Part shown: positions 1 through 64,000 of the stretch, one piece after another
How the letters are laid out: each line of letters opens with the position of its first letter
Position numbering within the stretch: the first letter of the stretch is position 1
DNA from: Leptotrichia hongkongensis
Lineage (GTDB): Bacteria; Fusobacteriota; Fusobacteriia; Fusobacteriales; Leptotrichiaceae
Assembly: GCF_007990635.1 (NCBI RefSeq)
Contig: NZ_AP019846.1
Coordinates: 62,001-126,000 of the forward strand
DNA: 64,000 nucleotides
Direction of reading: 5' to 3'
Notes under the pieces: model-generated
Told to the model about the DNA's origin: nothing
What the model saw: the letters and a program-made list of their open reading frames with translations, nothing else
Database searches by the model: none
Translations under genes and position numbers: made by a program

Positions 1-161
1 TCACAGCCACTAATATTTGTGATTACAAAAGATGATTAGATTTAGTTTGAAATATGTTGTAAATATATAAATTTTTGTAAGAATTAAGATGAAATTTTAA
101 ATAATAAAATAGAGTATGCGTTCTCTTGAATTAACGTAAATAATCAATAAAGGAGAAATTT

Positions 162-221
162 ATGATAATTAATGGATTTAATTATTATAAAGTAAAAAGT
201 AAAAATTATGAAATCTTTTAA
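162..221 (+). CDS. possible 19-codon leader ORF
   Basis: A short reading frame (begins MIINGFNYY) has the best ribosome binding site here (AAGGAG, about 7 bases upstream of its ATG). Its stop lies just inside the next gene, whose ATG at 208 overlaps it in another frame and has no Shine-Dalgarno of its own. The arrangement suggests translational coupling. No homology is recognised; it may only be an initiation relay. Confidence 0.35.
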   Translation: MIINGFNYYKVKSKNYEIF

Positions 222-711
222 AAATTTTATAAAGGTAACTTTAATTGGAGCTCCGCTTTTAAATAAAATTATAGGAATATTTCTTATATCAATGTTGCCT
301 ATAATTGAACTTCGTGGAGCAATACCGATTGGAGCAGCTATTGGATTACCTTGGTACTTAAATATGATTGTTTCGATTATTGGAAATATGCTTCCTGTGC
401 CATTTATTCTTTTATTTGTAGTAAAATTATTTGAATTTATGAAAAAGAAGAATATATTGGTAAACTTTATTGAAAAAATTGAAAAAAGGGCGATGAGCAG
501 AAGTGAAAGTATCGCAAATAAAGAATTTTTGGGACTTATGATTTTTGTAGCTATTCCATTTCCAGGAACAGGTGCTTGGACAGGAGCATTGATTGCGGCA
601 TTGCTTCAATTTGACAGAAAAAAATCTTTTTTATATATTCTTTTTGGGGTATTGATTGCAGCAGCTCTTGTAACATTGGGAGTATATGGAGTGATAGGGT
701 TTTTAATATAA
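208..711 (+). CDS. small multidrug export family membrane protein (COG2426-like)
   Basis: A 167-residue, very hydrophobic protein with about four membrane segments (roughly residues 19-40, 48-75, 105-130 and 140-166). The hallmarks of the putative small multidrug export family (PF06695) are visible: an ELRGAIPIG motif near residue 34 and a PFPGTGAWTGA motif near residue 117. The family name is historical and a true drug substrate is not established. The only in-frame start is ATG 208, because an in-frame stop lies at 193-195; it overlaps the upstream mini-ORF. It is followed directly by the tmRNA promoter, so it is probably a short transcription unit. Confidence 0.8.
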   Translation: MKSFKNFIKVTLIGAPLLNKIIGIFLISMLPIIELRGAIPIGAAIGLPWYLNMIVSIIGNMLPVPFILLFVVKLFEFMKKKNILVNFIEKIEKRAMSRSESIANKEFLGLMIFVAIPFPGTGAWTGALIAALLQFDRKKSFLYILFGVLIAAALVTLGVYGVIGFLI

Positions 712-726
712 TTTTTAAATAATATC

Positions 727-755
727 TTTTCAAAATCTTAAATATGTGCTATACT
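727..755 (+). promoter_or_regulatory. promoter of tmRNA gene
   Basis: TTTTCA (727-732) and TATACT (750-755) are separated by 17 bases and lie just upstream of the mature tmRNA 5' end at 778. This is a reasonable sigma-70 promoter, with a weak -35. Confidence 0.5.
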
Positions 756-777
756 AAAAAAGTAAATTTTAAAATAA

Positions 778-1116
778 GGGAATGTTTTGGTTTCGACAGG
801 ATAAAAAGATTATTATTGGCAAGTAAGCGGGAGCTTTAAAATCCAACTTAAAAATAATCGGAAACGATAATTACGCATTAGCTGCCTAAGATAGCGGCTC
901 ATCTCTTTTGGGAATGCCATTTTTCCATTAGGTGATGTCATTTTTAATGGCTTACTTGGATGTATGATTATGTCATCTAAGGAAAATTTATAATCTCGCC
1001 TTTAGACTTTTGTCTGTTTAATATCTAACGGTTAAAGCGTTAAATAGACTAAACTTGTAGAAGATAGTAAGAACTTTTTATTTTGGACACGGGTTCGATT
1101 CCCGTCATTTCCACCA
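778..1116 (+). ncRNA. ssrA: transfer-messenger RNA (tmRNA)
   Basis: tmRNA rescues stalled ribosomes by trans-translation. The 5' GGGAATG pairs with CATTTCC before the encoded ACCA end, giving an alanine-type acceptor with the G3-U70 identity wobble. The TTTCGAC motif near the 5' end and the T-arm GGGTTCGATTCCC at the 3' end are typical. The tag frame ends GCA TTA GCT GCC TAA (875-889), giving the standard ALAA end. The likely resume codon is GGA at 860, giving the tag GNDNYALAA. The length of 339 nt is normal and the RNA is one-piece, not permuted. Confidence 0.95.
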
Positions 1117-1155
1117 AAACAGAAAATAAAAATCAAATTATTAAATAAACTGTAA

Positions 1156-1182
1156 GCGAGTTGCATAACTCGTTTTTTCTTT
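1156..1182 (+). terminator. intrinsic terminator after tmRNA
   Basis: CGAGTT and AACTCG pair across a GCAT loop and are followed by TTTTTT. Confidence 0.85.
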
Positions 1183-1197
1183 TTTGAAAATACTTTA

Positions 1198-1226
1198 TTG
1201 AAAAAAACAAAATATTAATATATAAT
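1198..1226 (+). promoter_or_regulatory. promoter for mnmG-rsmG
   Basis: TTGAAA (1198-1203), 17 bases, TATAAT (1221-1226). It lies about 90 bases before the mnmG start. Confidence 0.65.
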
Positions 1227-1316
1227 GGATTTATAAAAAGAATTGGAAGCGAAAGGAGAATGTAATTTTAGGTCAAAGTATTATTTTGAGAATAAAAATT
1301 ACAATTTATAAATAAA

Positions 1317-3239
1317 ATGAGAAATTATGATGTAATTGTAGTTGGTGCTGGACACGCGGGAATTGAAGCAGCATTGGCATCAGCTAGATTAGGGTTGAAT
1401 ACAGCAATTTTTACAATAACATTAGATAATATAGGTGTTATGTCTTGTAACCCATCAGTTGGAGGGCCTGCAAAAAGCCATCTGGCTAAGGAAGTTGACG
1501 CATTAGGTGGAGAAATCGGACGAAATATGGATAAAAGCTTTGTACAAATGAGAATTCTGAATACAAAAAAAGGACCAGCAGTTCGTTCGTTAAGAGCTCA
1601 GGCAGATAGAAAAATTTATGCAAGGGAAATGAAAAAAACAATAGAAAATCAGCAAAATTTAGATACTGTTCAAGATATTGTCACAGAATTAATTGTAGAA
1701 GAAATTGAAATTTTAGAAGGTAATTCTAAAAGAATTGAAAAGGTTATAAAAGGGATAAGAACTAAGACAGGAATGGAGTTTTTTGCAAAAGCGGTTGTAC
1801 TTGCAACAGGAACATTCTTGAGAGGACTTTTATACATTGGAGATAAAAGGGTGAAAGGTGGAAGAATGGGAGAGTTATCGGCAGATGACCTTACAGATTC
1901 CTTAAAATCTTTAGGATTTAAAATGGATAGATTCAAGACAGGGACACCTCCTAGACTTGATATTAGAACATTAAATCTGGAAAAATTGGAAGAACAGCCA
2001 GGAATAACAGGTATTCCATTAAAATTTTCAATGAGAACTCCAAATAGTGAAGTTTTAGAAAAACCGCAATTATCGTGCTATTTGACAAGAACTAATGAAA
2101 ATACACATAAAATAATAATGGATAATCTGGATAAAGCGCCAATGTATAATGGAAGTATAAGCAGCACAGGACCAAGATACTGTCCGTCAATTGAAGATAA
2201 AGTTGTAAAATTTAATGATAAAGACAGCCATCATCTGTTTTTGGAGCCAGAAGGATTTGACACGGCAGAAGTCTACATAAGTGGACTTTCCACAAGTTAT
2301 CCCGCTAGTTTGCAACAAAAGATAGTAAATACAATTGATGGGCTCGAAAATGCTCATATAATGCGATACGGGTATGCTGTGGAATATGATATTGTAGACC
2401 CTAGCGAACTTGACTACACTCTTGAAACTCGTAAAGTAAAAGGACTTTATTTAGCTGGACAGCTAAATGGGACAAGTGGTTATGAAGAGGCGGCTGCACA
2501 GGGAATTATAGCAGGAATCAATGCAGCTTTAAAAATTAAAGGAGAAGAGCCGTTTATTTTAGACAGAGAAAGTTCGTACATTGGAACAATGATAGATGAT
2601 TTAATAAATAAGGAATTGTTTGAGCCATATAGAATGTTTACAGCAAGATCTGAGTTCCGCCTTATTTTACGTGAAGACAACGCTGATATAAGACTTTCTG
2701 AAAAGGCTTATAAAATTGGACTTCTTGATAAAAAATATTATGATATTGTACAGGAAAAGAAAAAAAATGTTAAGAAAACAATAGAAAACCTTGAGAATAT
2801 AAAACTTGGAAGCAGTAACCAAAGGCTTATGGAAATTCTTGATAAATATAACGAAAGTCTAAAAAGTGGAACGACTTTAAAGGAAATTTTACGTCGTCCA
2901 AAAGTTACATATCAGGATATAAAATATATCGCTGAAATCATTGAAAATGTACCAAATCTAAATTTTGACGATGAAACTGAATATCAAATTGAAGTTCAGA
3001 CAAAATATGAAGGCTACATCGCCAAAGCTATCCAAATTATGGAAAAACAGCAAAAACTGGACGATAAAAAAATTCCTAAAAATTTTGACTATGACAGTAT
3101 GAAGGGAATTACAAGAGAAGCAAAACAAAGATTGAAAGAAAATAGACCATATAATGTAGGACAGGCATCCAGAATGTCTGGAGTAACGCCAGCAGATATT
3201 TCTGTGCTGCTAATGTATTTAGATGGAGTTTTAAAATAA
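1317..3239 (+). CDS. mnmG: tRNA uridine-5-carboxymethylaminomethyl modification enzyme MnmG
   Basis: MnmG (GidA), with MnmE, adds the carboxymethylaminomethyl group to U34 of certain tRNAs, using FAD and methylene-tetrahydrofolate. At 640 residues it has normal length. The N-terminal FAD-binding motif GAGHAG is near residues 10-16, followed by the family blocks [13 protein letters not shown] and [17 protein letters not shown]. The C-terminal MnmE/tRNA-binding region contains [11 protein letters not shown]. The start ATG has a poor ribosome site, but the reading frame begins with the expected [11 protein letters not shown]. It is followed 51 bases later by rsmG, the common mnmG-rsmG pairing. 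mnmE is not in the window. Confidence 0.97.
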
Positions 3240-3290
3240 AATCTAGCTATAAAAAACCTTTTATATATTAATGGAACGTAAGGAGAAAAA

Positions 3291-4013
3291 GTGGAAAATA
3301 TAAACGAAGAAGCCAATTTAAGAGAATATTTCTTAAACTTGCTTTCAAAATCAGAAATTAAAGTGCCAGACGAAAAAATTACACAAATGCTGAAATTTTT
3401 AGAACTTTTATATAATAAAAATCAAATTATGAATTTAACGGCAATTCGAGAGAAAAAAGGAATGCTGGAAAAACATTTTATAGATTCCTTACTTTTAACA
3501 AAAGTTATAAATGATGACGAAAAATCTTTTATAGATGTTGGAACAGGCGCTGGATTTCCTGGGCTTGTACTTGCCATTTATTACCCAGAGAAAAAGTTTT
3601 TGCTAGTAGATTCAGTAAGGAAAAAAATAGAATTCATAAATGAAGTAATAAAAGAATTAAATTTACAGAATGTAACCACAAGTTTTGAACGTGCAGAAGA
3701 ATTAATAAAAGATAGAAGAGAATGTTTTGATGTTGCTCTTTGTCGAGGAGTAGCCAATTTAAGAATAATACTGGAGTATATGATTCCATTCATAAAAGTA
3801 AATGGACGATTTTTACCGCAAAAATTAAACCTAAACGAAATAGAGGAATCGAAAAATGCTCTAAAGATTTTAAATGCAAAAATAAACAAAACTTTTGAAT
3901 TTAATCTTCCGGAAAGTATGGATAAAAGGATAATTTTGGAAATTTTAAAACTGCAAAAAACAGACAAAAAATATCCAAGAAAAATAGGAATTCCATCCAA
4001 GAAGCCGTTATAA
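3291..4013 (+). CDS. rsmG: 16S rRNA (guanine-527-N7) methyltransferase RsmG
   Basis: RsmG (GidB) methylates G527 of 16S rRNA from S-adenosylmethionine. The 240-residue protein shows the NLTAI motif, HFIDSLLL, the SAM-binding glycine loop DVGTGAGFPG (around residues 82-91) and CRGVANL. The start is GTG with AAGGAG nine bases upstream. It is probably co-transcribed with mnmG. The C-terminus is basic (KKYPRKIGIPSKKPL), as is usual for the family. Confidence 0.95.
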   Translation: MENINEEANLREYFLNLLSKSEIKVPDEKITQMLKFLELLYNKNQIMNLTAIREKKGMLEKHFIDSLLLTKVINDDEKSFIDVGTGAGFPGLVLAIYYPEKKFLLVDSVRKKIEFINEVIKELNLQNVTTSFERAEELIKDRRECFDVALCRGVANLRIILEYMIPFIKVNGRFLPQKLNLNEIEESKNALKILNAKINKTFEFNLPESMDKRIILEILKLQKTDKKYPRKIGIPSKKPL

Positions 4014-4051
4014 ATAAAAAGTTCAAAAATTGTAAAATTATTAGAAACAAG

Positions 4052-4077
4052 AACTGAGATTTTGTCTCAGTTTTTTT
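4052..4077 (+). terminator. intrinsic terminator after rsmG
   Basis: AACTGAGA and TCTCAGTT form a stem, followed by a run of T. Confidence 0.85.
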
Positions 4078-4292
4078 ATTTATATGAAGAAAATAAATTT
4101 TAAAACAAAAAATGACTACTTAGTAATTACTAAGACAGCTAATATTTTTTTTCCAAATTTTCCTGAATTTTCAACTTTAGTATATTAAACCTTACTAAGT
4201 ATAGAAATTTTAAGTACTTGAAAAGTTTATATTATTTAAGTATAATGACTAGACAAAAAATATTAAGATAAATAAAAATAGGAGATAAGTAT

Positions 4293-5375
4293 ATGGAAAA
4301 AATAAATCTAAATAATGAAAATGAAAAATTAAATAGCATTTTTACTGCAAAAAGGGAGATAAAGCATGCATTTGTGACAGGAGCAACAGGGCTTTTAGGA
4401 AATAATCTTGTAAGAGCGCTAGTTAATAGAGGAATAAAAGTAACAGGATTAGTACGGAATATAAAAAATGCAAAAAAACAGTTTCCAGATTTAGAAATTA
4501 CTTTTGTAGAAGGAAATCTTAATAATCCAGATAGCTATAAAGAAGCTCTCAAAGGATGCGATGGACTTTTTCATACAGCAGCTTATTTCAAGGAAGCGTA
4601 TAAAGGTGGAGAAAATCACTGGTCGAAACTTTACAATACAAATGTGAAAGGAACTATAGATTTAATGACTGCTGCAAAAAAAGCAGGAATAAAAAACATG
4701 GTTCACACTTCTTCGATTGCAGTACTTAAAGCAGAAAAGAATCAGCTTATTGATGAAACAATGTTACGTAATAAAGATGACAAAGAAATTAATGATTATT
4801 ACCGTAGTAAGATATTAAGCGATGAAGCTGTTAAAAAATTTTTGAATGAAAATCCTGATATATTTTGTTGTTTTGTACTTCCAGGATTTATGTTTGGCCC
4901 TGGAGATATGGGGCCTACTTCATCAGGACAGCTTGTTATGGATTATGTAAATAAAAAGATACCAGGAATTATACCTTCAAGCTATAGCGTTGTAGATGCA
5001 CGTGATGTAGCAGAACACGAAATAATGGCAATGGAAAAAGGAAAAAGAGGAGAATTGTATCTTGCAGCTGGAAAATTTATGACTATGAAAGAACTGTTAG
5101 AAGAATTATCTAAAGTAACAGGAATTCCTGCTCCTAAAAGGGTTATACCTTTATATTTTTTAAAAATACTGGCTGTATTTAATGAATTAATCAGTAAATT
5201 AACTAAAAAAGAGACATTAATAAACAAGGCTACAATACGTGTCATCAAAAATGATTATATGCGAAATAATTTCAGTCATAAAAAAAGTAAAAAAGAATTA
5301 GGATGTGAATTTAGATCATTGGATGAAACTTTAAAGGATGTTATAAATTGGTATAAAGAAAATGGATATTTATAA
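4293..5375 (+). CDS. NAD-dependent epimerase/dehydratase (extended SDR)
   Basis: A 360-residue extended short-chain dehydrogenase. It has the Rossmann motif TGATGLLG near residue 30, a conserved HTSS serine near 140, and the catalytic YxxxK as YYRSK. It resembles dihydroflavonol-reductase/nucleoside-sugar epimerase-type proteins; the substrate cannot be told from sequence. The start is supported by AGGAG eight bases upstream. It stands alone, convergent with a HxlR regulator gene about 280 bases away that could control it. A sugar-nucleotide substrate is possible but unproven. Confidence 0.8.
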   Translation: MEKINLNNENEKLNSIFTAKREIKHAFVTGATGLLGNNLVRALVNRGIKVTGLVRNIKNAKKQFPDLEITFVEGNLNNPDSYKEALKGCDGLFHTAAYFKEAYKGGENHWSKLYNTNVKGTIDLMTAAKKAGIKNMVHTSSIAVLKAEKNQLIDETMLRNKDDKEINDYYRSKILSDEAVKKFLNENPDIFCCFVLPGFMFGPGDMGPTSSGQLVMDYVNKKIPGIIPSSYSVVDARDVAEHEIMAMEKGKRGELYLAAGKFMTMKELLEELSKVTGIPAPKRVIPLYFLKILAVFNELISKLTKKETLINKATIRVIKNDYMRNNFSHKKSKKELGCEFRSLDETLKDVINWYKENGYL

Positions 5376-5658
5376 TTATCTAAAAAATATTGTTTTAAAA
5401 CATAAATTGCAATATTAATTGCAACATTTTACCCAATTTTTTTTAAAACTAATTTCGCGTAAAAATTTTTCAAAATGGACTTGCATAGTTTAAACATTTT
5501 CTTGGTCTCGAATTTATCAGCATTAAGGTTCTTATCAAGTTTTCTGTATCTATTTTTAATAATTAAGAACCAACTGAATTAATTAAATTAAATATTGATA
5601 CATTAAAAAATTATTTTCCATTTAAAATTGTGTTTTATAATATAAAAAATTAAATATT

Positions 5659-6018
5659 TCAAATTTTTCCGAGCCATGTATCTATTTCATAAAAAATAAA
5701 AATAAGTTTTTTACCTTTTTTAGTAAGAAAATATTCAACTTGAGGTGGTATTGAGTTAAATTGTTTTCGTGATATAACATCAAATTTTTCTAATTTTCTT
5801 AATGTTGAAGATAACATCACGCTTGTTATTCCAGGAATTTCCTTTTTTAATTCGCCAAAACGTTTGATACTGTTTTTATTAAGTACGTATAATATGTTTA
5901 TTGTCCATTTGCTGGAAAGCAGTTTCAAAAAATCTTGAGTACTTTTTAGACAATTATCTTCTATCTCAGAAATTGCTTGATTTTGAATATATTTTTCTAT
6001 AGTTATCCTATTTTCCAT
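5659..6018 (-). CDS. HxlR-family transcriptional regulator
   Basis: A 119-residue winged-helix protein of the HxlR/MarR-like group. The core LLSSKWTINILYVL, followed by RFGELKKEIPGITSVMLSS and a wing with a PPQVEYFLT-like segment, is diagnostic of the family, which typically senses redox stress or electrophiles. The usual cysteine near the N-terminus is present (DNCLKS). AGGAG precedes the ATG. There is no divergent partner gene, because the upstream DNA leads into the rRNA promoter. The nearest plausible target is the convergent SDR gene. Confidence 0.85.
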   Translation of the reverse strand: MENRITIEKYIQNQAISEIEDNCLKSTQDFLKLLSSKWTINILYVLNKNSIKRFGELKKEIPGITSVMLSSTLRKLEKFDVISRKQFNSIPPQVEYFLTKKGKKLIFIFYEIDTWLGKI

Positions 6019-6395
6019 TAAATTCTCCTTTATTTTTTATACAAAATAAACTATAAAAGTTATTTTTCTATTCATAAATTACAATTTGTTCCTTTTTATA
6101 TTTAAGTCTAGTTTAAACAATAAATTTGTTAAAAATCTTTTGGTAAATGATAAAATTATAGTCTGTAATTTTTTGATAATTTTAAATAGAAATAGCATTG
6201 TTAATATCAAATTAAATCTATGGTTTAAGAAAAAAATTATTTTGTAGTTTCTGTTAACAAATAATAGTTATAGTAACATATGAAATAAAAAATGTCAAAA
6301 CTCAATGAATACAAAAAATACGTATAAATTTTAGACATTACACCTGATTATATAATATTTATATAAAAAAACTTTGAAAAAATGGAAAAAAGTAG
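6019..6395. other. non-coding spacer before rRNA promoter
   Basis: AT-rich spacer without a supportable gene. It carries an 18-base sequence (6297-6314) found again exactly at 14023-14040. Confidence 0.5.
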
Positions 6396-6424
6396 TTGAC
6401 AAAGGGGAGGGAATATGATAATAT
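6396..6424 (+). promoter_or_regulatory. rRNA operon promoter
   Basis: A perfect TTGACA (6396-6401) lies 17 bases before TAATAT (6419-6424), inside a run of overlapping -10-like AT. It is about 155 bases upstream of mature 16S rRNA. Confidence 0.75.
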
Positions 6425-6509
6425 ATATCTTGTCGATACGAAAAAGTGTCGCAGGACAATAGAAGATAAGAATAGAAGAAGCAACAATGTGTAAGATATA
6501 AATAAAAGT

Positions 6510-6541
6510 CAAGAGTTCTTGTTTTGAAGGCAAGAAACTCG
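6510..6541 (+). other. rRNA leader hairpin
   Basis: GAGTTCTTG pairs with CAAGAAACTC (one bulge) in the transcribed leader. It is probably part of the pre-16S processing or antitermination leader. Confidence 0.4.
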
Positions 6542-6580
6542 TCAAGACTAAGGTGGAAATAAAATATATGAGAAATATAT

Positions 6581-8092
<1,512 letters not shown>

Positions 8093-8203
8093 CTAAGGAG
8101 CAACATGCACAGCTTCTTCTTATGTCTATGTTCAATACTAGGACAATGGGAAATGAATAGTAGGTAAAAGATTACAATTAAACTGGAGTAAAAGTTATTC
8201 TGA

Positions 8204-11095
<2,892 letters not shown>

Positions 11096-11156
11096 GTAGT
11101 CTTTTGCTTCTGCTATTTATTTCCCATTGCCTTAGGCAATGCAATCTATATTCAAA

Positions 11157-11272
11157 AGTTTGGTGATCATAGCGGCAGGGATACACCCGGTCACATTTCG
11201 AACCCGGCAGTTAAGTCTGCCTGCGCCTACGATACTTGGATTCGTCCCGGGAAAATAGGAAGCCGCCAAACT
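11157..11272 (+). rRNA. rrf: 5S ribosomal RNA
   Basis: About 116 nt with terminal helix AGTTTGG/CCAAACT and the conserved CACATTTCGAACCCGG loop region. It is followed by a T-run and then by tRNA-Asn in the same transcript. Confidence 0.95.
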
Positions 11273-11286
11273 TTTTTTTCTTTTGC

Positions 11287-11363
11287 GTCTCCGTAGCTCA
11301 GCCGGTTAGAGCATCTGACTGTTAATCAGAGGGCCGTTGGTTCGAGTCCAACCGGGGACGCCA
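11287..11363 (+). tRNA. tRNA-Asn (GTT)
   Basis: 77 nt including an encoded CCA. Acceptor GTCTCCG pairs with CGGGGAC. The D-arm contains GCTCAGCCGGTTAGAGC, the anticodon loop CTGTTAA and the T-arm GTTGG-TTCGAGT-CCAAC. It directly follows 5S rRNA. Confidence 0.97.
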
Positions 11364-11432
11364 TTCTTTTTATACCCCTTATCATCTAATTTCCTCCCTC
11401 GGAAGTTTTTTTTTGCTTTTTTTTCATTATAC

Positions 11433-12229
11433 AGCTCTTCCATAAGACGTCCCCATATCCGAAATACAAGTCCAATATTTTAATTGATTAAAAAATTTTT
11501 TTAAAATTTAAATTCCTTGTTAAGCATGAAGGTAAAAAAAGTTTGACAACCTTAATGTTTAATAAGTTTATTGATTTTTTTATCCTAGAAGATAGCTTTT
11601 TATTATTTTTACCTTGTTATTTTCCCTTCAACTAATCCTTTATTTACATTATATTTTTGTATATTACTTATTTTTTTCCAGTTTGATAATGTTTCTTTCA
11701 ATTTAATACATTCATTTATTCCAGATTTCTTCAGTTCTTATATCAATTTTTTCAGTTCATTACTGAATACAGTAACATCTTATATTTCATATATACTTAA
11801 AAACTTTGTTCTAAGCCCTTGTTGAAACTTTAATGTCATGAAATATTACATGTTAGTATTTTCTTATCTTTCTTGCTGAGCGAATGACTTTATCTCTGAA
11901 AGTTTTCTTCTTATCTTATCTTTTATTTTATTTGAAATTGTGTAATTCCTGTCTATAATTTCTATTAAAAAAGTTATTATTTTGTCATATGTAGTACAAG
12001 TACATATCTGTTTTTCTACATGAAGTATAATTCTACTGTTCTCGTAACATAGTTTTCTTTGTATTAACAGTTTCTGTAATTATGTAAATTCAATCCTTGT
12101 ATTACATGTGTTATAATAATTCAGTTTTATATTATATCTTGTTTCATATACATGGTAGATATTGTTGGCAGGTAATTTTTTCTATTTTTACTCCTTTTAT
12201 TTTTTTGCACCCGTGTATATTATAGAGCC
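11433..12229 (-). mobile_element. decayed ISL3-family insertion sequence
   Basis: No intact ORF, but translating the minus strand in pieces recovers transposase blocks: EIIDRNYTISNKIKDKI preceded by a zinc-finger-like VEKQICTCTTYDK, then TLSNWKK, VNKGLVEG and, after a frameshift, NNKVKIIKSYLLG. This order matches ISL3 transposases (zinc finger, VDxNxxISN, then the C-terminal GFxEGxNNKIKxxKRxxxGYRN block). The ends carry inverted GCTCTT (11434) and AGAGCC (12224), typical of ISL3 termini. At about 800 bp, against about 1.4 kb for intact elements, it has internal deletions and many stops. This also accounts for most of the 1-kb gene-free gap after tRNA-Asn. Confidence 0.6.
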
Positions 12230-12367
12230 TGAATAAATAAAAAATTTTTTAAAAAAGGTTTTACAAACTTTTGAATCATTGTATATTTTGAATGGATAGT
12301 GATTTATACAAGATTTTAATTTTTAAATGGTAAAATTAAGATGAATATAGTGTATGTAAAAATTTAG

Positions 12368-12396
12368 TTGTTTGATTATAGGGAAAATGGTATAAT
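12368..12396 (+). promoter_or_regulatory. promoter of glycosyltransferase gene
   Basis: TTGTTT (12368-12373), 17 bases, TATAAT (12391-12396). Confidence 0.55.
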
Positions 12397-12430
12397 TTTA
12401 TAAATAAAAAATATGTATAGAGGTTGGATT

Positions 12431-13264
12431 ATGTATGATTTTACAGCTTGTATTGTTACATATAATACGAAGCATGATGAATTAAGAAAGATTATTGGGT
12501 GTTTTCAAAAGATAAGAATTAGATTTAAGTTATGGATTTCTGATAATTCTGAAAAAGATGAATTGAGAGAAGTTATAAAAGGATTCTCAGATGATAGAAT
12601 TGAGTATATTTTTAATAATTCAAATGATGGATTTGGAGCAGGGCATAATGTTGTAATTAAGAAATTGATTTTGGGAGAAGTAAAGTCGGAATTCCATCTG
12701 ATGGTGAATGCTGATGTTTTTTTTGAAGAAAATACTATTGAGAAAATTGTAGAATACATGAGAGAGAATAAAGATATTGGACAGATTGGGCCAAAAATAT
12801 ATGGAGTTGATGGAGAAGTAACAAAATCTTGCAGATTAATTCCATCGCCTATGAATTTAATATTTAGGAGGTTTTTGCCAATCAAGGCGATTGTTGACAA
12901 ATTGGATTATGATTATGAAATGAAATGGTATGATTATGAAGAAATAATAGATGTTCCAATTTTATCAGGATGCTTTATTTTTGTTCGTACAGATGTGTTA
13001 AAGGAGATTTGTGGATTTGACAAAAGATATTTTATGTATATGGAGGATTATGACTTATGTAGACAGATTGGTAAGAAGTATAGGGTTGTTTTTTATCCTG
13101 AAGCAAAAATAATTCATGAGCATGGGAAGGCATCTTATAAGTCATGGAAAATGATGATGATGCATGTAAAATCAGCTATAAAGTATTTTAATAAGTGGGG
13201 ATGGTTTTTTGATAAGGAGCGGAAAGAGAAAAATATAGAATGTATGAAAAAATATAGAAAATAG
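12431..13264 (+). CDS. family 2 glycosyltransferase (rhamnosyltransferase-like)
   Basis: A cytoplasmic or membrane-associated sugar transferase of the GT-A fold. The N-terminal block TACIVTYNT is followed by NNSNDGFGAGHN and the metal-site region VNADVFF. The C-terminal acceptor block SGCFIFVRTDVL...YFMYMEDYDLC is characteristic of the WbbL/rhamnosyltransferase branch. I start at 12431 because AGAGG lies eight bases upstream; the in-frame ATG at 12413 has no ribosome site. Length is then 277 residues. Two dTDP-rhamnose genes lie 3 kb downstream on the other strand, so a rhamnose transfer role in surface polysaccharide is a reasonable inference. Confidence 0.85.
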   Translation: MYDFTACIVTYNTKHDELRKIIGCFQKIRIRFKLWISDNSEKDELREVIKGFSDDRIEYIFNNSNDGFGAGHNVVIKKLILGEVKSEFHLMVNADVFFEENTIEKIVEYMRENKDIGQIGPKIYGVDGEVTKSCRLIPSPMNLIFRRFLPIKAIVDKLDYDYEMKWYDYEEIIDVPILSGCFIFVRTDVLKEICGFDKRYFMYMEDYDLCRQIGKKYRVVFYPEAKIIHEHGKASYKSWKMMMMHVKSAIKYFNKWGWFFDKERKEKNIECMKKYRK

Positions 13265-13562
13265 GTTACCACTGAAATATTGTATTTACTTATTTTACAA
13301 AGTAGGTTTGTTTGAAAATCTAATGGTATTATGAATTTAGAATATTGTGGGTAATAAAGTTTAGTTATTGTATTATGTTTAATTGTCATTTTTAGGATAA
13401 TATTAATTGTTATTAATGGGTAAATATTAATTCTGTATCTATTAAATATTTTAGTAATTAATTTTATTTTAGTAGTATTTTAGTTTATTTTTTGATTTAT
13501 GGTAAAATATTCATAGTTCATAATATATTTTTTTATTAATATTTTTGTAGTAATTAACATTT
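13265..13562. other. gene-free AT-rich spacer
   Basis: No supportable gene; it leads into a rearranged copy of the dispersed repeat. Confidence 0.5.
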
Positions 13563-13839
13563 TATACTAAACCCTGTTTAAATAATGAAATTATTACTAA
13601 CTTTTCTAATAAAGGATGAAAATCTAGTATTTCAAAATAATTAAAATATAATTTTTTTATTTTAATAAACTGATGTAGATGTTAATTGCTAGTATAAATC
13701 TTTACTTCAAGATAAGGATTTATGGTAATGAGCAAACCTACGAGAATAAAAAATAAAAAAATTTGAATGATTATAAATTAGTTATTGAACAATCTTATTA
13801 TAAAAATTAATTTTTATTTTTTAACGGAGAATAGTGTTA
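13563..13839 (-). repeat. MITE-like dispersed repeat, copy D (reverse, core deleted)
   Basis: The reverse complement matches both arms of the copies at 15191, 23736 and 31031. The right arm begins ATACTAAACCCTGTTTAAAT. The left arm includes the block TTTACTTCAAGATAAGG, which occurs (as TTTACTGCAAGATAAGG) only in the 23736 copy. The hairpin core (CTATGGCTAGTCTACGAC to GCTCCGACGG) is missing. The far end is GAGAATAGTGTTA. It has no coding capacity. Confidence 0.75.
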
Positions 13840-14171
13840 ACAAGAAATTATCATGGTTTTTATATTTTCTAGGATTGTCACAATTATATAATCTACGGAA
13901 TAAAAAATTAGTTGATTTTATTTGTGAATTAGTATAAAATACTTGAGAGTATGTTATAAAATTGTTTTAAATTTTTACAAATGTAAGTATAATTTATAGA
14001 TAATTGTAAAAATAATAATATAAAAACTCAATGAATACAAGAATTTCTATGCAAAATATTAAAATTTTACGGTAAAGGTGCTGGAGAAAAATTGTAAAAA
14101 TATTGTAGTTATTAGGGATTTTAAACTTTTATAAATGAAAAAAGATAATTAAAAAAGGAGAAAAAAGAAGA
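13840..14171. other. spacer upstream of GH16 gene
   Basis: AT-rich with no gene. It holds the 18-base repeat shared with 6297-6314 (here 14023-14040) and ends in the GGAG ribosome site of the GH16 gene. Confidence 0.45.
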
Positions 14172-15188
14172 ATGAAAAAAAAGATTTTTTTAAGGGCAGT
14201 TTTGTTTGTACTGGCTGGAAATATGGTATTTGCAGCAGGTGAGAATAAGAAGATAGATACTTCTCAAAAAATCGAGGTTATTGAAAGTGAAGTACAACAA
14301 AAGATTGGAAATATAGAAGGGAAAGCTGAAGTTGAGGTGAAAAGCTCTAGAAGAAGTAAGTTGAACAGATTTATTTCCAAAGTAACAGGAAAAAGCTGGA
14401 AAATGGTTTGGAATGATGAATTTAATGGGAATCAGCTAGATAGTACGAAATGGGCTTATTGGGAAAATGGGAATCCTTGGAATGCGGGGAACTATTTAGA
14501 TGAAAATGGAAATTTGGTCAATCAATATGGATTTGATGCGAAACATTTTTATTTGAGAGATAATGTTAGAGTTGAAAATGGGAATATGATTATAACACTA
14601 AAGAAGGAAACTGATAAAAAAGTTAATATTAATGGTGTAGAAAGACGTATTCTTTATAGTTCAGGTGCGATTCACACAAGAAATCTTTATAATGTGCAGT
14701 ATGGAAAAATTGAAATGAGAGCGGCTATGCCTGAAGGAATTGGGACTTGGCCTGCGTTTTGGATGTGGCCCGCAGGATATTCTCAAGTGGATGGAAATGC
14801 AAATGGTGAAATCGATATAGTGGAAACTTATGGAGATGATATGCGACGTGCGACAGGGACACTTCACGTTCTTAAAAGTGATAATACTTATGAGACATTT
14901 GATGGAGATGATTATAAACTAAGTAAATGGCCTAGGGAAAAATTGACAAACTTTAATACTTATGCCGTGGAATGGGATGATAAAGGAATAAAATGGTTAT
15001 TTAATAATAAAGTATATAAAAAATTCTCTTACAAGGAACTGGAAAAAAGAGGGTTACAAAACCCATTTAACCAACCATATTTCATAATGATAAATGTTGC
15101 TTTGAGCAAGAAAACTGGAGAAGATGGGGATGTCAACTTTCCGACAGAAATGAAAGTTGATTATGTAAGGGTTTATCAGAAAAAATAA
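14172..15188 (+). CDS. secreted glycoside hydrolase family 16 (beta-glucanase type)
   Basis: A 338-residue exported enzyme that should cleave beta-1,3 or mixed beta-glucans. Signal peptide: residues 1-21, ending VFAA. A charged linker (about 25-70) precedes the GH16 domain (about 75-338), with WKMVWNDEFNG at its start. The catalytic motif is EIDIVE (nucleophile E213, D215, acid/base E218), the ExDxxE form with a beta-bulge found in laminarinase-like members. WPAFWMWP and the C-terminal VDYVRVYQ are also typical. There is a strong AAGGAG site. It stands alone; a copy of the MITE-like repeat begins 3 bases after its stop codon. Confidence 0.93.
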   Translation: MKKKIFLRAVLFVLAGNMVFAAGENKKIDTSQKIEVIESEVQQKIGNIEGKAEVEVKSSRRSKLNRFISKVTGKSWKMVWNDEFNGNQLDSTKWAYWENGNPWNAGNYLDENGNLVNQYGFDAKHFYLRDNVRVENGNMIITLKKETDKKVNINGVERRILYSSGAIHTRNLYNVQYGKIEMRAAMPEGIGTWPAFWMWPAGYSQVDGNANGEIDIVETYGDDMRRATGTLHVLKSDNTYETFDGDDYKLSKWPREKLTNFNTYAVEWDDKGIKWLFNNKVYKKFSYKELEKRGLQNPFNQPYFIMINVALSKKTGEDGDVNFPTEMKVDYVRVYQKK

Positions 15189-15190
15189 TT

Positions 15191-15535
15191 TATACCAAAC
15201 CCATTTAAAAATAGGAATAAATTTTTATAATAGGATTGTTTAATAGCTAACTCATAATCATTAAATTAAATCATTTTTTTTATTTTTGTAGGATTGCTCA
15301 TTGCCGCAAATCCTACAACCTATGGCTAGTCTACGACATTTTTCTGCACTGCCAAAAAACTCGCTATGCTCAGACAGTTTTGCCAGCACAGAAAAATGCT
15401 CCGACGGGTTATTTATATTAGAGTCTGATTAAAAAATGAAAATTATATTTTAATTATTTGAAAATATTAGGTTTATATACTTTATTAATTAGAAAAGTTT
15501 GTAATAATTTCGTTATTTAAACGGAGTTTAGTATT
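15191..15535 (+). repeat. MITE-like dispersed repeat, copy A
   Basis: Bounded by ATACCAAACCC-ATTTAAA and TTTAAACGGAGTTTAGTAT, imperfect inverted repeats of each other. The core (15286-15410) holds two hairpins. GTAGGATT pairs with AATCCTAC, and a longer one pairs TTTTTCTGCACTGCCAAAA with TTTTGCCAGCACAGAAAAA around a CTCGCTATGCTC loop. The core is nearly identical in the 31186 copy. It begins right after the GH16 stop. Confidence 0.85.
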
Positions 15536-15564
15536 AATTTGATTAGCGTGAATATAGGTGAATT

Positions 15565-15604
15565 AGACAGGAAGATTTTTGAAAAAAGTTTTTCTGTCTT
15601 TTTT
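15565..15604 (+). terminator. terminator-like hairpin (+)
   Basis: AGACAG(GAA) pairs with (TTT)CTGTCT, followed by TTTTTT. It could end the GH16 transcript beyond the repeat. Confidence 0.6.
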
Positions 15605-15612
15605 GTAAAAGA

Positions 15613-15639
15613 AAAAAGCTATCTCAATAAGAAATAGCT
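15613..15639 (-). terminator. terminator of rmlB-rmlC transcript (-)
   Basis: On the minus strand AGCTATTTC pairs with GAGATAGCT (one mismatch), followed by TTTTTTC. It sits just beyond the rmlC stop. Confidence 0.7.
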
Positions 15640-15656
15640 AATTTTAGATTTTTTTA

Positions 15657-16229
15657 TTATTCAAAATAATTTTTATTTTTATCAAATTTCTGTTGAACTT
15701 TATCCTTTTCAGAAATTGTCAGTTCATCGGGATTTATTCCAAATTCTTCAAATTTCCAGTCGATATTTAAAGTTTTGTCGCTCCATAAAAGTCCGCTGTC
15801 GTATTCTGGAGCATATAAATTTGTACATCTGTAAACAAATTCTGTTTCATCTTCAAGTGTTAGAAATCCATGTGCAAAGCCTTCTGGAACGTAGAACATT
15901 AATTTGTTTTCAGCAGATAATTTTACTGCGTACCATTTTCCAAAAGTTTCGCTTCCTTTTCTTAAATCAACTGCCACATCGTAGACACTTCCTTTTATTA
16001 CTCGTACTAATTTTCCTTGAGTGTGTTTTGTCTGGAAGTGAAGTCCACGTAAAACCCCTTTTTTGGATTTTGAGTGATTGTCTTGGACGAAGTTCATGGT
16101 AAGTCCTAATTCCTCAAAGGATTTTTGGTTGTAAGTTTCCATAAAAAATCCTCTTTCATCTCCAAAAACTTTTGGCTCGATTATTACTAAATCTTTTATT
16201 GGGGTTTCTTTTATTGTAAAATTGTTCAT
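15657..16229 (-). CDS. rfbC: dTDP-4-dehydrorhamnose 3,5-epimerase
   Basis: RmlC epimerises the 4-keto sugar at C3 and C5 on the way to dTDP-L-rhamnose. The 190-residue cupin has GDERGFFMETY near the N-terminus, VQDNHSKSKKGVLRGLHFQ with the catalytic histidine, YDVAVDLRKGSETFG, and VPEGFAHGFLTL. It lies 30 bases downstream of rmlB on the same strand and is clearly co-transcribed. rmlA and rmlD are not in the window. Confidence 0.95.
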   Translation of the reverse strand: MNNFTIKETPIKDLVIIEPKVFGDERGFFMETYNQKSFEELGLTMNFVQDNHSKSKKGVLRGLHFQTKHTQGKLVRVIKGSVYDVAVDLRKGSETFGKWYAVKLSAENKLMFYVPEGFAHGFLTLEDETEFVYRCTNLYAPEYDSGLLWSDKTLNIDWKFEEFGINPDELTISEKDKVQQKFDKNKNYFE

Positions 16230-16259
16230 TAATTTGCTCCTTTTTTTATATAAATTTGA

Positions 16260-17465
16260 TTATTTATTTCCGTACATTTCTTCGTAATATTTTTGATAAT
16301 CTCCTGAGACTACTTCATTTACCCAGTCCTGATGTTCCAAGTACCATTTTACAGTTTTTCTGATACCTGTTTCAAAATCTGTTTCTGGATACCATCCTAA
16401 ATCCCTTGCAATTTTAGAAGGGTCAATAGCATATCTCATATCGTGTCCAAGTCTATCTTGAACATAAGTAATCAAATCATAATTTATATTTTGCAAGTCA
16501 GTTTTTAGAACTTTTTTATATTCGTCATTATTTTCAATTTCTTCTTTTAAAATGTCGATAACCAGTTTTACAATATTAATATTTTGTTCTTCGTTAAAAC
16601 CACCAATATTGTAAATTTCGTAAATATTGGCATTTCTTAAAACTAAGTCGATTCCTTTACAGTGATCTTCTACGTAAAGCCAATCCCTTACATTGTCCCC
16701 TTTTCCGTAAACTGGCAACTTTTTACCTTCCAGTACGTTTTTAATCATAAGTGGGATTAATTTTTCTGGGAAATGGTAAGGTCCGTAGTTGTTTGAACAT
16801 CTTGTAATATTTATTGGCATTTTGTAAGTTTCACCGTAGGCAATTACGATGTGGTCGGCACTCGCTTTGGAAGCTGAATATGGGCTTCTTGGGTCAAGTG
16901 AAGTTTTTTCTGTGAAGAAATTTTTTCCGTAAGTTTTTAAATTCGTTCTATTTTTTACAACTTTTTTCACTTCTTCATCATCAATTACCAAGTCAATCGC
17001 TGTGTCATAATCTTTTGAAAGACTTCCGTAAACTTCGTCTGTGGAAACTTGTAAATATTTTACACCTTCTCTGTAAACTGGATATCCATTTTCATCTTTT
17101 GAAACAGTCCATGCTTTTTTAGCATTTTCCAAAAGATTTTGCGTACCAAGAATGTTTGTTTCTAAAAATATCTGCGGATTTTCAATAGAACGATCAACGT
17201 GTGATTCGGCTGCAAAGTTTACAACAAAGTCAATTTCATTTTCAGAAAAAATTCTCGCAATTTCCTTTTGGTCACGAATATCAACTTTTTCAAATTTTAC
17301 TCTTTCATCTTTAATTTCTTCAGCAATCGTACCTAAATTACCAGCATAAGTTAGCACGTCTACGACAATTACCTTAATTTCATCATTTTTATATTTATTC
17401 AAAATATATTTTAAATAATTGGCACCGATAAAGCCTGCTGCACCTGTCACTAAATATGTTTTCAT
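16260..17465 (-). CDS. rfbB: dTDP-glucose 4,6-dehydratase
   Basis: RmlB converts dTDP-glucose to dTDP-4-keto-6-deoxyglucose using bound NAD. Visible are TGAAGFIG (residues 7-14), the STDEVYG catalytic Thr-Asp-Glu, the SPYSASKASADH Tyr/Lys pair and the NITRCSNNYGPYHFPEKLIP substrate block. At 401 residues it is longer than the usual 340-350. The extra length includes segments around KKAWTVSKDENGYPVY and the region after STDEVYG. AGGAGG precedes the ATG. It pairs with rmlC. Confidence 0.95.
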   Translation of the reverse strand: MKTYLVTGAAGFIGANYLKYILNKYKNDEIKVIVVDVLTYAGNLGTIAEEIKDERVKFEKVDIRDQKEIARIFSENEIDFVVNFAAESHVDRSIENPQIFLETNILGTQNLLENAKKAWTVSKDENGYPVYREGVKYLQVSTDEVYGSLSKDYDTAIDLVIDDEEVKKVVKNRTNLKTYGKNFFTEKTSLDPRSPYSASKASADHIVIAYGETYKMPINITRCSNNYGPYHFPEKLIPLMIKNVLEGKKLPVYGKGDNVRDWLYVEDHCKGIDLVLRNANIYEIYNIGGFNEEQNINIVKLVIDILKEEIENNDEYKKVLKTDLQNINYDLITYVQDRLGHDMRYAIDPSKIARDLGWYPETDFETGIRKTVKWYLEHQDWVNEVVSGDYQKYYEEMYGNK

Positions 17466-17608
17466 ATTTCCTCCTAATTAATTTACTGTAATTTACAGTT
17501 TTTTATTTATCATCACCAATTAAATTATACAATTTTTTTTGATTTTTTCCAAATAAAAATTGTTATAGTAAAGTCATTTTAAAATTATGATAATTTTATA
17601 AAAGTTTA

Positions 17609-18016
17609 TTAATTTTTTTTATTAGTTTTTTTTGGAATATGAATACATTTATTTGTTTTTCTGGGATTGTATATCATAATTCTAGAATAAGATTTTTTTA
17701 TATTTTTTTTGAAGGAAGTCTTTTCTGGGTGAAGTTTTATATATTTTTCAATTAATTTTAAAATTTTGTAAATTTCAATGAATATTGGAAGAAGAACCAT
17801 AATAAAAATTAGCAGGTAAGATTTTGAGAAATATGAAAAAATAATGCTTGTCAGACTGTAACCTTTTTTTGAATTTGTGTCAAAGAACAAATTAAATATT
17901 ATATTTCTCATTAATAGAGTCTGAATTAATGCTATTGGGAACATTATAAGCTTTATTGTTCTTAGGATAGCAAAAACAGATTTTTTTATTGTCTGTATGT
18001 TTTTTTCATCTGACAT
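17609..18016 (-). CDS. hypothetical two-helix membrane protein
   Basis: A 135-residue protein not recognised. It has two probable membrane helices (about residues 20-40 and 65-85) and a basic C-terminal tail (KKSYSRIMIYNPRKTNK). Its ATG overlaps the stop of the upstream gene (TAATG), so the two are translationally coupled and probably one functional unit. The upstream partner is frameshifted, which may silence this gene. Confidence 0.55.
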   Translation of the reverse strand: MSDEKNIQTIKKSVFAILRTIKLIMFPIALIQTLLMRNIIFNLFFDTNSKKGYSLTSIIFSYFSKSYLLIFIMVLLPIFIEIYKILKLIEKYIKLHPEKTSFKKNIKKSYSRIMIYNPRKTNKCIHIPKKTNKKN

Positions 18017-19074
18017 TAGAGAGTTAATAATTTTTCTTTTTCTTCAAATGGAAAATTGTAATACTCATATTCTATTAGAATAAAAATTATTAAAAATACA
18101 AATAAAAATATATTTATTGTCTTTTTTATCTGTAAATTTGTTCCCATTACCCCAAAATCACTGATTTTCTTACTAGTGTCTCTTAATTCAAAATTATTAT
18201 TTAATATTAAAGTTTCACCATTTTCCAGTTTAATTATTTTTCCGTATACTTCTCCTTCAATAGTTTCTTTATTTTTTAGTTTTATTTTTACAATATCCCA
18301 GTTAAAATAAATAATTTTTCCTTTTAACCACATAATTTCATTTTTTTCATTGATAAAAGATAAATTTACCTTGTTGTTATCATCAATCACAGTATCTTTA
18401 ATATTTATAAAGCCCTTTTGAGAATCCTCATAAGTTATAATTTTTAGGTTTTTGTCTATTTTCCACTTTATTTTGCTGTCTTTGTTTATTATTTCGATGG
18501 AACTGTTTTTTAAGTCATCAATGGAATTTATTTCAGCATTTTTTATCAGAATAGATTTTTTATTTAACATTTCCAGCTCATTTTTGTGGGAATTAAGAAA
18601 ATATCCTATTCCAAGAAATATTATTATTGCAGGAAATATTTTTTATATTGAAATTGTAATAATAGGCACTAAAAATTTTCTTTTTTATAATTGTGGTAAT
18701 TAATATTGAAAAAAGTGATAAGATAATGATGATTATGGCAAAAACATAGATAAAATAATTATATCCCTTTAAATTTAACGATATATTTAAAAAAGAAATA
18801 TAAAATAAGGTTATAAACAAAATTCTGATAATATAACTATTTATATTAATAATTGATATTTTTCCACTTTTTGCCTCCTGAATCTTTTCTATTTTTTTAT
18901 TAATTTTATTTTTATTGAATTTTGCTTGCTTCAATTTTTCATTCAGCAGTCTCAATTTTCTATTTAGTTCATTTAACAGTTTTGTATTGTCATTTAATTC
19001 TTTTTTTCGCTTATTTTTATAGTATTTTTTAGAAATTCTATAATTTCTATTTTACTTTTGAACATTTCTTTCAT
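18016..19074 (-). pseudogene. membrane protein gene broken by two homopolymer frameshifts
   Basis: Three frames join into one protein of roughly 350 residues. The true start is ATG 19074 with GGAGGAAAATT ahead, reading MKEMFKSKIEIIEFLK. An A-tract at 19025-19030 then moves the frame to the piece 18593-18955 (coiled, basic, then two membrane helices). A second A-tract at 18639-18644 moves it to the piece 18016-18570, where FPAIIIFLGIGYFLN precedes a beta-rich domain and a last helix. One A more at the first tract and one fewer at the second would restore the whole frame. The family is not recognised. Phase variation, decay or read error are all possible. Confidence 0.6.
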
Positions 19075-19140
19075 AATTTTCCTCCTTTACTGCTAAATTT
19101 CGTTTTGTTATTATAGCATATATTTTATTATTTTTTCCAT

Positions 19141-19168
19141 ATATAAATTATAGAATAGCGAATTGATG
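19141..19168 (+). repeat. 28-bp direct repeat, left of IS
   Basis: Abuts the IS left end and is identical, except for its second base, to 20252-20279. It contains TTATAGAATAGCGAATTGATG. It is read as a target duplication. Confidence 0.8.
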
Positions 19169-20251
19169 TGTATAGATGTCAAACATTTGTTACAAAAATA
19201 TATTAAAAAATATTTCTTTCCTAATGTATCTTTAACCTACTGATTTTCCTTGTACTCTTTTAATACTTCATTTGGACTCTTAAAGCCCAGTACTTTTCTT
19301 GATATGTTGTTGTATCTTGTATTGTATTTCCTTATTGCCCTTAACAGTTCTTCCTTGCTTTTAAATTTCTTGTCTGCATAGTACTTGCTGTCAAGCCTGT
19401 GGCTTCTTTCCACTTTTCCATTCTCCCATGGCGAATATGGACGGGTTGTCACGTACTCTATCCCCTTCTCCTCCAGTTTCAGCTCAAACAGTGTTTTCTT
19501 ATCACTTTCAGAATTTGTGAACTCTTTCCCATTATCTGTCTGAACTTTCTTTATGTCAAATCCCAGCTCCCTTTCCAAGTTCTCTAGAAACTTTGCAGTC
19601 TGATAGGTGCTTTTTTCATCTGCTATCCTTAACACTCTTTTTCTTGTATATTCATCTAATGCTGTTATTTGATAATACTTCTGGTCACGTGTTCCAAACT
19701 GTATGCATTCTTCTGGAACATATTTTATGTCTATCTGCACTCTTTCCCCAGGTACTTCGCCTGTTCAACTTTCTTTTTCTTTTATGCTGCTTTTTAGGCT
19801 TTTCTTTGGCATTGCCCTTCATTTTCCTTATTATCTTGCACATTGAATCGTATGTACGGCTGTAGCCTTCCTTTCTTGCTTTAACATAGACTTCTGCCAG
19901 CCCTTCATAGCCAAATTTCCTGTACTTTTTCATAACCAGCTCTATTTCTTCTTGCGTGTGCTGGTTTGGGTGGCTTTTAGGTCTTCTGCTTTTTGGCAGA
20001 AGAGACTGGACTGTTCCGTCGTATCTGTCTCTCCAACGTTTTATCTGCTGACGTGATGTCTTATACTTCACTGCTGCCTTTGAATTATTATTATGTTTTA
20101 TTGCATACTCAATTGCCCGTTGACGAACACGGTATATTTCTGATATACTACTCATATGAAAGGTTTCTCCTTAATGTGGTTTGGTAGATTTACATTATAT
20201 CAGAAACCTTTCTTTTTTTGTATATTCTTGTCACATATGTATTATCTCACA
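19169..20251 (-). mobile_element. IS element (DDE transposase) with long target duplication
   Basis: About 1083 bp. The ends form imperfect inverted repeats of about 30 bp. The right end, reversed, begins TGTGAGATAATACATATGTG, and the left begins TGTATAGATGTCAAACATTT; the best shared block is GTnACAAnAATATA. The flanking direct repeat is 28 bp. That is too long for IS3 (3-5 bp) or typical IS481, but it fits the long duplications known for the IS1202 group. The element lies about 95 bases upstream of the broken membrane-protein gene. Confidence 0.75.
19237..20155 (-). pseudogene. transposase, frame-disrupted
   Basis: The N-terminal piece (start ATG 20155) has helix-turn-helix repeats (VKYKTSRQQIKRWRDRY) and ends out of frame at 19685. 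The C-terminal piece (to 19237) is the rve catalytic core: first Asp in GERVQIDIKYVP, second in VQTDNGKEF, Glu in SPWENGKVERSH. The frames overlap from about 19765 to 19685. The shift needed is +1 or two successive -1 events. No clear slippery heptamer in the right frame was found, so decay or read error is more likely than programmed frameshifting. Confidence 0.65.
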
Positions 20252-20279
20252 ACATAAATTATAGAATAGCGAATTGATG
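20252..20279 (+). repeat. 28-bp direct repeat, right of IS
   Basis: Second copy of the duplication at 19141-19168, starting exactly at the IS right end; 27 of 28 bases match. Confidence 0.8.
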
Positions 20280-20289
20280 AAATTTGTAT

Positions 20290-20402
20290 TATACTCGAAC
20301 CCATTTAAAATTGAACTGATAGAAATTATATAATTTAGAGTTTGAGTAAAATAGTCATAATTTTTGAGTTCTGTTTTAAACTAGTTTTACTATAGTATTC
20401 TT
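20290..20402. repeat. possible stub of the dispersed repeat
   Basis: Starts TATACTCGAACCCATTTAAA, close to the left terminal repeat, and ends with TTTAAACTAGTTTTACTATAG, close to the right one. There is only about 70 bp of unrelated DNA between. It could be a deletion derivative. Confidence 0.35.
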
Positions 20403-20499
20403 GAAAAAAATTAGATTTATTGTAGAATTTGTGGTATTATAAATAAATAATGGCATTGTAATTAGAAAATAAAATTTTTTAAAAAAAGGAAACTTGTAG

Positions 20500-21393
20500 A
20501 TGACTGGGAGAGAAAAGGAAATAAAAGAGGCTAGAATAAAAGAATTGCTAGCAAAAAGAGAAGAATATTTAAATAATGGCGAAATTGAAAAAGAAATTAA
20601 TGTTTTAAGAGAATTAAGAGTATTGTTTAAGAGAGTTTTTGGACAGGAAAGTGAAGAGAATGCGAAGATTCTGACAGAACTTGGAAATGCGTTAAAATAT
20701 GTGGGAAAATTTGAAGAATCTATAAGGCTATTAACAAAGGCGGAAAAAATTGTTTTAAAGAATTATGGAGAAAATAGTCTTGCTTTTGTAACTTGTAATG
20801 CTAATATTGCTGAAGTTTATAGAGTTATGAAAAAGTATGAAAAAGTTGAGGAAAAATATCATAAGGCTATAAAAATTTATAAAAAAAATAATTTTAGGAA
20901 TGGATATGTTTTTTCAGGGATATGTAATAATTTAGGGCTTTTTTATGAAGAGTGTGAACAGTATCAGGATTCAATAAAATGGCAGAAAAAAAGTTTAGAA
21001 ATATTAAAAGAGTTGGAGAATAGCGAAATTCAGGAAGCAATTATATTAAGCAATATGGTAAAATCCTACATAAAGCTTGATGAAAAGAAATTGGCAGAAA
21101 ATACCATGGAAAAAGCTTTGGAAATATTACAAAATCAAGTTGGAGAAAACAGTAACTTATATTTAAATATTTTGAATAACTTAGTAAATGTGTGTTTTGA
21201 AAACAAAAGCTATAAAAAAACTTTAGAGTTGATAGAAAAATATAAAAAAATTTATAAAAGTATTTTGGGAACTGAAAATGACAATTATAAAAATATTTTA
21301 GAAAAAATAAAGATTGTAAAAAAAGAGATTGATAAAAATAAAATGGAACAGTATGTTTGGAAAAATAAAGCTGTAAGAAAATTAAAGAATTAG
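20500..21393 (+). CDS. tetratricopeptide repeat protein
   Basis: A 297-residue soluble, helical and highly charged protein. About five kinesin-light-chain-type TPR units run from residue 45 to 260; for example LTELGNALKYVGKFEESIRL, ANIAEVYRVMKKYEKVEEKY, NNLGLFYEECEQYQDSIKW and LNNLVNVCFENKSYKKTLEL. There is no signal peptide. The repeats imply protein binding, and no partner is evident. It ends 50 bases before a YlxM-like gene and may share its transcript. Confidence 0.75.
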   Translation: MTGREKEIKEARIKELLAKREEYLNNGEIEKEINVLRELRVLFKRVFGQESEENAKILTELGNALKYVGKFEESIRLLTKAEKIVLKNYGENSLAFVTCNANIAEVYRVMKKYEKVEEKYHKAIKIYKKNNFRNGYVFSGICNNLGLFYEECEQYQDSIKWQKKSLEILKELENSEIQEAIILSNMVKSYIKLDEKKLAENTMEKALEILQNQVGENSNLYLNILNNLVNVCFENKSYKKTLELIEKYKKIYKSILGTENDNYKNILEKIKIVKKEIDKNKMEQYVWKNKAVRKLKN

Positions 21394-21443
21394 TAATTTA
21401 AAACTAAACAGGATAAACTATAAAAAATGGAGTTGAATAAATT

Positions 21444-21767
21444 ATGGATAAATTAGAAGATTTTTTGAAATATTCTGTGCTATTTTCTTATTATGGCGAA
21501 CTTTTCCCGAAAAAGAAAAGGCAGTATCTGGAACTTTATCTTGAAGAGAACAGTTCCCTTTCAGAAATCGCTGAACAGTATGGAGTAACAAGACAGGCAG
21601 TTTTTGACAATATAAAAAAAGGAGTTCAAAAACTGGATGAATATGAGAGCAAACTTGGAATATTTGAGAAAGAAAAAGAACTGAAGAGAAAATTGGAACA
21701 TTTGAGAAAAAATTTTACTATGAAAAATCTTGAAAAAATAATAGAAGACTTTGATTACACAGAATAA
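21444..21767 (+). CDS. YlxM/UPF0122-family DNA-binding protein
   Basis: A 107-residue protein with a sigma-factor-like helix-turn-helix (SLSEIAEQYGVTRQAVFDNIKKG, residues about 37-58) after YYGELFPKKKRQYLELYLEEN. This is the UPF0122/YlxM signature. In many bacteria the gene sits beside ffh and is linked to the signal recognition particle; here ffh is absent and the neighbour is a TPR gene. The C-terminus is a charged helix. Confidence 0.85.
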   Translation: MDKLEDFLKYSVLFSYYGELFPKKKRQYLELYLEENSSLSEIAEQYGVTRQAVFDNIKKGVQKLDEYESKLGIFEKEKELKRKLEHLRKNFTMKNLEKIIEDFDYTE

Positions 21768-21807
21768 TTTTTCAAATGGAAAAACAAAAATAAAAAATAA
21801 ACTGCTA

Positions 21808-21835
21808 TTGACAAATACAAAAGTTGGGGTATAAT
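21808..21835 (+). promoter_or_regulatory. strong promoter upstream of GH1 gene
   Basis: Perfect TTGACA (21808-21813) and perfect TATAAT (21830-21835), with a 16-base spacer. Confidence 0.8.
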
Positions 21836-21868
21836 ATTTATGTAAAGAATATGTAAAATTATAAATTA

Positions 21869-21898
21869 AGGTTATTACTATTTGGATTAGACAAAACT
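21869..21898 (+). promoter_or_regulatory. probable BglG/LicT-type ribonucleic antiterminator (RAT)
   Basis: The segment starts AGGTTATTACTA and ends TAGACAAAACT. It aligns with the RAT consensus (GGATTGTTACTG ... CAGGCAAAACC), keeping TT-TTACT and CAAAAC. The differences are paired changes: the upper stem CTG/CAG becomes CTA/TAG, and the basal GG/CC becomes AG/CT. Its 3' half is also the 5' strand of the terminator that follows, as in bgl/lic leaders. The downstream gene is a phospho-beta-glucosidase, the classic target. No bglG/licT gene lies in the window. Confidence 0.55.
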
Positions 21899-21955
21899 GA
21901 AACGGCGGGAAATGCTTCTAAAAAACGTTTTCCACCTTTGGTTTTGCCTTTTTTA
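21889..21955 (+). terminator. leader terminator overlapping the RAT
   Basis: CAAAAC and AAA pair with TTT and GTTTTG, and an inner helix pairs GGCGGGAAA with TTTTCCACC. A T-run (CCTTTTTT) follows. It lies about 220 bases before the GH1 start, so it attenuates rather than ends a gene. Confidence 0.8.
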
Positions 21956-22160
21956 TTTTCAGATTGTTAATATTTCGCTAAAGAAAAATCTTGTAAAAAA
22001 ATAAAGGATACTTATTAGTAAACTTGAGAAGGAAAAAAATTACGAAAAATGAAAGGGGAAAATAAAAAAATAAGAAATATTCTTGTTTTTGTGAGATTTT
22101 AGTGCTATATTTTTGATGTAAATAAAATTATTAAAAATATTAAATACAAAAGTTTTTTAG

Positions 22161-23594
<1,434 letters not shown>

Positions 23595-23680
23595 CATTTG
23601 AAATTATTTATTGAAGAAATTAGTAAAAAATAAGAGGATTTTTAAAATAGCGAATCCCCTTTGCTTTTGTATCAAACTTT

Positions 23681-23735
23681 TTAAAATGAAACTGAGAAAC
23701 TTAAATAAAATGCGAATTATAGAAAAAATAAAAAT
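23681..23735 (+). repeat. 55-bp imperfect direct repeat, left of repeat copy B
   Basis: TTAAAATGAAACTGAGAAAC and the following 35 bases recur at 24118-24172 with about seven differences, exactly bracketing copy B. Confidence 0.65.
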
Positions 23736-24117
23736 GTAATAATAAAACCTTCTGAAAATAGGAATAAATTTTTATAATAACTATTTCATAATTATTCAAC
23801 TTTTTTCTTTTTTATTTTCGTAGGATTGCTCATCGCCGCAAAACCTTATCTTGCAGTAAAGGTTTATCCTGATAATCAAAATATTTGGCAAGATTGCTAC
23901 GCAATAACCTATGGCTAGTCTACGACATTTTTCTGCACTGACAAAAAACTCGCTATGCTCAAACAGTTTTGCCAGCACAGAAAAACGCTCCGACAGATTA
24001 GTTTATGATAGATTTTGTTAAAAAAGTAAAAATTATATTTTAATTGTTTAAAAATATTAGGTTTTTATTTTTAAAAAAAAATTTTAATAAATTCGCTATT
24101 TAAACAGGGGTTTAGTA
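23736..24117 (+). repeat. MITE-like dispersed repeat, copy B (longest core)
   Basis: Same arms and core as copies A and C. A 64-base stretch is inserted after GATTGCTCATCGCCGCAAA, including AACCTTATCTTGCAGTAAAG and GATTGCTACGCAATAACC. The rearranged copy at 13563 also has part of this stretch, so it is probably ancestral and was lost from A and C. The right end is GGGGTTTAGTA. Confidence 0.85.
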
Positions 24118-24172
24118 TTAAAATGAAATTGAGAAACTTAAATAATATCAGAATTTTATAAAAAATAAAAAT
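24118..24172 (+). repeat. 55-bp imperfect direct repeat, right of repeat copy B
   Basis: Partner of 23681-23735. It also forms the leader of the TraX-like gene. Confidence 0.65.
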
Positions 24173-24189
24173 ACAAAGGGAGAATTGGT

Positions 24190-24930
24190 ATGAGTATATT
24201 TTATGGAAATAATAGATTTAGCAAGATAAGAGTCTTTTCAGGAGCACAATTAAAATATATCGCTTTTTTATCAATGTTGATTGATCACGTGAATAAGGCT
24301 TTGATGTATCCTTTGCTAACAGAAAATGGATTTTTAAGATATGTGAGCGATGTATTTGATATTTTGGGAAGAGTTGCATTTCCGCTTTTTATGTTTTTTC
24401 TTGTGGAAGGTTTTTTTAAAACAGGAAATAGATTCAAATATCTTTTAAATCTGATTGTTTTTGGAATTATTTCTGAAATTCCATTTGACTTGTTCCAGTC
24501 GGCAGTACTTTTTCAGCCAAATTCAAATAACGTAATGTTTACATTGGCTTTAGCATTAGTTATGATTTGGGTTATTGATGAATTGAAAGTGCCAAAATCA
24601 TATATAATTCCTCCAGTATTATGGTTTCCTGTTTCAATAATAATTGTTATAACAACTTGCCTGTTGTCCATGATTTGGGGATTGGATTATGAATATCACG
24701 GAATTTTGATTGCATATTTTTTCTATATATTTGGTAATAATCCAATATTATCAATTATAGGAGGATATCTTTCGATTGTTAAGACTCCGTGGGCTTTGTT
24801 AGGATTTGGCTTGACACTTGCTTATAATGGGGAGAGAGGAAAACAGAATAAAATTTTGAATTATTTGTTTTATCCTGTACATTTATTAATTTTGGGGTTA
24901 TTGAGGCTGTGTTTTAAAATAGGAATTTAG
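24190..24930 (+). CDS. TraX-family membrane protein
   Basis: A 246-residue integral membrane protein with about seven helices. Family marks are LKYIAFLSMLIDHVNKAL near residue 20, GRVAFPLFMFFLVEGFFKTGN near 75, and the ISEIPFDL and NNVMFTLALAL blocks. TraX of F plasmid acetylates pilin; chromosomal relatives are putative acyltransferases of unknown target. It is followed 20 bases later by a YczE-like gene, likely in one operon. The gene starts directly after the repeat copy and has a weak GGGAG site. Confidence 0.88.
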   Translation: MSIFYGNNRFSKIRVFSGAQLKYIAFLSMLIDHVNKALMYPLLTENGFLRYVSDVFDILGRVAFPLFMFFLVEGFFKTGNRFKYLLNLIVFGIISEIPFDLFQSAVLFQPNSNNVMFTLALALVMIWVIDELKVPKSYIIPPVLWFPVSIIIVITTCLLSMIWGLDYEYHGILIAYFFYIFGNNPILSIIGGYLSIVKTPWALLGFGLTLAYNGERGKQNKILNYLFYPVHLLILGLLRLCFKIGI

Positions 24931-24950
24931 AATGGAGAAATGGAGAGAAA

Positions 24951-25634
24951 ATGAATAGAATGATAAGAGCATATGGATTGCTCATATTACTTACAATATT
25001 AGCGGGGATGGAATTAGCGCTTTTGGTAAAGATGAACGTAGGAGTTGGGCCTTGGGATGCGATGGCACTGTCTTTTTCGTTTTTGACAGGAATAAAAATG
25101 GGAACAGTAGCGATAATATGTAATTATTTATGTGTATTGGGACAACTTATTTTACTAAAAAAGGAATTTAAAAAGATAAATTTTTTACAAATACCTATTT
25201 CTATGTTGCTGGGATATTCAATTAATTTTTTTGTATATGTAGTTTTTAAAAATATGGCATTTAGTAACTATATTTTCAGAATAACAACTAATATTATAGT
25301 ACTTGTATCAGTCGCTTTTACAATGGGAGCAATAGTAGTTTTGGGATTACCAACGTTTGCTTTGGAAGGTTTTTGCAGTGCGATTCATGCAAAAACTGGG
25401 ATTCCTTTTGCAAAATTTAGGCAATGGATAGATTTTTTCTGCGTTGGGCTTGTAGTTATTTTGACACTTGTATTTCCTATAGAATGGAGTCTGCGTGAAG
25501 GAACGATAATTAGCATGATTCTTTTTGGACCTTTACTTGGAATATTTATGCCAAGAATTGAAAAACTCTATGAAAAATGGGATTTAGTTGATGGAAAAAG
25601 TCAAATTGAGAAAGAAATAGAAGGATTGGAATAA
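24951..25634 (+). CDS. YczE/YitT-like membrane protein
   Basis: A 227-residue protein with about six membrane helices. The motif MNVGVGPWDAMALSFS near residue 28 and the later LPTFALEGFCSAIHAKTGIPFAKFRQWIDF are typical of the COG2364 (YczE/YyaS) family, whose biochemical role is unknown. A GGAGAG site lies before the ATG. It is probably co-transcribed with the TraX-like gene. Confidence 0.82.
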   Translation: MNRMIRAYGLLILLTILAGMELALLVKMNVGVGPWDAMALSFSFLTGIKMGTVAIICNYLCVLGQLILLKKEFKKINFLQIPISMLLGYSINFFVYVVFKNMAFSNYIFRITTNIIVLVSVAFTMGAIVVLGLPTFALEGFCSAIHAKTGIPFAKFRQWIDFFCVGLVVILTLVFPIEWSLREGTIISMILFGPLLGIFMPRIEKLYEKWDLVDGKSQIEKEIEGLE

Positions 25635-25672
25635 AAAATAAATTTTATAAAAAATATTGAAGGAGATTAGTT

Positions 25673-26059
25673 ATGAAAATAAATCATGTAGCAATTTATG
25701 TAAAAGATTTGGAAAAAACAAGGGAATTTTATGAGAAATATTTTGAAGCAAAGGCAAATGAGAAATATCATAATAAAAATACTGGATTACAGACTTACTT
25801 CCTAACTTTTCCAGATAGTGAAGCACGGCTTGAAATAATGTCACGTCCTGAACTTTCGGAAAGAAATGATAAAATAATGAATGAAGGCTTTATCCATCTT
25901 GCTTTTAGCGTTGGAAACAAAGAAAATGTCGATAAATTGACACAAAGACTTGTAAATGATGGGTTTAGATGTTTAAGCGGACCTAGGACGACTGGAGATG
26001 GATATTATGAGAGTGTTGTTGAGGATTGTGAAGGAAATTTGATTGAAATAACAGAATAA
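25673..26059 (+). CDS. VOC-family (glyoxalase-fold) protein
   Basis: A 128-residue single vicinal-oxygen-chelate domain. It starts MKINHVAIYVKDLEKTREFYEKYF, the classic first beta-alpha unit with a metal-ligand His. It continues with EARLEIMSRP, FIHLAFSVG and ends ESVVEDCEGNLIEITE, with the last Glu ligand. It resembles lactoylglutathione-lyase-like proteins; the substrate is unknown. There is a good AAGGAG site. Confidence 0.88.
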   Translation: MKINHVAIYVKDLEKTREFYEKYFEAKANEKYHNKNTGLQTYFLTFPDSEARLEIMSRPELSERNDKIMNEGFIHLAFSVGNKENVDKLTQRLVNDGFRCLSGPRTTGDGYYESVVEDCEGNLIEITE

Positions 26060-26152
26060 TAAAATATTTATTTGCAAATTGAGAAAAAAGATTTGAAGAG
26101 TATAATTACTAAAAAGACACATAAAAATTTACAGATAAGAGGAGTGGTAATT

Positions 26153-26746
26153 ATGTTTAAAAAATTAGAGAAAAATGGATTTTATTATGGATTTCCAGTA
26201 TTACTGATGACTACAAAAGATAAAGAAACTGGAAAAAGTAACATAACTCCGTTATCATCTTCATTTGTACTTGGAAAAACAATAGTTGTGGGAATAGGAT
26301 TTGGAAATAAAGGATTTAAGAATATTGAAGCTGGATCGGATGTAACTTTTAATGTTCCAGATGAAAACTTGTACGAAAGTGTGAAAAAGATTGAAAAATT
26401 TACAGGCGATACAGAAATATCAGAAGTAAAGCAGAATCTTGGATATATATACTGTGAAGATAAGTTTAAGATTGCAGGATTTACTGAACTAGCTAGTGAA
26501 ATGGTAAATTCTGTGAGAATAAAGGAGTGTCCAATTCACATAGAGGCAAAAGTTACAGATATTCAGAAAAAAGACTGGTTTGCCATAGTAACCTGTGAAA
26601 TACAGGGGATTTTTGTTGATGAAAAAATAATGAAGGATGATTCTCACATCGATACAAAGAAATGGAAACCATTAATTTATAAATTTAGGGAATATACCTC
26701 AACAGGCGATAGATTGGGATTGAATTTTAATTTTCAGGAAGTTTAA
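26153..26746 (+). CDS. flavin reductase-like FMN-binding protein
   Basis: A split-barrel flavin protein of 198 residues: FPVLLMTTKD, then NITPLSSSFVLGKTIVVGIG, with NVPDENL and a C-terminal REYTSTGDRLGLNF. This is the flavin_reduct family (FMN-dependent NADH reductases and relatives). I start at ATG 26153, which has AGAGGAG upstream; the frame is open back to a TTG at 26072, but that lacks a ribosome site and the extra residues look non-conserved. It follows the VOC gene by about 90 bases. Confidence 0.83.
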   Translation: MFKKLEKNGFYYGFPVLLMTTKDKETGKSNITPLSSSFVLGKTIVVGIGFGNKGFKNIEAGSDVTFNVPDENLYESVKKIEKFTGDTEISEVKQNLGYIYCEDKFKIAGFTELASEMVNSVRIKECPIHIEAKVTDIQKKDWFAIVTCEIQGIFVDEKIMKDDSHIDTKKWKPLIYKFREYTSTGDRLGLNFNFQEV

Positions 26747-26835
26747 GAAGAATTTGGAAGTTATTAAAATCAAAGATTCTGTTGTCTTTCAAGAAAGGTT
26801 ATTTTAAAAAATTGTTTTTTTGATAATTGTTTAAA

Positions 26836-27393
26836 TTAAAAATTTTTAATACCGTTGTAAACAAGACTTTCTATTGTCTCTATAAAATTTTGCAATGGTA
26901 TTTTTTTTCCATCATTTATCCACTGCTTATAACTTCCTAAAATAGATGAAAATACAAATGATAAAATAATATTACGTAGATAGGGCTCTTTTTCTTTAAA
27001 AAATTCTGACTTTTCCCATGTTTTTTTAATAATATTGTTTATCATTTTTTGTAATACATAATCATTTTTTGAATCAATTATTATTTTGTCGTGAGCATTT
27101 CCATAAATTTCTGAAAAATCAATAAAAGTATTAATAATATTTTTTAAATCTTTAGGAAAAGAAAGCAATGAAAATTTTTGTATATATTCGTCAGTAATTT
27201 TGTCTTGTATTTCTAAAAATAAGTTATCAATGGATGAATAATAACGATAGAAAGTTTTTTTGCTAATTTCAGCTTTTTCAATTAATTCTTTTACAGTTAT
27301 TTTTTCATAATCCTTTCCTTTAAAAAGTTCAATAAAGGACTTGTGAATATTCCTTATTGTTTTTTTAATTCTTATATCTTCATAATTAATCAT
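26836..27393 (-). CDS. TetR-family repressor
   Basis: A 185-residue regulator. The N-terminal helix-turn-helix (ITVKELIEKAEISKKTFYRYYSS, residues about 33-55) is typical of the TetR/AcrR family and is followed by an all-helical ligand domain. It is divergent from the old-yellow-enzyme gene across 250 bases, so it probably controls that gene and itself. Confidence 0.9.
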   Translation of the reverse strand: MINYEDIRIKKTIRNIHKSFIELFKGKDYEKITVKELIEKAEISKKTFYRYYSSIDNLFLEIQDKITDEYIQKFSLLSFPKDLKNIINTFIDFSEIYGNAHDKIIIDSKNDYVLQKMINNIIKKTWEKSEFFKEKEPYLRNIILSFVFSSILGSYKQWINDGKKIPLQNFIETIESLVYNGIKNF

Positions 27394-27546
27394 AGTTTTA
27401 CCAGTTTCCTTTCTAAAATAAACTCAAAAATAGTTAAAATTCAAATAATAGAAATTATATAAATTGATAATTTGTAATAGTTTTAAATTTTTTATGCTAT
27501 AAGGAATTTTACAATGAAAAATACTAAAATGCAACTTTTTTGTACC

Positions 27547-27568
27547 AAAAGTGTCAAAAGATACTTTT
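27547..27568. promoter_or_regulatory. candidate TetR operator palindrome
   Basis: AAAAGTGT and ATACTTTT are complementary (one G-T) around CAAAAG, in the divergent TetR/oxidoreductase spacer. Confidence 0.4.
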
Positions 27569-27645
27569 AATAACTAAAAGTTTCTCAAAATAGAAATAAA
27601 TATGTTAAACTTGTATAGTGAAATATAATAAGTGAAAGGATAAAT

Positions 27646-28872
27646 ATGGAAAATCAAATATTATTTACTCCGTTAAAATTAAAAAATGGAGCAGTTATAA
27701 AAAATCGTTTTTTAAAATCTGCAATGAGCGAGGGAATGGCAAATTCTAAAACTAATTCTCCAAATGAGTTGCATGTGAATTTATATAGAAAATGGGCAAA
27801 CGGAGGGACAGGACTTCTGATAACGGGAAATGTTATGATAGATAGACAGGCTTTAGGCGAGCCAGGAAATGTAGTAATAGAAGACGAAAGAGACATGGAA
27901 ATGCTTAAAAAATCGGCAGAAGCAGGGAAAGAAAATAATACACATATATGGATGCAGATAAACCATCCAGGAAAACAGGCTCCTAAAAGTGTAGCAAAAG
28001 AATCTGTTGCACCAAGCGCTATAGAAATTCAAGGAGATTTGAAAAGTGGATTTGTAAAGCCAAGGGAACTTACAAAAGATGAAATAAAAAATTTGATAAA
28101 ACGTTTTGGAAAAGCAGCGGAAATTGCTAAAAAATCAGGTTTTACAGGAGTTCAAATACATGGAGCACACGGATATTTAATAAGCCAGTTTTTATCATCT
28201 GCAGATAATGTGAGAAACGATGAATATGGCGGAAGCATAGAAAATAGAATGAGATTTTTAGTTGATGTATATAATGAAATGAGAGAAAAAGTAGGAAAAG
28301 AATTTCCGATAGGATTAAAAATAAATTCATCAGATTTTAGTAACAATGGATTTACAGAAGAGGAGTCTATTATTGTTATAAAAAAAATGTCCGAAATAGG
28401 AGTAGATCTTATAGAAATATCAGGTGGAAATTATGAAAATTCTAAAATGCTTTCTGAAAGAGGGGATAATGAAAAGGTATTTTTTATAGATTATGCTAAA
28501 AAAGTATTGTCGTTAATAGATACGCCTATCGTAGTTACAGGAGGATTTAAAAAGGTAGAAACTATGCAAAAAGCTATCGAAAAAGAAAAAATATCCATGA
28601 TAGGAATTGCAAGACCCATAGTAATATATCCAAATTTGCCTAATGAAATCAAAGAAGGGCATATATCATCAGTTTCCTTAGAAAGATTAACAACTGGGTT
28701 TAGAGGATTGGATAAAAAATTAGGAGGTCTTATAGGGCTAAGCTATTATGAGCAGCAAATCCGAAGACTTGCAGAGAATAAACCTGTAAAAATTCATAAA
28801 AATGCCTGGAGTCCGCTATTATTTACAATATTGTATCATGGAAAGAATGCGTTAAAACCTAGACGAAGATAG
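27646..28872 (+). CDS. NADH:flavin oxidoreductase (old yellow enzyme family)
   Basis: A 408-residue FMN enzyme with a TIM barrel. Visible are LFTPLKLKNGAVIKNRFLKSAMSE at the N-terminus, GVQIHGAHGYLISQFLS with the substrate-binding His pair, and YGGSIENRMRF. VVTGGF and IGIARP form the phosphate-binding end. There is no C-terminal 4Fe-4S or second flavin domain, so this is a short ene-reductase type. It is divergent from a TetR gene and likely induced by electrophiles. The GAAAGGA site is adequate. Confidence 0.9.
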   Translation: MENQILFTPLKLKNGAVIKNRFLKSAMSEGMANSKTNSPNELHVNLYRKWANGGTGLLITGNVMIDRQALGEPGNVVIEDERDMEMLKKSAEAGKENNTHIWMQINHPGKQAPKSVAKESVAPSAIEIQGDLKSGFVKPRELTKDEIKNLIKRFGKAAEIAKKSGFTGVQIHGAHGYLISQFLSSADNVRNDEYGGSIENRMRFLVDVYNEMREKVGKEFPIGLKINSSDFSNNGFTEEESIIVIKKMSEIGVDLIEISGGNYENSKMLSERGDNEKVFFIDYAKKVLSLIDTPIVVTGGFKKVETMQKAIEKEKISMIGIARPIVIYPNLPNEIKEGHISSVSLERLTTGFRGLDKKLGGLIGLSYYEQQIRRLAENKPVKIHKNAWSPLLFTILYHGKNALKPRRR

Positions 28873-28919
28873 GTTTAGTTAAATTAAATAAAGATTGTTA
28901 AATTTTATCAGAATCTTTA

Positions 28920-28953
28920 ACCTCATAGGTAAATATATCTATGGGGGTTTTTA
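28920..28953 (+). terminator. terminator after oxidoreductase gene
   Basis: CCTCATAG pairs with CTATGGGG, followed by TTTTT. Confidence 0.7.
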
Positions 28954-29045
28954 TATTAAAGTAAAAAAGAATTTGGGAAATAAAAGAGAAGTGTGTTAAA
29001 ATGAGAATAGAAAGATATATGGCTAGTAAAGGAGAGTTTACAGAA

Positions 29046-30749
29046 ATGAAAAATTATAAAGAATTAGAAAAAATATTATTTTCAATGGATGGAAAAAGTT
29101 ATTCGCTGTATAAGTCGCTTAAAGGGGAATATAGGTTTGAAAAATATATTCTTGCGATTGATCATGTGCAGTCGGATCCTTATGCTCCGCCTTCAAAAAT
29201 GAGAGTTGTAATGGATAGGAAAATTTGCGGGATTCCTTGTCAGCTGACAGATACGAAGGATAAGAATATTGCAGTTTCGGATTTTCTTACGAGAAATTTT
29301 TACAGGGAAATTCAGAAAAGTGGGAATGACAGTACAGGAACTGGGGGAAGTGGAAGAATTTTTATTGACAGGTGTGGACAGGAAATCTTGGAAAGAACTT
29401 CGGTTATGATAAAGGGAGATAAAGTTGAAGTGAGGTTTGAAATGGGGATGCCTGCGAGAGGCAGACAGATAATGGGAAAAGCCGCACAGAAAATTATTTT
29501 TGAACAGTTGCCTGAAATTGTCGAAAAATCCATTATTTATGATAATTTGAATAAAAAAGCGTTAAATGAGCAGGTAATTCTAGTGCTGGATCAGGAATAT
29601 GCGAGAAAAATGTTGAAGGAAAAAGGGCTTGTTGCATTTGTGGCTAATGATTCTGTGCTTCCACGTGAAAGTGGAGTTTCGGATAGACCTATGAAAAATG
29701 CAGTTAAGTTTAAAAGTCCAGAAAAATTTGAGATTACATTAAAGCTTCCAAGTGGGAAAGAAATAAGCGGAATGGGGATTCCAAAAGGAATTACGCTAAT
29801 TGTGGGTGGAGGTTATCACGGTAAATCCACGTTGCTTGCGGCACTTGAAAGAGGAGTTTACAACCATATTGCTCAAGATGGGCGTGAATTTATAATTTCT
29901 GAATCGGATGCGGTAAAAATATGTGCGGAAGATGGAAGAAATGTGGAAAAGGTGAATATAAGCGGATTTATCAATAACTTGCCACAAAATAAGGATACAA
30001 GGGCTTTTTCAACTGAAAATGCGAGCGGAAGCACGTCGCAGGCGGCAAATGTGGCTGAAGCACTGGAATATGGGACTTCTTTGCTTCTAATAGATGAGGA
30101 CACTTCGGCTACAAATTTTATGATTCGTGACGGAAGAATGCAAAAACTTGTGGCAAAGGAAAAAGAGCCGATAACACCGTTTATTGACAGGGTAAAGGAA
30201 CTTTATGACAATTTTGGAGTTTCTACGATATTGATTGTCGGCGGCTCTGGAGATTATTTTGATGTGGCAAATCACGTTATAATGATGGATGAATATGTGC
30301 TAAAAGATGTAACAGAAAAAGCAAAAGAGATTGCAAATTTGGATGAAAACAAGCGAGAATTTTCTTCAAATGATAAATTTCAAGGAATTACACAGCGAAT
30401 TCCACTCAAAAAAAGTTTTTCACAATCTGGAAAACTCGATAAAACAAAAGCCAAAGGGAAATGCAGCATTCTGTATGGAAAGGAATTAATCGACATTTCA
30501 GGGCTGGAGCAGCTTGTGGATGACAGCCAGACAAACTGCATTGCTGTAATGATTGACTATTTTAAAAATAAAGTGCTGGATGAAAAACTGACACTTTCGC
30601 AAACGGCTGACAGGATTTATGAAAAGATTGAAAAGGACGGGCTTGATTCAATTTCTTCGTACACAGGGCATCCAGGAAATTTGGCATTGCCTAGAAAACA
30701 GGAATTTTGTGGGGCGGTGAATAGGTATAGGAAGTTGAAAATAAAATAA
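29046..30749 (+). CDS. predicted ABC-class ATPase (PF09818-like)
   Basis: A soluble P-loop protein of about 567 residues belonging to the ABC_ATPase family of unknown function. Family marks are the N-terminal YILAIDHVQSDPYAPPSKMR, GSGRIFIDRCGQEIL, the P-loop GGGYHGKSTLL, a Walker B-like LLIDEDTSATNFMIRD, and VGGSGDYFDVANHVIMMD. I prefer ATG 29046 because the family normally begins just before the KELEKIL-type helix and GGAG lies 11 bases upstream. The frame also has an ATG at 29001 with a weak AGAGAAG site. It has no membrane partner. Confidence 0.85.
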   Translation: MKNYKELEKILFSMDGKSYSLYKSLKGEYRFEKYILAIDHVQSDPYAPPSKMRVVMDRKICGIPCQLTDTKDKNIAVSDFLTRNFYREIQKSGNDSTGTGGSGRIFIDRCGQEILERTSVMIKGDKVEVRFEMGMPARGRQIMGKAAQKIIFEQLPEIVEKSIIYDNLNKKALNEQVILVLDQEYARKMLKEKGLVAFVANDSVLPRESGVSDRPMKNAVKFKSPEKFEITLKLPSGKEISGMGIPKGITLIVGGGYHGKSTLLAALERGVYNHIAQDGREFIISESDAVKICAEDGRNVEKVNISGFINNLPQNKDTRAFSTENASGSTSQAANVAEALEYGTSLLLIDEDTSATNFMIRDGRMQKLVAKEKEPITPFIDRVKELYDNFGVSTILIVGGSGDYFDVANHVIMMDEYVLKDVTEKAKEIANLDENKREFSSNDKFQGITQRIPLKKSFSQSGKLDKTKAKGKCSILYGKELIDISGLEQLVDDSQTNCIAVMIDYFKNKVLDEKLTLSQTADRIYEKIEKDGLDSISSYTGHPGNLALPRKQEFCGAVNRYRKLKIK

Positions 30750-30840
30750 TCTTTTTATAAATGATAAAGGGAAGAATTTATTTGAGTAAACAGTAAAATA
30801 GAATTTGAAAATTAGATACTATTAGTTTAAAATGAAATAG

Positions 30841-30886
30841 AAAAAAGACTTGCTTGGAATAGTAAATTCTGAGTCTAGTCTTTTTT
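30841..30886 (+). terminator. terminator after ABC-class ATPase gene
   Basis: AAAAAAGACT pairs perfectly with AGTCTTTTTT. Confidence 0.8.
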
Positions 30887-30904
30887 GTTTATAACTTTAT
30901 TTTT

Positions 30905-30924
30905 ATACTATTTTCCGTTTAAAT
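30905..30924. repeat. isolated terminal repeat of the dispersed element
   Basis: ATACTATTTTCCGTTTAAAT resembles the reversed right end of copy C; no body follows. Confidence 0.4.
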
Positions 30925-31030
30925 AGTAGAAATCAAAAAATTTATGAGATTAAAGTCATTTTTTTATAGGGCTATGCTATTGTATAATCTATGTAGCTAT
31001 TAAAATATCCTTTAATTAAATTTAATTATT

Positions 31031-31432
31031 AATACTAAATCCCTTTTGAAAATAAGAATAAATTTTTATAATAGAATTGTTTAATAATTAATTCGTAATC
31101 ATTCAACTAAATTATTTTTTATTATTTTTTGGACATTTTATTAATAAATATTTTTTCATATTACTATGTTTTTTCTTTTTTATTTTCGTAGGATTGCTCA
31201 TTGCTGCAAATCCTACAACCTATGGCTAGTCTACGACATTTTTCTGCACTGACAAAAAACTCGCTATGCTCAGACAGTTTTGCCAGCACAGAAAAATGCT
31301 CCGACGGATTAGTTTACACTAAGTTCTATTTAAAAAATGAAAATCATATCTTAAATTACTTGAAAATATTAGGTTTATATCCTTTATTGAAAAAGTTTGT
31401 AATAAATTCGTTATTTAAATAGGAAATAGTAT
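31031..31432 (+). repeat. MITE-like dispersed repeat, copy C
   Basis: Begins ATACTAAATCCCTTTTGAAA and ends TTTAAATAGGAAATAGTAT. The core 31186-31310 differs from copy A by only a few bases. An extra AT-rich stretch (about 31110-31170) lies before the core. A 73-codon frame inside it is not considered a gene. Confidence 0.85.
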
Positions 31433-31547
31433 GAAATTATTTTAAATAAAGATATTCGGTAAAAATTAATTTCTCGTATTTTAATAAAAACAGCTTGATT
31501 CTAAAAAAATAACCATTGATTTTTGCAACAATAGTTATCTAAAAATT

Positions 31548-32099
31548 CTAATTTTCTTCTTTCAAATTATATTTCTTTACATAATCTTCCATCATTTTCA
31601 CTGCTATTGGTCTATTAAACCTTCTTGCAAATTCAATTACTGTTAATCCCCATTTATCTTTTACTAAAAGAGGAAGTCCTGGTTGAGAAAATATCAGTTG
31701 GTATAACGGTAACATTTCTATTTCAGGAGTACCGATATTAAATAATCCTTTGAATGAAACCGTTTTCTCTTTCTTATATATTGTTGTTATATCTGCACCT
31801 TTTTCCAATAATGTTTTACACAATATTGTCATTTTTATTATATCTCGTCGTCCATGATAAAATAATGGAAAGAACAAACTCATCCCGTCTTCTCTTACTA
31901 TTTTAACATCTGCCCCTTTATTTATTAAAAAATTAGCAATTTCATAACGTGCAGTACTATCATTATTTGCTAATGCATGAAATAATATACTATCTCCTGA
32001 TGCATCTCCAATTTTTTCATCTCCTTTTTTGAATATTTCTATAACGTCCTTTAATGTTCCAAATCTTACTGCTTCCCATATTGTTGTATATTCTGACAT
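31548..32099 (-). CDS. ankyrin-repeat protein
   Basis: A 183-residue soluble protein with about three or four ankyrin units: DVIEIFKKGDEKIGDASGDS, LFHALANNDSTARYEIANFLI, then NKGADVKIVREDGMSLFFPL, LEKGADITTIY and a final GLTVIEFARRFNRPIAVKMM. It is a protein-binding scaffold. Small ankyrin proteins beside small secreted or membrane proteins are often immunity or anti-toxin partners, but that is only suggested here. AGGAG precedes the ATG. The upstream gene on the same strand is about 95 bases away. Confidence 0.82.
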   Translation of the reverse strand: MSEYTTIWEAVRFGTLKDVIEIFKKGDEKIGDASGDSILFHALANNDSTARYEIANFLINKGADVKIVREDGMSLFFPLFYHGRRDIIKMTILCKTLLEKGADITTIYKKEKTVSFKGLFNIGTPEIEMLPLYQLIFSQPGLPLLVKDKWGLTVIEFARRFNRPIAVKMMEDYVKKYNLKEEN

Positions 32100-32192
32100 T
32101 TTAATATCTCCTTTTTTAATTTTAATGCTTCATTTTTTGTTTTTAAAAATATTTAAAATCCAAAGTTGTTTTTCATTCTTATTCTAGTATTT

Positions 32193-32576
32193 TTAATAAT
32201 TGCCTTTCAGCACTTCTACTAGCACACATCTATTTTCTATATTCTTTTCAGGATACTTGTCTATATTTTTTAATATATTTTTCTTTTCTTTTTCTGGTAC
32301 TGAAATATATTTTGTTTTTGCTTCCTTATCAATTCCAAATGCTATCCCAAATAATTTTCTTTTTGTATAAAACCATTTTTTTCCAACTATTTCATAAGCA
32401 TAATCTGTAGCTTCTCTTAATGAAGTAAAAAATTCATCTTGATTAGCAATTTCTCGCATTTTTCCGTTTTTGTCATCTATATAAAATTTTATTTGCCTTT
32501 CTTTAAAAATCTTATAATTTTTTTCATAATATTCTTTTCTATTTGCCATATAGTGATTATTTGGACAATCCGACAC
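32193..32576 (-). CDS. hypothetical protein, N-terminus frameshifted
   Basis: The open frame from GTG 32576 gives 127 residues with no ribosome site. The real start is very likely ATG 32669 (AAAGGAAATCAACT ahead): MNKF, then an out-of-frame membrane helix KLLLLFTFIAAIGLFYKNHL, continuing in frame into RINVSDCPNNHYMANRKEYY. One T added to the T-run after AAG (five T at present, near 32655-32660) would restore about 159 residues. The protein would be a one-helix anchored protein with a soluble domain. The family is not recognised. Confidence 0.5.
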   Translation of the reverse strand: MSDCPNNHYMANRKEYYEKNYKIFKERQIKFYIDDKNGKMREIANQDEFFTSLREATDYAYEIVGKKWFYTKRKLFGIAFGIDKEAKTKYISVPEKEKKNILKNIDKYPEKNIENRCVLVEVLKGNY

Positions 32577-32679
32577 ATTTATTCTTACTTTTTTTAAATG
32601 ATTTTTATAAAATAGACCAATAGCAGCTATAAAAGTAAATAATAATAATAATTTAAAAACTTATTCATAGTTGATTTCC

Positions 32680-32900
32680 TTTCTTTATTTTATAGGTATT
32701 TTCATTTGTTGTTTTTGAATTATATTTTGTATATTATTTATATAATCTGGCTTGTATTCTAATATAGCAGAATTTTTCTAAAAATTTATAATTTCTATTT
32801 TGCTTTTAAATAGTTCTTTTATAAATTGCTTCTCTTGCTAGGAGATTTTGTTTTGTTATTATAGCATATATTGTACTATTTTTTCTATATACTCATTATA
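32680..32900 (-). pseudogene. fossil of the 18-19 kb membrane-protein gene family
   Basis: On the minus strand the upstream region TATAGCATATAT-TATTTTTT and the start LKELFKSKIEIINF parallel the promoter and start (MKEMFKSKIEIIEF) of the gene at 19074. The frame then stops and continues as a different C-terminal tail, NSAILEYKPDYINN, ending at about 32690. The ATG is lost. It looks like a fusion of two gene remnants by deletion. Confidence 0.45.
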
Positions 32901-33205
32901 GAATAAGGAATAGTTATTATAGCTTAAAATATATATCTTTTTGAAATAGAGGTTGCTTTTTATTAAAAATGGAAATATAATAGTATTGAAAATAAGGGAT
33001 AAATACGGTTTTAGAAGAAATATAGAATTACATAGGGGAATAGGAAATATTTTGAGTTTAATTTTGTGGTATTCAAGAAGTAAAAATGAATAGAATGTAA
33101 AGGTTGCGAAAATATCAGATGTTTTTTTTATATAATTCATTTTTAAATAGGTTCGGATATAAGATAAATTCTTTTAGAAAAATTTGAAAAAAAAATAAAA
33201 ATATA
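32901..33205. other. gene-free AT-rich spacer before the murF promoter
   Basis: No supportable gene. A 93-codon minus-strand frame here lacks a ribosome site and has low-complexity composition. Confidence 0.45.
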
Positions 33206-33234
33206 TTGAAAAAATGCTCTTCAAATGATATAAT
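33206..33234 (+). promoter_or_regulatory. promoter of the mur/fts cluster
   Basis: TTGAAA (33206-33211), 17 bases, TATAAT (33229-33234), 60 bases before murF. Confidence 0.7.
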
Positions 33235-33294
33235 TTTATAATGCGAATAATTGTGAAAAAAGTATTAAATTAGATAGGAATCTGGAGAAATTTT

Positions 33295-34674
33295 ATGAAT
33301 AAAGCTGAAGTGTTTCAAAGTTTCTTTAATAAAGTAGAAATATCAGATTTTGAGATAAATAATATTTCGATTAACTCGAAAGAACTTGATAAAAATGATA
33401 TTTTTGTTGCCATTAGAGGTGGGAACAATTTTGTTAATGAAGCATTGGAAAAAGGTGCTTTTGCTGTTTACGACAGTAAAACTTTAAAAATAGATGAAAA
33501 ATATGCTAATCGTGCATTTCTTGTAAATGACAGTGTTGAATTTTTACAAAATTTTGCTAGAGAATGGCGAAAAAATTTAGATATAAAAGTAATTGGAATT
33601 ACAGGAAGTAATGGAAAAACCACTGTAAAGGACATGATTTACCATTTGCTTTCACAAAAATATAAAGGAAAAAAGACTGAAGGGAATTACAATAATCATA
33701 TTGGATTGCCCTTCACTTTGTTGCGTGCTGAAGAAGATGACAAATTTATTATTCTAGAAATGGGAATGAGCGGTTTTGGAGAAATTGATCTTCTTGGGCA
33801 GATTGCATTGCCTGATATTAATGTAATTACCAACATTGGAGAATCACATCTGGAATTTTTAAAAACGAAGGAAAATGTATTTTTGGCAAAAACGGAAATT
33901 ATTCCGTATATTAAAAATACACTTGTAATCAATGGAGATGATGATTATTTAAAAAATGTAAAAGCTGAAAATATTGAAGTTGTAAAGGCTTTGAATCTAG
34001 GAAGTAATGAGTTTAGGGAGAAGACGTCTGATTTTTATTATGGAGACGTTCATTTTAACGAAGGCGGAACTGATTTTTTTCTGAAATATTTTGGAAAAAT
34101 TTGTCAAAGTACGGTTGAGAGAAATTATAAGACGAATGTTCTAGGAGAACATAATGTATTAAACTTAGTTATGGCAATTGCTGTAGCTAAACAATTCGGA
34201 ATGGAAGATAAAATAATCAGTGAAGCTGTGAAAAATATTGGCTTGACTGGAATGCGGTTTCAAATAATTGAAAACGGCGATACAACATATATTAACGATG
34301 CCTATAATGCAAGTCCAATGTCTATGGAGAAATCACTTGAAACATTTTCCCAAATATATAACGACAGACTGAAAATAATGGTTCTAGGAGATATGCTGGA
34401 ACTAGGAGAAAATGAACTGGAACTTCATAGTAACCTTTTTAATACAATAAAAACTACAAAATTTGACAAACTTTATTTATTTGGAGAAAGGATGAAAAGC
34501 CTATTCGAAAAAATAAAGGAAAATGTGGACAATGAAAATTTAAAAAACAAGGAATTTGGACATTTTGATGAAAAAGAAGAAATAAAAGAAAAAATAAGAC
34601 AGATTTCTGAACAAAAGGCAGTGCTGTTAAAAGCATCACGAGGAATGAGATTAGAAGAAATCATAGAAAAATAA
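33295..34674 (+). CDS. murF: UDP-MurNAc-tripeptide:D-alanyl-D-alanine ligase MurF
   Basis: MurF adds D-Ala-D-Ala to the cytoplasmic peptidoglycan precursor using ATP. The 459-residue Mur ligase has the N-terminal block NNISINSKELDKNDIFVAIRG, the P-loop GITGSNGKTTVKDM (about residues 100-113), EMGMSGFGEID, TNIGESHLEF, and INDAYNASPMSM with the MurF-specific loop, then VLGDMLELG. It is first in the cell-wall cluster; murE is not upstream here. Confidence 0.96.
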   Translation: MNKAEVFQSFFNKVEISDFEINNISINSKELDKNDIFVAIRGGNNFVNEALEKGAFAVYDSKTLKIDEKYANRAFLVNDSVEFLQNFAREWRKNLDIKVIGITGSNGKTTVKDMIYHLLSQKYKGKKTEGNYNNHIGLPFTLLRAEEDDKFIILEMGMSGFGEIDLLGQIALPDINVITNIGESHLEFLKTKENVFLAKTEIIPYIKNTLVINGDDDYLKNVKAENIEVVKALNLGSNEFREKTSDFYYGDVHFNEGGTDFFLKYFGKICQSTVERNYKTNVLGEHNVLNLVMAIAVAKQFGMEDKIISEAVKNIGLTGMRFQIIENGDTTYINDAYNASPMSMEKSLETFSQIYNDRLKIMVLGDMLELGENELELHSNLFNTIKTTKFDKLYLFGERMKSLFEKIKENVDNENLKNKEFGHFDEKEEIKEKIRQISEQKAVLLKASRGMRLEEIIEK

Positions 34675-34764
34675 ATATTATAAACAAAGAAAGGAGAAGA
34701 GTTTTTTATTACTGTATAATTTGTTTAAATATGGATTATTGGGTAAAAAACTCTATAATAAAGA

Positions 34765-35853
34765 ATGTTATATTTACTGCAAGAGTTATTTATCAATAAC
34801 TGGAGAGTTTTACGTATTTTTAAATCAATAATGTTAAGAGCGTCTGTGGCGTTTATGATTGCGTTTCTGTTTATGTTAATTTTAGGAAAACCGTTTATTG
34901 CTTGGCTTAAAAAGAAAAAATATGGAGATACAGCAAGAGAAGAAGGGCCTAAATCACATTTTGACAAGTCGGGAACGCCTACAATGGGAGGACTTCTAAT
35001 AATTGGTGCAATTTTATTTGCAACTGCTATCGCTGGTAATTTTACAAATAAATTCATTGTGTTTTTGTTTGTAATCACAATTTTATTTACAACAATTGGA
35101 TTTTATGATGACTATTTAAAATTGACAAAGCACAAAAAAGGGCTTTCTGGGAAGAAAAAAATATTAGGACAACTAATAATCACAGCATTAACATTCGGAT
35201 TCGTATATAAATTCGGACTTGTAAGTAAAACTATCGATTTTTCAATAATAAATCCGTTAATTAAAAATTCATATTTATATATAACTCCAATCCTGTTCTT
35301 TATTTTTGTGGCATTTGTAATAATTGGTTCTTCAAATGCAGTAAATTTGACAGATGGACTGGATGGTCTTGTGAGCGGACCTACAATTGTAGTAAGTATT
35401 ACGCTTTTAATTATTACGTATTTAACTGGAAATGTAAAATATGCAAAATACCTAAATCTTTATTACGTTCCGCAGGCAGCTGAAATGATAGTTTATTTAG
35501 CCTCAGTAATCGGAGCTTTAATCGGCTTCTTATGGTATAATTTCTATCCAGCACAAGTATTTATGGGAGATACAGGTTCTTTAACATTGGGTGGAATTTT
35601 AGGAATTATTGTTATTTTTATAAAGCAAGAGCTGTTATTGCCGATTGCTGGATTTATATTTATTATGGAAGCCTTGTCAGTTATGATTCAAGTCTGGCAC
35701 TTTAAAACTTTTGGAAAACGGGTGTTCAAAATGGCACCAATACATCACCACTTTGAACTGCTAGGATTGCCTGAAACAAAAGTTACAATAAGATTTTGGA
35801 TTGTTTCAATAATGACATGTCTATTAACATTTGTAATTTTGAAATTAAGATAA
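34765..35853 (+). CDS. mraY: phospho-N-acetylmuramoyl-pentapeptide transferase MraY
   Basis: MraY moves phospho-MurNAc-pentapeptide to undecaprenyl phosphate, giving lipid I in the membrane. The 362 residues form about ten helices. Key motifs: DKSGTPTMGG, the catalytic aspartates in GFYDDYLKL, NLTDGLDGL and FMGDTGSLTLGG, and the APIHHHFE histidine cluster. The ATG at 34765 has a weak ribosome site, and the family core starts around LRASVAFMIAF. A strong hairpin follows the gene. Confidence 0.96.
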   Translation: MLYLLQELFINNWRVLRIFKSIMLRASVAFMIAFLFMLILGKPFIAWLKKKKYGDTAREEGPKSHFDKSGTPTMGGLLIIGAILFATAIAGNFTNKFIVFLFVITILFTTIGFYDDYLKLTKHKKGLSGKKKILGQLIITALTFGFVYKFGLVSKTIDFSIINPLIKNSYLYITPILFFIFVAFVIIGSSNAVNLTDGLDGLVSGPTIVVSITLLIITYLTGNVKYAKYLNLYYVPQAAEMIVYLASVIGALIGFLWYNFYPAQVFMGDTGSLTLGGILGIIVIFIKQELLLPIAGFIFIMEALSVMIQVWHFKTFGKRVFKMAPIHHHFELLGLPETKVTIRFWIVSIMTCLLTFVILKLR

Positions 35854-35858
35854 ATAAA

Positions 35859-35878
35859 GCGGGGGATTTTTCCCCTGC
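35859..35878 (+). other. G-C hairpin after mraY
   Basis: GCGGGGG pairs with CCCCTGC over ATTTTT, but no T-run follows. It is perhaps an RNA-processing or pause hairpin. Confidence 0.5.
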
Positions 35879-36291
35879 AAACTAATTTGAATTTTGTCTT
35901 TGAGTATTTAACTAAGTAATTTTTTTACAAAAGTAAATTATTGTTAATAAATATTATTTTTTATTTCAATGCAAAGGAGAACAGAATATTATCAAGCAAA
36001 ATTTCGTTGGAAGAAAAATAGCTGTTTGAGCTTTTGAATTAAATAAAATTATTTATATTGAAATAGCCTGTATTTAAAAGCGAGTTCTATTTTTCTTTTA
36101 TAAGAAAGTTTTGCGTTAAGCGGGGATGTAAGGGCATGGCGTTTGATGCCCTTACGTTAAAAAAATTAAAATATATAAATAATAAAAAAGTTATTAATAA
36201 ACATTTGTAAAATAGAAAAACTGTTTAGTTAAATACTTAGGAGTAATTAACATTTATGAAATTGTATAAATTAAAGAGAGGAAAAAATCAC
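35879..36291 (+). other. 400-base gap between mraY and murD
   Basis: No gene. It contains a near-coding stretch after AAAGGAGAAC (IIKQNFVGRKIAV, then stop, about 35992-36030) that could be a remnant of a murD-like start, and a perfect inverted repeat at 36128-36155. Confidence 0.4.
36128..36155 (+). repeat. perfect 10-bp inverted repeat
   Basis: GTAAGGGCAT, 8-base loop, ATGCCCTTAC. It is followed by GTTAAAAAAA rather than T, so it is not a plus-strand intrinsic terminator. Confidence 0.6.
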
Positions 36292-37671
36292 ATGGATAAA
36301 AAGGGAATTGTATTTGGTGCTGGGTTAAGTGGGCTTGGTGCTAAGGAATTGCTAGAAAAAAATGGATATGAAGTGTATTTGATAGATGATAAGGTTGCAA
36401 TGCCATCGACAGAGGGAATAAGGCTTTTGAATGAGGAAAAAGTTGAATTTATAGTAAAAAGTCCTGGGATTCCATGGAAGGCAGAACTTTTGAAAGTTGC
36501 CAAGGAAAAAGGTGTTAAGATTATTTCAGAAATTGATTTGGCTTATAAATATGTGGATAAAAATATAAAAATTATTTCGTTTACTGGCACAAACGGAAAA
36601 ACTACAACATCTACTAAAATGGCAGAATTACTTAATTTTGCTGGGTTTCGTGCAAAACTTGCCGGGAATGCAGGTTTTTCATTTGCAAAACTGGTGGCTG
36701 ATGAAGAAGAGCTGGATTATATTGTGCTGGAGCTTAGCAGCTACCAATTGGAAAATAATCCGCAAATTCATTCAAATATCGCTGGAATAATCAATTTAAC
36801 TCCAGATCATTTGACACGATATGATTCGGTAGAAGATTATTATATTACAAAGTTTGCGATTTTTGATAAGCAGACAGATGATGACTTTGCATTGATTAAT
36901 CTGGATGATGAAGTTTTTGCAGAACTGTATGAAAGAAATGAGATAAATGAGAAAATAAAGGCTCAAAAAGTATATTTGAGTAAAGAAACAAAAGGGACAG
37001 TTTTTGTTTATGAAAATAATATTCGTATAATGAAGGATTTGAGTAAACGGGTTGATGAAATTCAGAATTTTGGTGAAAAAATTGATGAAATTTCAGAAAT
37101 TTTGTTAAAAACTGAAGAATTGTCATTAAAAGGTAGACATAATTTGGAAAATATGTTATTTTTGATAAGTTCAGCAAAAATATTAAATGTAAAAAATGAA
37201 AAATTAGCTGAATTTTTAAAATCAACAAACGCTCTTGAACATAGGCTTGAAAACTTTTTTGTGAAAGGAAATACAACGTTTATTAATGATTCTAAGGGAA
37301 CAAATGTAGAATCAACATTAAAAGCAATTGATTCATTTAATAATTCGATTATTATGATTCTTGGTGGAGATGATAAGAAAATTGACAATATGCCTTTGAT
37401 TAAAAGAGTTAAGGAGAAAGTTGACTTTGTCTATTTAATTGGAGATAATGCTCAGATTTTAATTGATGATATGGAAAAGGTTGGATATAAAAATTATAAA
37501 AATTTAGAAACAGTTGAAAATGTACTAAATTACTTGAAGGAAAATATAGATTTCTCACAAAATCAGACAGTACTGTTTTCACCTGCAACATCGAGCTTTT
37601 GTCAATTTAAGAGTTTTGAACATAGAGGAAAAGTTTTTAAGGAATTGACACAAAAAATTATAGGAAAATAA
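36292..37671 (+). CDS. murD: UDP-MurNAc-L-alanine:D-glutamate ligase MurD
   Basis: MurD adds D-glutamate to UDP-MurNAc-L-Ala. It has the Rossmann-like start KKGIVFGAGLSGLGAKELL, P-loop FTGTNGKTTTSTKM, LELSSYQLE, NLTPDHLTRYDS, the HRLENF His and INDSKGTNVEST. I use ATG 36292 (AGAGAGG about ten bases upstream); the frame also has an ATG at 36256 without a site. It is 459 residues from this start, normal for the family. Confidence 0.95.
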   Translation: MDKKGIVFGAGLSGLGAKELLEKNGYEVYLIDDKVAMPSTEGIRLLNEEKVEFIVKSPGIPWKAELLKVAKEKGVKIISEIDLAYKYVDKNIKIISFTGTNGKTTTSTKMAELLNFAGFRAKLAGNAGFSFAKLVADEEELDYIVLELSSYQLENNPQIHSNIAGIINLTPDHLTRYDSVEDYYITKFAIFDKQTDDDFALINLDDEVFAELYERNEINEKIKAQKVYLSKETKGTVFVYENNIRIMKDLSKRVDEIQNFGEKIDEISEILLKTEELSLKGRHNLENMLFLISSAKILNVKNEKLAEFLKSTNALEHRLENFFVKGNTTFINDSKGTNVESTLKAIDSFNNSIIMILGGDDKKIDNMPLIKRVKEKVDFVYLIGDNAQILIDDMEKVGYKNYKNLETVENVLNYLKENIDFSQNQTVLFSPATSSFCQFKSFEHRGKVFKELTQKIIGK

Positions 37672-37707
37672 TTTAGTTTTTATGAAAATGTAATTTAGGA
37701 GAAAAAA

Positions 37708-38847
37708 TTGAACAGTAAAAAGATATTGGGAACAGGATTTATAGTAGTAATTTTAATACTTTCTGCATTGAGTATTATAACAATGGCAAGCCTTAGTTTT
37801 CCAAAGGCGCAAAATGAATATGGAGAAGCATCTTATTTTTTGTTAAGGCAAACAATATGGCTAGTTATAGGTTGGGGAGGATTTATTTTCACAGCCAATC
37901 TTAATTATAAAAAATACAGGGAAATAGGAAAATATCTATACGGAACAGGAATTATTATGCTTGTTATGGTACTAGTAATAGGAAAAACTGTAAATGGAGC
38001 AAAACGTTGGATTGACCTTGGAATGGGAGTAGTTATACAGCCTTCAGAATTTGCAAAATTAATACTGATTATTGTACTTTCGGCTCTTGTTTATAATTTT
38101 AAAACACGAAATAAAATAAAAAAATTTCCTTGGGAAACAAGTTTAGTTTTAATGATGACTACTGGAATATATATAATTCTTGTCTTTTTTGAAAAATCAT
38201 TTAGTAATACAGCTCAAATTGCTATAATTGGTTTTACCTACTTACTTGTTTCAGAAATAAAATTTTCAGTAATTGGCTTTTATGCGATATTGACTGGAAT
38301 TGCAGGATGGTTTAGTGTGATGAAAGTAGGATATAGGGCAAGCAGGATTGCGGCACACACTTCAAAAAATATTGGATTTCAGACATCACAATCATTAATA
38401 GCCATAGCTAATGGTAGGCTTACTGGAAAGTTCTATGGGAATGGATTGCAAAAGTACGGATTTCTTCCAGAAATACACACGGATTATATTTTTTCAGGAT
38501 ATGCTGAAGAAAATGGATTTTTAGGAGTAGTATTTTTATTAGGGTTGTATGCTGCTTTACTAGTAATAATTGGAGTTGCTTTGAAAAAAATAAAAGATTT
38601 ATATGCAAAATATCTTTTAGCTGGAATTTTCATGATAATTGCAACGCAAGTAATTGGAAATGTAGCAGTTGCAAGCCAGTTGATACCTTCTACAGGGATT
38701 CCGCTTCCAATGATGAGTTATGGAGGAAGTACAATGATAGCTGTAATGATGATGCTAGGAGTCGTCTACAATATAATAAGAGCTTTATATAAGCAGGAAA
38801 TGGGAAGCAAGTTGGATGAACTGAATGAAATTGATTACATGATGTAA
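37708..38847 (+). CDS. ftsW: FtsW/SEDS-family peptidoglycan polymerase
   Basis: A 379-residue SEDS glycosyltransferase with about ten helices. Signatures are RQTIWLVIGWGGF, NGAKRWIDLGMGVVIQPSEFAKL, the long loop with HTDYIFSGYAEENGFLG and the C-terminal STGIPLPMMSYGGS. Position between murD and murG argues for FtsW (division) over RodA. The start is TTG with TAGGAG upstream. The family polymerises lipid II with a partner class B PBP; no such gene lies here. Confidence 0.93.
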   Translation: MNSKKILGTGFIVVILILSALSIITMASLSFPKAQNEYGEASYFLLRQTIWLVIGWGGFIFTANLNYKKYREIGKYLYGTGIIMLVMVLVIGKTVNGAKRWIDLGMGVVIQPSEFAKLILIIVLSALVYNFKTRNKIKKFPWETSLVLMMTTGIYIILVFFEKSFSNTAQIAIIGFTYLLVSEIKFSVIGFYAILTGIAGWFSVMKVGYRASRIAAHTSKNIGFQTSQSLIAIANGRLTGKFYGNGLQKYGFLPEIHTDYIFSGYAEENGFLGVVFLLGLYAALLVIIGVALKKIKDLYAKYLLAGIFMIIATQVIGNVAVASQLIPSTGIPLPMMSYGGSTMIAVMMMLGVVYNIIRALYKQEMGSKLDELNEIDYMM

Positions 38848-38876
38848 AAAAATATAATGAGAGGTAAAATAAAACA

Positions 38877-39929
38877 ATGGAAAAAGTAGTATTTACTACA
38901 GGAGGAACAGGTGGACATATTTATCCAGCCTTGTCAATCGCAAAAAAAGTTAGAGAAAAAGGTATAGATACATTATTTATCGGAACAAAGCATAGAATGG
39001 AAAAAGATATTGTTCCAAATGAAAATTTTAGATTTATAGGACTTGATGTGTTGCCATTAAGAAGTGTTAAATCAGTAATTAAAATGATAATGGCAACAAT
39101 AAGTGCAATAAAATTGCTAAAAAAAGAAAAACCTACAAAAATTATAGCATTTGGAAATTATATAACAATACCAGTGTTAATAGCAGCTAATGTGCTACGA
39201 ATACCGTATTATCTGCAAGAACAGAATCATACAATGGGTCAGGCTAATAAATGGTTTTATAAAGGTGCAAAGAAGGTATTTATTGCTTTTGAAAATACGC
39301 TTGAAAGTATTAAGGAAAAATATAAAAGTAAATTTGTTGTGACTGGAAATCCGTTAAGAGAAGAGTTTTATGGGAAAAATAAGCAGGAAGAAAGACAAAA
39401 ACTTGGAATAAAGGATGATGAAAGAGTTATTCTTGTTATAGGTGGAAGTCTTGGAGCTAAGAATATAAATGAAGCTATTGTGAAAAAATGGAAAACAATA
39501 ACAGAAGATGGAAGAATACGATTGTTCTGGGCAACTGGAAAAGATAATTATGAAGCATCGACTTATAGAATAAGAGATTTCGGAACAGCAGTAGTTGAGC
39601 CATATTTTGAAAATGTTCCAGAGCTGATGGCAGCTTCTGATATTGTAATCTGCCGTGCTGGAGCTTCTACAATTTCTGAACTTATTCAGCTTGAAAAACC
39701 GTCAGTATTGATTCCATACGATTTTGTTGGACAAAAAGAAAATGCAGATGTACTGGAATATGTAAATGGTGCAAAAATATTTACAAATGAAACAGTAGAA
39801 AAAGCAATAGACGAAACATTATCAATAGTGCGTCAGGCCTCAATGCTGGAATTTATGAGTGAAAATGTAAAAACATTGAAAAAAGGTAATTCAGCAGAAA
39901 TAATAGTAAATGAAATGGGAATTAAATAA
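38877..39929 (+). CDS. murG: UDP-GlcNAc:lipid I transferase MurG
   Basis: MurG converts lipid I to lipid II at the inner membrane face. The 350-residue GT-B protein begins KVVFTTGGTGGHIYPALSIA, with EQNHTMGQANKW, TGNPLREEFY, VIGGSLGAKNINEAI, and the nucleotide-binding CRAGASTISELIQLEKPSVLIPY. It is 30 bases after ftsW. Confidence 0.96.
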   Translation: MEKVVFTTGGTGGHIYPALSIAKKVREKGIDTLFIGTKHRMEKDIVPNENFRFIGLDVLPLRSVKSVIKMIMATISAIKLLKKEKPTKIIAFGNYITIPVLIAANVLRIPYYLQEQNHTMGQANKWFYKGAKKVFIAFENTLESIKEKYKSKFVVTGNPLREEFYGKNKQEERQKLGIKDDERVILVIGGSLGAKNINEAIVKKWKTITEDGRIRLFWATGKDNYEASTYRIRDFGTAVVEPYFENVPELMAASDIVICRAGASTISELIQLEKPSVLIPYDFVGQKENADVLEYVNGAKIFTNETVEKAIDETLSIVRQASMLEFMSENVKTLKKGNSAEIIVNEMGIK

Positions 39930-39958
39930 ATTAAGGAAAAGAAAATTTGGAGGAAATT

Positions 39959-41320
39959 ATGCTAACAAAAGTGAATAATGTATATTTTAGCGGAATAAAC
40001 GGAATTGGGATGAGTGGACTTGCAAAAATTTTGGCAGCAGATGGATTTAATGTGGCAGGTTCAGATTTGGAAAGAAAGTCTGTAACACAAGATATGGAAG
40101 ATATGGGAATAAAAGTTTATATTGGACAAGTAGAAGAAAATGTGAAAGATAAAGGAATAGATCTGTTTGTATATTCAACAGCGATTAAGGAAACAAACCC
40201 TGAATATAAATATATTGTAGATAATAATATAAAAAAAGTCAAAAGGGGAGAATTGCTTGCTGAAATAATGAATAGATTTGATGGAATTGCTGTAGCAGGA
40301 ACTCATGGAAAAACTACTACAAGCTCAATGATGAGCGTGGCACTTTTGGAAAAGGATCCGTTTATAGTGGTTGGAGGGATTATTCCAGAAATAAGCAGCA
40401 ACAGCCAGATTGGTAATTCAGAATATTTTATTGCTGAAGCTGATGAAAGCGATAATTCATTTTTGTACATAAAACCCAAATATTCTGTTGTAACAAATAT
40501 CGAAGCTGATCACTTGGATCATCATGGGACTTTTGAAAATATAAAGAAATCATTTGAACAGTTTATTGATAGTACAGAAAAAATAGCGATACTTTGTAAA
40601 GATACAGTTGAAAAAGTTGGTCTTAATATAAAAAATAAAAATGTAGTATGGTATAGCATAAAAGATGAAACAGCTGATATTTATGCTAAAAATATAAGAG
40701 TAGAAGATGGAATAACAAGTTTTGAAGTTATAAAAAAAGGTGAAGATTTAGGAACATTTAGCTTGAGCATTCCTGGAGATCATAATGTTGCAAACTCACT
40801 TCCAGTGATTTACTTTGCTCACGAGTTTAAATGTAATATGAAAAAAGTAAAAGAGAGAATCTTTAAATTTAAAGGTGCAAACAGAAGATACCAAGTTATT
40901 TATGACAATAATTTGAGAATAATTGATGATTATGCACATCATCCAACAGAAGTAAAAGTAACAATTAATGCGGCACATAATACTGAAAAAGGCAAAGTGA
41001 CTGTAATTTTCCAGCCTCACCGATACAGCCGTACAAAATTTTTCTTCGATGATTTCGTAAATTCATTAAAGGATGCCGATGATTTGATTTTACTTCCAAT
41101 TTATGCGGCAAGCGAAGACAATACTTATGGCGTAAGTTCAGAATTACTTGCAGAAAAAATTGGAGGAAATGTCAGAGTGCAAACTCAAGAAGAAATAGAA
41201 AGCATTATAAAAAAGGACAGAAATAGTGGAAATACGTATGTATTTATGGGAGCTGGAAGTGTATCAAGAGTGGCTCATGAGATTGCCGATGACTTGAAAA
41301 AAATGGAGATCGACGGTTAG
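39959..41320 (+). CDS. murC: UDP-MurNAc:L-alanine ligase MurC
   Basis: MurC attaches the first L-alanine to UDP-MurNAc. Motifs: SGINGIGMSGLAKIL, AVAGTHGKTTTSSMM, EADESDNSFLY, TNIEADHLDHHG, DDYAHHPTEV and FQPHRYSRTKFF. ATG 39959 is preferred, with GGAGG six bases upstream; the frame can also be opened from a TTG at 39947 that lies inside the ribosome site itself. Length is 453 residues. Confidence 0.95.
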   Translation: MLTKVNNVYFSGINGIGMSGLAKILAADGFNVAGSDLERKSVTQDMEDMGIKVYIGQVEENVKDKGIDLFVYSTAIKETNPEYKYIVDNNIKKVKRGELLAEIMNRFDGIAVAGTHGKTTTSSMMSVALLEKDPFIVVGGIIPEISSNSQIGNSEYFIAEADESDNSFLYIKPKYSVVTNIEADHLDHHGTFENIKKSFEQFIDSTEKIAILCKDTVEKVGLNIKNKNVVWYSIKDETADIYAKNIRVEDGITSFEVIKKGEDLGTFSLSIPGDHNVANSLPVIYFAHEFKCNMKKVKERIFKFKGANRRYQVIYDNNLRIIDDYAHHPTEVKVTINAAHNTEKGKVTVIFQPHRYSRTKFFFDDFVNSLKDADDLILLPIYAASEDNTYGVSSELLAEKIGGNVRVQTQEEIESIIKKDRNSGNTYVFMGAGSVSRVAHEIADDLKKMEIDG

Positions 41321-41389
41321 GATAACTAATATTGTAGAATAACTGAAATTTTTATATAAAGATTCGTAGAAAGTGAGAATGAAATAAGA

Positions 41390-42244
41390 ATGGAAATAAT
41401 AAAAAATGCCAAGATGAAGGAATATTCAAATATGAAAGTTGGCGGAACTGCAAAAGAGCTTATTTTCATAGATGATAAAAATGAATTAAAGGAAGTTTTA
41501 CAAACTAGAAATAATATTTTTCTTTTAGGAAATGGAACAAACACTCTTATTAATGATGGAAATTTAGATATAAACTTTTTATCATTAAAAAGATTAAAAA
41601 AAATAGTAATTGAAGAAAAAAAAGGTGACTATGATTTGGTAAGAGTGGAAGCTGGATTGGACTTGGATGATTTGATAGATTTTATGGAAAAAAATAATTA
41701 TTCAGGGCTAGAAAATATTACTGGTATTCCAGGATCTGTAGGCGGTCTTGTAAATATGAATGGCGGTGCTTATGGAACAGAGATTTTTGACTGCATTGAA
41801 GAAGTGGAAGTTTGCAAAAATGATGGAGAAATTGTAAAAATTAAGACAACGGACTTGAACTTTAAATATAGAACTACTGAAATAAAAGAAAATAAATGGA
41901 TTGTAATCTCTGCCTTGTTTAAATTTGGTTTTGGATTTGATAAGGCTGCCTCACAGGACAAAAGGGAGCAAAGAAAAACAAAACATCCATTAGATTTACC
42001 AAATTTAGGAAGTACATTTAAAAATCCAGAAGGTACATTTGCAGCAAAACTAATTTCAGATGCTGGTTTAAAGGGATATAGAGTTGGAGATGTGGAAATT
42101 TCTCCAAAACATCCAAATTTTGTTACAAACTTGGGAAATGCAACATTTAATGATATAATTTCAGTTATTGAACACGTAAAGGAAGTAGTTTTTGAAAAAT
42201 TTGGAGTAAAATTAGAAACAGAAATTATCGTCTTAAAAAGTTAA
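41390..42244 (+). CDS. murB: UDP-N-acetylenolpyruvoylglucosamine reductase MurB
   Basis: MurB reduces the enolpyruvyl group to make UDP-MurNAc, using FAD and NADPH. The 284-residue protein has YSNMKVGGTAKEL, FAD loop LGNGTNTLI, ENITGIPGSVGGLVNMNGGAYG, the RTTEIK region, and the proton-donor serine in NLGSTFKNP, followed by LISDAGLKGYRVGDVEIS. It is the shorter Gram-positive-type MurB. It lies 69 bases after murC. Confidence 0.95.
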   Translation: MEIIKNAKMKEYSNMKVGGTAKELIFIDDKNELKEVLQTRNNIFLLGNGTNTLINDGNLDINFLSLKRLKKIVIEEKKGDYDLVRVEAGLDLDDLIDFMEKNNYSGLENITGIPGSVGGLVNMNGGAYGTEIFDCIEEVEVCKNDGEIVKIKTTDLNFKYRTTEIKENKWIVISALFKFGFGFDKAASQDKREQRKTKHPLDLPNLGSTFKNPEGTFAAKLISDAGLKGYRVGDVEISPKHPNFVTNLGNATFNDIISVIEHVKEVVFEKFGVKLETEIIVLKS

Positions 42245-42343
42245 TTATAAATAATTTTACTATTAAATTAAAATAAATTTATGTTAATATATTGAATAAA
42301 ATCAAAAAAAAGTGTATAATAATAGAAAAAATGGAGTTTTAAT

Positions 42344-43012
42344 ATGAAAAAGTCGATTAATGTATTGATTTTATTGTGTTTATTAGCAGGAATGATGTTT
42401 TTTGGTAAAAGATTTATTGATACAGATTACTTCAAAGTTCAGGAAGTTTTGGTAGAAGGTCAATCTAAATTACTAAAACAAGATATCGTAACTCAACTTG
42501 AACAGATGAAAGGCAAAAATATTGTATATTTAAATACTGATGAGATTGAAAAGCGTATAAAAGCTGATGTAAGAGTAAAAAAAGTATCAGTAAAAAAACT
42601 TTTTCCAAGCAAAATTGTGGTCACTTTAGAAGAGAGAGAACCTTATGTATATGTGAAAAAAGGAGATGAAACATTTTTAGCAGATAAAGATTTAAATATA
42701 TATGGTGATATTTTAGAAGAACCATCCAAAAATATCCCTGTAATAAATTACACAAATGACGAAAGTTTGAAAGAGATAAAAACGATACTTTCTAAAATAC
42801 AAAATAAAGATTTTTATGCTATGATTTCAGAGATAAGACAATCTGAAAAAAATTATGAAATACTTCTTACTAATAATGTAAGAATAATAACAGATACATT
42901 AGTTACAGAAAAAAAATACAATGATGCATACAAATTATACGAAAGACTAAGAAAAGAACGTCCAGTAATCTCTATGGATTTGAGATTTATAGATATTGTT
43001 GTGAAATCGTAA
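42344..43012 (+). CDS. ftsQ: cell division protein FtsQ/DivIB
   Basis: A 222-residue bitopic protein. A short cytoplasmic tail and a membrane helix (residues about 5-23) are followed by a POTRA domain (VQEVLVEGQSKLLKQDIVTQL) and the LFPSKIVVTLEEREPYVYVKKG block. It belongs to the divisome FtsQ-B-L complex. Identity rests on topology, POTRA pattern and position between murB and ftsZ. Confidence 0.9.
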   Translation: MKKSINVLILLCLLAGMMFFGKRFIDTDYFKVQEVLVEGQSKLLKQDIVTQLEQMKGKNIVYLNTDEIEKRIKADVRVKKVSVKKLFPSKIVVTLEEREPYVYVKKGDETFLADKDLNIYGDILEEPSKNIPVINYTNDESLKEIKTILSKIQNKDFYAMISEIRQSEKNYEILLTNNVRIITDTLVTEKKYNDAYKLYERLRKERPVISMDLRFIDIVVKS

Positions 43013-43073
43013 AAAAAAGGAAAGGAGAAGCTACTTTAAATAAGTTATAATAATCATAAGTAGCAAAGAAAAA

Positions 43074-44180
43074 ATGGATAACTTTAGTAATGCAGCGAAA
43101 CTGAAAGTAGTAGGAGTAGGTGGAGCAGGTGGAAATGCAATAAATGATATGATTGAGAGTAATATAACAACTGTTGATTTTATAGCAATAAATACAGATC
43201 AGCAAGATTTAGACAGATCAAAAGCACCTATAAAAGTACTTTTAGGGAAAGGAATGGGTGCTGGAGCAGATCCTGAAAAAGGTAGAATTGCCGCAAAAGA
43301 ATCTGAAGAAAAAATAAAAGAAGTGCTAGAAGGCACAGATATGTTATTCATAACAGCTGGAATGGGTGGAGGAACAGGAACAGGAGCTTCTCCAATTATT
43401 GCTGAAGTAGCAAAAGCGATGGGGATTTTAACTGTAGCTATTGTAACAAAACCATTTGGATTTGAAGGACCATTAAAGAAAAATAACGCTGCAATAGGTA
43501 TTGATAATTTACAAGAAAATGTAGATACTTTGATTGCTATTCCTAATGATAGATTGTTTGAGATACCTGGAATGAATATTTCATTAATGAATGCTTTTAA
43601 AGAAGCAAATGGAGTTCTTAAAATGGGAATAAAAGGTATTTCTGACTTGATTACAAAGCAAGGAATTGTAAATTTGGATTTTGCAGATGTAAAATCTATT
43701 ATGCAAAATTCTGGAATTGCAATGTTAGGATTTGGAGAAGCAAATGGCGATGAAAAAGCTAAGAGTGCAACAGCTCAAGCATTAAACAGTCCATTATTGG
43801 AAAAATCTATCGAAGGAGCAAGAAAAATTCTAATAAACGTTACAGCAGGACCGGATATTGGATTACAAGAAATTCAAGAAGTTGCTCAAACAATTTCAGA
43901 AAAAGCTGGACATGACAAAGCTAACTTGTTGTGGGGTTATATTATGGAACCTGAATTAGAAGGAACAATAAGTGTATCACTAGTAGCAACAGACTTTGAA
44001 GAAGAATTTTTGACAGCTGATAATTCAAATACAATTAGATTTGCTCCATCTGAAGAAAAAGAAGAAACAGAAAATGATACTAAAGAAAATCTTGAAGAAA
44101 ATGATTATCAAGAAGAAGATAATTATGAAAAAGAAGAAGACGATATTGATTTTGTATTACCACCATTTTTTGAAGAGTAA
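43074..44180 (+). CDS. ftsZ: cell division protein FtsZ
   Basis: The tubulin-like GTPase that forms the division ring. Motifs: VVGVGGAGGNAINDM, the tubulin signature GGGTGTGASPIIAEVAK, and the T7 loop NLDFADVKSIM with catalytic Asp. A 45-residue acidic linker follows. The extreme C-terminus is DFVLPPFFEE rather than the usual D-IPxFLR-K peptide. At 368 residues it is of usual size. No ftsA lies between ftsQ and ftsZ. Confidence 0.97.
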   Translation: MDNFSNAAKLKVVGVGGAGGNAINDMIESNITTVDFIAINTDQQDLDRSKAPIKVLLGKGMGAGADPEKGRIAAKESEEKIKEVLEGTDMLFITAGMGGGTGTGASPIIAEVAKAMGILTVAIVTKPFGFEGPLKKNNAAIGIDNLQENVDTLIAIPNDRLFEIPGMNISLMNAFKEANGVLKMGIKGISDLITKQGIVNLDFADVKSIMQNSGIAMLGFGEANGDEKAKSATAQALNSPLLEKSIEGARKILINVTAGPDIGLQEIQEVAQTISEKAGHDKANLLWGYIMEPELEGTISVSLVATDFEEEFLTADNSNTIRFAPSEEKEETENDTKENLEENDYQEEDNYEKEEDDIDFVLPPFFEE

Positions 44181-44246
44181 TTATTAATAAAAATAGTCTA
44201 GTATGATTAAAGTTATTTAGATATATTCGATATTTTTGAAAATGAC

Positions 44247-44275
44247 TTGATTTTATTGGACTTTTTTGGTATAAT
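44247..44275 (+). promoter_or_regulatory. promoter of rpsF-ssb-rpsR
   Basis: TTGATT (44247-44252), 17 bases, TATAAT (44270-44275). The leader that follows (about 44285-44320) can form a hairpin and could be an S6:S18 site, but the match is not clear. Confidence 0.65.
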
Positions 44276-44335
44276 AATAAGACCTGCTCTATTTACAGAA
44301 GTAGGGCTAAAAAGCCATAGGAAAGGAGAAAGAAA

Positions 44336-44620
44336 ATGAGAAATTACGAAATTATGTTTATTTTGTCTACACAATTGACAGATGAAGAAAAACAAGCTGG
44401 AGTTGAATTTGTAGAAAAAACATTAACAGCTGCTGGAGCAACTGAAGTTAAGACAGAAATTTGGGGAGATAGAAAATTAGCTTACCCAATTAAGAAAAAA
44501 GAAAACGGATACTATGTTTTAACAACATTCCAAGCAGATGGAACTAAATTTACTGAAATCGAATCAAAATTAAACATTAACGAATCAATTTTAAAATACA
44601 TGATTGTTAAAAATGACTAA
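44336..44620 (+). CDS. rpsF: ribosomal protein S6
   Basis: A 94-residue small-subunit protein that pairs with S18. It starts MRNYEIMFILSTQLTDEE and contains WGDRKLAYPIKKKENGYYVL, the standard S6 core; it ends at ILKYMIVKND without a long acidic tail. There is a strong AAAGGAG site. First gene of the rpsF-ssb-rpsR operon. Confidence 0.97.
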   Translation: MRNYEIMFILSTQLTDEEKQAGVEFVEKTLTAAGATEVKTEIWGDRKLAYPIKKKENGYYVLTTFQADGTKFTEIESKLNINESILKYMIVKND

Positions 44621-44714
44621 TTTAAAATAGCGTTATTATAAGAGGGTTAAACTTATAAAAATTTGAGGTTTTGTTATTTTAAATGTTAAAAATATTAAAA
44701 TAGGGGGAAAATTT

Positions 44715-45137
44715 ATGAACGTAGTAATACTGATGGGAAGAATGGTAAGAGATCCTGAGTTAAAATATACTTCAGGAGGAAAAGCATTTGCCAATTTTAC
44801 ATTAGCTGTACAAAAAACAAAAGATGAAGCAGAATTTATTGATTGTACTGTTTGGGAAAAAACAGCAGAAACTATTGCAGAATATTTTAGAAAAGGAAAT
44901 AAAATTCTTGTTCAAGGAAGATTAAACGTAAGCAGTTACGAGCAAAACGGTGAAAAAAGAAGAATGACAAGAGTTGTTGTAAATAGTTTTGAATTTATTG
45001 AAAATTCAGGTAATGGTGGAGGATACCAACAACAGCAGACTTTTAACAATAATAACAGCAATAGCAAACCAGTACAAAATAATTCATTTGAAAATGATAA
45101 CGATGATATGGATGACGATGAAGAGTTTCCATTTTAA
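44715..45137 (+). CDS. ssb: single-stranded DNA-binding protein
   Basis: A 140-residue SSB. The OB fold spans about residues 1-105 (MNVVILMGRMVRDPELKYT, FIDCTVWEKTAE, KGNKILVQGRLNVSSYEQNG). Then come a Gln/Asn-rich linker and the acidic protein-interaction tip ending DDEEFPF. Its place between rpsF and rpsR is conserved in many bacteria. Confidence 0.96.
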   Translation: MNVVILMGRMVRDPELKYTSGGKAFANFTLAVQKTKDEAEFIDCTVWEKTAETIAEYFRKGNKILVQGRLNVSSYEQNGEKRRMTRVVVNSFEFIENSGNGGGYQQQQTFNNNNSNSKPVQNNSFENDNDDMDDDEEFPF

Positions 45138-45227
45138 TAATAACTAAGTAAATTTTGTAAATTAAAATATTTTAGATATTTTTTAAAAATGAAATTTACT
45201 ATAAAAGTTTTTAGGAGGTGTAAATTA

Positions 45228-45467
45228 ATGAGAGCTAAACCAGTTACAGAATTTAAAAGAAGAAAAAGAAGACCAAAAGTTAAATTTAAAGTAGAAGATA
45301 TTAATTATAAAAATGTTGAACTATTGAAAAACTTTATGAATGATAAAGGTAAAATCTCTCCAGCGAGAGTGACAGGATTAGAAGCTAAAGTTCAAAGAAA
45401 AATTGCTAAAGCAATTAAAAGAGCTAGACAAATCGCTTTGATGCCTTATACAAAAATTGAAAAATAA
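45228..45467 (+). CDS. rpsR: ribosomal protein S18
   Basis: A 79-residue protein that binds 16S rRNA with S6. Start ATG 45228 is set by AGGAGG nine bases upstream; the frame is open back to 45189 but has no site there. It contains [23 protein letters not shown] and the conserved [34 protein letters not shown], abbreviated here by its ends. It has no cysteines, so it is the zinc-independent form. Confidence 0.96.
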
Positions 45468-45493
45468 TAGTAATTTTATTTTTTGATAAATTT

Positions 45494-45539
45494 AGACTAT
45501 TTAAAATAAGTTTTAACTTGTTATAGATAGTCTTTTTTT
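45494..45539 (+). terminator. terminator after rpsR
   Basis: AGACTAT pairs with ATAGTCT, with an inner AAGTTTTAACTT helix, followed by TTTTTT. Confidence 0.8.
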
Positions 45540-45637
45540 GTGAAAAAATATGGAAAAATTAAGATTTATATTGTATAATGTATCAAATGTATTTAAAAAG
45601 ACATTTTTTATATAATAAAAATTAGGCGGTAGTAAAA

Positions 45638-46297
45638 ATGTTGAATAAAAAATTGGGGTTATTTTTACTTTTTTTATTTGTTTTTATAATAGGTTGTAGT
45701 AAAAAGGAGAGCAAAGAAAAAGAAAAGAAACACGATAATGTACAAAATAAAACCACAAAAGAAAATGTTTTTTCGAATAATTCAATAGAGAAAATAATTG
45801 AAACTTTTACAAAAAAATCGAAAGAGAATAAGATAAGTATAGGAAATTTTGAAAAACTGGTATATGAGAACAAAAATTATTATTATGCCAAGATACATTC
45901 TAGAGGAGATGCTATTTATGCACTTGATTATAGCGGGATAAGTGCAACAAGTATATTTCTGAAGGTTAGCAAGGTGGATGGAGCTAACTTGGGAATAATT
46001 GAAAATATGGTGGTTAATCTTATACAAGTTTCTGATGAAAAAATTAATGACACTGAAGCTAGAGCAATTTATACAAAAATCTTAGCAAGTATGAGGGAAA
46101 AGGAATTAACAAGTTTATTATCATATACAAATGGAATAATATATGGAATAAGAATAGACTCGATTACAGGTGAATTCATATTTTTTGCTAGAGAATCAGA
46201 AAATGAAAATGCAGTTACAAGTATTCAAAATCTGAAATTTAATAATAAAAATGAAGGAACTTCTGAAAAAATAGTAAATCTAAAAGAAAAAAAATAA
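45638..46297 (+). CDS. lipoprotein of unknown function
   Basis: A 219-residue protein with a lipoprotein signal: basic start, hydrophobic stretch, lipobox FIIGC with Cys20. A lysine/glutamate-rich linker follows (residues 22-50). The rest is a soluble domain with alternating beta-alpha pattern and is not recognised. It should be anchored at a membrane surface. It is a single gene, after the rpsR terminator and before a DUF937 gene. Confidence 0.75.
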   Translation: MLNKKLGLFLLFLFVFIIGCSKKESKEKEKKHDNVQNKTTKENVFSNNSIEKIIETFTKKSKENKISIGNFEKLVYENKNYYYAKIHSRGDAIYALDYSGISATSIFLKVSKVDGANLGIIENMVVNLIQVSDEKINDTEARAIYTKILASMREKELTSLLSYTNGIIYGIRIDSITGEFIFFARESENENAVTSIQNLKFNNKNEGTSEKIVNLKEKK

Positions 46298-46443
46298 ATA
46301 TTTATTAATCTAAATAAACTTGGATTATAAATAAAAAATTATTATTTCGTTCAAACTTTTAATGTTATTTGATTTTATTGATATGAAAAAGATTTAGATA
46401 CGAAAAAAGAGAATAAATTATAATATAGAATTTAGGAGGTAAA

Positions 46444-47022
46444 ATGAATTTAGAAGCATTATTTGGACTTTTACAGGGACAGGATCTAGGAAAATTGACA
46501 GAACAGATAGGAGGGGACAGTACGCAAGTAAAAGATGGAGTAGCGGCCGCTTTACCTGCGATATTGGCAGCAGTTAATAAAAATGCAAATAACAGTGAAA
46601 AAGCAGAAGGATTAAATAACGCATTAAATCAGCACGATGGTTCAATATTAAATAACCTTGGAAGTTATTTACAAAATCCTGATTTAAAGGATGGAGCAGG
46701 AATTTTAGGACATTTGTTTGGAAATAATACACAAAATGTGGCAAACGCTGTTTCACAATCAAGTGGACTAGATAACCAAGGAAGCATGAAAATTTTACAA
46801 ACATTGGCTCCACTTGTATTAGGTGCATTAGGACAGCAAAAAAAGGAAAATAATCTAGATGCGGAAGGAATTGGTAACTTAACTTCAAATCTTGCAGCAA
46901 ACTTTACAGGCGAAGGTGGTATTATGAGCATGGTTACAAATATGCTGGATGCAAATAAAGATGGAAATGTAATGGATGATGTAATGGGATTAGTTGGAAA
47001 ATTTTTTGGCGGTAAAAAATAG
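46444..47022 (+). CDS. DUF937-family protein
   Basis: A 192-residue protein rich in Asn, Gly, Gln and Leu. It begins MNLEALFGLLQGQDLGKLTEQIG and has VKDGVAAALPAILAAVNKNA and ILGHLFGNN, the DUF937 (YidB-like) repeats. The C-terminal segment MLDANKDGNVMDDVMGLVGKFF contains an EF-hand-like DANKDGNVMDD loop. It has no signal peptide and its function is unknown. Good AGGAGG site. Confidence 0.85.
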   Translation: MNLEALFGLLQGQDLGKLTEQIGGDSTQVKDGVAAALPAILAAVNKNANNSEKAEGLNNALNQHDGSILNNLGSYLQNPDLKDGAGILGHLFGNNTQNVANAVSQSSGLDNQGSMKILQTLAPLVLGALGQQKKENNLDAEGIGNLTSNLAANFTGEGGIMSMVTNMLDANKDGNVMDDVMGLVGKFFGGKK

Positions 47023-47043
47023 AAAGTGTAAAAAATAAGTATG

Positions 47044-47104
47044 AAATTAGGCAAAGGGACTATTTTATTTTTAAAGGTATCTCACAAAAGCCTAATTTTT
47101 TTTT
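47044..47104 (+). terminator. terminator between DUF937 gene and crcB
   Basis: AAATTAGGC pairs with GCCTAATTT across a long loop and is followed by a T-run. Confidence 0.6.
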
Positions 47105-47137
47105 AGATAAATTTTTAATTATTAAGGATGGTAAATA

Positions 47138-47497
47138 ATGAAATTTTTGATGATTGGAATTGGTGGGGGAATTGGGGCGATTCTTCGATATTTAATTAGT
47201 ATTGTGCCTTTAAAAGTGAGTTTTCCCGTGCAGACTTTTGTTACGAATATTTTGGGAGCAATTTTGATTGGGGTTGTTGTTGAGGTGGTGGCTGGGAAGC
47301 AGGTTTCACAGAATTGGAGTTTATTCTGGAGAGTAGGAATTTGTGGAGGATTTACGACATTTTCTACATTTTCGTTGGAAACATATAACTTGATTGAGAA
47401 AGGGAATACTTGGATTGCATTGGGATATGCGATTTTGAGTGTTGTGCTGTCAGTTGCAGGGGTCTTTATTGGAAGAGGGGTTGTTAGAGCGGCATAA
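47138..47497 (+). CDS. crcB: fluoride channel Fluc/CrcB
   Basis: A 119-residue, four-helix membrane protein, a dimeric fluoride exporter. It has GGGIGAILRYL near the N-terminus, FPVQTFVTNILGAILIG with the conserved Asn, and the channel motif GGFTTFSTFSLE. It is one gene here rather than the tandem pair some bacteria have, so it would be a homodimer. No fluoride riboswitch consensus is visible upstream. Confidence 0.92.
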   Translation: MKFLMIGIGGGIGAILRYLISIVPLKVSFPVQTFVTNILGAILIGVVVEVVAGKQVSQNWSLFWRVGICGGFTTFSTFSLETYNLIEKGNTWIALGYAILSVVLSVAGVFIGRGVVRAA

Positions 47498-47575
47498 AAA
47501 GTGTAATGTAAAAAATTTTGAATATTTTTATTAAATTTTGGTATAAAAACTTGGATATTTAGTGAAGGAGTTAAT

Positions 47576-48989
47576 ATGGATAAGGGACATTCAATAGAAA
47601 ATACGAAAAGATATGCGATACTGGAGGTTATGTTCTTTAATGGATATACAGTAGGAATGCAGAGTTTTGTGCTTTTGAGCTTGGCGATTTATTTTAATAT
47701 GAGTTCTTTTTTTATATCAATTGTGTCATCGCTGCCAACGGCGGGATATTTACTTCAAATATTTACTAAGCGTGTAAATATCTTGCTTGGAAGTAGGAAA
47801 AGGACAATGGTAATAGCGGCTACTCTTTCAAGGTTGGTTATATGTGTAATGCCTTTTGCTGTTTTTTTTTGATGTGAGAAAGCAGGAAGTATATTTTGCC
47901 GTAATGCTTATTTATGCGCTTGTCGCACCTTTTTCAAATAATGTGTGGACGGCTGTAATGACAAAGATTATTAATAAAAAGGAAAGAGGGAAGTATTTTG
48001 GAGTGCGTAATTTATTTTCATCTCTTTCTACCGTAGTTTACACGTTGATTTATGGATATGTTTTATCAATGCCTGATAGAAAAACTGCAATGCTTATATT
48101 GACAACGATAATGTCACTTTCGGCAATAGGTTCAGCGATATTCATGTGCCTTCATTATGTTCCTGATTTGGGAACGGATATAAAAAATGTAAGTATTAAA
48201 ACAGCATTTAAAAATAAAAATTTTGTCGTTTATTTAAAATTTGCTTCTGTGTGGCTGTTTACATGGGAATTTCTAAAGCCAATGACAGAATATTACAGGA
48301 TAAAAATACTCGGTGTAAATACAATGTTCATTTCCCAAATGGGAGTTTTAACAGCGATATTGTCAAGTGTACTTTATCTAGTTTATGGAAAATTGTCTGA
48401 TAAATACGGAAACAAGACAATGCTTAGAATGGGAATATTTTTTACAACATATTATGTGCTTACCTATTTTTCAATGACTCAGGACAATAAAATGTCAATG
48501 CTTTTTGCAGCCGCAGTAATTGACGCAATAGGATTTACAGCGATAACATTAAGTTTATTGAATCTTATGATGGAAGTTTCAGGCGAGCCTGCTGATGCCT
48601 ATGTGGGAGCTTATGCTATGGTTTCGGGACTTTCAGCAATATCAGCAGGATTATTCGGTGGGATGCTGGGAAAATTCATAAATAACGGAGTAATTTATAT
48701 TTTTGGGGAACAATTTTACACAATAAGATTTGCCTTTGTTATAGGATTTATTTTGAGATTATTTTCATTGCTGGAATTAACAAGGGTTTATTCATTTGAA
48801 AAAACATTTGTGTATCCTGGAGGAAGCAGCCGAATAAAAAGCATGTTTTCAAAAATAATGTTTTCAGGCTCAAGATACGTTATTCATTCTGATAAAGGAA
48901 AAAATGAAGATTCTGATGAAAAGGAGAATGATGTAAGTGAAGAAGAGAATGTTAATGGTAAATCTAATGAAAGTAAGAAAGAACTGTAA
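47576..48989 (+). pseudogene. MFS transporter, split by a T-tract frameshift
   Basis: The start ATG 47576 (GAAGGAG site) opens a transporter with the first three helices. At a run of nine T (47862-47870) the frame stops at once (MPFAVFF then TGA). With eight T it would read through PFAVFFDVRKQEVYFAVMLI into the open frame that runs to 48989 (nine or so more helices and an acidic tail). The whole would be about 470 residues, a 12-helix major facilitator. The substrate is unknown. A tract of this length is a plausible phase-variation switch or a read error. Confidence 0.75.
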
Positions 48990-49216
48990 TTGGTTTGTAG
49001 CCAGTTATAAGAGTAAAAAATTGCAGAAATTGAGAGGGATAGCATGGAATTAAGACCCCTTTGTTAAAGAGTGTAGAAAAACAAGAAAATAATTTTAAGA
49101 AAAATAGAATAAAATGACTGGAATTTTTGTTGCTAAATCTGAGATAATAATTGAGGATATTTCGTTTTTATTTGTGAGAAATTGCAAAGTTTTGGGAATT
49201 GAGAAGTAAAATTTAT

Positions 49217-49257
49217 GAAAAAAGGCTTTGTTCTTTATTGAATGGAGTCTTTTTTTT
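49217..49257 (+). terminator. terminator before ABC-F gene
   Basis: AAAAAAGGCT pairs with AGTCTTTTTT (one G-T), followed by more T. Confidence 0.65.
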
Positions 49258-49294
49258 TGTTGTATTTTATATGATTTCAAAAATTTCACAAACG

Positions 49295-49323
49295 TTGTAA
49301 ACAAATATCAAAAATGATATAAT
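49295..49323 (+). promoter_or_regulatory. promoter of ABC-F gene
   Basis: TTGTAA (49295-49300), 17 bases, TATAAT (49318-49323). Confidence 0.65.
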
Positions 49324-49384
49324 TTAAAAATAAATTTAAATAAAAATAATTTGATAAATAACGAAGAAAAGGAAAGGAATTTTA

Positions 49385-51319
49385 ATGAGTTTAGTTCAGT
49401 TTAACAAGGTATATAAGCAATTTGCGGGGGCATACATTTTGAGAGATGTTAATTTTACGATTGAAGAAAGAGATAAGATTGGGCTTGTAGGGGTAAATGG
49501 GGCTGGGAAGTCTACGATTATTAGGATGCTTTTGGGGGAAGAGCGGATTGATGGGAATGAGAATAATCTTAATGAGTTTGGGGAAATTGTGAAAAGTGGG
49601 GCTACAAAAATTGGGTATTTGTCACAGAATACAGAGTTTTCAGATGAAAAAAATACGATTTATGAGGAAATGATGACTATTTTTGAGGAAGAGAGAAAAA
49701 TCTGGGATGAGATTCAGAAAGTTAATATGCTTTTAGGAACAGCGAACGAAGATGAAATGGAAAAGCTGATTAACAAATCTGCTGAACTTTCTTCTATTTA
49801 CGAGGCAAAAAATGGTTATGAGATTGAATACAAGATTAAGCAGGTGCTTACAGGGCTTGAACTTACTGGGGAATACGAGAATTTGTTATTGCAGGATTTG
49901 AGCGGTGGGGAAAGAACACGTGTTTCACTTGCAAAATTGCTTTTATCTGAACCTGACTTGCTGATTCTGGACGAGCCAACAAACCATTTGGACTTGATTT
50001 CGATTGAGTGGCTTGAGGATTATTTGAAAAAGTATAATAAGGCGTTTTTGCTTGTTTCTCACGATAGAATATTTTTGGATAATGTCTGTACAAAAATTTT
50101 TGAGTTGGAAAATAAAAAATTACACAAGTATGATGGAAACTTTTCGTCGTTTATTCTTCAAAAAGAGATGATTTTGAAGGGGGAAATTAAGCGGTATGAG
50201 AAGGAACAGGAAAAAATTAAGAAAATGGAGGAATACATTGACAGATTTAGAGCTGGAATAAAGGCAAGGCAGGCGAAAGGACGACAAAAAATACTGGATA
50301 GAATTGAGAGAATGGAAGATCCTGTATTTAATCCGCAAAGAATGAGGCTAAAATTTGAAGCGGCTAAAATGAGTGGGGAAAATGTGCTGAAAGTTAGAAA
50401 CTTATCTAAAAGCTTTGACGGAAAAAAAGTTTTGAATAATATAAATTTTGAGCTTTTCCGTGGAGAAAGAGTTGGGATTATTGGAAAAAATGGGATTGGA
50501 AAATCTACACTTCTAAAAATACTTTTGGATAAGTTGCCGAAGGATACAGGGGAAATTGAGTTTGGAACAAGGTTAAAAATCGGATATTATGATCAGAATC
50601 ATCAGGAATTTTCACAGGAAAGCACAATTTTACAGGAAATAAACAATTCACTTGATTTAACAGAAGAATATTTGCGAACACTCGCAGGCGGATTTTTGTT
50701 TTCAGGTGACGATGTGCAGAAAAAAATCAGTATGCTAAGTGGTGGGGAAAGAGTCCGTGTGGCATTTTTGAAACTTTACATGGAAAAAGCCAACTTTCTG
50801 ATTCTGGATGAGCCAACTAACCATCTGGATGTTTATTCCATCGAAGTGCTGGAGGATGCTTTGGAGGATTTTGACGGAACAATGCTAGTCGTTTCCCACA
50901 ACCGACACTTTTTAGACACAATCTGCAACACAATTTACTGCCTTGACGAAAACGGACTTACAAAATTCAAAGGAAATTACGAAGACTACAAAGAAAGCTT
51001 AAAAACAGCAAAATCAGCTTCTCAAGGAACAAACCTCGAAACGAAGGAAGAGAAAAAGCTTTCATATCAGGAGCAGAAGGAACAGTCAAGAAAAATCGCA
51101 AAATTGAAACGTGATATTGAAAAACTGGAAAAGGAAATGGAAAAAATCACAGAAATGAGAGAAAACTTGAACGCAGAATACGAAAAAGCAGGAAAAGAAA
51201 ACAATATGGAAAAACTGATGGAAGTGCAGGAAAAGCTCGACAGGCTGGAAGAAGAAGAGATGGAGAAAATGGAAGAGTGGGATGTGAAGAGTGGGGAGTT
51301 GGAAGAAATTGAAATATAA
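49385..51319 (+). CDS. ABC-F family ATPase
   Basis: A 644-residue soluble protein with two ABC domains and no membrane part; the class acts on ribosomes. First domain: P-loop GVNGAGKST, signature LSGGERTRVSLAKLL, Walker B LLILDEPTNHLD. An arginine/lysine-rich linker (RAGIKARQAKGRQK) follows. Second domain: GKNGIGKST, LSGGERVRVAFLKL, LILDEPTNHLD. The C-terminal coiled coil (about residues 560-640) resembles Uup/YdiF types. Whether it protects from antibiotics or has a housekeeping role cannot be told from sequence. Confidence 0.93.
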   Translation: MSLVQFNKVYKQFAGAYILRDVNFTIEERDKIGLVGVNGAGKSTIIRMLLGEERIDGNENNLNEFGEIVKSGATKIGYLSQNTEFSDEKNTIYEEMMTIFEEERKIWDEIQKVNMLLGTANEDEMEKLINKSAELSSIYEAKNGYEIEYKIKQVLTGLELTGEYENLLLQDLSGGERTRVSLAKLLLSEPDLLILDEPTNHLDLISIEWLEDYLKKYNKAFLLVSHDRIFLDNVCTKIFELENKKLHKYDGNFSSFILQKEMILKGEIKRYEKEQEKIKKMEEYIDRFRAGIKARQAKGRQKILDRIERMEDPVFNPQRMRLKFEAAKMSGENVLKVRNLSKSFDGKKVLNNINFELFRGERVGIIGKNGIGKSTLLKILLDKLPKDTGEIEFGTRLKIGYYDQNHQEFSQESTILQEINNSLDLTEEYLRTLAGGFLFSGDDVQKKISMLSGGERVRVAFLKLYMEKANFLILDEPTNHLDVYSIEVLEDALEDFDGTMLVVSHNRHFLDTICNTIYCLDENGLTKFKGNYEDYKESLKTAKSASQGTNLETKEEKKLSYQEQKEQSRKIAKLKRDIEKLEKEMEKITEMRENLNAEYEKAGKENNMEKLMEVQEKLDRLEEEEMEKMEEWDVKSGELEEIEI

Positions 51320-51373
51320 AAGATTTTTTTGGTTTGAAAGTGAAGAATAATTTTATGAAAGCAGGAAAAGCAA

Positions 51374-52072
51374 ATGGCAAATAATAAATACAGCTGGGAA
51401 AACGAAAGTGATAAAATTTTAAAAAGGTTAGTTTTACAAGATGATGAAGAATTTTTGAGTAAAAAAAGGGCAAAAGAGTTATTTGATAATGGGATATTGA
51501 AAAAAATTCAAGTGGGAACTTTTGAAGGATTGAAGGAAATACATCGGTATTTGTTTCAAGAATGTTATGGAACTGTAGGAAAAATACGGGAACATGATAT
51601 TCGGAAAGGCGATACTGTATTTTGTCGTGCCATGTATCTTGAAGATAATTTAAAGACAGTTTCTAAAATGCCTGAAAATAATTTTGAGGAAATAATTGAG
51701 AAATATGTTGAGATGAATATAATGCATCCGTTTTATGAGGGAAATGGGAGAGCTACTAGGATTTGGCTGGATCAGATGTTGATAAGAAGTCTTGGAATGT
51801 GTGTGAATTGGCAAAATATTAATAGAAATGATTATTTATCGGCAATGAAAAGAAGTGTGGTTAATGATTTGGAATTGAAATTTCTTTTGAAGGAGAATTT
51901 GACGGAAGATGTGGAAAGCAGAGATATATTTATGAATGGGATTAATCGGTCTTATGAATATGAAAATATGAGAAAATATGATGTGAAGGAACTGGAAGTT
52001 TCAAATAAATTGGAAGAATTAGCGAATAAAAAAGGAGAAAAGAGAAATAATAAGTTGAGATGGCAGGAGTAG
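51374..52072 (+). CDS. Fic-domain adenylyltransferase, class III (autoinhibited)
   Basis: A 232-residue Fic protein. The catalytic loop HPFYEGNGRATR starts at His118; such enzymes transfer AMP (or another nucleotide moiety) to target hydroxyls. After the core, residues 193-198 read SYEYEN, which fits the inhibitory [S/T]xxxE[G/N] motif at the C-terminal position that defines class III, as in Neisseria NmFic. The glutamate (197) should block ATP until released. No separate antitoxin is needed. It is followed ten bases later by a TPR/Sel1 membrane protein. The ATG has AGGAAAAG upstream. Confidence 0.9.
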   Translation: MANNKYSWENESDKILKRLVLQDDEEFLSKKRAKELFDNGILKKIQVGTFEGLKEIHRYLFQECYGTVGKIREHDIRKGDTVFCRAMYLEDNLKTVSKMPENNFEEIIEKYVEMNIMHPFYEGNGRATRIWLDQMLIRSLGMCVNWQNINRNDYLSAMKRSVVNDLELKFLLKENLTEDVESRDIFMNGINRSYEYENMRKYDVKELEVSNKLEELANKKGEKRNNKLRWQE

Positions 52073-52082
52073 AAGATAAAAT

Positions 52083-53738
52083 ATGGAAATATTAATATCG
52101 GTATTAATCGTAGTTATTGGAATTGTAATTTTGATAATAATGAATTTTAGAAATCGTAAAAAAATGGATGAATTTGATGACTTTTCGAGAGAAATGCAGG
52201 AAAGGGAAAAAAGAAAAAGAAAAGTTCGTGAAATTGAAAAATATGAAGCTGAAGAAAGAGCGAGTTTTAGCGAAAGTGCTTATGATGAAAATAGAATTTC
52301 TTCGGAAAGTGTACCTAAACAAAATGGAGAAAAAGCGAATATAGATAAATTTGGCGTGAAGATAGTTTCGTTGGATGATATTGTTACAGAAGATTATGGG
52401 AAAGATTTTATAGAATATGATAAAAAGGAAAGCGAGGAATATCAAGAAAATATTAGAACAGCGAATATATTTATAATGTCAGGATTTTTTGGAGAAGCAA
52501 GGGATAGAATAGTTGAATCCTTGAAATTCAGCCAAAGAGCAAATTACGAGCTTGGAAAGTATTACTATTATTGCGAGAAAGATAACCAAAGCGCTGTAAA
52601 CGCATTAAATTTGGCATACAATTCAGGAATAAAGGAGGCTATGTATTACATAGGGATGATTGAAGAAGAATCGGGAAATGATGAAATTGCAAAAGGCTGG
52701 TATGTAGCAGATGCGGAAAATGGCGAAATTAATTCAATAATTAGGCTAGGAAAAATTGCTGAAGAAAAGAAGGATTATGAAGAATCTGAAAGTATTTATC
52801 TAAAAATTGTTGATACAAAAAATGCTGAATTAATATACAATCTTGTAAGAATTTACTTTAAGCAGAATAAAAGAGAAAAAATACTAGAATGGCAGGAAAA
52901 ATTGTTAAATGAAAAGCAAATTATGGGATTGAATTCTGAAATAATCAAGAATATTGAATTTATGCTCGGAAATGAAAAAGACAGAAAATACGTGGAATTG
53001 ATTAATCAAGGAAATGAACTTTTGGAAAAGAGAGATAAGGGAAATGCTCAAAAACGGTTTCTTGAAGCGGCACAATATAATGAAAGAGGATATTTGTCGC
53101 TTGCAAAATCATATTATGTTGCAGGCAATGGAGAAAAAGTCAAAGATATGTATGAAAAGGCTTATTCTTTAGGAGTGAAAGAGGCGGCTTATGAACTGGG
53201 GAAATATTTTGATATAGTTGAAGAAAATGAGAAAGAAGCTGAAAAATGGTATAAAATTGGGCAGGAAATGGGAGATGCAAAATCTATTTATAAACTTGGG
53301 ATACTTTATGAATGCAGTAAGGAATTTGGAAAAAGTGAAGAGGAAGCATACAAGCTGTATGAAAAAGCCGCTAATATGAAATATGCTCCTGCAATTAGTG
53401 ACATGATGTATTACAATAATAGACATGAAAATGGGAACAAATCAAAGGAATGGGCATTTAAAGTATTAAATGAAACAGGATTGATTGAACTTGGGAGAGA
53501 AGCAATAAGAAATGCACAGGATTTTCTGGAAGAAATGGGAGAATATACGGGTGATAAAATTTCAGAAAAAAATTATGAAATTGAATACGATAACGATTTG
53601 ATATATTTTATAGAAAAAAATTCTAAAGGCAGAAATATAAAGGAAGAAACTTATGAAAGAAAAAAGTCAAATTTCTGGATGATATTTGGAATTATAATTT
53701 TTATACTGCGGCTGATTATAAAATGTTCGGAGTATTAG
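52083..53738 (+). CDS. membrane-anchored TPR/Sel1-repeat protein
   Basis: A 551-residue protein with an N-terminal helix (residues 1-21) and a second helix near the C-terminus (FWMIFGIIIFILRLII). Between them are a basic/acidic linker (22-125) and many Sel1/TPR-like units with repeated GxYYxYxxxD, AMYYIGMIEEE and AAYELGKYFDI patterns. It could scaffold partners near the membrane. Only 10 bases separate it from the fic gene, so the two are co-transcribed and may work together. Confidence 0.75.
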   Translation: MEILISVLIVVIGIVILIIMNFRNRKKMDEFDDFSREMQEREKRKRKVREIEKYEAEERASFSESAYDENRISSESVPKQNGEKANIDKFGVKIVSLDDIVTEDYGKDFIEYDKKESEEYQENIRTANIFIMSGFFGEARDRIVESLKFSQRANYELGKYYYYCEKDNQSAVNALNLAYNSGIKEAMYYIGMIEEESGNDEIAKGWYVADAENGEINSIIRLGKIAEEKKDYEESESIYLKIVDTKNAELIYNLVRIYFKQNKREKILEWQEKLLNEKQIMGLNSEIIKNIEFMLGNEKDRKYVELINQGNELLEKRDKGNAQKRFLEAAQYNERGYLSLAKSYYVAGNGEKVKDMYEKAYSLGVKEAAYELGKYFDIVEENEKEAEKWYKIGQEMGDAKSIYKLGILYECSKEFGKSEEEAYKLYEKAANMKYAPAISDMMYYNNRHENGNKSKEWAFKVLNETGLIELGREAIRNAQDFLEEMGEYTGDKISEKNYEIEYDNDLIYFIEKNSKGRNIKEETYERKKSNFWMIFGIIIFILRLIIKCSEY

Positions 53739-53779
53739 TTATGAAAAATAAATTTTTATACAAAAAAAGCTAGTAAATC

Positions 53780-54331
53780 CTAACTTTTCATCAAATTATT
53801 TTTCTTATTAAAAATTTTCTCCCCCAAAAATCCTGCAAATAGTCCAATAAGCAATCCAGCCAAAACATCACTTGGAAAATGTACAGTTAAGTATAGCCTT
53901 GAAAAGGCAATAATAATGCTTGTTATCAGCACAGCTGGAAAATATTTTTTTAAATGTTTGTAAAAAATATATACCATTGTAAAAGATGCTGAAGTATGTC
54001 CTGAAGGAAACGAAAAATCCTTCGGGGCTTTGACTAAAAGAATAATGTCAGATATTTCTGTAAAGGGTCTTGCTCTATGTGTGAGATTTTTCAAAATGAC
54101 ATTTACAATAATTGCATTTATAATCAATGAAATTATCGCTAAATATCCGATTTTTCGATATTTTTTATTAGAAAGCAGAAATAATGTTATTGCAATCCAT
54201 ACCAATCCGTGATTTCCTAAGTTGGTAAAAAATATTAGTATGTGGCTTAGGAGTTTGGAATTTAAGCTGTGCTGGAAATTGTAAAATTGTTTAATAATAA
54301 AAATATCAATATTTTGTATAAAGTTTAGCAT
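53780..54331 (-). CDS. PAP2-family membrane phosphatase
   Basis: A 183-residue protein with about five helices and the complete PAP2 signature: KNLTHRARP (KxxxxxxRP), FPSGHTS (PSGH) and SRLYLTVHFPSD (SRxxxxxHxxxD). Likely substrates are lipid phosphates such as undecaprenyl pyrophosphate (BacA-independent recycling) or phosphatidic acid. It is a single gene, convergent with the TPR/Sel1 gene. A GGAG site precedes the ATG. Confidence 0.9.
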   Translation of the reverse strand: MLNFIQNIDIFIIKQFYNFQHSLNSKLLSHILIFFTNLGNHGLVWIAITLFLLSNKKYRKIGYLAIISLIINAIIVNVILKNLTHRARPFTEISDIILLVKAPKDFSFPSGHTSASFTMVYIFYKHLKKYFPAVLITSIIIAFSRLYLTVHFPSDVLAGLLIGLFAGFLGEKIFNKKNNLMKS

Positions 54332-54527
54332 TTTTTCTCCTAAATAATTTATTTTACAGATATTATATATTAAAAAACTTGAAAAATAAAGTAGGAATTA
54401 TACTCAATCCACTTAAAAATGGAAATAAATATGTAAAAGTAATGAATTTTTATAAATACAGTCTGAATTTCTACTTTTGTTTTATACTAAAATTATTATA
54501 TTTTTTAATAAGAAAGAAGGTATTGAA

Positions 54528-55169
54528 ATGAAAAAAATAAATTTAATAATTTGGCTGATAAATTTTGGAATTGTGATTATTTCAAATGCTGCAACAAACA
54601 GCAAAAAAGGATGTTATATTCCGAAGGGTGAACTGACTTGCGTAACAGACATAACAACTGAAACTGGAAAGAAAAAATTAAATGAGATGAAAAAACAAAA
54701 ATCAGAACTTTTTGAAAAATCACAAGAAAGTCTGAAAAATGGCAGATTTGGAAATAAAACTGTTGGATTTATTGATTTTCCGAGAGGATGGAAAATGTTT
54801 GTAGATGCAGATTCAGGTAAAACAACTATGCAAATTACAAGAGATGGGTTTGATATTTACACGCTTGATATAATTTATTTAAATAATAAAAATAATAATT
54901 TGATAGATTTAGTAGATGAAGTAGCAAAAAATCAATACAATGGACTTTTGAATGCTGGACATACAAGAGATAATCTTGAAATGAGAAATATTATAATAAA
55001 TGGATATAAAGGTAAACAGGTAAAAGTTAAAAGAATTTCTGGAAAGAGCTGGATAAGTAACTATATTGGATATAATGGAAAGATTTATTTAATAAGTGTT
55101 GAAGGTTCACCTCAAAATGTAAATGAAATGCAAAAAAATGTCGAAAAAAGCTGGAATCCCTTGAAATAA
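54528..55169 (+). CDS. secreted protein of unknown function
   Basis: 213 residues from ATG 54528 (AAGAAGG site); the frame is open from 54477 but without a site. A signal peptide covers about residues 1-22 (KKINLIIWLINFGIVIISNA). The mature part begins with a short cysteine pair region (GCYIPKGELTC) and a basic helix, then a PsbP-like mixed fold with VGFIDFPRGWKMFVDADSG and a WISNYIGYNGKIYLISVEG block. The family is not named with confidence. Confidence 0.7.
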   Translation: MKKINLIIWLINFGIVIISNAATNSKKGCYIPKGELTCVTDITTETGKKKLNEMKKQKSELFEKSQESLKNGRFGNKTVGFIDFPRGWKMFVDADSGKTTMQITRDGFDIYTLDIIYLNNKNNNLIDLVDEVAKNQYNGLLNAGHTRDNLEMRNIIINGYKGKQVKVKRISGKSWISNYIGYNGKIYLISVEGSPQNVNEMQKNVEKSWNPLK

Positions 55170-55179
55170 TAGAGAATAT

Positions 55180-55234
55180 AAAAAACAGTCAAGCAAAGAA
55201 TTCTGAATAAAACCTTGTTTGACTGTATTTTTTT
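55180..55234. terminator. bidirectional terminator
   Basis: ACAGTCAAGCAA pairs with TTGTTTGACTGT, with T-runs on both strands. It serves the secreted-protein gene (+) and cstA (-). Confidence 0.85.
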
Positions 55235-55249
55235 GTTTATTTAATTATT

Positions 55250-56725
55250 TTATTTTGCAATGTGTAAATGTCCAGCGTGATGAGATTTTCCATGCAAATG
55301 ATGTTTATAGTTAAATAATAATGCTGTACAGATAATTGTAACTACACTTGCGATTAATATTCCGTAAAATTCAATAGTGTGAACAGGCACATTCTTGAAA
55401 AATCTTACAAATCCTTCTGGAGCAATTACAATGTAGGTTGTAACAACCATTGTCATAAACATTGAAGGAATTAATGCGAATAAGAAAGGTTTTTCTTTCT
55501 TAACAAGCCATACTGTCGCAGTCCATAACGAAACTGCCGCCAAAGTTTGATTTGCCCATGCAAAGTATCTCCAGATAATGTTAAAATCAATAGTTGTTAA
55601 ATAAATACCAACAACAAATAAAGGAATTGCGATTAAAAATCTATTTTTTATTGGAGATTGTTTAATTTTGAAAATATCAGCAATAATTAATCTTGAGCCT
55701 CTAAAGGCAGTATCTCCTGACGTAATTGGGCAGGCAACAACACCAAGCACAGCTAGAAAAGCTCCAAATACACCAAGCAACTGAACAGATGCCTTATTTA
55801 CAACAACTGCGGGTGATCCAGCAGCGGCAAGTTCTTTAATTCCACCAAATACTGTCATTGCAGCGGCAGCCCAAACTAATGCAACAACACCTTCTGCAAT
55901 CATTGCACCATAAAATACTTTTCTTCCTTCAGTCTCATTTTTTATACAACGTGCAACCATTGGAGACTGAGTAGCATGGAAACCGCTTACAGCACCGCAG
56001 GCAATTGAGATAAATAAGTAAGGGAACATTGATACTCCTTTAGGATGTGGATTTCCTTTAAAAATTTCAGTAATTTCGGGAATTGCAAAAGCACCTGTAA
56101 ATTGTCCATAAATTAACATTCCTCCAATACCAATTGCCATAAACAGCAATGCAAAACCAAATATTGGATAAATTTTGGCAATAATTTTATCAAGTGGAAG
56201 GATTGTAGCCAAAATGTAGTAAGCGATGATAATGATTGTAAAAGTCATGGCACTCACACCTGGAATCAGATTGTGAAGGATATCAGCAGGTGATTTTATA
56301 AACACTACTCCAACTAAAAGAAGTAAAACAATTGAGAAAACTCTCATAATCTGCTGCATAACAACACCTAAATTTTGTCCCACAAGTTCACCAATACTGC
56401 TTCCCTTATCCCTAAGTGAAAGCATACCAATCAAGAAATCATGAACAGCTCCTCCAAATATGCATCCAAAGACAATCCATAAAAATGCAGCTGGACCCCA
56501 TAAAGCCCCTGCAATAGCTCCAAATATAGGACCTGTTCCGGCAATATTCAGAAATTGAATCAAAAACGCTTTTGGAGTGCTGACTTCTACATAGTCGACA
56601 CCATCGTAATATTCGATTGAAGGTGGCATTCTGTCAGGTTCTATTCCGAAAACTTTTTCTACAAATTTACTGTAAAATGCATAACCTGAAATAAGTGCGA
56701 TAATCGCCAAAATAAAAGAAATCAT
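55250..56725 (-). CDS. CstA-family peptide/carbon-starvation transporter
   Basis: A 491-residue protein with about 13 helices. Typical blocks: NIAGTGPIFGAIAGALWGPAAF, FGCIFGGAVHDFL, GVVACPITSGDTAFRGSRL and FAWANQTLAAVSLW. It is the short CstA form, lacking the extra C-terminal region of the 700-residue E. coli protein. Members take up peptides or pyruvate. AGGAGG precedes the ATG. A His-rich tail (HHLHGKSHHAGHLH) might bind metal. Confidence 0.9.
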   Translation of the reverse strand: MISFILAIIALISGYAFYSKFVEKVFGIEPDRMPPSIEYYDGVDYVEVSTPKAFLIQFLNIAGTGPIFGAIAGALWGPAAFLWIVFGCIFGGAVHDFLIGMLSLRDKGSSIGELVGQNLGVVMQQIMRVFSIVLLLLVGVVFIKSPADILHNLIPGVSAMTFTIIIIAYYILATILPLDKIIAKIYPIFGFALLFMAIGIGGMLIYGQFTGAFAIPEITEIFKGNPHPKGVSMFPYLFISIACGAVSGFHATQSPMVARCIKNETEGRKVFYGAMIAEGVVALVWAAAAMTVFGGIKELAAAGSPAVVVNKASVQLLGVFGAFLAVLGVVACPITSGDTAFRGSRLIIADIFKIKQSPIKNRFLIAIPLFVVGIYLTTIDFNIIWRYFAWANQTLAAVSLWTATVWLVKKEKPFLFALIPSMFMTMVVTTYIVIAPEGFVRFFKNVPVHTIEFYGILIASVVTIICTALLFNYKHHLHGKSHHAGHLHIAK

Positions 56726-56866
56726 AATAAAAACCTCCTATAATTTTAAATATTCATTTATTTATCATATAAAAATTTTTAAAATCATTCTACTAATATG
56801 ATAGCCTGATTTTGCAAAAAAACAAGTGTATTTTTTAAAAAATTAACATAAATTTAAAAAAAGTTG

Positions 56867-56895
56867 TTGTCAATTTTATTGTTATGTGGTAGACT
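56867..56895 (+). promoter_or_regulatory. promoter of amidase gene
   Basis: TTGTCA (56867-56872), 17 bases, TAGACT (56890-56895). Confidence 0.55.
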
Positions 56896-56995
56896 AAAAT
56901 GATGGAGAACTTTAAAAGTAAAATTAAAAAGGAGAGTTAGAGGTTAGACATAAATATACTGATATTTTAGATTTCAAATTTTAGGAGGAAAAATA

Positions 56996-57709
56996 ATGAA
57001 AAAAGGAATAAAAAAAATATTGTGTTTGGCAATAACAGGATTGATGATGGCATTTCCATTGAATGCGGCTGAAAAAAGCAATGAGTTAATCTGTATCGAT
57101 CCAGGGCATCAACTTAAGGGAAACTCAGGACTTGAAGAAATTGGGCCTGGTTCGACTAAGAAAAAGCCTAAAGTATCATCTGGAACAAGAGGAGTGGCAA
57201 CAAAAAAATACGAATACCAGCTTACACTTGAAGTTGGGCTAAAATTAAGAGATGCGTTGCAAAATAAAGGGTATAAAGTGTTCATGGTACGAGAGACTCA
57301 TGATGTCAACATTAGTAATAAAGAACGTGCAATCAAGACAAATAACGCAGGATGCTCATTATACATAAGACTTCATGCTGACGGAATTAATAATTCCTCA
57401 ACACAAGGGGCTTCGGTACTAACATCTTCATCAAAAAATCCGTACACAAAAAGTGTTCAAAAATCAAGCGACAAATTCTCACGTGACATATTATCAGAGT
57501 ATGTAAAGGCAACAGGTGCTAAAAATCGTGGAGTTTCATACAGAGATGACTTGACAGGAACAAACTGGTCAAAAGTTACAAACACCTTGATTGAATTTGG
57601 ATTTATGTCAAATCCAGAAGAAGACAGAAAAATGTCAACACCAGAATATCAGGAAAAGATGGTAACAGGAATGGTAAACGGTATTGAAAAATATATAAAA
57701 GAAAAATAA
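56996..57709 (+). CDS. secreted N-acetylmuramoyl-L-alanine amidase (amidase_3)
   Basis: A 237-residue exported zinc amidase cleaving the bond between MurNAc and the stem peptide. Signal peptide: residues 1-25, ending PLNAAE. Zinc ligands: His in IDPGHQ, Glu in YEYQLTLEVGLK and His in IRLHADG; the catalytic Glu is in TLIEFGFMSNPEED. There is no cell-wall-binding module. AGGAGG site. It is a stand-alone gene with its own terminator. Confidence 0.92.
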   Translation: MKKGIKKILCLAITGLMMAFPLNAAEKSNELICIDPGHQLKGNSGLEEIGPGSTKKKPKVSSGTRGVATKKYEYQLTLEVGLKLRDALQNKGYKVFMVRETHDVNISNKERAIKTNNAGCSLYIRLHADGINNSSTQGASVLTSSSKNPYTKSVQKSSDKFSRDILSEYVKATGAKNRGVSYRDDLTGTNWSKVTNTLIEFGFMSNPEEDRKMSTPEYQEKMVTGMVNGIEKYIKEK

Positions 57710-57725
57710 TTTAAAATTTTAAATA

Positions 57726-57759
57726 AAGTGCTTTGAAGAAATTTGAAGCACTTTTTTTT
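57726..57759 (+). terminator. terminator after amidase gene
   Basis: AAGTGCTT pairs with AAGCACTT and is followed by TTTTTT. Confidence 0.85.
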
Positions 57760-57984
57760 GTATAAATTTATTGTAAAAATGAAAACAATAAATTAAAGGA
57801 GTAGTTTAAAATATTAAATTAGAAAATTGGAAGAGATATTCTATAAATCATAAATAATACAGCAAAAAAAACTTTTTGATATGTAAAAAATAGATTAAAA
57901 TATGAAATTCAGAAAGAAAATTTAAAATATTTTTAAAATAAAAACTTCTTTGAAAAATTATTGAATAAAAATCTTTTATAGCCC

Positions 57985-58013
57985 TTGACAAAAGGGCTTT
58001 TATAGTATAAAAT
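57985..58013 (+). promoter_or_regulatory. promoter of the str operon
   Basis: TTGACA (57985-57990), 17 bases, TAAAAT (58008-58013). It overlaps a small hairpin AGCCCTT/AAGGGCT. The leader to rpsL is about 270 bases. Confidence 0.7.
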
Positions 58014-58100
58014 AGTTAGGTTAGAACTCATAACTAAATTTTAAAAAAATATATTATTTATAAAATAATATGTTTTGAAGTGAATTTTAGAGTAAATCGA

Positions 58101-58193
58101 CATACTTAAAATAAGTATGCAGTTATGTTTGATAAAGTGATTTGCAAGAAAAGCAAAAAAATTAAAAACTTTGTCAAATGCAGCTTTATCAAA
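58101..58193 (+). promoter_or_regulatory. structured leader of rpsL
   Basis: Two inverted repeats: CATACTT-AAAATAAGTATG (58101-58119) and TTTGATAAAG ... CTTTATCAAA (58128-58193). The latter encloses GCAAG/AAAGC-type pairs. It may be an autoregulatory site for a ribosomal protein. Confidence 0.45.
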
Positions 58194-58291
58194 TGTAGAT
58201 TGAAGAAATGAGCTTTATAAAAAGTTTTAGTTTTGAAATATAACGCGAGAATAAATATATAAATCAAAGAAATTTGAGAGGAGGAAAACAG

Positions 58292-58660
58292 ATGCCTACT
58301 ATTAATCAATTAGTAAGATTTGGTAGAAGTACAACTGAGAAAAAGAAAAAATCACCTGCATTGAAAGGTAATCCACAAAAAAGAGGGGTTTGTGTAAGAG
58401 TATATACAACTACACCTAAAAAACCTAACTCAGCCTTAAGAAAGGTAGCAAGGGTTAAATTAGTAAATGGAATCGAAGTTACTGCTTATATTCCAGGAAT
58501 CGGACACAACTTACAAGAACATAGTATCGTTCTTTTAAGAGGAGGAAGAACAAAAGATTTGCCGGGGGTTAGATATAAAATAATCAGAGGAGCATTGGAT
58601 ACAGCAGGAGTTGTAAACAGAAAACAAGGTAGATCAAGATATGGAGCTAAAAAAGGGTAA
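58292..58660 (+). CDS. rpsL: ribosomal protein S12
   Basis: A 122-residue decoding-centre protein. The start is ATG 58292 with GAGGAGG upstream, and the frame upstream of it is not conserved. It contains [11 protein letters not shown], the [16 protein letters not shown] loop with the streptomycin-sensitive lysine, [16 protein letters not shown] and [12 protein letters not shown]. First gene of the str operon. Confidence 0.98.
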
Positions 58661-58692
58661 TTAAATTTTAAAAAAGTAAGGAGGACAATTAA

Positions 58693-59163
<471 letters not shown>

Positions 59164-59319
59164 TCTTATTTGCTTGAAGAAAATTATTAAGTATTCAAAA
59201 AAGGTTATATTTTTACAAAATTCATTTTTTCAGAACTGGATTTATAAAAATATTGTTTCAAATTTCAAATATACTTCTTAAATAAGAAGTAGCTTACAAA
59301 AATAAGGAGGAAAATTTAA

Positions 59320-61404
59320 ATGGCAAGAAAAGTTGCTTTGAAAGATACTAGAAACATTGGTATCATGGCACATATAGACGCCGGAAAAACAACTACTACT
59401 GAAAGAATTTTGTTTTATACAGGTGTAAACCATAAAATCGGAGAAGTTCATGAAGGAGCTGCTACGATGGATTATATGGAACAAGAACAAGAAAGAGGGA
59501 TCACAATTACATCAGCTGCAACAACAGCATTCTGGAATGGACATAGAATTAATATAATAGATACACCAGGCCACGTTGACTTTACAGTTGAGGTAGAAAG
59601 ATCATTAAGAGTATTGGATGGAGCAGTTGCAGTATTCTCAGCAGTTGACGGAGTGCAACCTCAATCAGAAACAGTTTGGAGACAAGCTGACAAATATAAC
59701 GTACCAAGAATGGCTTTCTTTAACAAAATGGATAGAGTCGGAGCAGACTTTAACATGTGTGTAAACGACATCAAAGAAAAATTAGGTGGAAATGGTGTGC
59801 CAATCCAATTGCCAATTGGTGCAGAAGATAATTTTGAAGGAATTATCGACTTGGTAACAATGAAAGAATACCTATTTAAAGATGAAACTATGGGAGCAGA
59901 TTATGAAGTTGTTGATATTAGGGCAGAGTTGTTAGATGATGCTCAAACAGCAAGAGAACACATGATTGAATCTGTAGTTGAAACTGATGATGAATTGATG
60001 GAAAAATACTTTGGAGGAGAAGAAATCTCTGAAGAAGAAATCAAAAAAGCATTAAGAGCTGCGACAATCGAAGGAACTGTTGTACCTGTATTATGTGGAA
60101 CAGCATTCAAAAATAAAGGGATTCAACCATTACTTGATGCAGTAGTTGCCTACATGCCATCACCACTAGACATTAATGGTGGAAAAATTAATGGAACTGA
60201 TCCTAAAACCGAAGAGCCTATTCAAAGAGAAATGGGAGATGATGCTCCATTCTCAGCATTGGCATTTAAAATCATTACAGATCCATTTGTTGGAAGATTA
60301 TCATTCTTTAGAGTTTATTCAGGAGTATTAGAAAAAGGATCTTATGTATTAAACTCAACTAAAGGCAAAAAAGAAAGAATGGGAAGATTGCTTCAAATGC
60401 ACGCTAACAAAAGAGAAGAACTTGATATAGTTTACTCAGGAGATATAGCTGCGGCAGTTGGATTAAAAGATACTACAACAGGAGATACATTGTGTGCTGA
60501 AAATGCTCCAATTATCCTTGAAAAAATGGAATTCCCTGATACAGTTATCCAAATTGCAGTAGAACCAAAAACTAAAGCCGATCAGGAAAAAATGGGAACA
60601 GCTCTTGCAAAACTTGCAGAAGAAGATCCAACATTTAAAGTAACAACTAACCAAGAAACTGGACAAACACTTATTGCAGGAATGGGAGAGTTGCACTTGG
60701 AAATCATCGTAGACAGAATGAAACGTGAATTCAAAGTGGAAGCAAATGTTGGTAAACCACAAGTTGCTTATAGAGAAACAATCAATGGATTAGCAGATGT
60801 TGAAGAAAAATATGCAAAACAATCTGGAGGACGTGGACAATACGGACATGTTAAGATGAAAGTTGAAGCTAATCACGGAAAAGGTTACGAATTTATTAAT
60901 GAAATTACTGGAGGAGCTATTCCAAGAGAATATATTCCAGCAGTAGATAAAGGGATTCAAGAAGCGTTAGAAGCAGGAGTTGTCGCAGGATACCCTGTTC
61001 AAGATATAAAAGTTACATTGTATGATGGATCTTACCATGAAGTCGATTCATCAGAAATGGCATTTAAAATAGCAGGTTCAATGGCAGTTAAAAAAGGACT
61101 TAGAGCCGCTAATCCGGTATTGTTGGAACCAATCTTCAAAGTAGAAGTTACTACTCCAGAAGAATACATGGGAGACGTAATTGGAGATTTGAACTCAAGA
61201 CGTGGACAAGTTTCAGGAATGACTGACAGAAATAATGCAAAAATTATTAATGCAGAAGTACCTTTATCACAAATGTTCGGTTATGCAACTGATTTGAGAT
61301 CAAAAACACAAGGAAGAGCATCTTACTCAATGGAATTTGAAAAATATGTAGAAGTTCCAAAAAACATTGCTCAACAAGTAATTGATGAAAGACAAGGAAA
61401 ATAA
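59320..61404 (+). CDS. fusA: elongation factor G
   Basis: A 694-residue translocation GTPase. G motifs: [42 protein letters not shown]. Domains II-V follow, with the domain IV tip ([12 protein letters not shown]) and the C-terminal [23 protein letters not shown]. It is a canonical EF-G rather than the EF-G2/TetM branch. Strong AAGGAGG site. It lies in the str operon after a 156-base gap. Confidence 0.98.
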
Positions 61405-61476
61405 TAAAAATTTAAAATAACAATAAAAATCTTAAAAAAATTTAAAAATTAAAGAAATAATGGAGGAAAAATTAAA

Positions 61477-62661
61477 ATGGCAAAAGCTAAATTCGAGAGA
61501 AGCAAACCACACGTAAACGTAGGAACAATAGGTCACGTTGACCACGGGAAAACAACAACGACAGCAGCAATTTCAAAAGTATTGGCTGAAAAAGGGCTAG
61601 CTGAAAAAGTTGATTTTGAAAACATTGACCAAGCGCCTGAAGAAAGAGAAAGAGGGATTACAATCAACACAGCTCACATTGAGTATGAAACAGAAAAAAG
61701 ACACTATGCCCACGTTGACTGTCCAGGGCATGCGGACTACGTAAAAAACATGATTACAGGAGCAGCTCAAATGGATGGTGCTATCTTAGTAGTATCAGCA
61801 GCTGACGGTCCTATGCCTCAAACAAGAGAGCATATCCTACTTGCAAGACAGGTTGGAGTACCTTACATCGTAGTTTACTTGAACAAAGTTGACATGGTAG
61901 ATGACGAAGAATTATTAGAACTAGTAGAAATGGAAGTAAGAGAATTACTTACAGAATACGGATTCCCTGGAGATGATGTACCAGTAATCAAAGGGTCTTC
62001 ATTAGGAGCATTAAATGGAGAAGCTCAATGGGTAGACAGAATCATGGAATTAATGGATGCAGTTGATGACTACATTCCAACACCAGAAAGACCAGTAGAC
62101 CAAGCATTCCTAATGCCGATTGAAGACGTGTTCACAATAACAGGAAGAGGAACAGTTGTAACAGGAAGAGTAGAAAGAGGAGTAATCAATGTTGGTGAAG
62201 AAGTAGAAATCGTAGGAATCAAGCCAACAACAAAAACTACTGTAACAGGAGTAGAAATGTTCAGAAAATTATTGGATTCAGGACAAGCTGGAGACAACAT
62301 TGGAGCATTGTTAAGAGGAACTAAGAAAGAAGAAGTGGAAAGAGGACAAGTACTTGCAAAACCAGGAACAATCAATCCACATACAGGATTCAAGTCAGAA
62401 GTATACGTATTGACAAAAGATGAAGGAGGAAGACATACACCATTCTTCACAGGATACAAACCACAATTCTACTTCAGAACGACTGACATTACAGGAGAAG
62501 TAAACTTGCCAGAAGGTGTAGAAATGGTAATGCCTGGAGATAACATTGAAATGACAGTTGAACTAATTCACCCAATCGCAATGGAAGAAGGATTAAGATT
62601 TGCGATAAGAGAAGGTGGAAGAACAGTAGCTTCAGGAGTAGTAGCAACTATTACTAAATAG
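61477..62661 (+). CDS. tuf: elongation factor Tu
   Basis: A 394-residue GTPase delivering aminoacyl-tRNA. G motifs: [39 protein letters not shown] and NKVDM. The C-terminal GGRHTPFF and [12 protein letters not shown] blocks are typical. The codon use is more selective (many ACA, GTA, GGA) than in neighbouring accessory genes, as for a highly expressed gene. One copy in the window. Confidence 0.98.
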
Positions 62662-62706
62662 TTTTCTGTAAGGAACTTTCTTAAAGATAAAAAATAAAAA
62701 TAATTA

Positions 62707-62735
62707 TTGCAGATAATGAAAATATTTGTTATAAT
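62707..62735 (+). promoter_or_regulatory. internal promoter before rpsJ
   Basis: TTGCAG (62707-62712), 17 bases, TATAAT (62730-62735). A hairpin AGAGATTAG/CTAATTTCTCT follows at 62782-62815 without a T-run. Confidence 0.6.
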
Positions 62736-62857
62736 GATTAGAAATGTAATAGAAAAATAGTCCAAAAATATTAAATCAAAAAGAGAGATTAGGTTTTTAT
62801 AATCTAATTTCTCTAGTTATTAAAATAATCAGGACAAAAAAAACAGGAGGAAAAACT

Positions 62858-63163
62858 TTGGATAAAATAAGAATATATTTACAATCTTATGATCACAAGC
62901 TGTTAGATCAATCTGCTAAAAAAATTGCAGAAGTAGCTAAGAAAAATGGTTCAGAATTAGCAGGACCACTTCCATTACCTACAAAAACTAAAAAATATAC
63001 AGTTTTAAGATCAGTTCACGTAAATAAAGATTCAAGAGAACAATTTGAAATGAGAATTCACAGAAGATTTGTAGAAATCAAAAATTCAAATCAACAAATC
63101 GTAAATGCATTAGCATCATTAAACTTACCATCAGGTGTGGGAGTTGAAATTAAGCAATCGTAG
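62858..63163 (+). CDS. rpsJ: ribosomal protein S10
   Basis: A 101-residue protein (also the NusE antitermination factor). It starts with TTG after CAGGAGGAAAAACT. Motifs: KIRIYLQSYDHKLLDQSAKKI, GPLPLPTKTKKYTVLRSVHVNKDSREQFE and MRIHRRFVEI, cited by their first blocks. It opens the S10 operon directly after tuf. Confidence 0.97.
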   Translation: MDKIRIYLQSYDHKLLDQSAKKIAEVAKKNGSELAGPLPLPTKTKKYTVLRSVHVNKDSREQFEMRIHRRFVEIKNSNQQIVNALASLNLPSGVGVEIKQS

Positions 63164-63228
63164 GCTTAGTACAAGTTGGCTATTTCAAGAAAATTGTCAA
63201 CCAATATATTAAGGAGGAAAAATAAAAA

Positions 63229-63855
63229 ATGATATTAGGTAAAAAAATCGGAATGACTCAAATTTTTGAAGACGAAAAATTAATTCCAGTTACAGTAATT
63301 GAAGCAGGGACTAACTTCATTACACAAATTAAAACTGAAGAAAAAGAAGGATATAATGCTATCACATTAGCTTATGGAGATAAAAAAGAAAAAAACACTA
63401 CTAAACCATTATTAGGTGTATTTAAAAAAGCAGGAGTTACTCCAAAAAGATTTCTTAAAGAATTTAAAGTAGCTAATCCAGCTGATTTTACATTGGGACA
63501 AGAAATTAAAGTAGATGTATTAGAAGGTATCGAATTCGTTGATATTTCTGGGACTTCAAAAGGTAAAGGAACTGCAGGAGTTATGAAAAGACATAACTTT
63601 GGTGGAAACAGAGCTTCACACGGGGTTTCAAGAAACCACAGACTTGGAGGTTCTAACGCAGGAGGAGCTGCATCAAACAGTAATGTGCCAAAAGGTAAAA
63701 AAATGGCTGGAAGATTGGGAGCTGAAAAAGTAACAGTTCAAAACTTACAAGTTATAAAATTTGATGTAGAAAACAATCTTTTATTAGTAAAAGGTGCTGT
63801 TCCAGGACCCAAAAATGGTTACTTAGTTATCAAAAAATCGGTAAAGAAATATTAA
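63229..63855 (+). CDS. rplC: ribosomal protein L3
   Basis: A 208-residue large-subunit protein near the peptidyl transferase centre. It begins MILGKKIGMTQIFEDEKLIP. Its extended loop (GTSKGKGTAGVMKRHNFGG, ASHGVSRNHRLGGSNAGGAA) and the LLLVKGAVPGPKNGYLVIK tail are present. Strong AAGGAGG site. Confidence 0.97.
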   Translation: MILGKKIGMTQIFEDEKLIPVTVIEAGTNFITQIKTEEKEGYNAITLAYGDKKEKNTTKPLLGVFKKAGVTPKRFLKEFKVANPADFTLGQEIKVDVLEGIEFVDISGTSKGKGTAGVMKRHNFGGNRASHGVSRNHRLGGSNAGGAASNSNVPKGKKMAGRLGAEKVTVQNLQVIKFDVENNLLLVKGAVPGPKNGYLVIKKSVKKY

Positions 63856-63876
63856 TAGGAAAGAGAGGAGGATAAC

Positions 63877-64000
63877 ATGCCAGTTTTAAATATATATAAA
63901 TTAGACGGTTCACAAGCAGGAACTATTGAAGTAAATAACGACATATTTGGAATTGAACCAAATAAACACGTAATGCACGAAGTTTTAGTAGCAGAATTAG
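63877..64000 (+). CDS. rplD: ribosomal protein L4, 5' part
   Basis: Open from ATG 63877 (GAGAGGAGG site) to the window end: [20 protein letters not shown], with [19 protein letters not shown] as in L4. It is partial because the window ends; the order rpsJ-rplC-rplD is standard. Confidence 0.95.

What the first reader, a model, noticed from the sequence alone, without database searches (positions are those of the whole stretch)
13563..31432. Dispersed MITE-like repeat family with terminal inverted repeats and a conserved hairpin core
Copies at 15191-15535, 23736-24117 and 31031-31432, and a reversed, core-deleted one at 13563-13839. All share ends of the form ATACTAAACCC-TTTAAATA and no gene. 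Where present, the core is much better conserved than the AT-rich arms, which suggests recent spread or selection on RNA/DNA structure. The size (280-400 bp), ends and lack of ORF fit a miniature element mobilised by a transposase elsewhere. I know of no named family matching it.
Basis: partly seen in the sequence, partly recalled or inferred. Interest (0 to 1): 0.75.

Follow-up and report, generated by a model that had tools for sequence, protein, structure and literature searches.

The report
Mobile DNA repeat with swappable hairpins
Leptotrichia genomes carry dozens of short gene-free DNA elements that have jumped around the chromosome, and many of them carry a folded, unusually well conserved hairpin cassette whose job is unknown.

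Summary
The four window copies belong to a family found at 65 places in this genome (a lower bound). The core is found in 12 of 13 genomes of the genus (own included) and in 0 of 20 others of the family. At three insertion sites a relative has uninterrupted sequence; they show a 3-bp TTA/TAA target duplication and ends TACTAAACCCC(R)TTTAAA. Flanking triplets agree in 44 of 62 elements (27 expected). The ancestral unit looks like a coreless MITE of about 118 bp, also present in the one genome without the core. The core is a separable two-hairpin cassette: two stem versions related by paired changes, and short and long forms that differ between orthologs at 5 of 9 sites; 9 of 44 cores have no recognisable end. 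It diverges about half as fast as the arms between orthologs and 0.3 times as fast between paralogs, so it looks constrained and partly homogenised. The ends have decayed, so recent spread is not the reason. No autonomous partner was found; an IS5/PIF-Harbinger-like transposase is inferred only from the target triplet. The cassette's function is unknown; structured RNA is the most novel open reading.

The parts
13565..13836 (-). MITE copy, reversed, large hairpin lost; flanked by TTA (13562-13564 and 13837-13839)
   Evidence: uninterrupted homologous sequence in G012 (overlapping loci L146/L153, 77% over 173 bp) and less cleanly in G001 (L144); orthology not tested
15193..15533 (+). MITE copy with short type-1 core; flanked by TTA (15190-15192 and 15534-15536)
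23740..24117 (+). MITE copy with long type-1 core and degenerate left end (TAATAAAACC)
   Evidence: site uninterrupted in G003 and G001, shared insertion in G002, element in opposite orientation in G004
31033..31431 (+). MITE copy with short type-1 core; flanks TAA (31030-31032) and TGA (31432-31434), not equal
15288..15407 (-). core cassette, short form; this strand folds best
23820..23996 (-). core cassette, long form
31188..31307 (-). core cassette, short form
13670..13741 (+). remnant of the core (small hairpin and part of the long-form insert); inner limit approximate
   Evidence: genome place 75741
23681..23735 (+). left copy of the 55-bp direct repeat around the 23740 element
   Evidence: D11
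24118..24172 (+). right copy of the 55-bp direct repeat
   Evidence: D11; same arrangement in G002

Best explanation
This is a genus-specific family of non-autonomous DNA transposons (MITEs). The mobile unit begins and ends with TACTAAACCCC(R)TTTAAA, inserts at TTA/TAA and duplicates those 3 bp (shown). A small coreless form of about 118 bp is probably the ancestor; in most of the genomes examined a larger form arose by taking up a two-hairpin cassette between a left arm and a right arm homologous to the small MITE (inferred from distribution and similarity). A transposase acting in trans moved the copies. Its identity is not known; from the 3-bp TWA target I think an IS5/ISL2-type (PIF/Harbinger-like) enzyme, now lost or undetected, most likely (inferred). 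The cassette is kept in shape after insertion: arms and ends drift while the stems keep pairing, and copies exchange the cassette by recombination between elements, which explains the short/long differences at fixed sites (shown as a pattern; the mechanism is inferred). What the cassette does is not shown. I think most likely that it acts as a transcribed RNA fold that makes insertions tolerable downstream of genes.
For: Sites uninterrupted in relatives, with 3-bp duplication: TraX-like gene locus, empty in G003 and G001, filled in G004; window 13565 copy; genome place 1369282 against G001. Flank triplets equal in 44 of 62 elements with TNA on both sides, 27.2 expected, 0 of 50,000 shuffles as high; elements under 300 bp 20 of 23 (first, less strict test: 39 of 63, p 0.0024). 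Core model R1 hits 12 of 13 genus genomes, 0 of 20 other family genomes and 1 of the other 65, marginal at E 5.6e-4. The genome without a core match (G009) has end pairs spanning 98 and 118 bp. Structure: 98.5% of cells pair, 14 pairs with changes on both sides, 140 such cells against 44.8 in shuffles, slid controls 37-49% paired. Divergence, one pair per site at 9 sites: core 2.6%, arms 5.3%, ratio 0.49 (bootstrap 0.30-0.83); paralogs 4.4% against 16.0% in G000 and 3.8% against 12.0% in G001. Short and long forms differ at 5 of the 9 sites. 0 of 44 typed cores inside ORFs; 1 of 44 between divergent genes, against 6 of 40 gaps in the window.
Against: No transposase with these ends was found: PF01609, PF13359 and PF01797 have no match in this genome, and the IS5-type copies of relatives have other ends. 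Only 6 of 13 genomes were searched for end pairs, with 150 of about 8,000 candidates scored per genome, and of 187 matches in G001 and G002 only 150 were listed and paired. 18 of 62 elements have unequal triplets. Most double changes separate two cassette types and may be few events; the number of further pair types, 33, is not above shuffles (356 of 500 reach it), and 8 of 500 shuffles reach the 14 double-changed pairs. At two orthologous sites the core differs more than the arms: 169/175 against 225/225 and 115/120 against 226/229. In 9 type-2 elements of other genomes the large hairpin (92.5%) is hardly better conserved than the arms (91%). There is no common strand preference towards neighbouring genes, which speaks against a strand-specific role for neighbours.
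Confidence: 0.8

Rival explanations
1. The core is an independent, structured non-coding RNA or single-stranded-DNA hairpin element that spreads or is maintained on its own; the MITE arms are passengers or later neighbours.
For: 9 of 44 typed cores lack both recognisable ends and 22 lack one (a score cut-off that also misses the left end of the 15.2-kb window copy); MITEs exist without cores; a third sequence family in the same genomes has the same plan, long stem, AGACnAGCC linker, short GC-rich hairpin, A-rich tail, without these ends by eye.
Against: 13 of 44 have both ends; in elements with both ends the right arm is 103-107 bp in 25 of 30 type-1 copies, though the left arm varies from 60 to 183; loss of ends by decay explains the naked cores equally well; no empty site of a naked core was seen in the part's output that was shown.
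Confidence: 0.25
2. REP-like elements moved by a RAYT or IS200-type tyrosine transposase: the small hairpin begins with GTAG.
For: GTAG at the base of the small hairpin on the window strand; REP super-families are tagged GTAG or CGTC (PMC3733652, abstract and passages).
Against: In REPs the tag is unpaired (same abstract); here it is paired and varies to GCAG or ACAG, mostly together with its partner. No Y1_Tnp match in this genome. The core was found near 1 of the 30 Y1 loci fetched, of 40 matches listed. A 3-bp duplication was found, which IS200-type transposition does not make (recalled).
Confidence: 0.05
3. Ordinary host element: a regulatory or terminator structure amplified by duplication, not by transposition.
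For: Intergenic position, few in divergent gaps.
Against: Uninterrupted sites with target duplication; no terminator-like site in the one copy scanned; no common strand preference.
Confidence: 0.03
4. The core is conserved only because copies are homogenised by gene conversion, with no selection on its structure.
For: Short/long differences at 5 of 9 orthologous sites; two sites where the core differs more than the arms; paralog core divergence lower than the ortholog ratio predicts.
Against: The core is also slower than the arms between orthologs; two cassette types keep pairing through changes on both sides.
Confidence: 0.2

Closest known systems
BOX elements of Streptococcus pneumoniae
   Same: Interspersed, modular (end modules with an optional inner module), folded as RNA, with terminal inverted repeats and target duplication (PMC3049150, passages seen).
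   Different: BOX varies by tandem copies of boxB; here the inner cassette has two alternative stems and a short and a long form. An IS partner (ISSpn2) has been proposed for BOX (same passages); none was found here. Sequences were not compared.
Correia/NEMIS elements and RUP
   Same: Small non-coding repeats with terminal inverted repeats, counted among bacterial MITEs; RUP ends resemble those of IS630-Spn1 (PMC3733652 and PMC3049150, passages seen).
   Different: They use a TA target (recalled); here the target is TTA/TAA.
Tourist-like MITEs of PIF/Harbinger transposons and bacterial IS5 family
   Same: 3-bp target duplication; canonical Harbinger makes 3-bp duplications and is placed with the IS5 family (PMC12730594, passages seen).
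   Different: The TWA preference of Tourist elements is recalled. No IS5-family transposase with these ends was found.
GTAG/CGTC-tagged REP sequences
   Same: Extragenic hairpins with GTAG at one end.
   Different: The REP tag is unpaired (PMC3733652, abstract), here it is part of the stem; no RAYT association; longer; often inside a MITE.

Membership tests
MITE (non-autonomous DNA transposon) | terminal inverted repeats | tested here: met
   left and right ends share TACTAAACCCCRTTTAAA
MITE (non-autonomous DNA transposon) | target site duplication of fixed length | tested here: met
   3 bp TTA/TAA:
MITE (non-autonomous DNA transposon) | no coding capacity | tested here: met
   no ORF of 90 aa or more within the window copies
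MITE (non-autonomous DNA transposon) | autonomous relative with the same ends | tested here: inconclusive
   None in 6 of 13 genomes, with limited candidates scored; three transposase families checked
IS5/PIF-Harbinger-type MITE | 3-bp TNA target duplication | tested here: met
IS5/PIF-Harbinger-type MITE | ends shared with an IS5-family element of the host or its relatives | tested here: not met
   IS5-type elements of relatives whose ends were read have GACCTGTTCGATAAC or GGGCGTGTCTGAAAA; this genome has no PF01609 or PF13359 match
REP / RAYT system | linked REP-associated tyrosine transposase | tested here: not met
REP / RAYT system | unpaired GTAG or CGTC tag beside the hairpin | tested here: not met
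   The GTAG is paired in the small hairpin
Known RNA family (Rfam 15) | match above gathering score | tested here: not met
   None over the repeat in the window; relaxed searches gave only matches below gathering score
BOX-like modular repeat | optional inner module between constant end modules | tested here: met
   Works like it: coreless, short-core and long-core forms. Membership by sequence was not tested

The most novel reading that the evidence does not exclude
The core is a member of an undescribed structured RNA class in Leptotrichia. Its plan is a closed GUC/GAC base, a long stem, an AGCC-containing linker, a short GC-rich hairpin and an A-rich tail. It occurs in at least three sequence families, two of which ride in MITEs, and it is preserved and exchanged as a cassette because its transcript does something for the element or the host.
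Probability: 0.25. Interest if true: 0.7.

Novelty: new variant of a known kind. Interest (0 to 1): 0.45.

Why it matters
A MITE without function is expected to decay as a whole. Here a structured cassette stays largely intact, keeps its base pairs while its letters change, and differs in form at fixed chromosomal sites while the ends decay. That offers a direct test of whether a parasitic repeat has been given, or has kept, a function. It also describes a repeat family that could mislead assembly and typing of oral Leptotrichia.

Tried and rejected
Autonomous IS: 30 PF01609 loci, 30 Y1_Tnp loci and 14 further PF13359 loci were scanned for the ends and the first two sets for the core; no transposase element carried these ends. 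Long end pairs: in G012 the 1,509-bp pair is a TnpB-type element inserted in a small MITE, and in G006 the 1,036-bp pair spans a host gene. The 2,527-bp pair in G002 spans two genes that look metabolic, and other pairs of 640-2,700 bp in held loci hold no ORF that looks like a transposase, except the G001 locus L144, where an IS5-type element with other ends lies between two MITE copies (ORFs judged by eye). Presence of the type-1 core on phages and plasmids: no match; of a 20-base core pattern in viral contigs: none. Rfam at relaxed threshold: matches below gathering score only (third hairpin family). Strand-specific regulation: no common bias; type 1 leans one way (16 against 7 with both neighbours co-oriented) and type 2 the other (4 against 9). 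Promoter in the left arm (TTTAAA-16-TATAAT at 15204-15231): found, but 2 sites in the region against 2.7 expected.

Papers: 'Leptotrichia' with 'miniature inverted-repeat' gave one paper, a review; 'Leptotrichia, repetitive, intergenic, hairpin' gave four, none on this by title; two broader searches listed 12 of 101 and 12 of 31 papers, none on this by title. Only listings were seen for these. Of PMC3733652 I saw the outline with abstract, and passages; of PMC3049150 and PMC12730594 passages.

Errors and droppings: one search assumed reversed loci and was replaced. labels L237 as short form because an anchor matched early; searches show it is long. In one search site F gave no result because its core anchor is mutated; its counts are. 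first skipped element ends abutting a core (not counted), then cut 112 rows to 73 by removing repeats of the same or orthologous place; 11 of the 73 lack TNA on at least one side. The context count leaves out 8 untyped cores; of these one lies inside an ORF of the simple caller and one between divergent genes. The output was cut. That loci L110-L125 are genome G004 is inferred from one matching contig and position (L118).

Full report
The observation. The end motif alone would not stand out in such AT-rich DNA, but the copies align over their whole length. The reversed copy at 13.5 kb still holds part of the core. No reading frame of 90 aa or more lies inside them.

How common it is. Searches of the window's own genome listed 64, 52 and 66 matches for a whole copy, the core and the reversed copy, each with only 40 candidates scored. 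I merged these by hand into 65 places, with 52 core starts: 26 type 1, 18 type 2, 8 remnants or undefined. With the core as a DNA query, 12 of 13 genomes of the genus match, own included. With a covariance model, 13 of 98 genomes of the phylum match: the same 12, and one marginal hit (E 5.6e-4) elsewhere in the order; 0 of 20 other genomes of the family. The only named records from a pattern scan of public genomes are 16 stretches of Leptotrichia sp. oral taxon 879 F0557; records near the window's genome may be left out there.

It moved. Beside a TraX-like gene, genomes G003 and G001 have an uninterrupted sequence. G004 has an element there between two copies of TTA, where the empty site has one; G000 and G002 carry an element at the same place. 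The 13.5-kb window copy sits at a TTA that is uninterrupted in homologous sequence of G012 (77% over 173 bp, overlapping loci L146 and L153; orthology not tested) and less cleanly of G001. A copy at genome place 1369282 sits at a TAA that is uninterrupted in G001. Over 73 elements from the held loci, 62 have TNA on both sides and in 44 the two triplets agree (27.2 expected; none of 50,000 shuffles as high); for elements under 300 bp it is 20 of 23. The next three letters outward agree in only 3 of 73. An earlier, less strict version gave 39 of 63 (p 0.0024). So the target is TTA or TAA and is duplicated. The 31-kb window copy has unequal triplets (TAA, TGA).

Anatomy. The ends share about 18 bp, TACTAAACCCC(R)TTTAAA, followed by less alike arms. 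Spans between paired ends in six genomes fall mostly into classes of 93-127, 147-235 and 326-496 bp. The smallest class is common in G012 and G006 and occurs in G009, which has no core match; the 13 short elements of G005, G006, G009 and G012 that I printed have no core. By eye their sequence is homologous to the right arm of the large elements. I infer that the large element arose by capture of the core.

The core. On the window's minus strand it folds into a long hairpin closed by GUC/GAC, a linker CTAGCCATAGG and a short hairpin. Alignment of 38 short cores gives 38 pairs, 98.5% of cells paired, 14 pairs with changes on both sides, and slid controls at 37-49%. Against shuffled partners, cells paired, cells with double changes and the covariation score were never reached (0 of 500), the 14 pairs were reached in 8 of 500, and the number of further pair types was not exceptional (356 of 500). 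Twelve of the 38 sequences belong to the second cassette type, so most double changes could reflect few events; pair 99-125 of the small hairpin also varies within type 2. G-U pairs on the minus strand, and a lower folding energy of typed consensus sequences there (-47.9 against -31.3 and -47.7 against -34.7 for the two types), point to that strand. The long form holds an extra insert of about 57 bp. The core has no Rfam match above threshold (relaxed), the type-1 core has no match on phages or plasmids, and a 20-base core pattern has none in viral contigs.

Constraint and exchange. Between 8 type-1 copies of this genome the core is 94-97% identical, the arms 87% and the ends 79-84%; for 9 type-2 elements of other genomes the contrast is weak, with the large hairpin at 92.5% and the arms at 91%. 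With one pair per orthologous site at nine sites, the core differs by 2.6% and the arms by 5.3%, ratio 0.49 with bootstrap 0.30-0.83. Between type-1 paralogs the figures are 4.4% and 16.0% in G000 (23 elements) and 3.8% and 12.0% in G001 (11 elements). So the core is slower in both comparisons, and paralogous cores are closer than the ortholog ratio predicts, which suggests homogenisation as well. Short and long forms differ at 5 of these 9 sites; four were aligned and show a clean insert. Two sites go the other way, with cores differing more than arms. Five of 18 orthologous core pairs, at three sites, lie in opposite orientation, with right arms only 76-84% alike, as between paralogs, and one search shows one more such site: independent insertion or replacement, not simple inversion.

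Context. None of 44 typed cores lies inside an ORF of the simple caller and 1 of 44 lies between divergent genes (window background 6 of 40 gaps); among the 8 untyped cores one lies in an ORF and one between divergent genes. There is no common strand preference: 20 against 16 with both neighbours co-oriented, type 1 leaning one way (16 to 7) and type 2 the other (4 to 9). Of the 44, 13 have both recognisable ends, 22 one and 9 none. The cut-off there misses some real ends, for instance the left end of the 15.2-kb window copy, and about 6% of random 260-bp windows reach it.

The missing partner. IS5-type (PF01609, PF13359) and IS200-type (PF01797) transposases have no match in this genome. In relatives the IS5-type elements whose ends were read have other ends, and the core lies near only 1 of 30 IS200-type loci. 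End pairs 0.6-3 kb apart turned out to span host genes, neighbouring MITEs, a TnpB-type element inserted in a MITE, or an IS5-type element with other ends. Seven of 13 genomes were not searched for end pairs, candidates were capped, and other transposase families were not searched; the partner may exist.

Interpretation. A MITE family is as good as shown. An IS5/PIF-Harbinger-like enzyme is inferred only from the 3-bp TWA target. The core is best read as a captured cassette that is under structural constraint and exchanged among copies. Whether it works as RNA, and for whom, is open. A third hairpin family in the same genomes with the same plan but other sequence makes an RNA class worth testing; I have not shown that it is homologous.

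Noticed in passing
window 20290-20394: A second MITE-like family of about 105 bp (TATACTCGAACCCATTTAAAATT ... AACTAGTTTTACTATA), also seen nested in or beside several copies of the first family, for example at genome places 354367 and 2172092.
   Followed up: partly
window 19163-20279: A transposase-like gene split into two frames (ORFs 19237-19740 and 19685-20155, minus strand), flanked by a direct repeat ATAAATTATAGAATAGCGAATTGATG; by eye IS481-like, not searched against families.
   Followed up: no
window 23681-23735 and 24118-24172: A 55-bp direct repeat (89%) around the 23740 element, shared with G002; best read as recombination between two insertions about 50 bp apart.
   Followed up: partly
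L069:1200-1370 (minus); also L010, L014, L026, L129, L219: A third hairpin family with the same plan as the core (long stem, AGACnAGCC linker, GC-rich hairpin, A-rich tail) without the MITE ends by eye; a TATAAT lies just upstream in some copies.
   Followed up: partly
L262:1509-3017: A TnpB-type element inserted into a small coreless MITE in G012.
   Followed up: yes
L144:1050-2530: A MITE with its flank occurs twice, on both sides of an IS5-type element in G001.
   Followed up: no
window 19021-19163 and 32769-32911: A 143-nt direct repeat (79%) outside the family studied.
   Followed up: no
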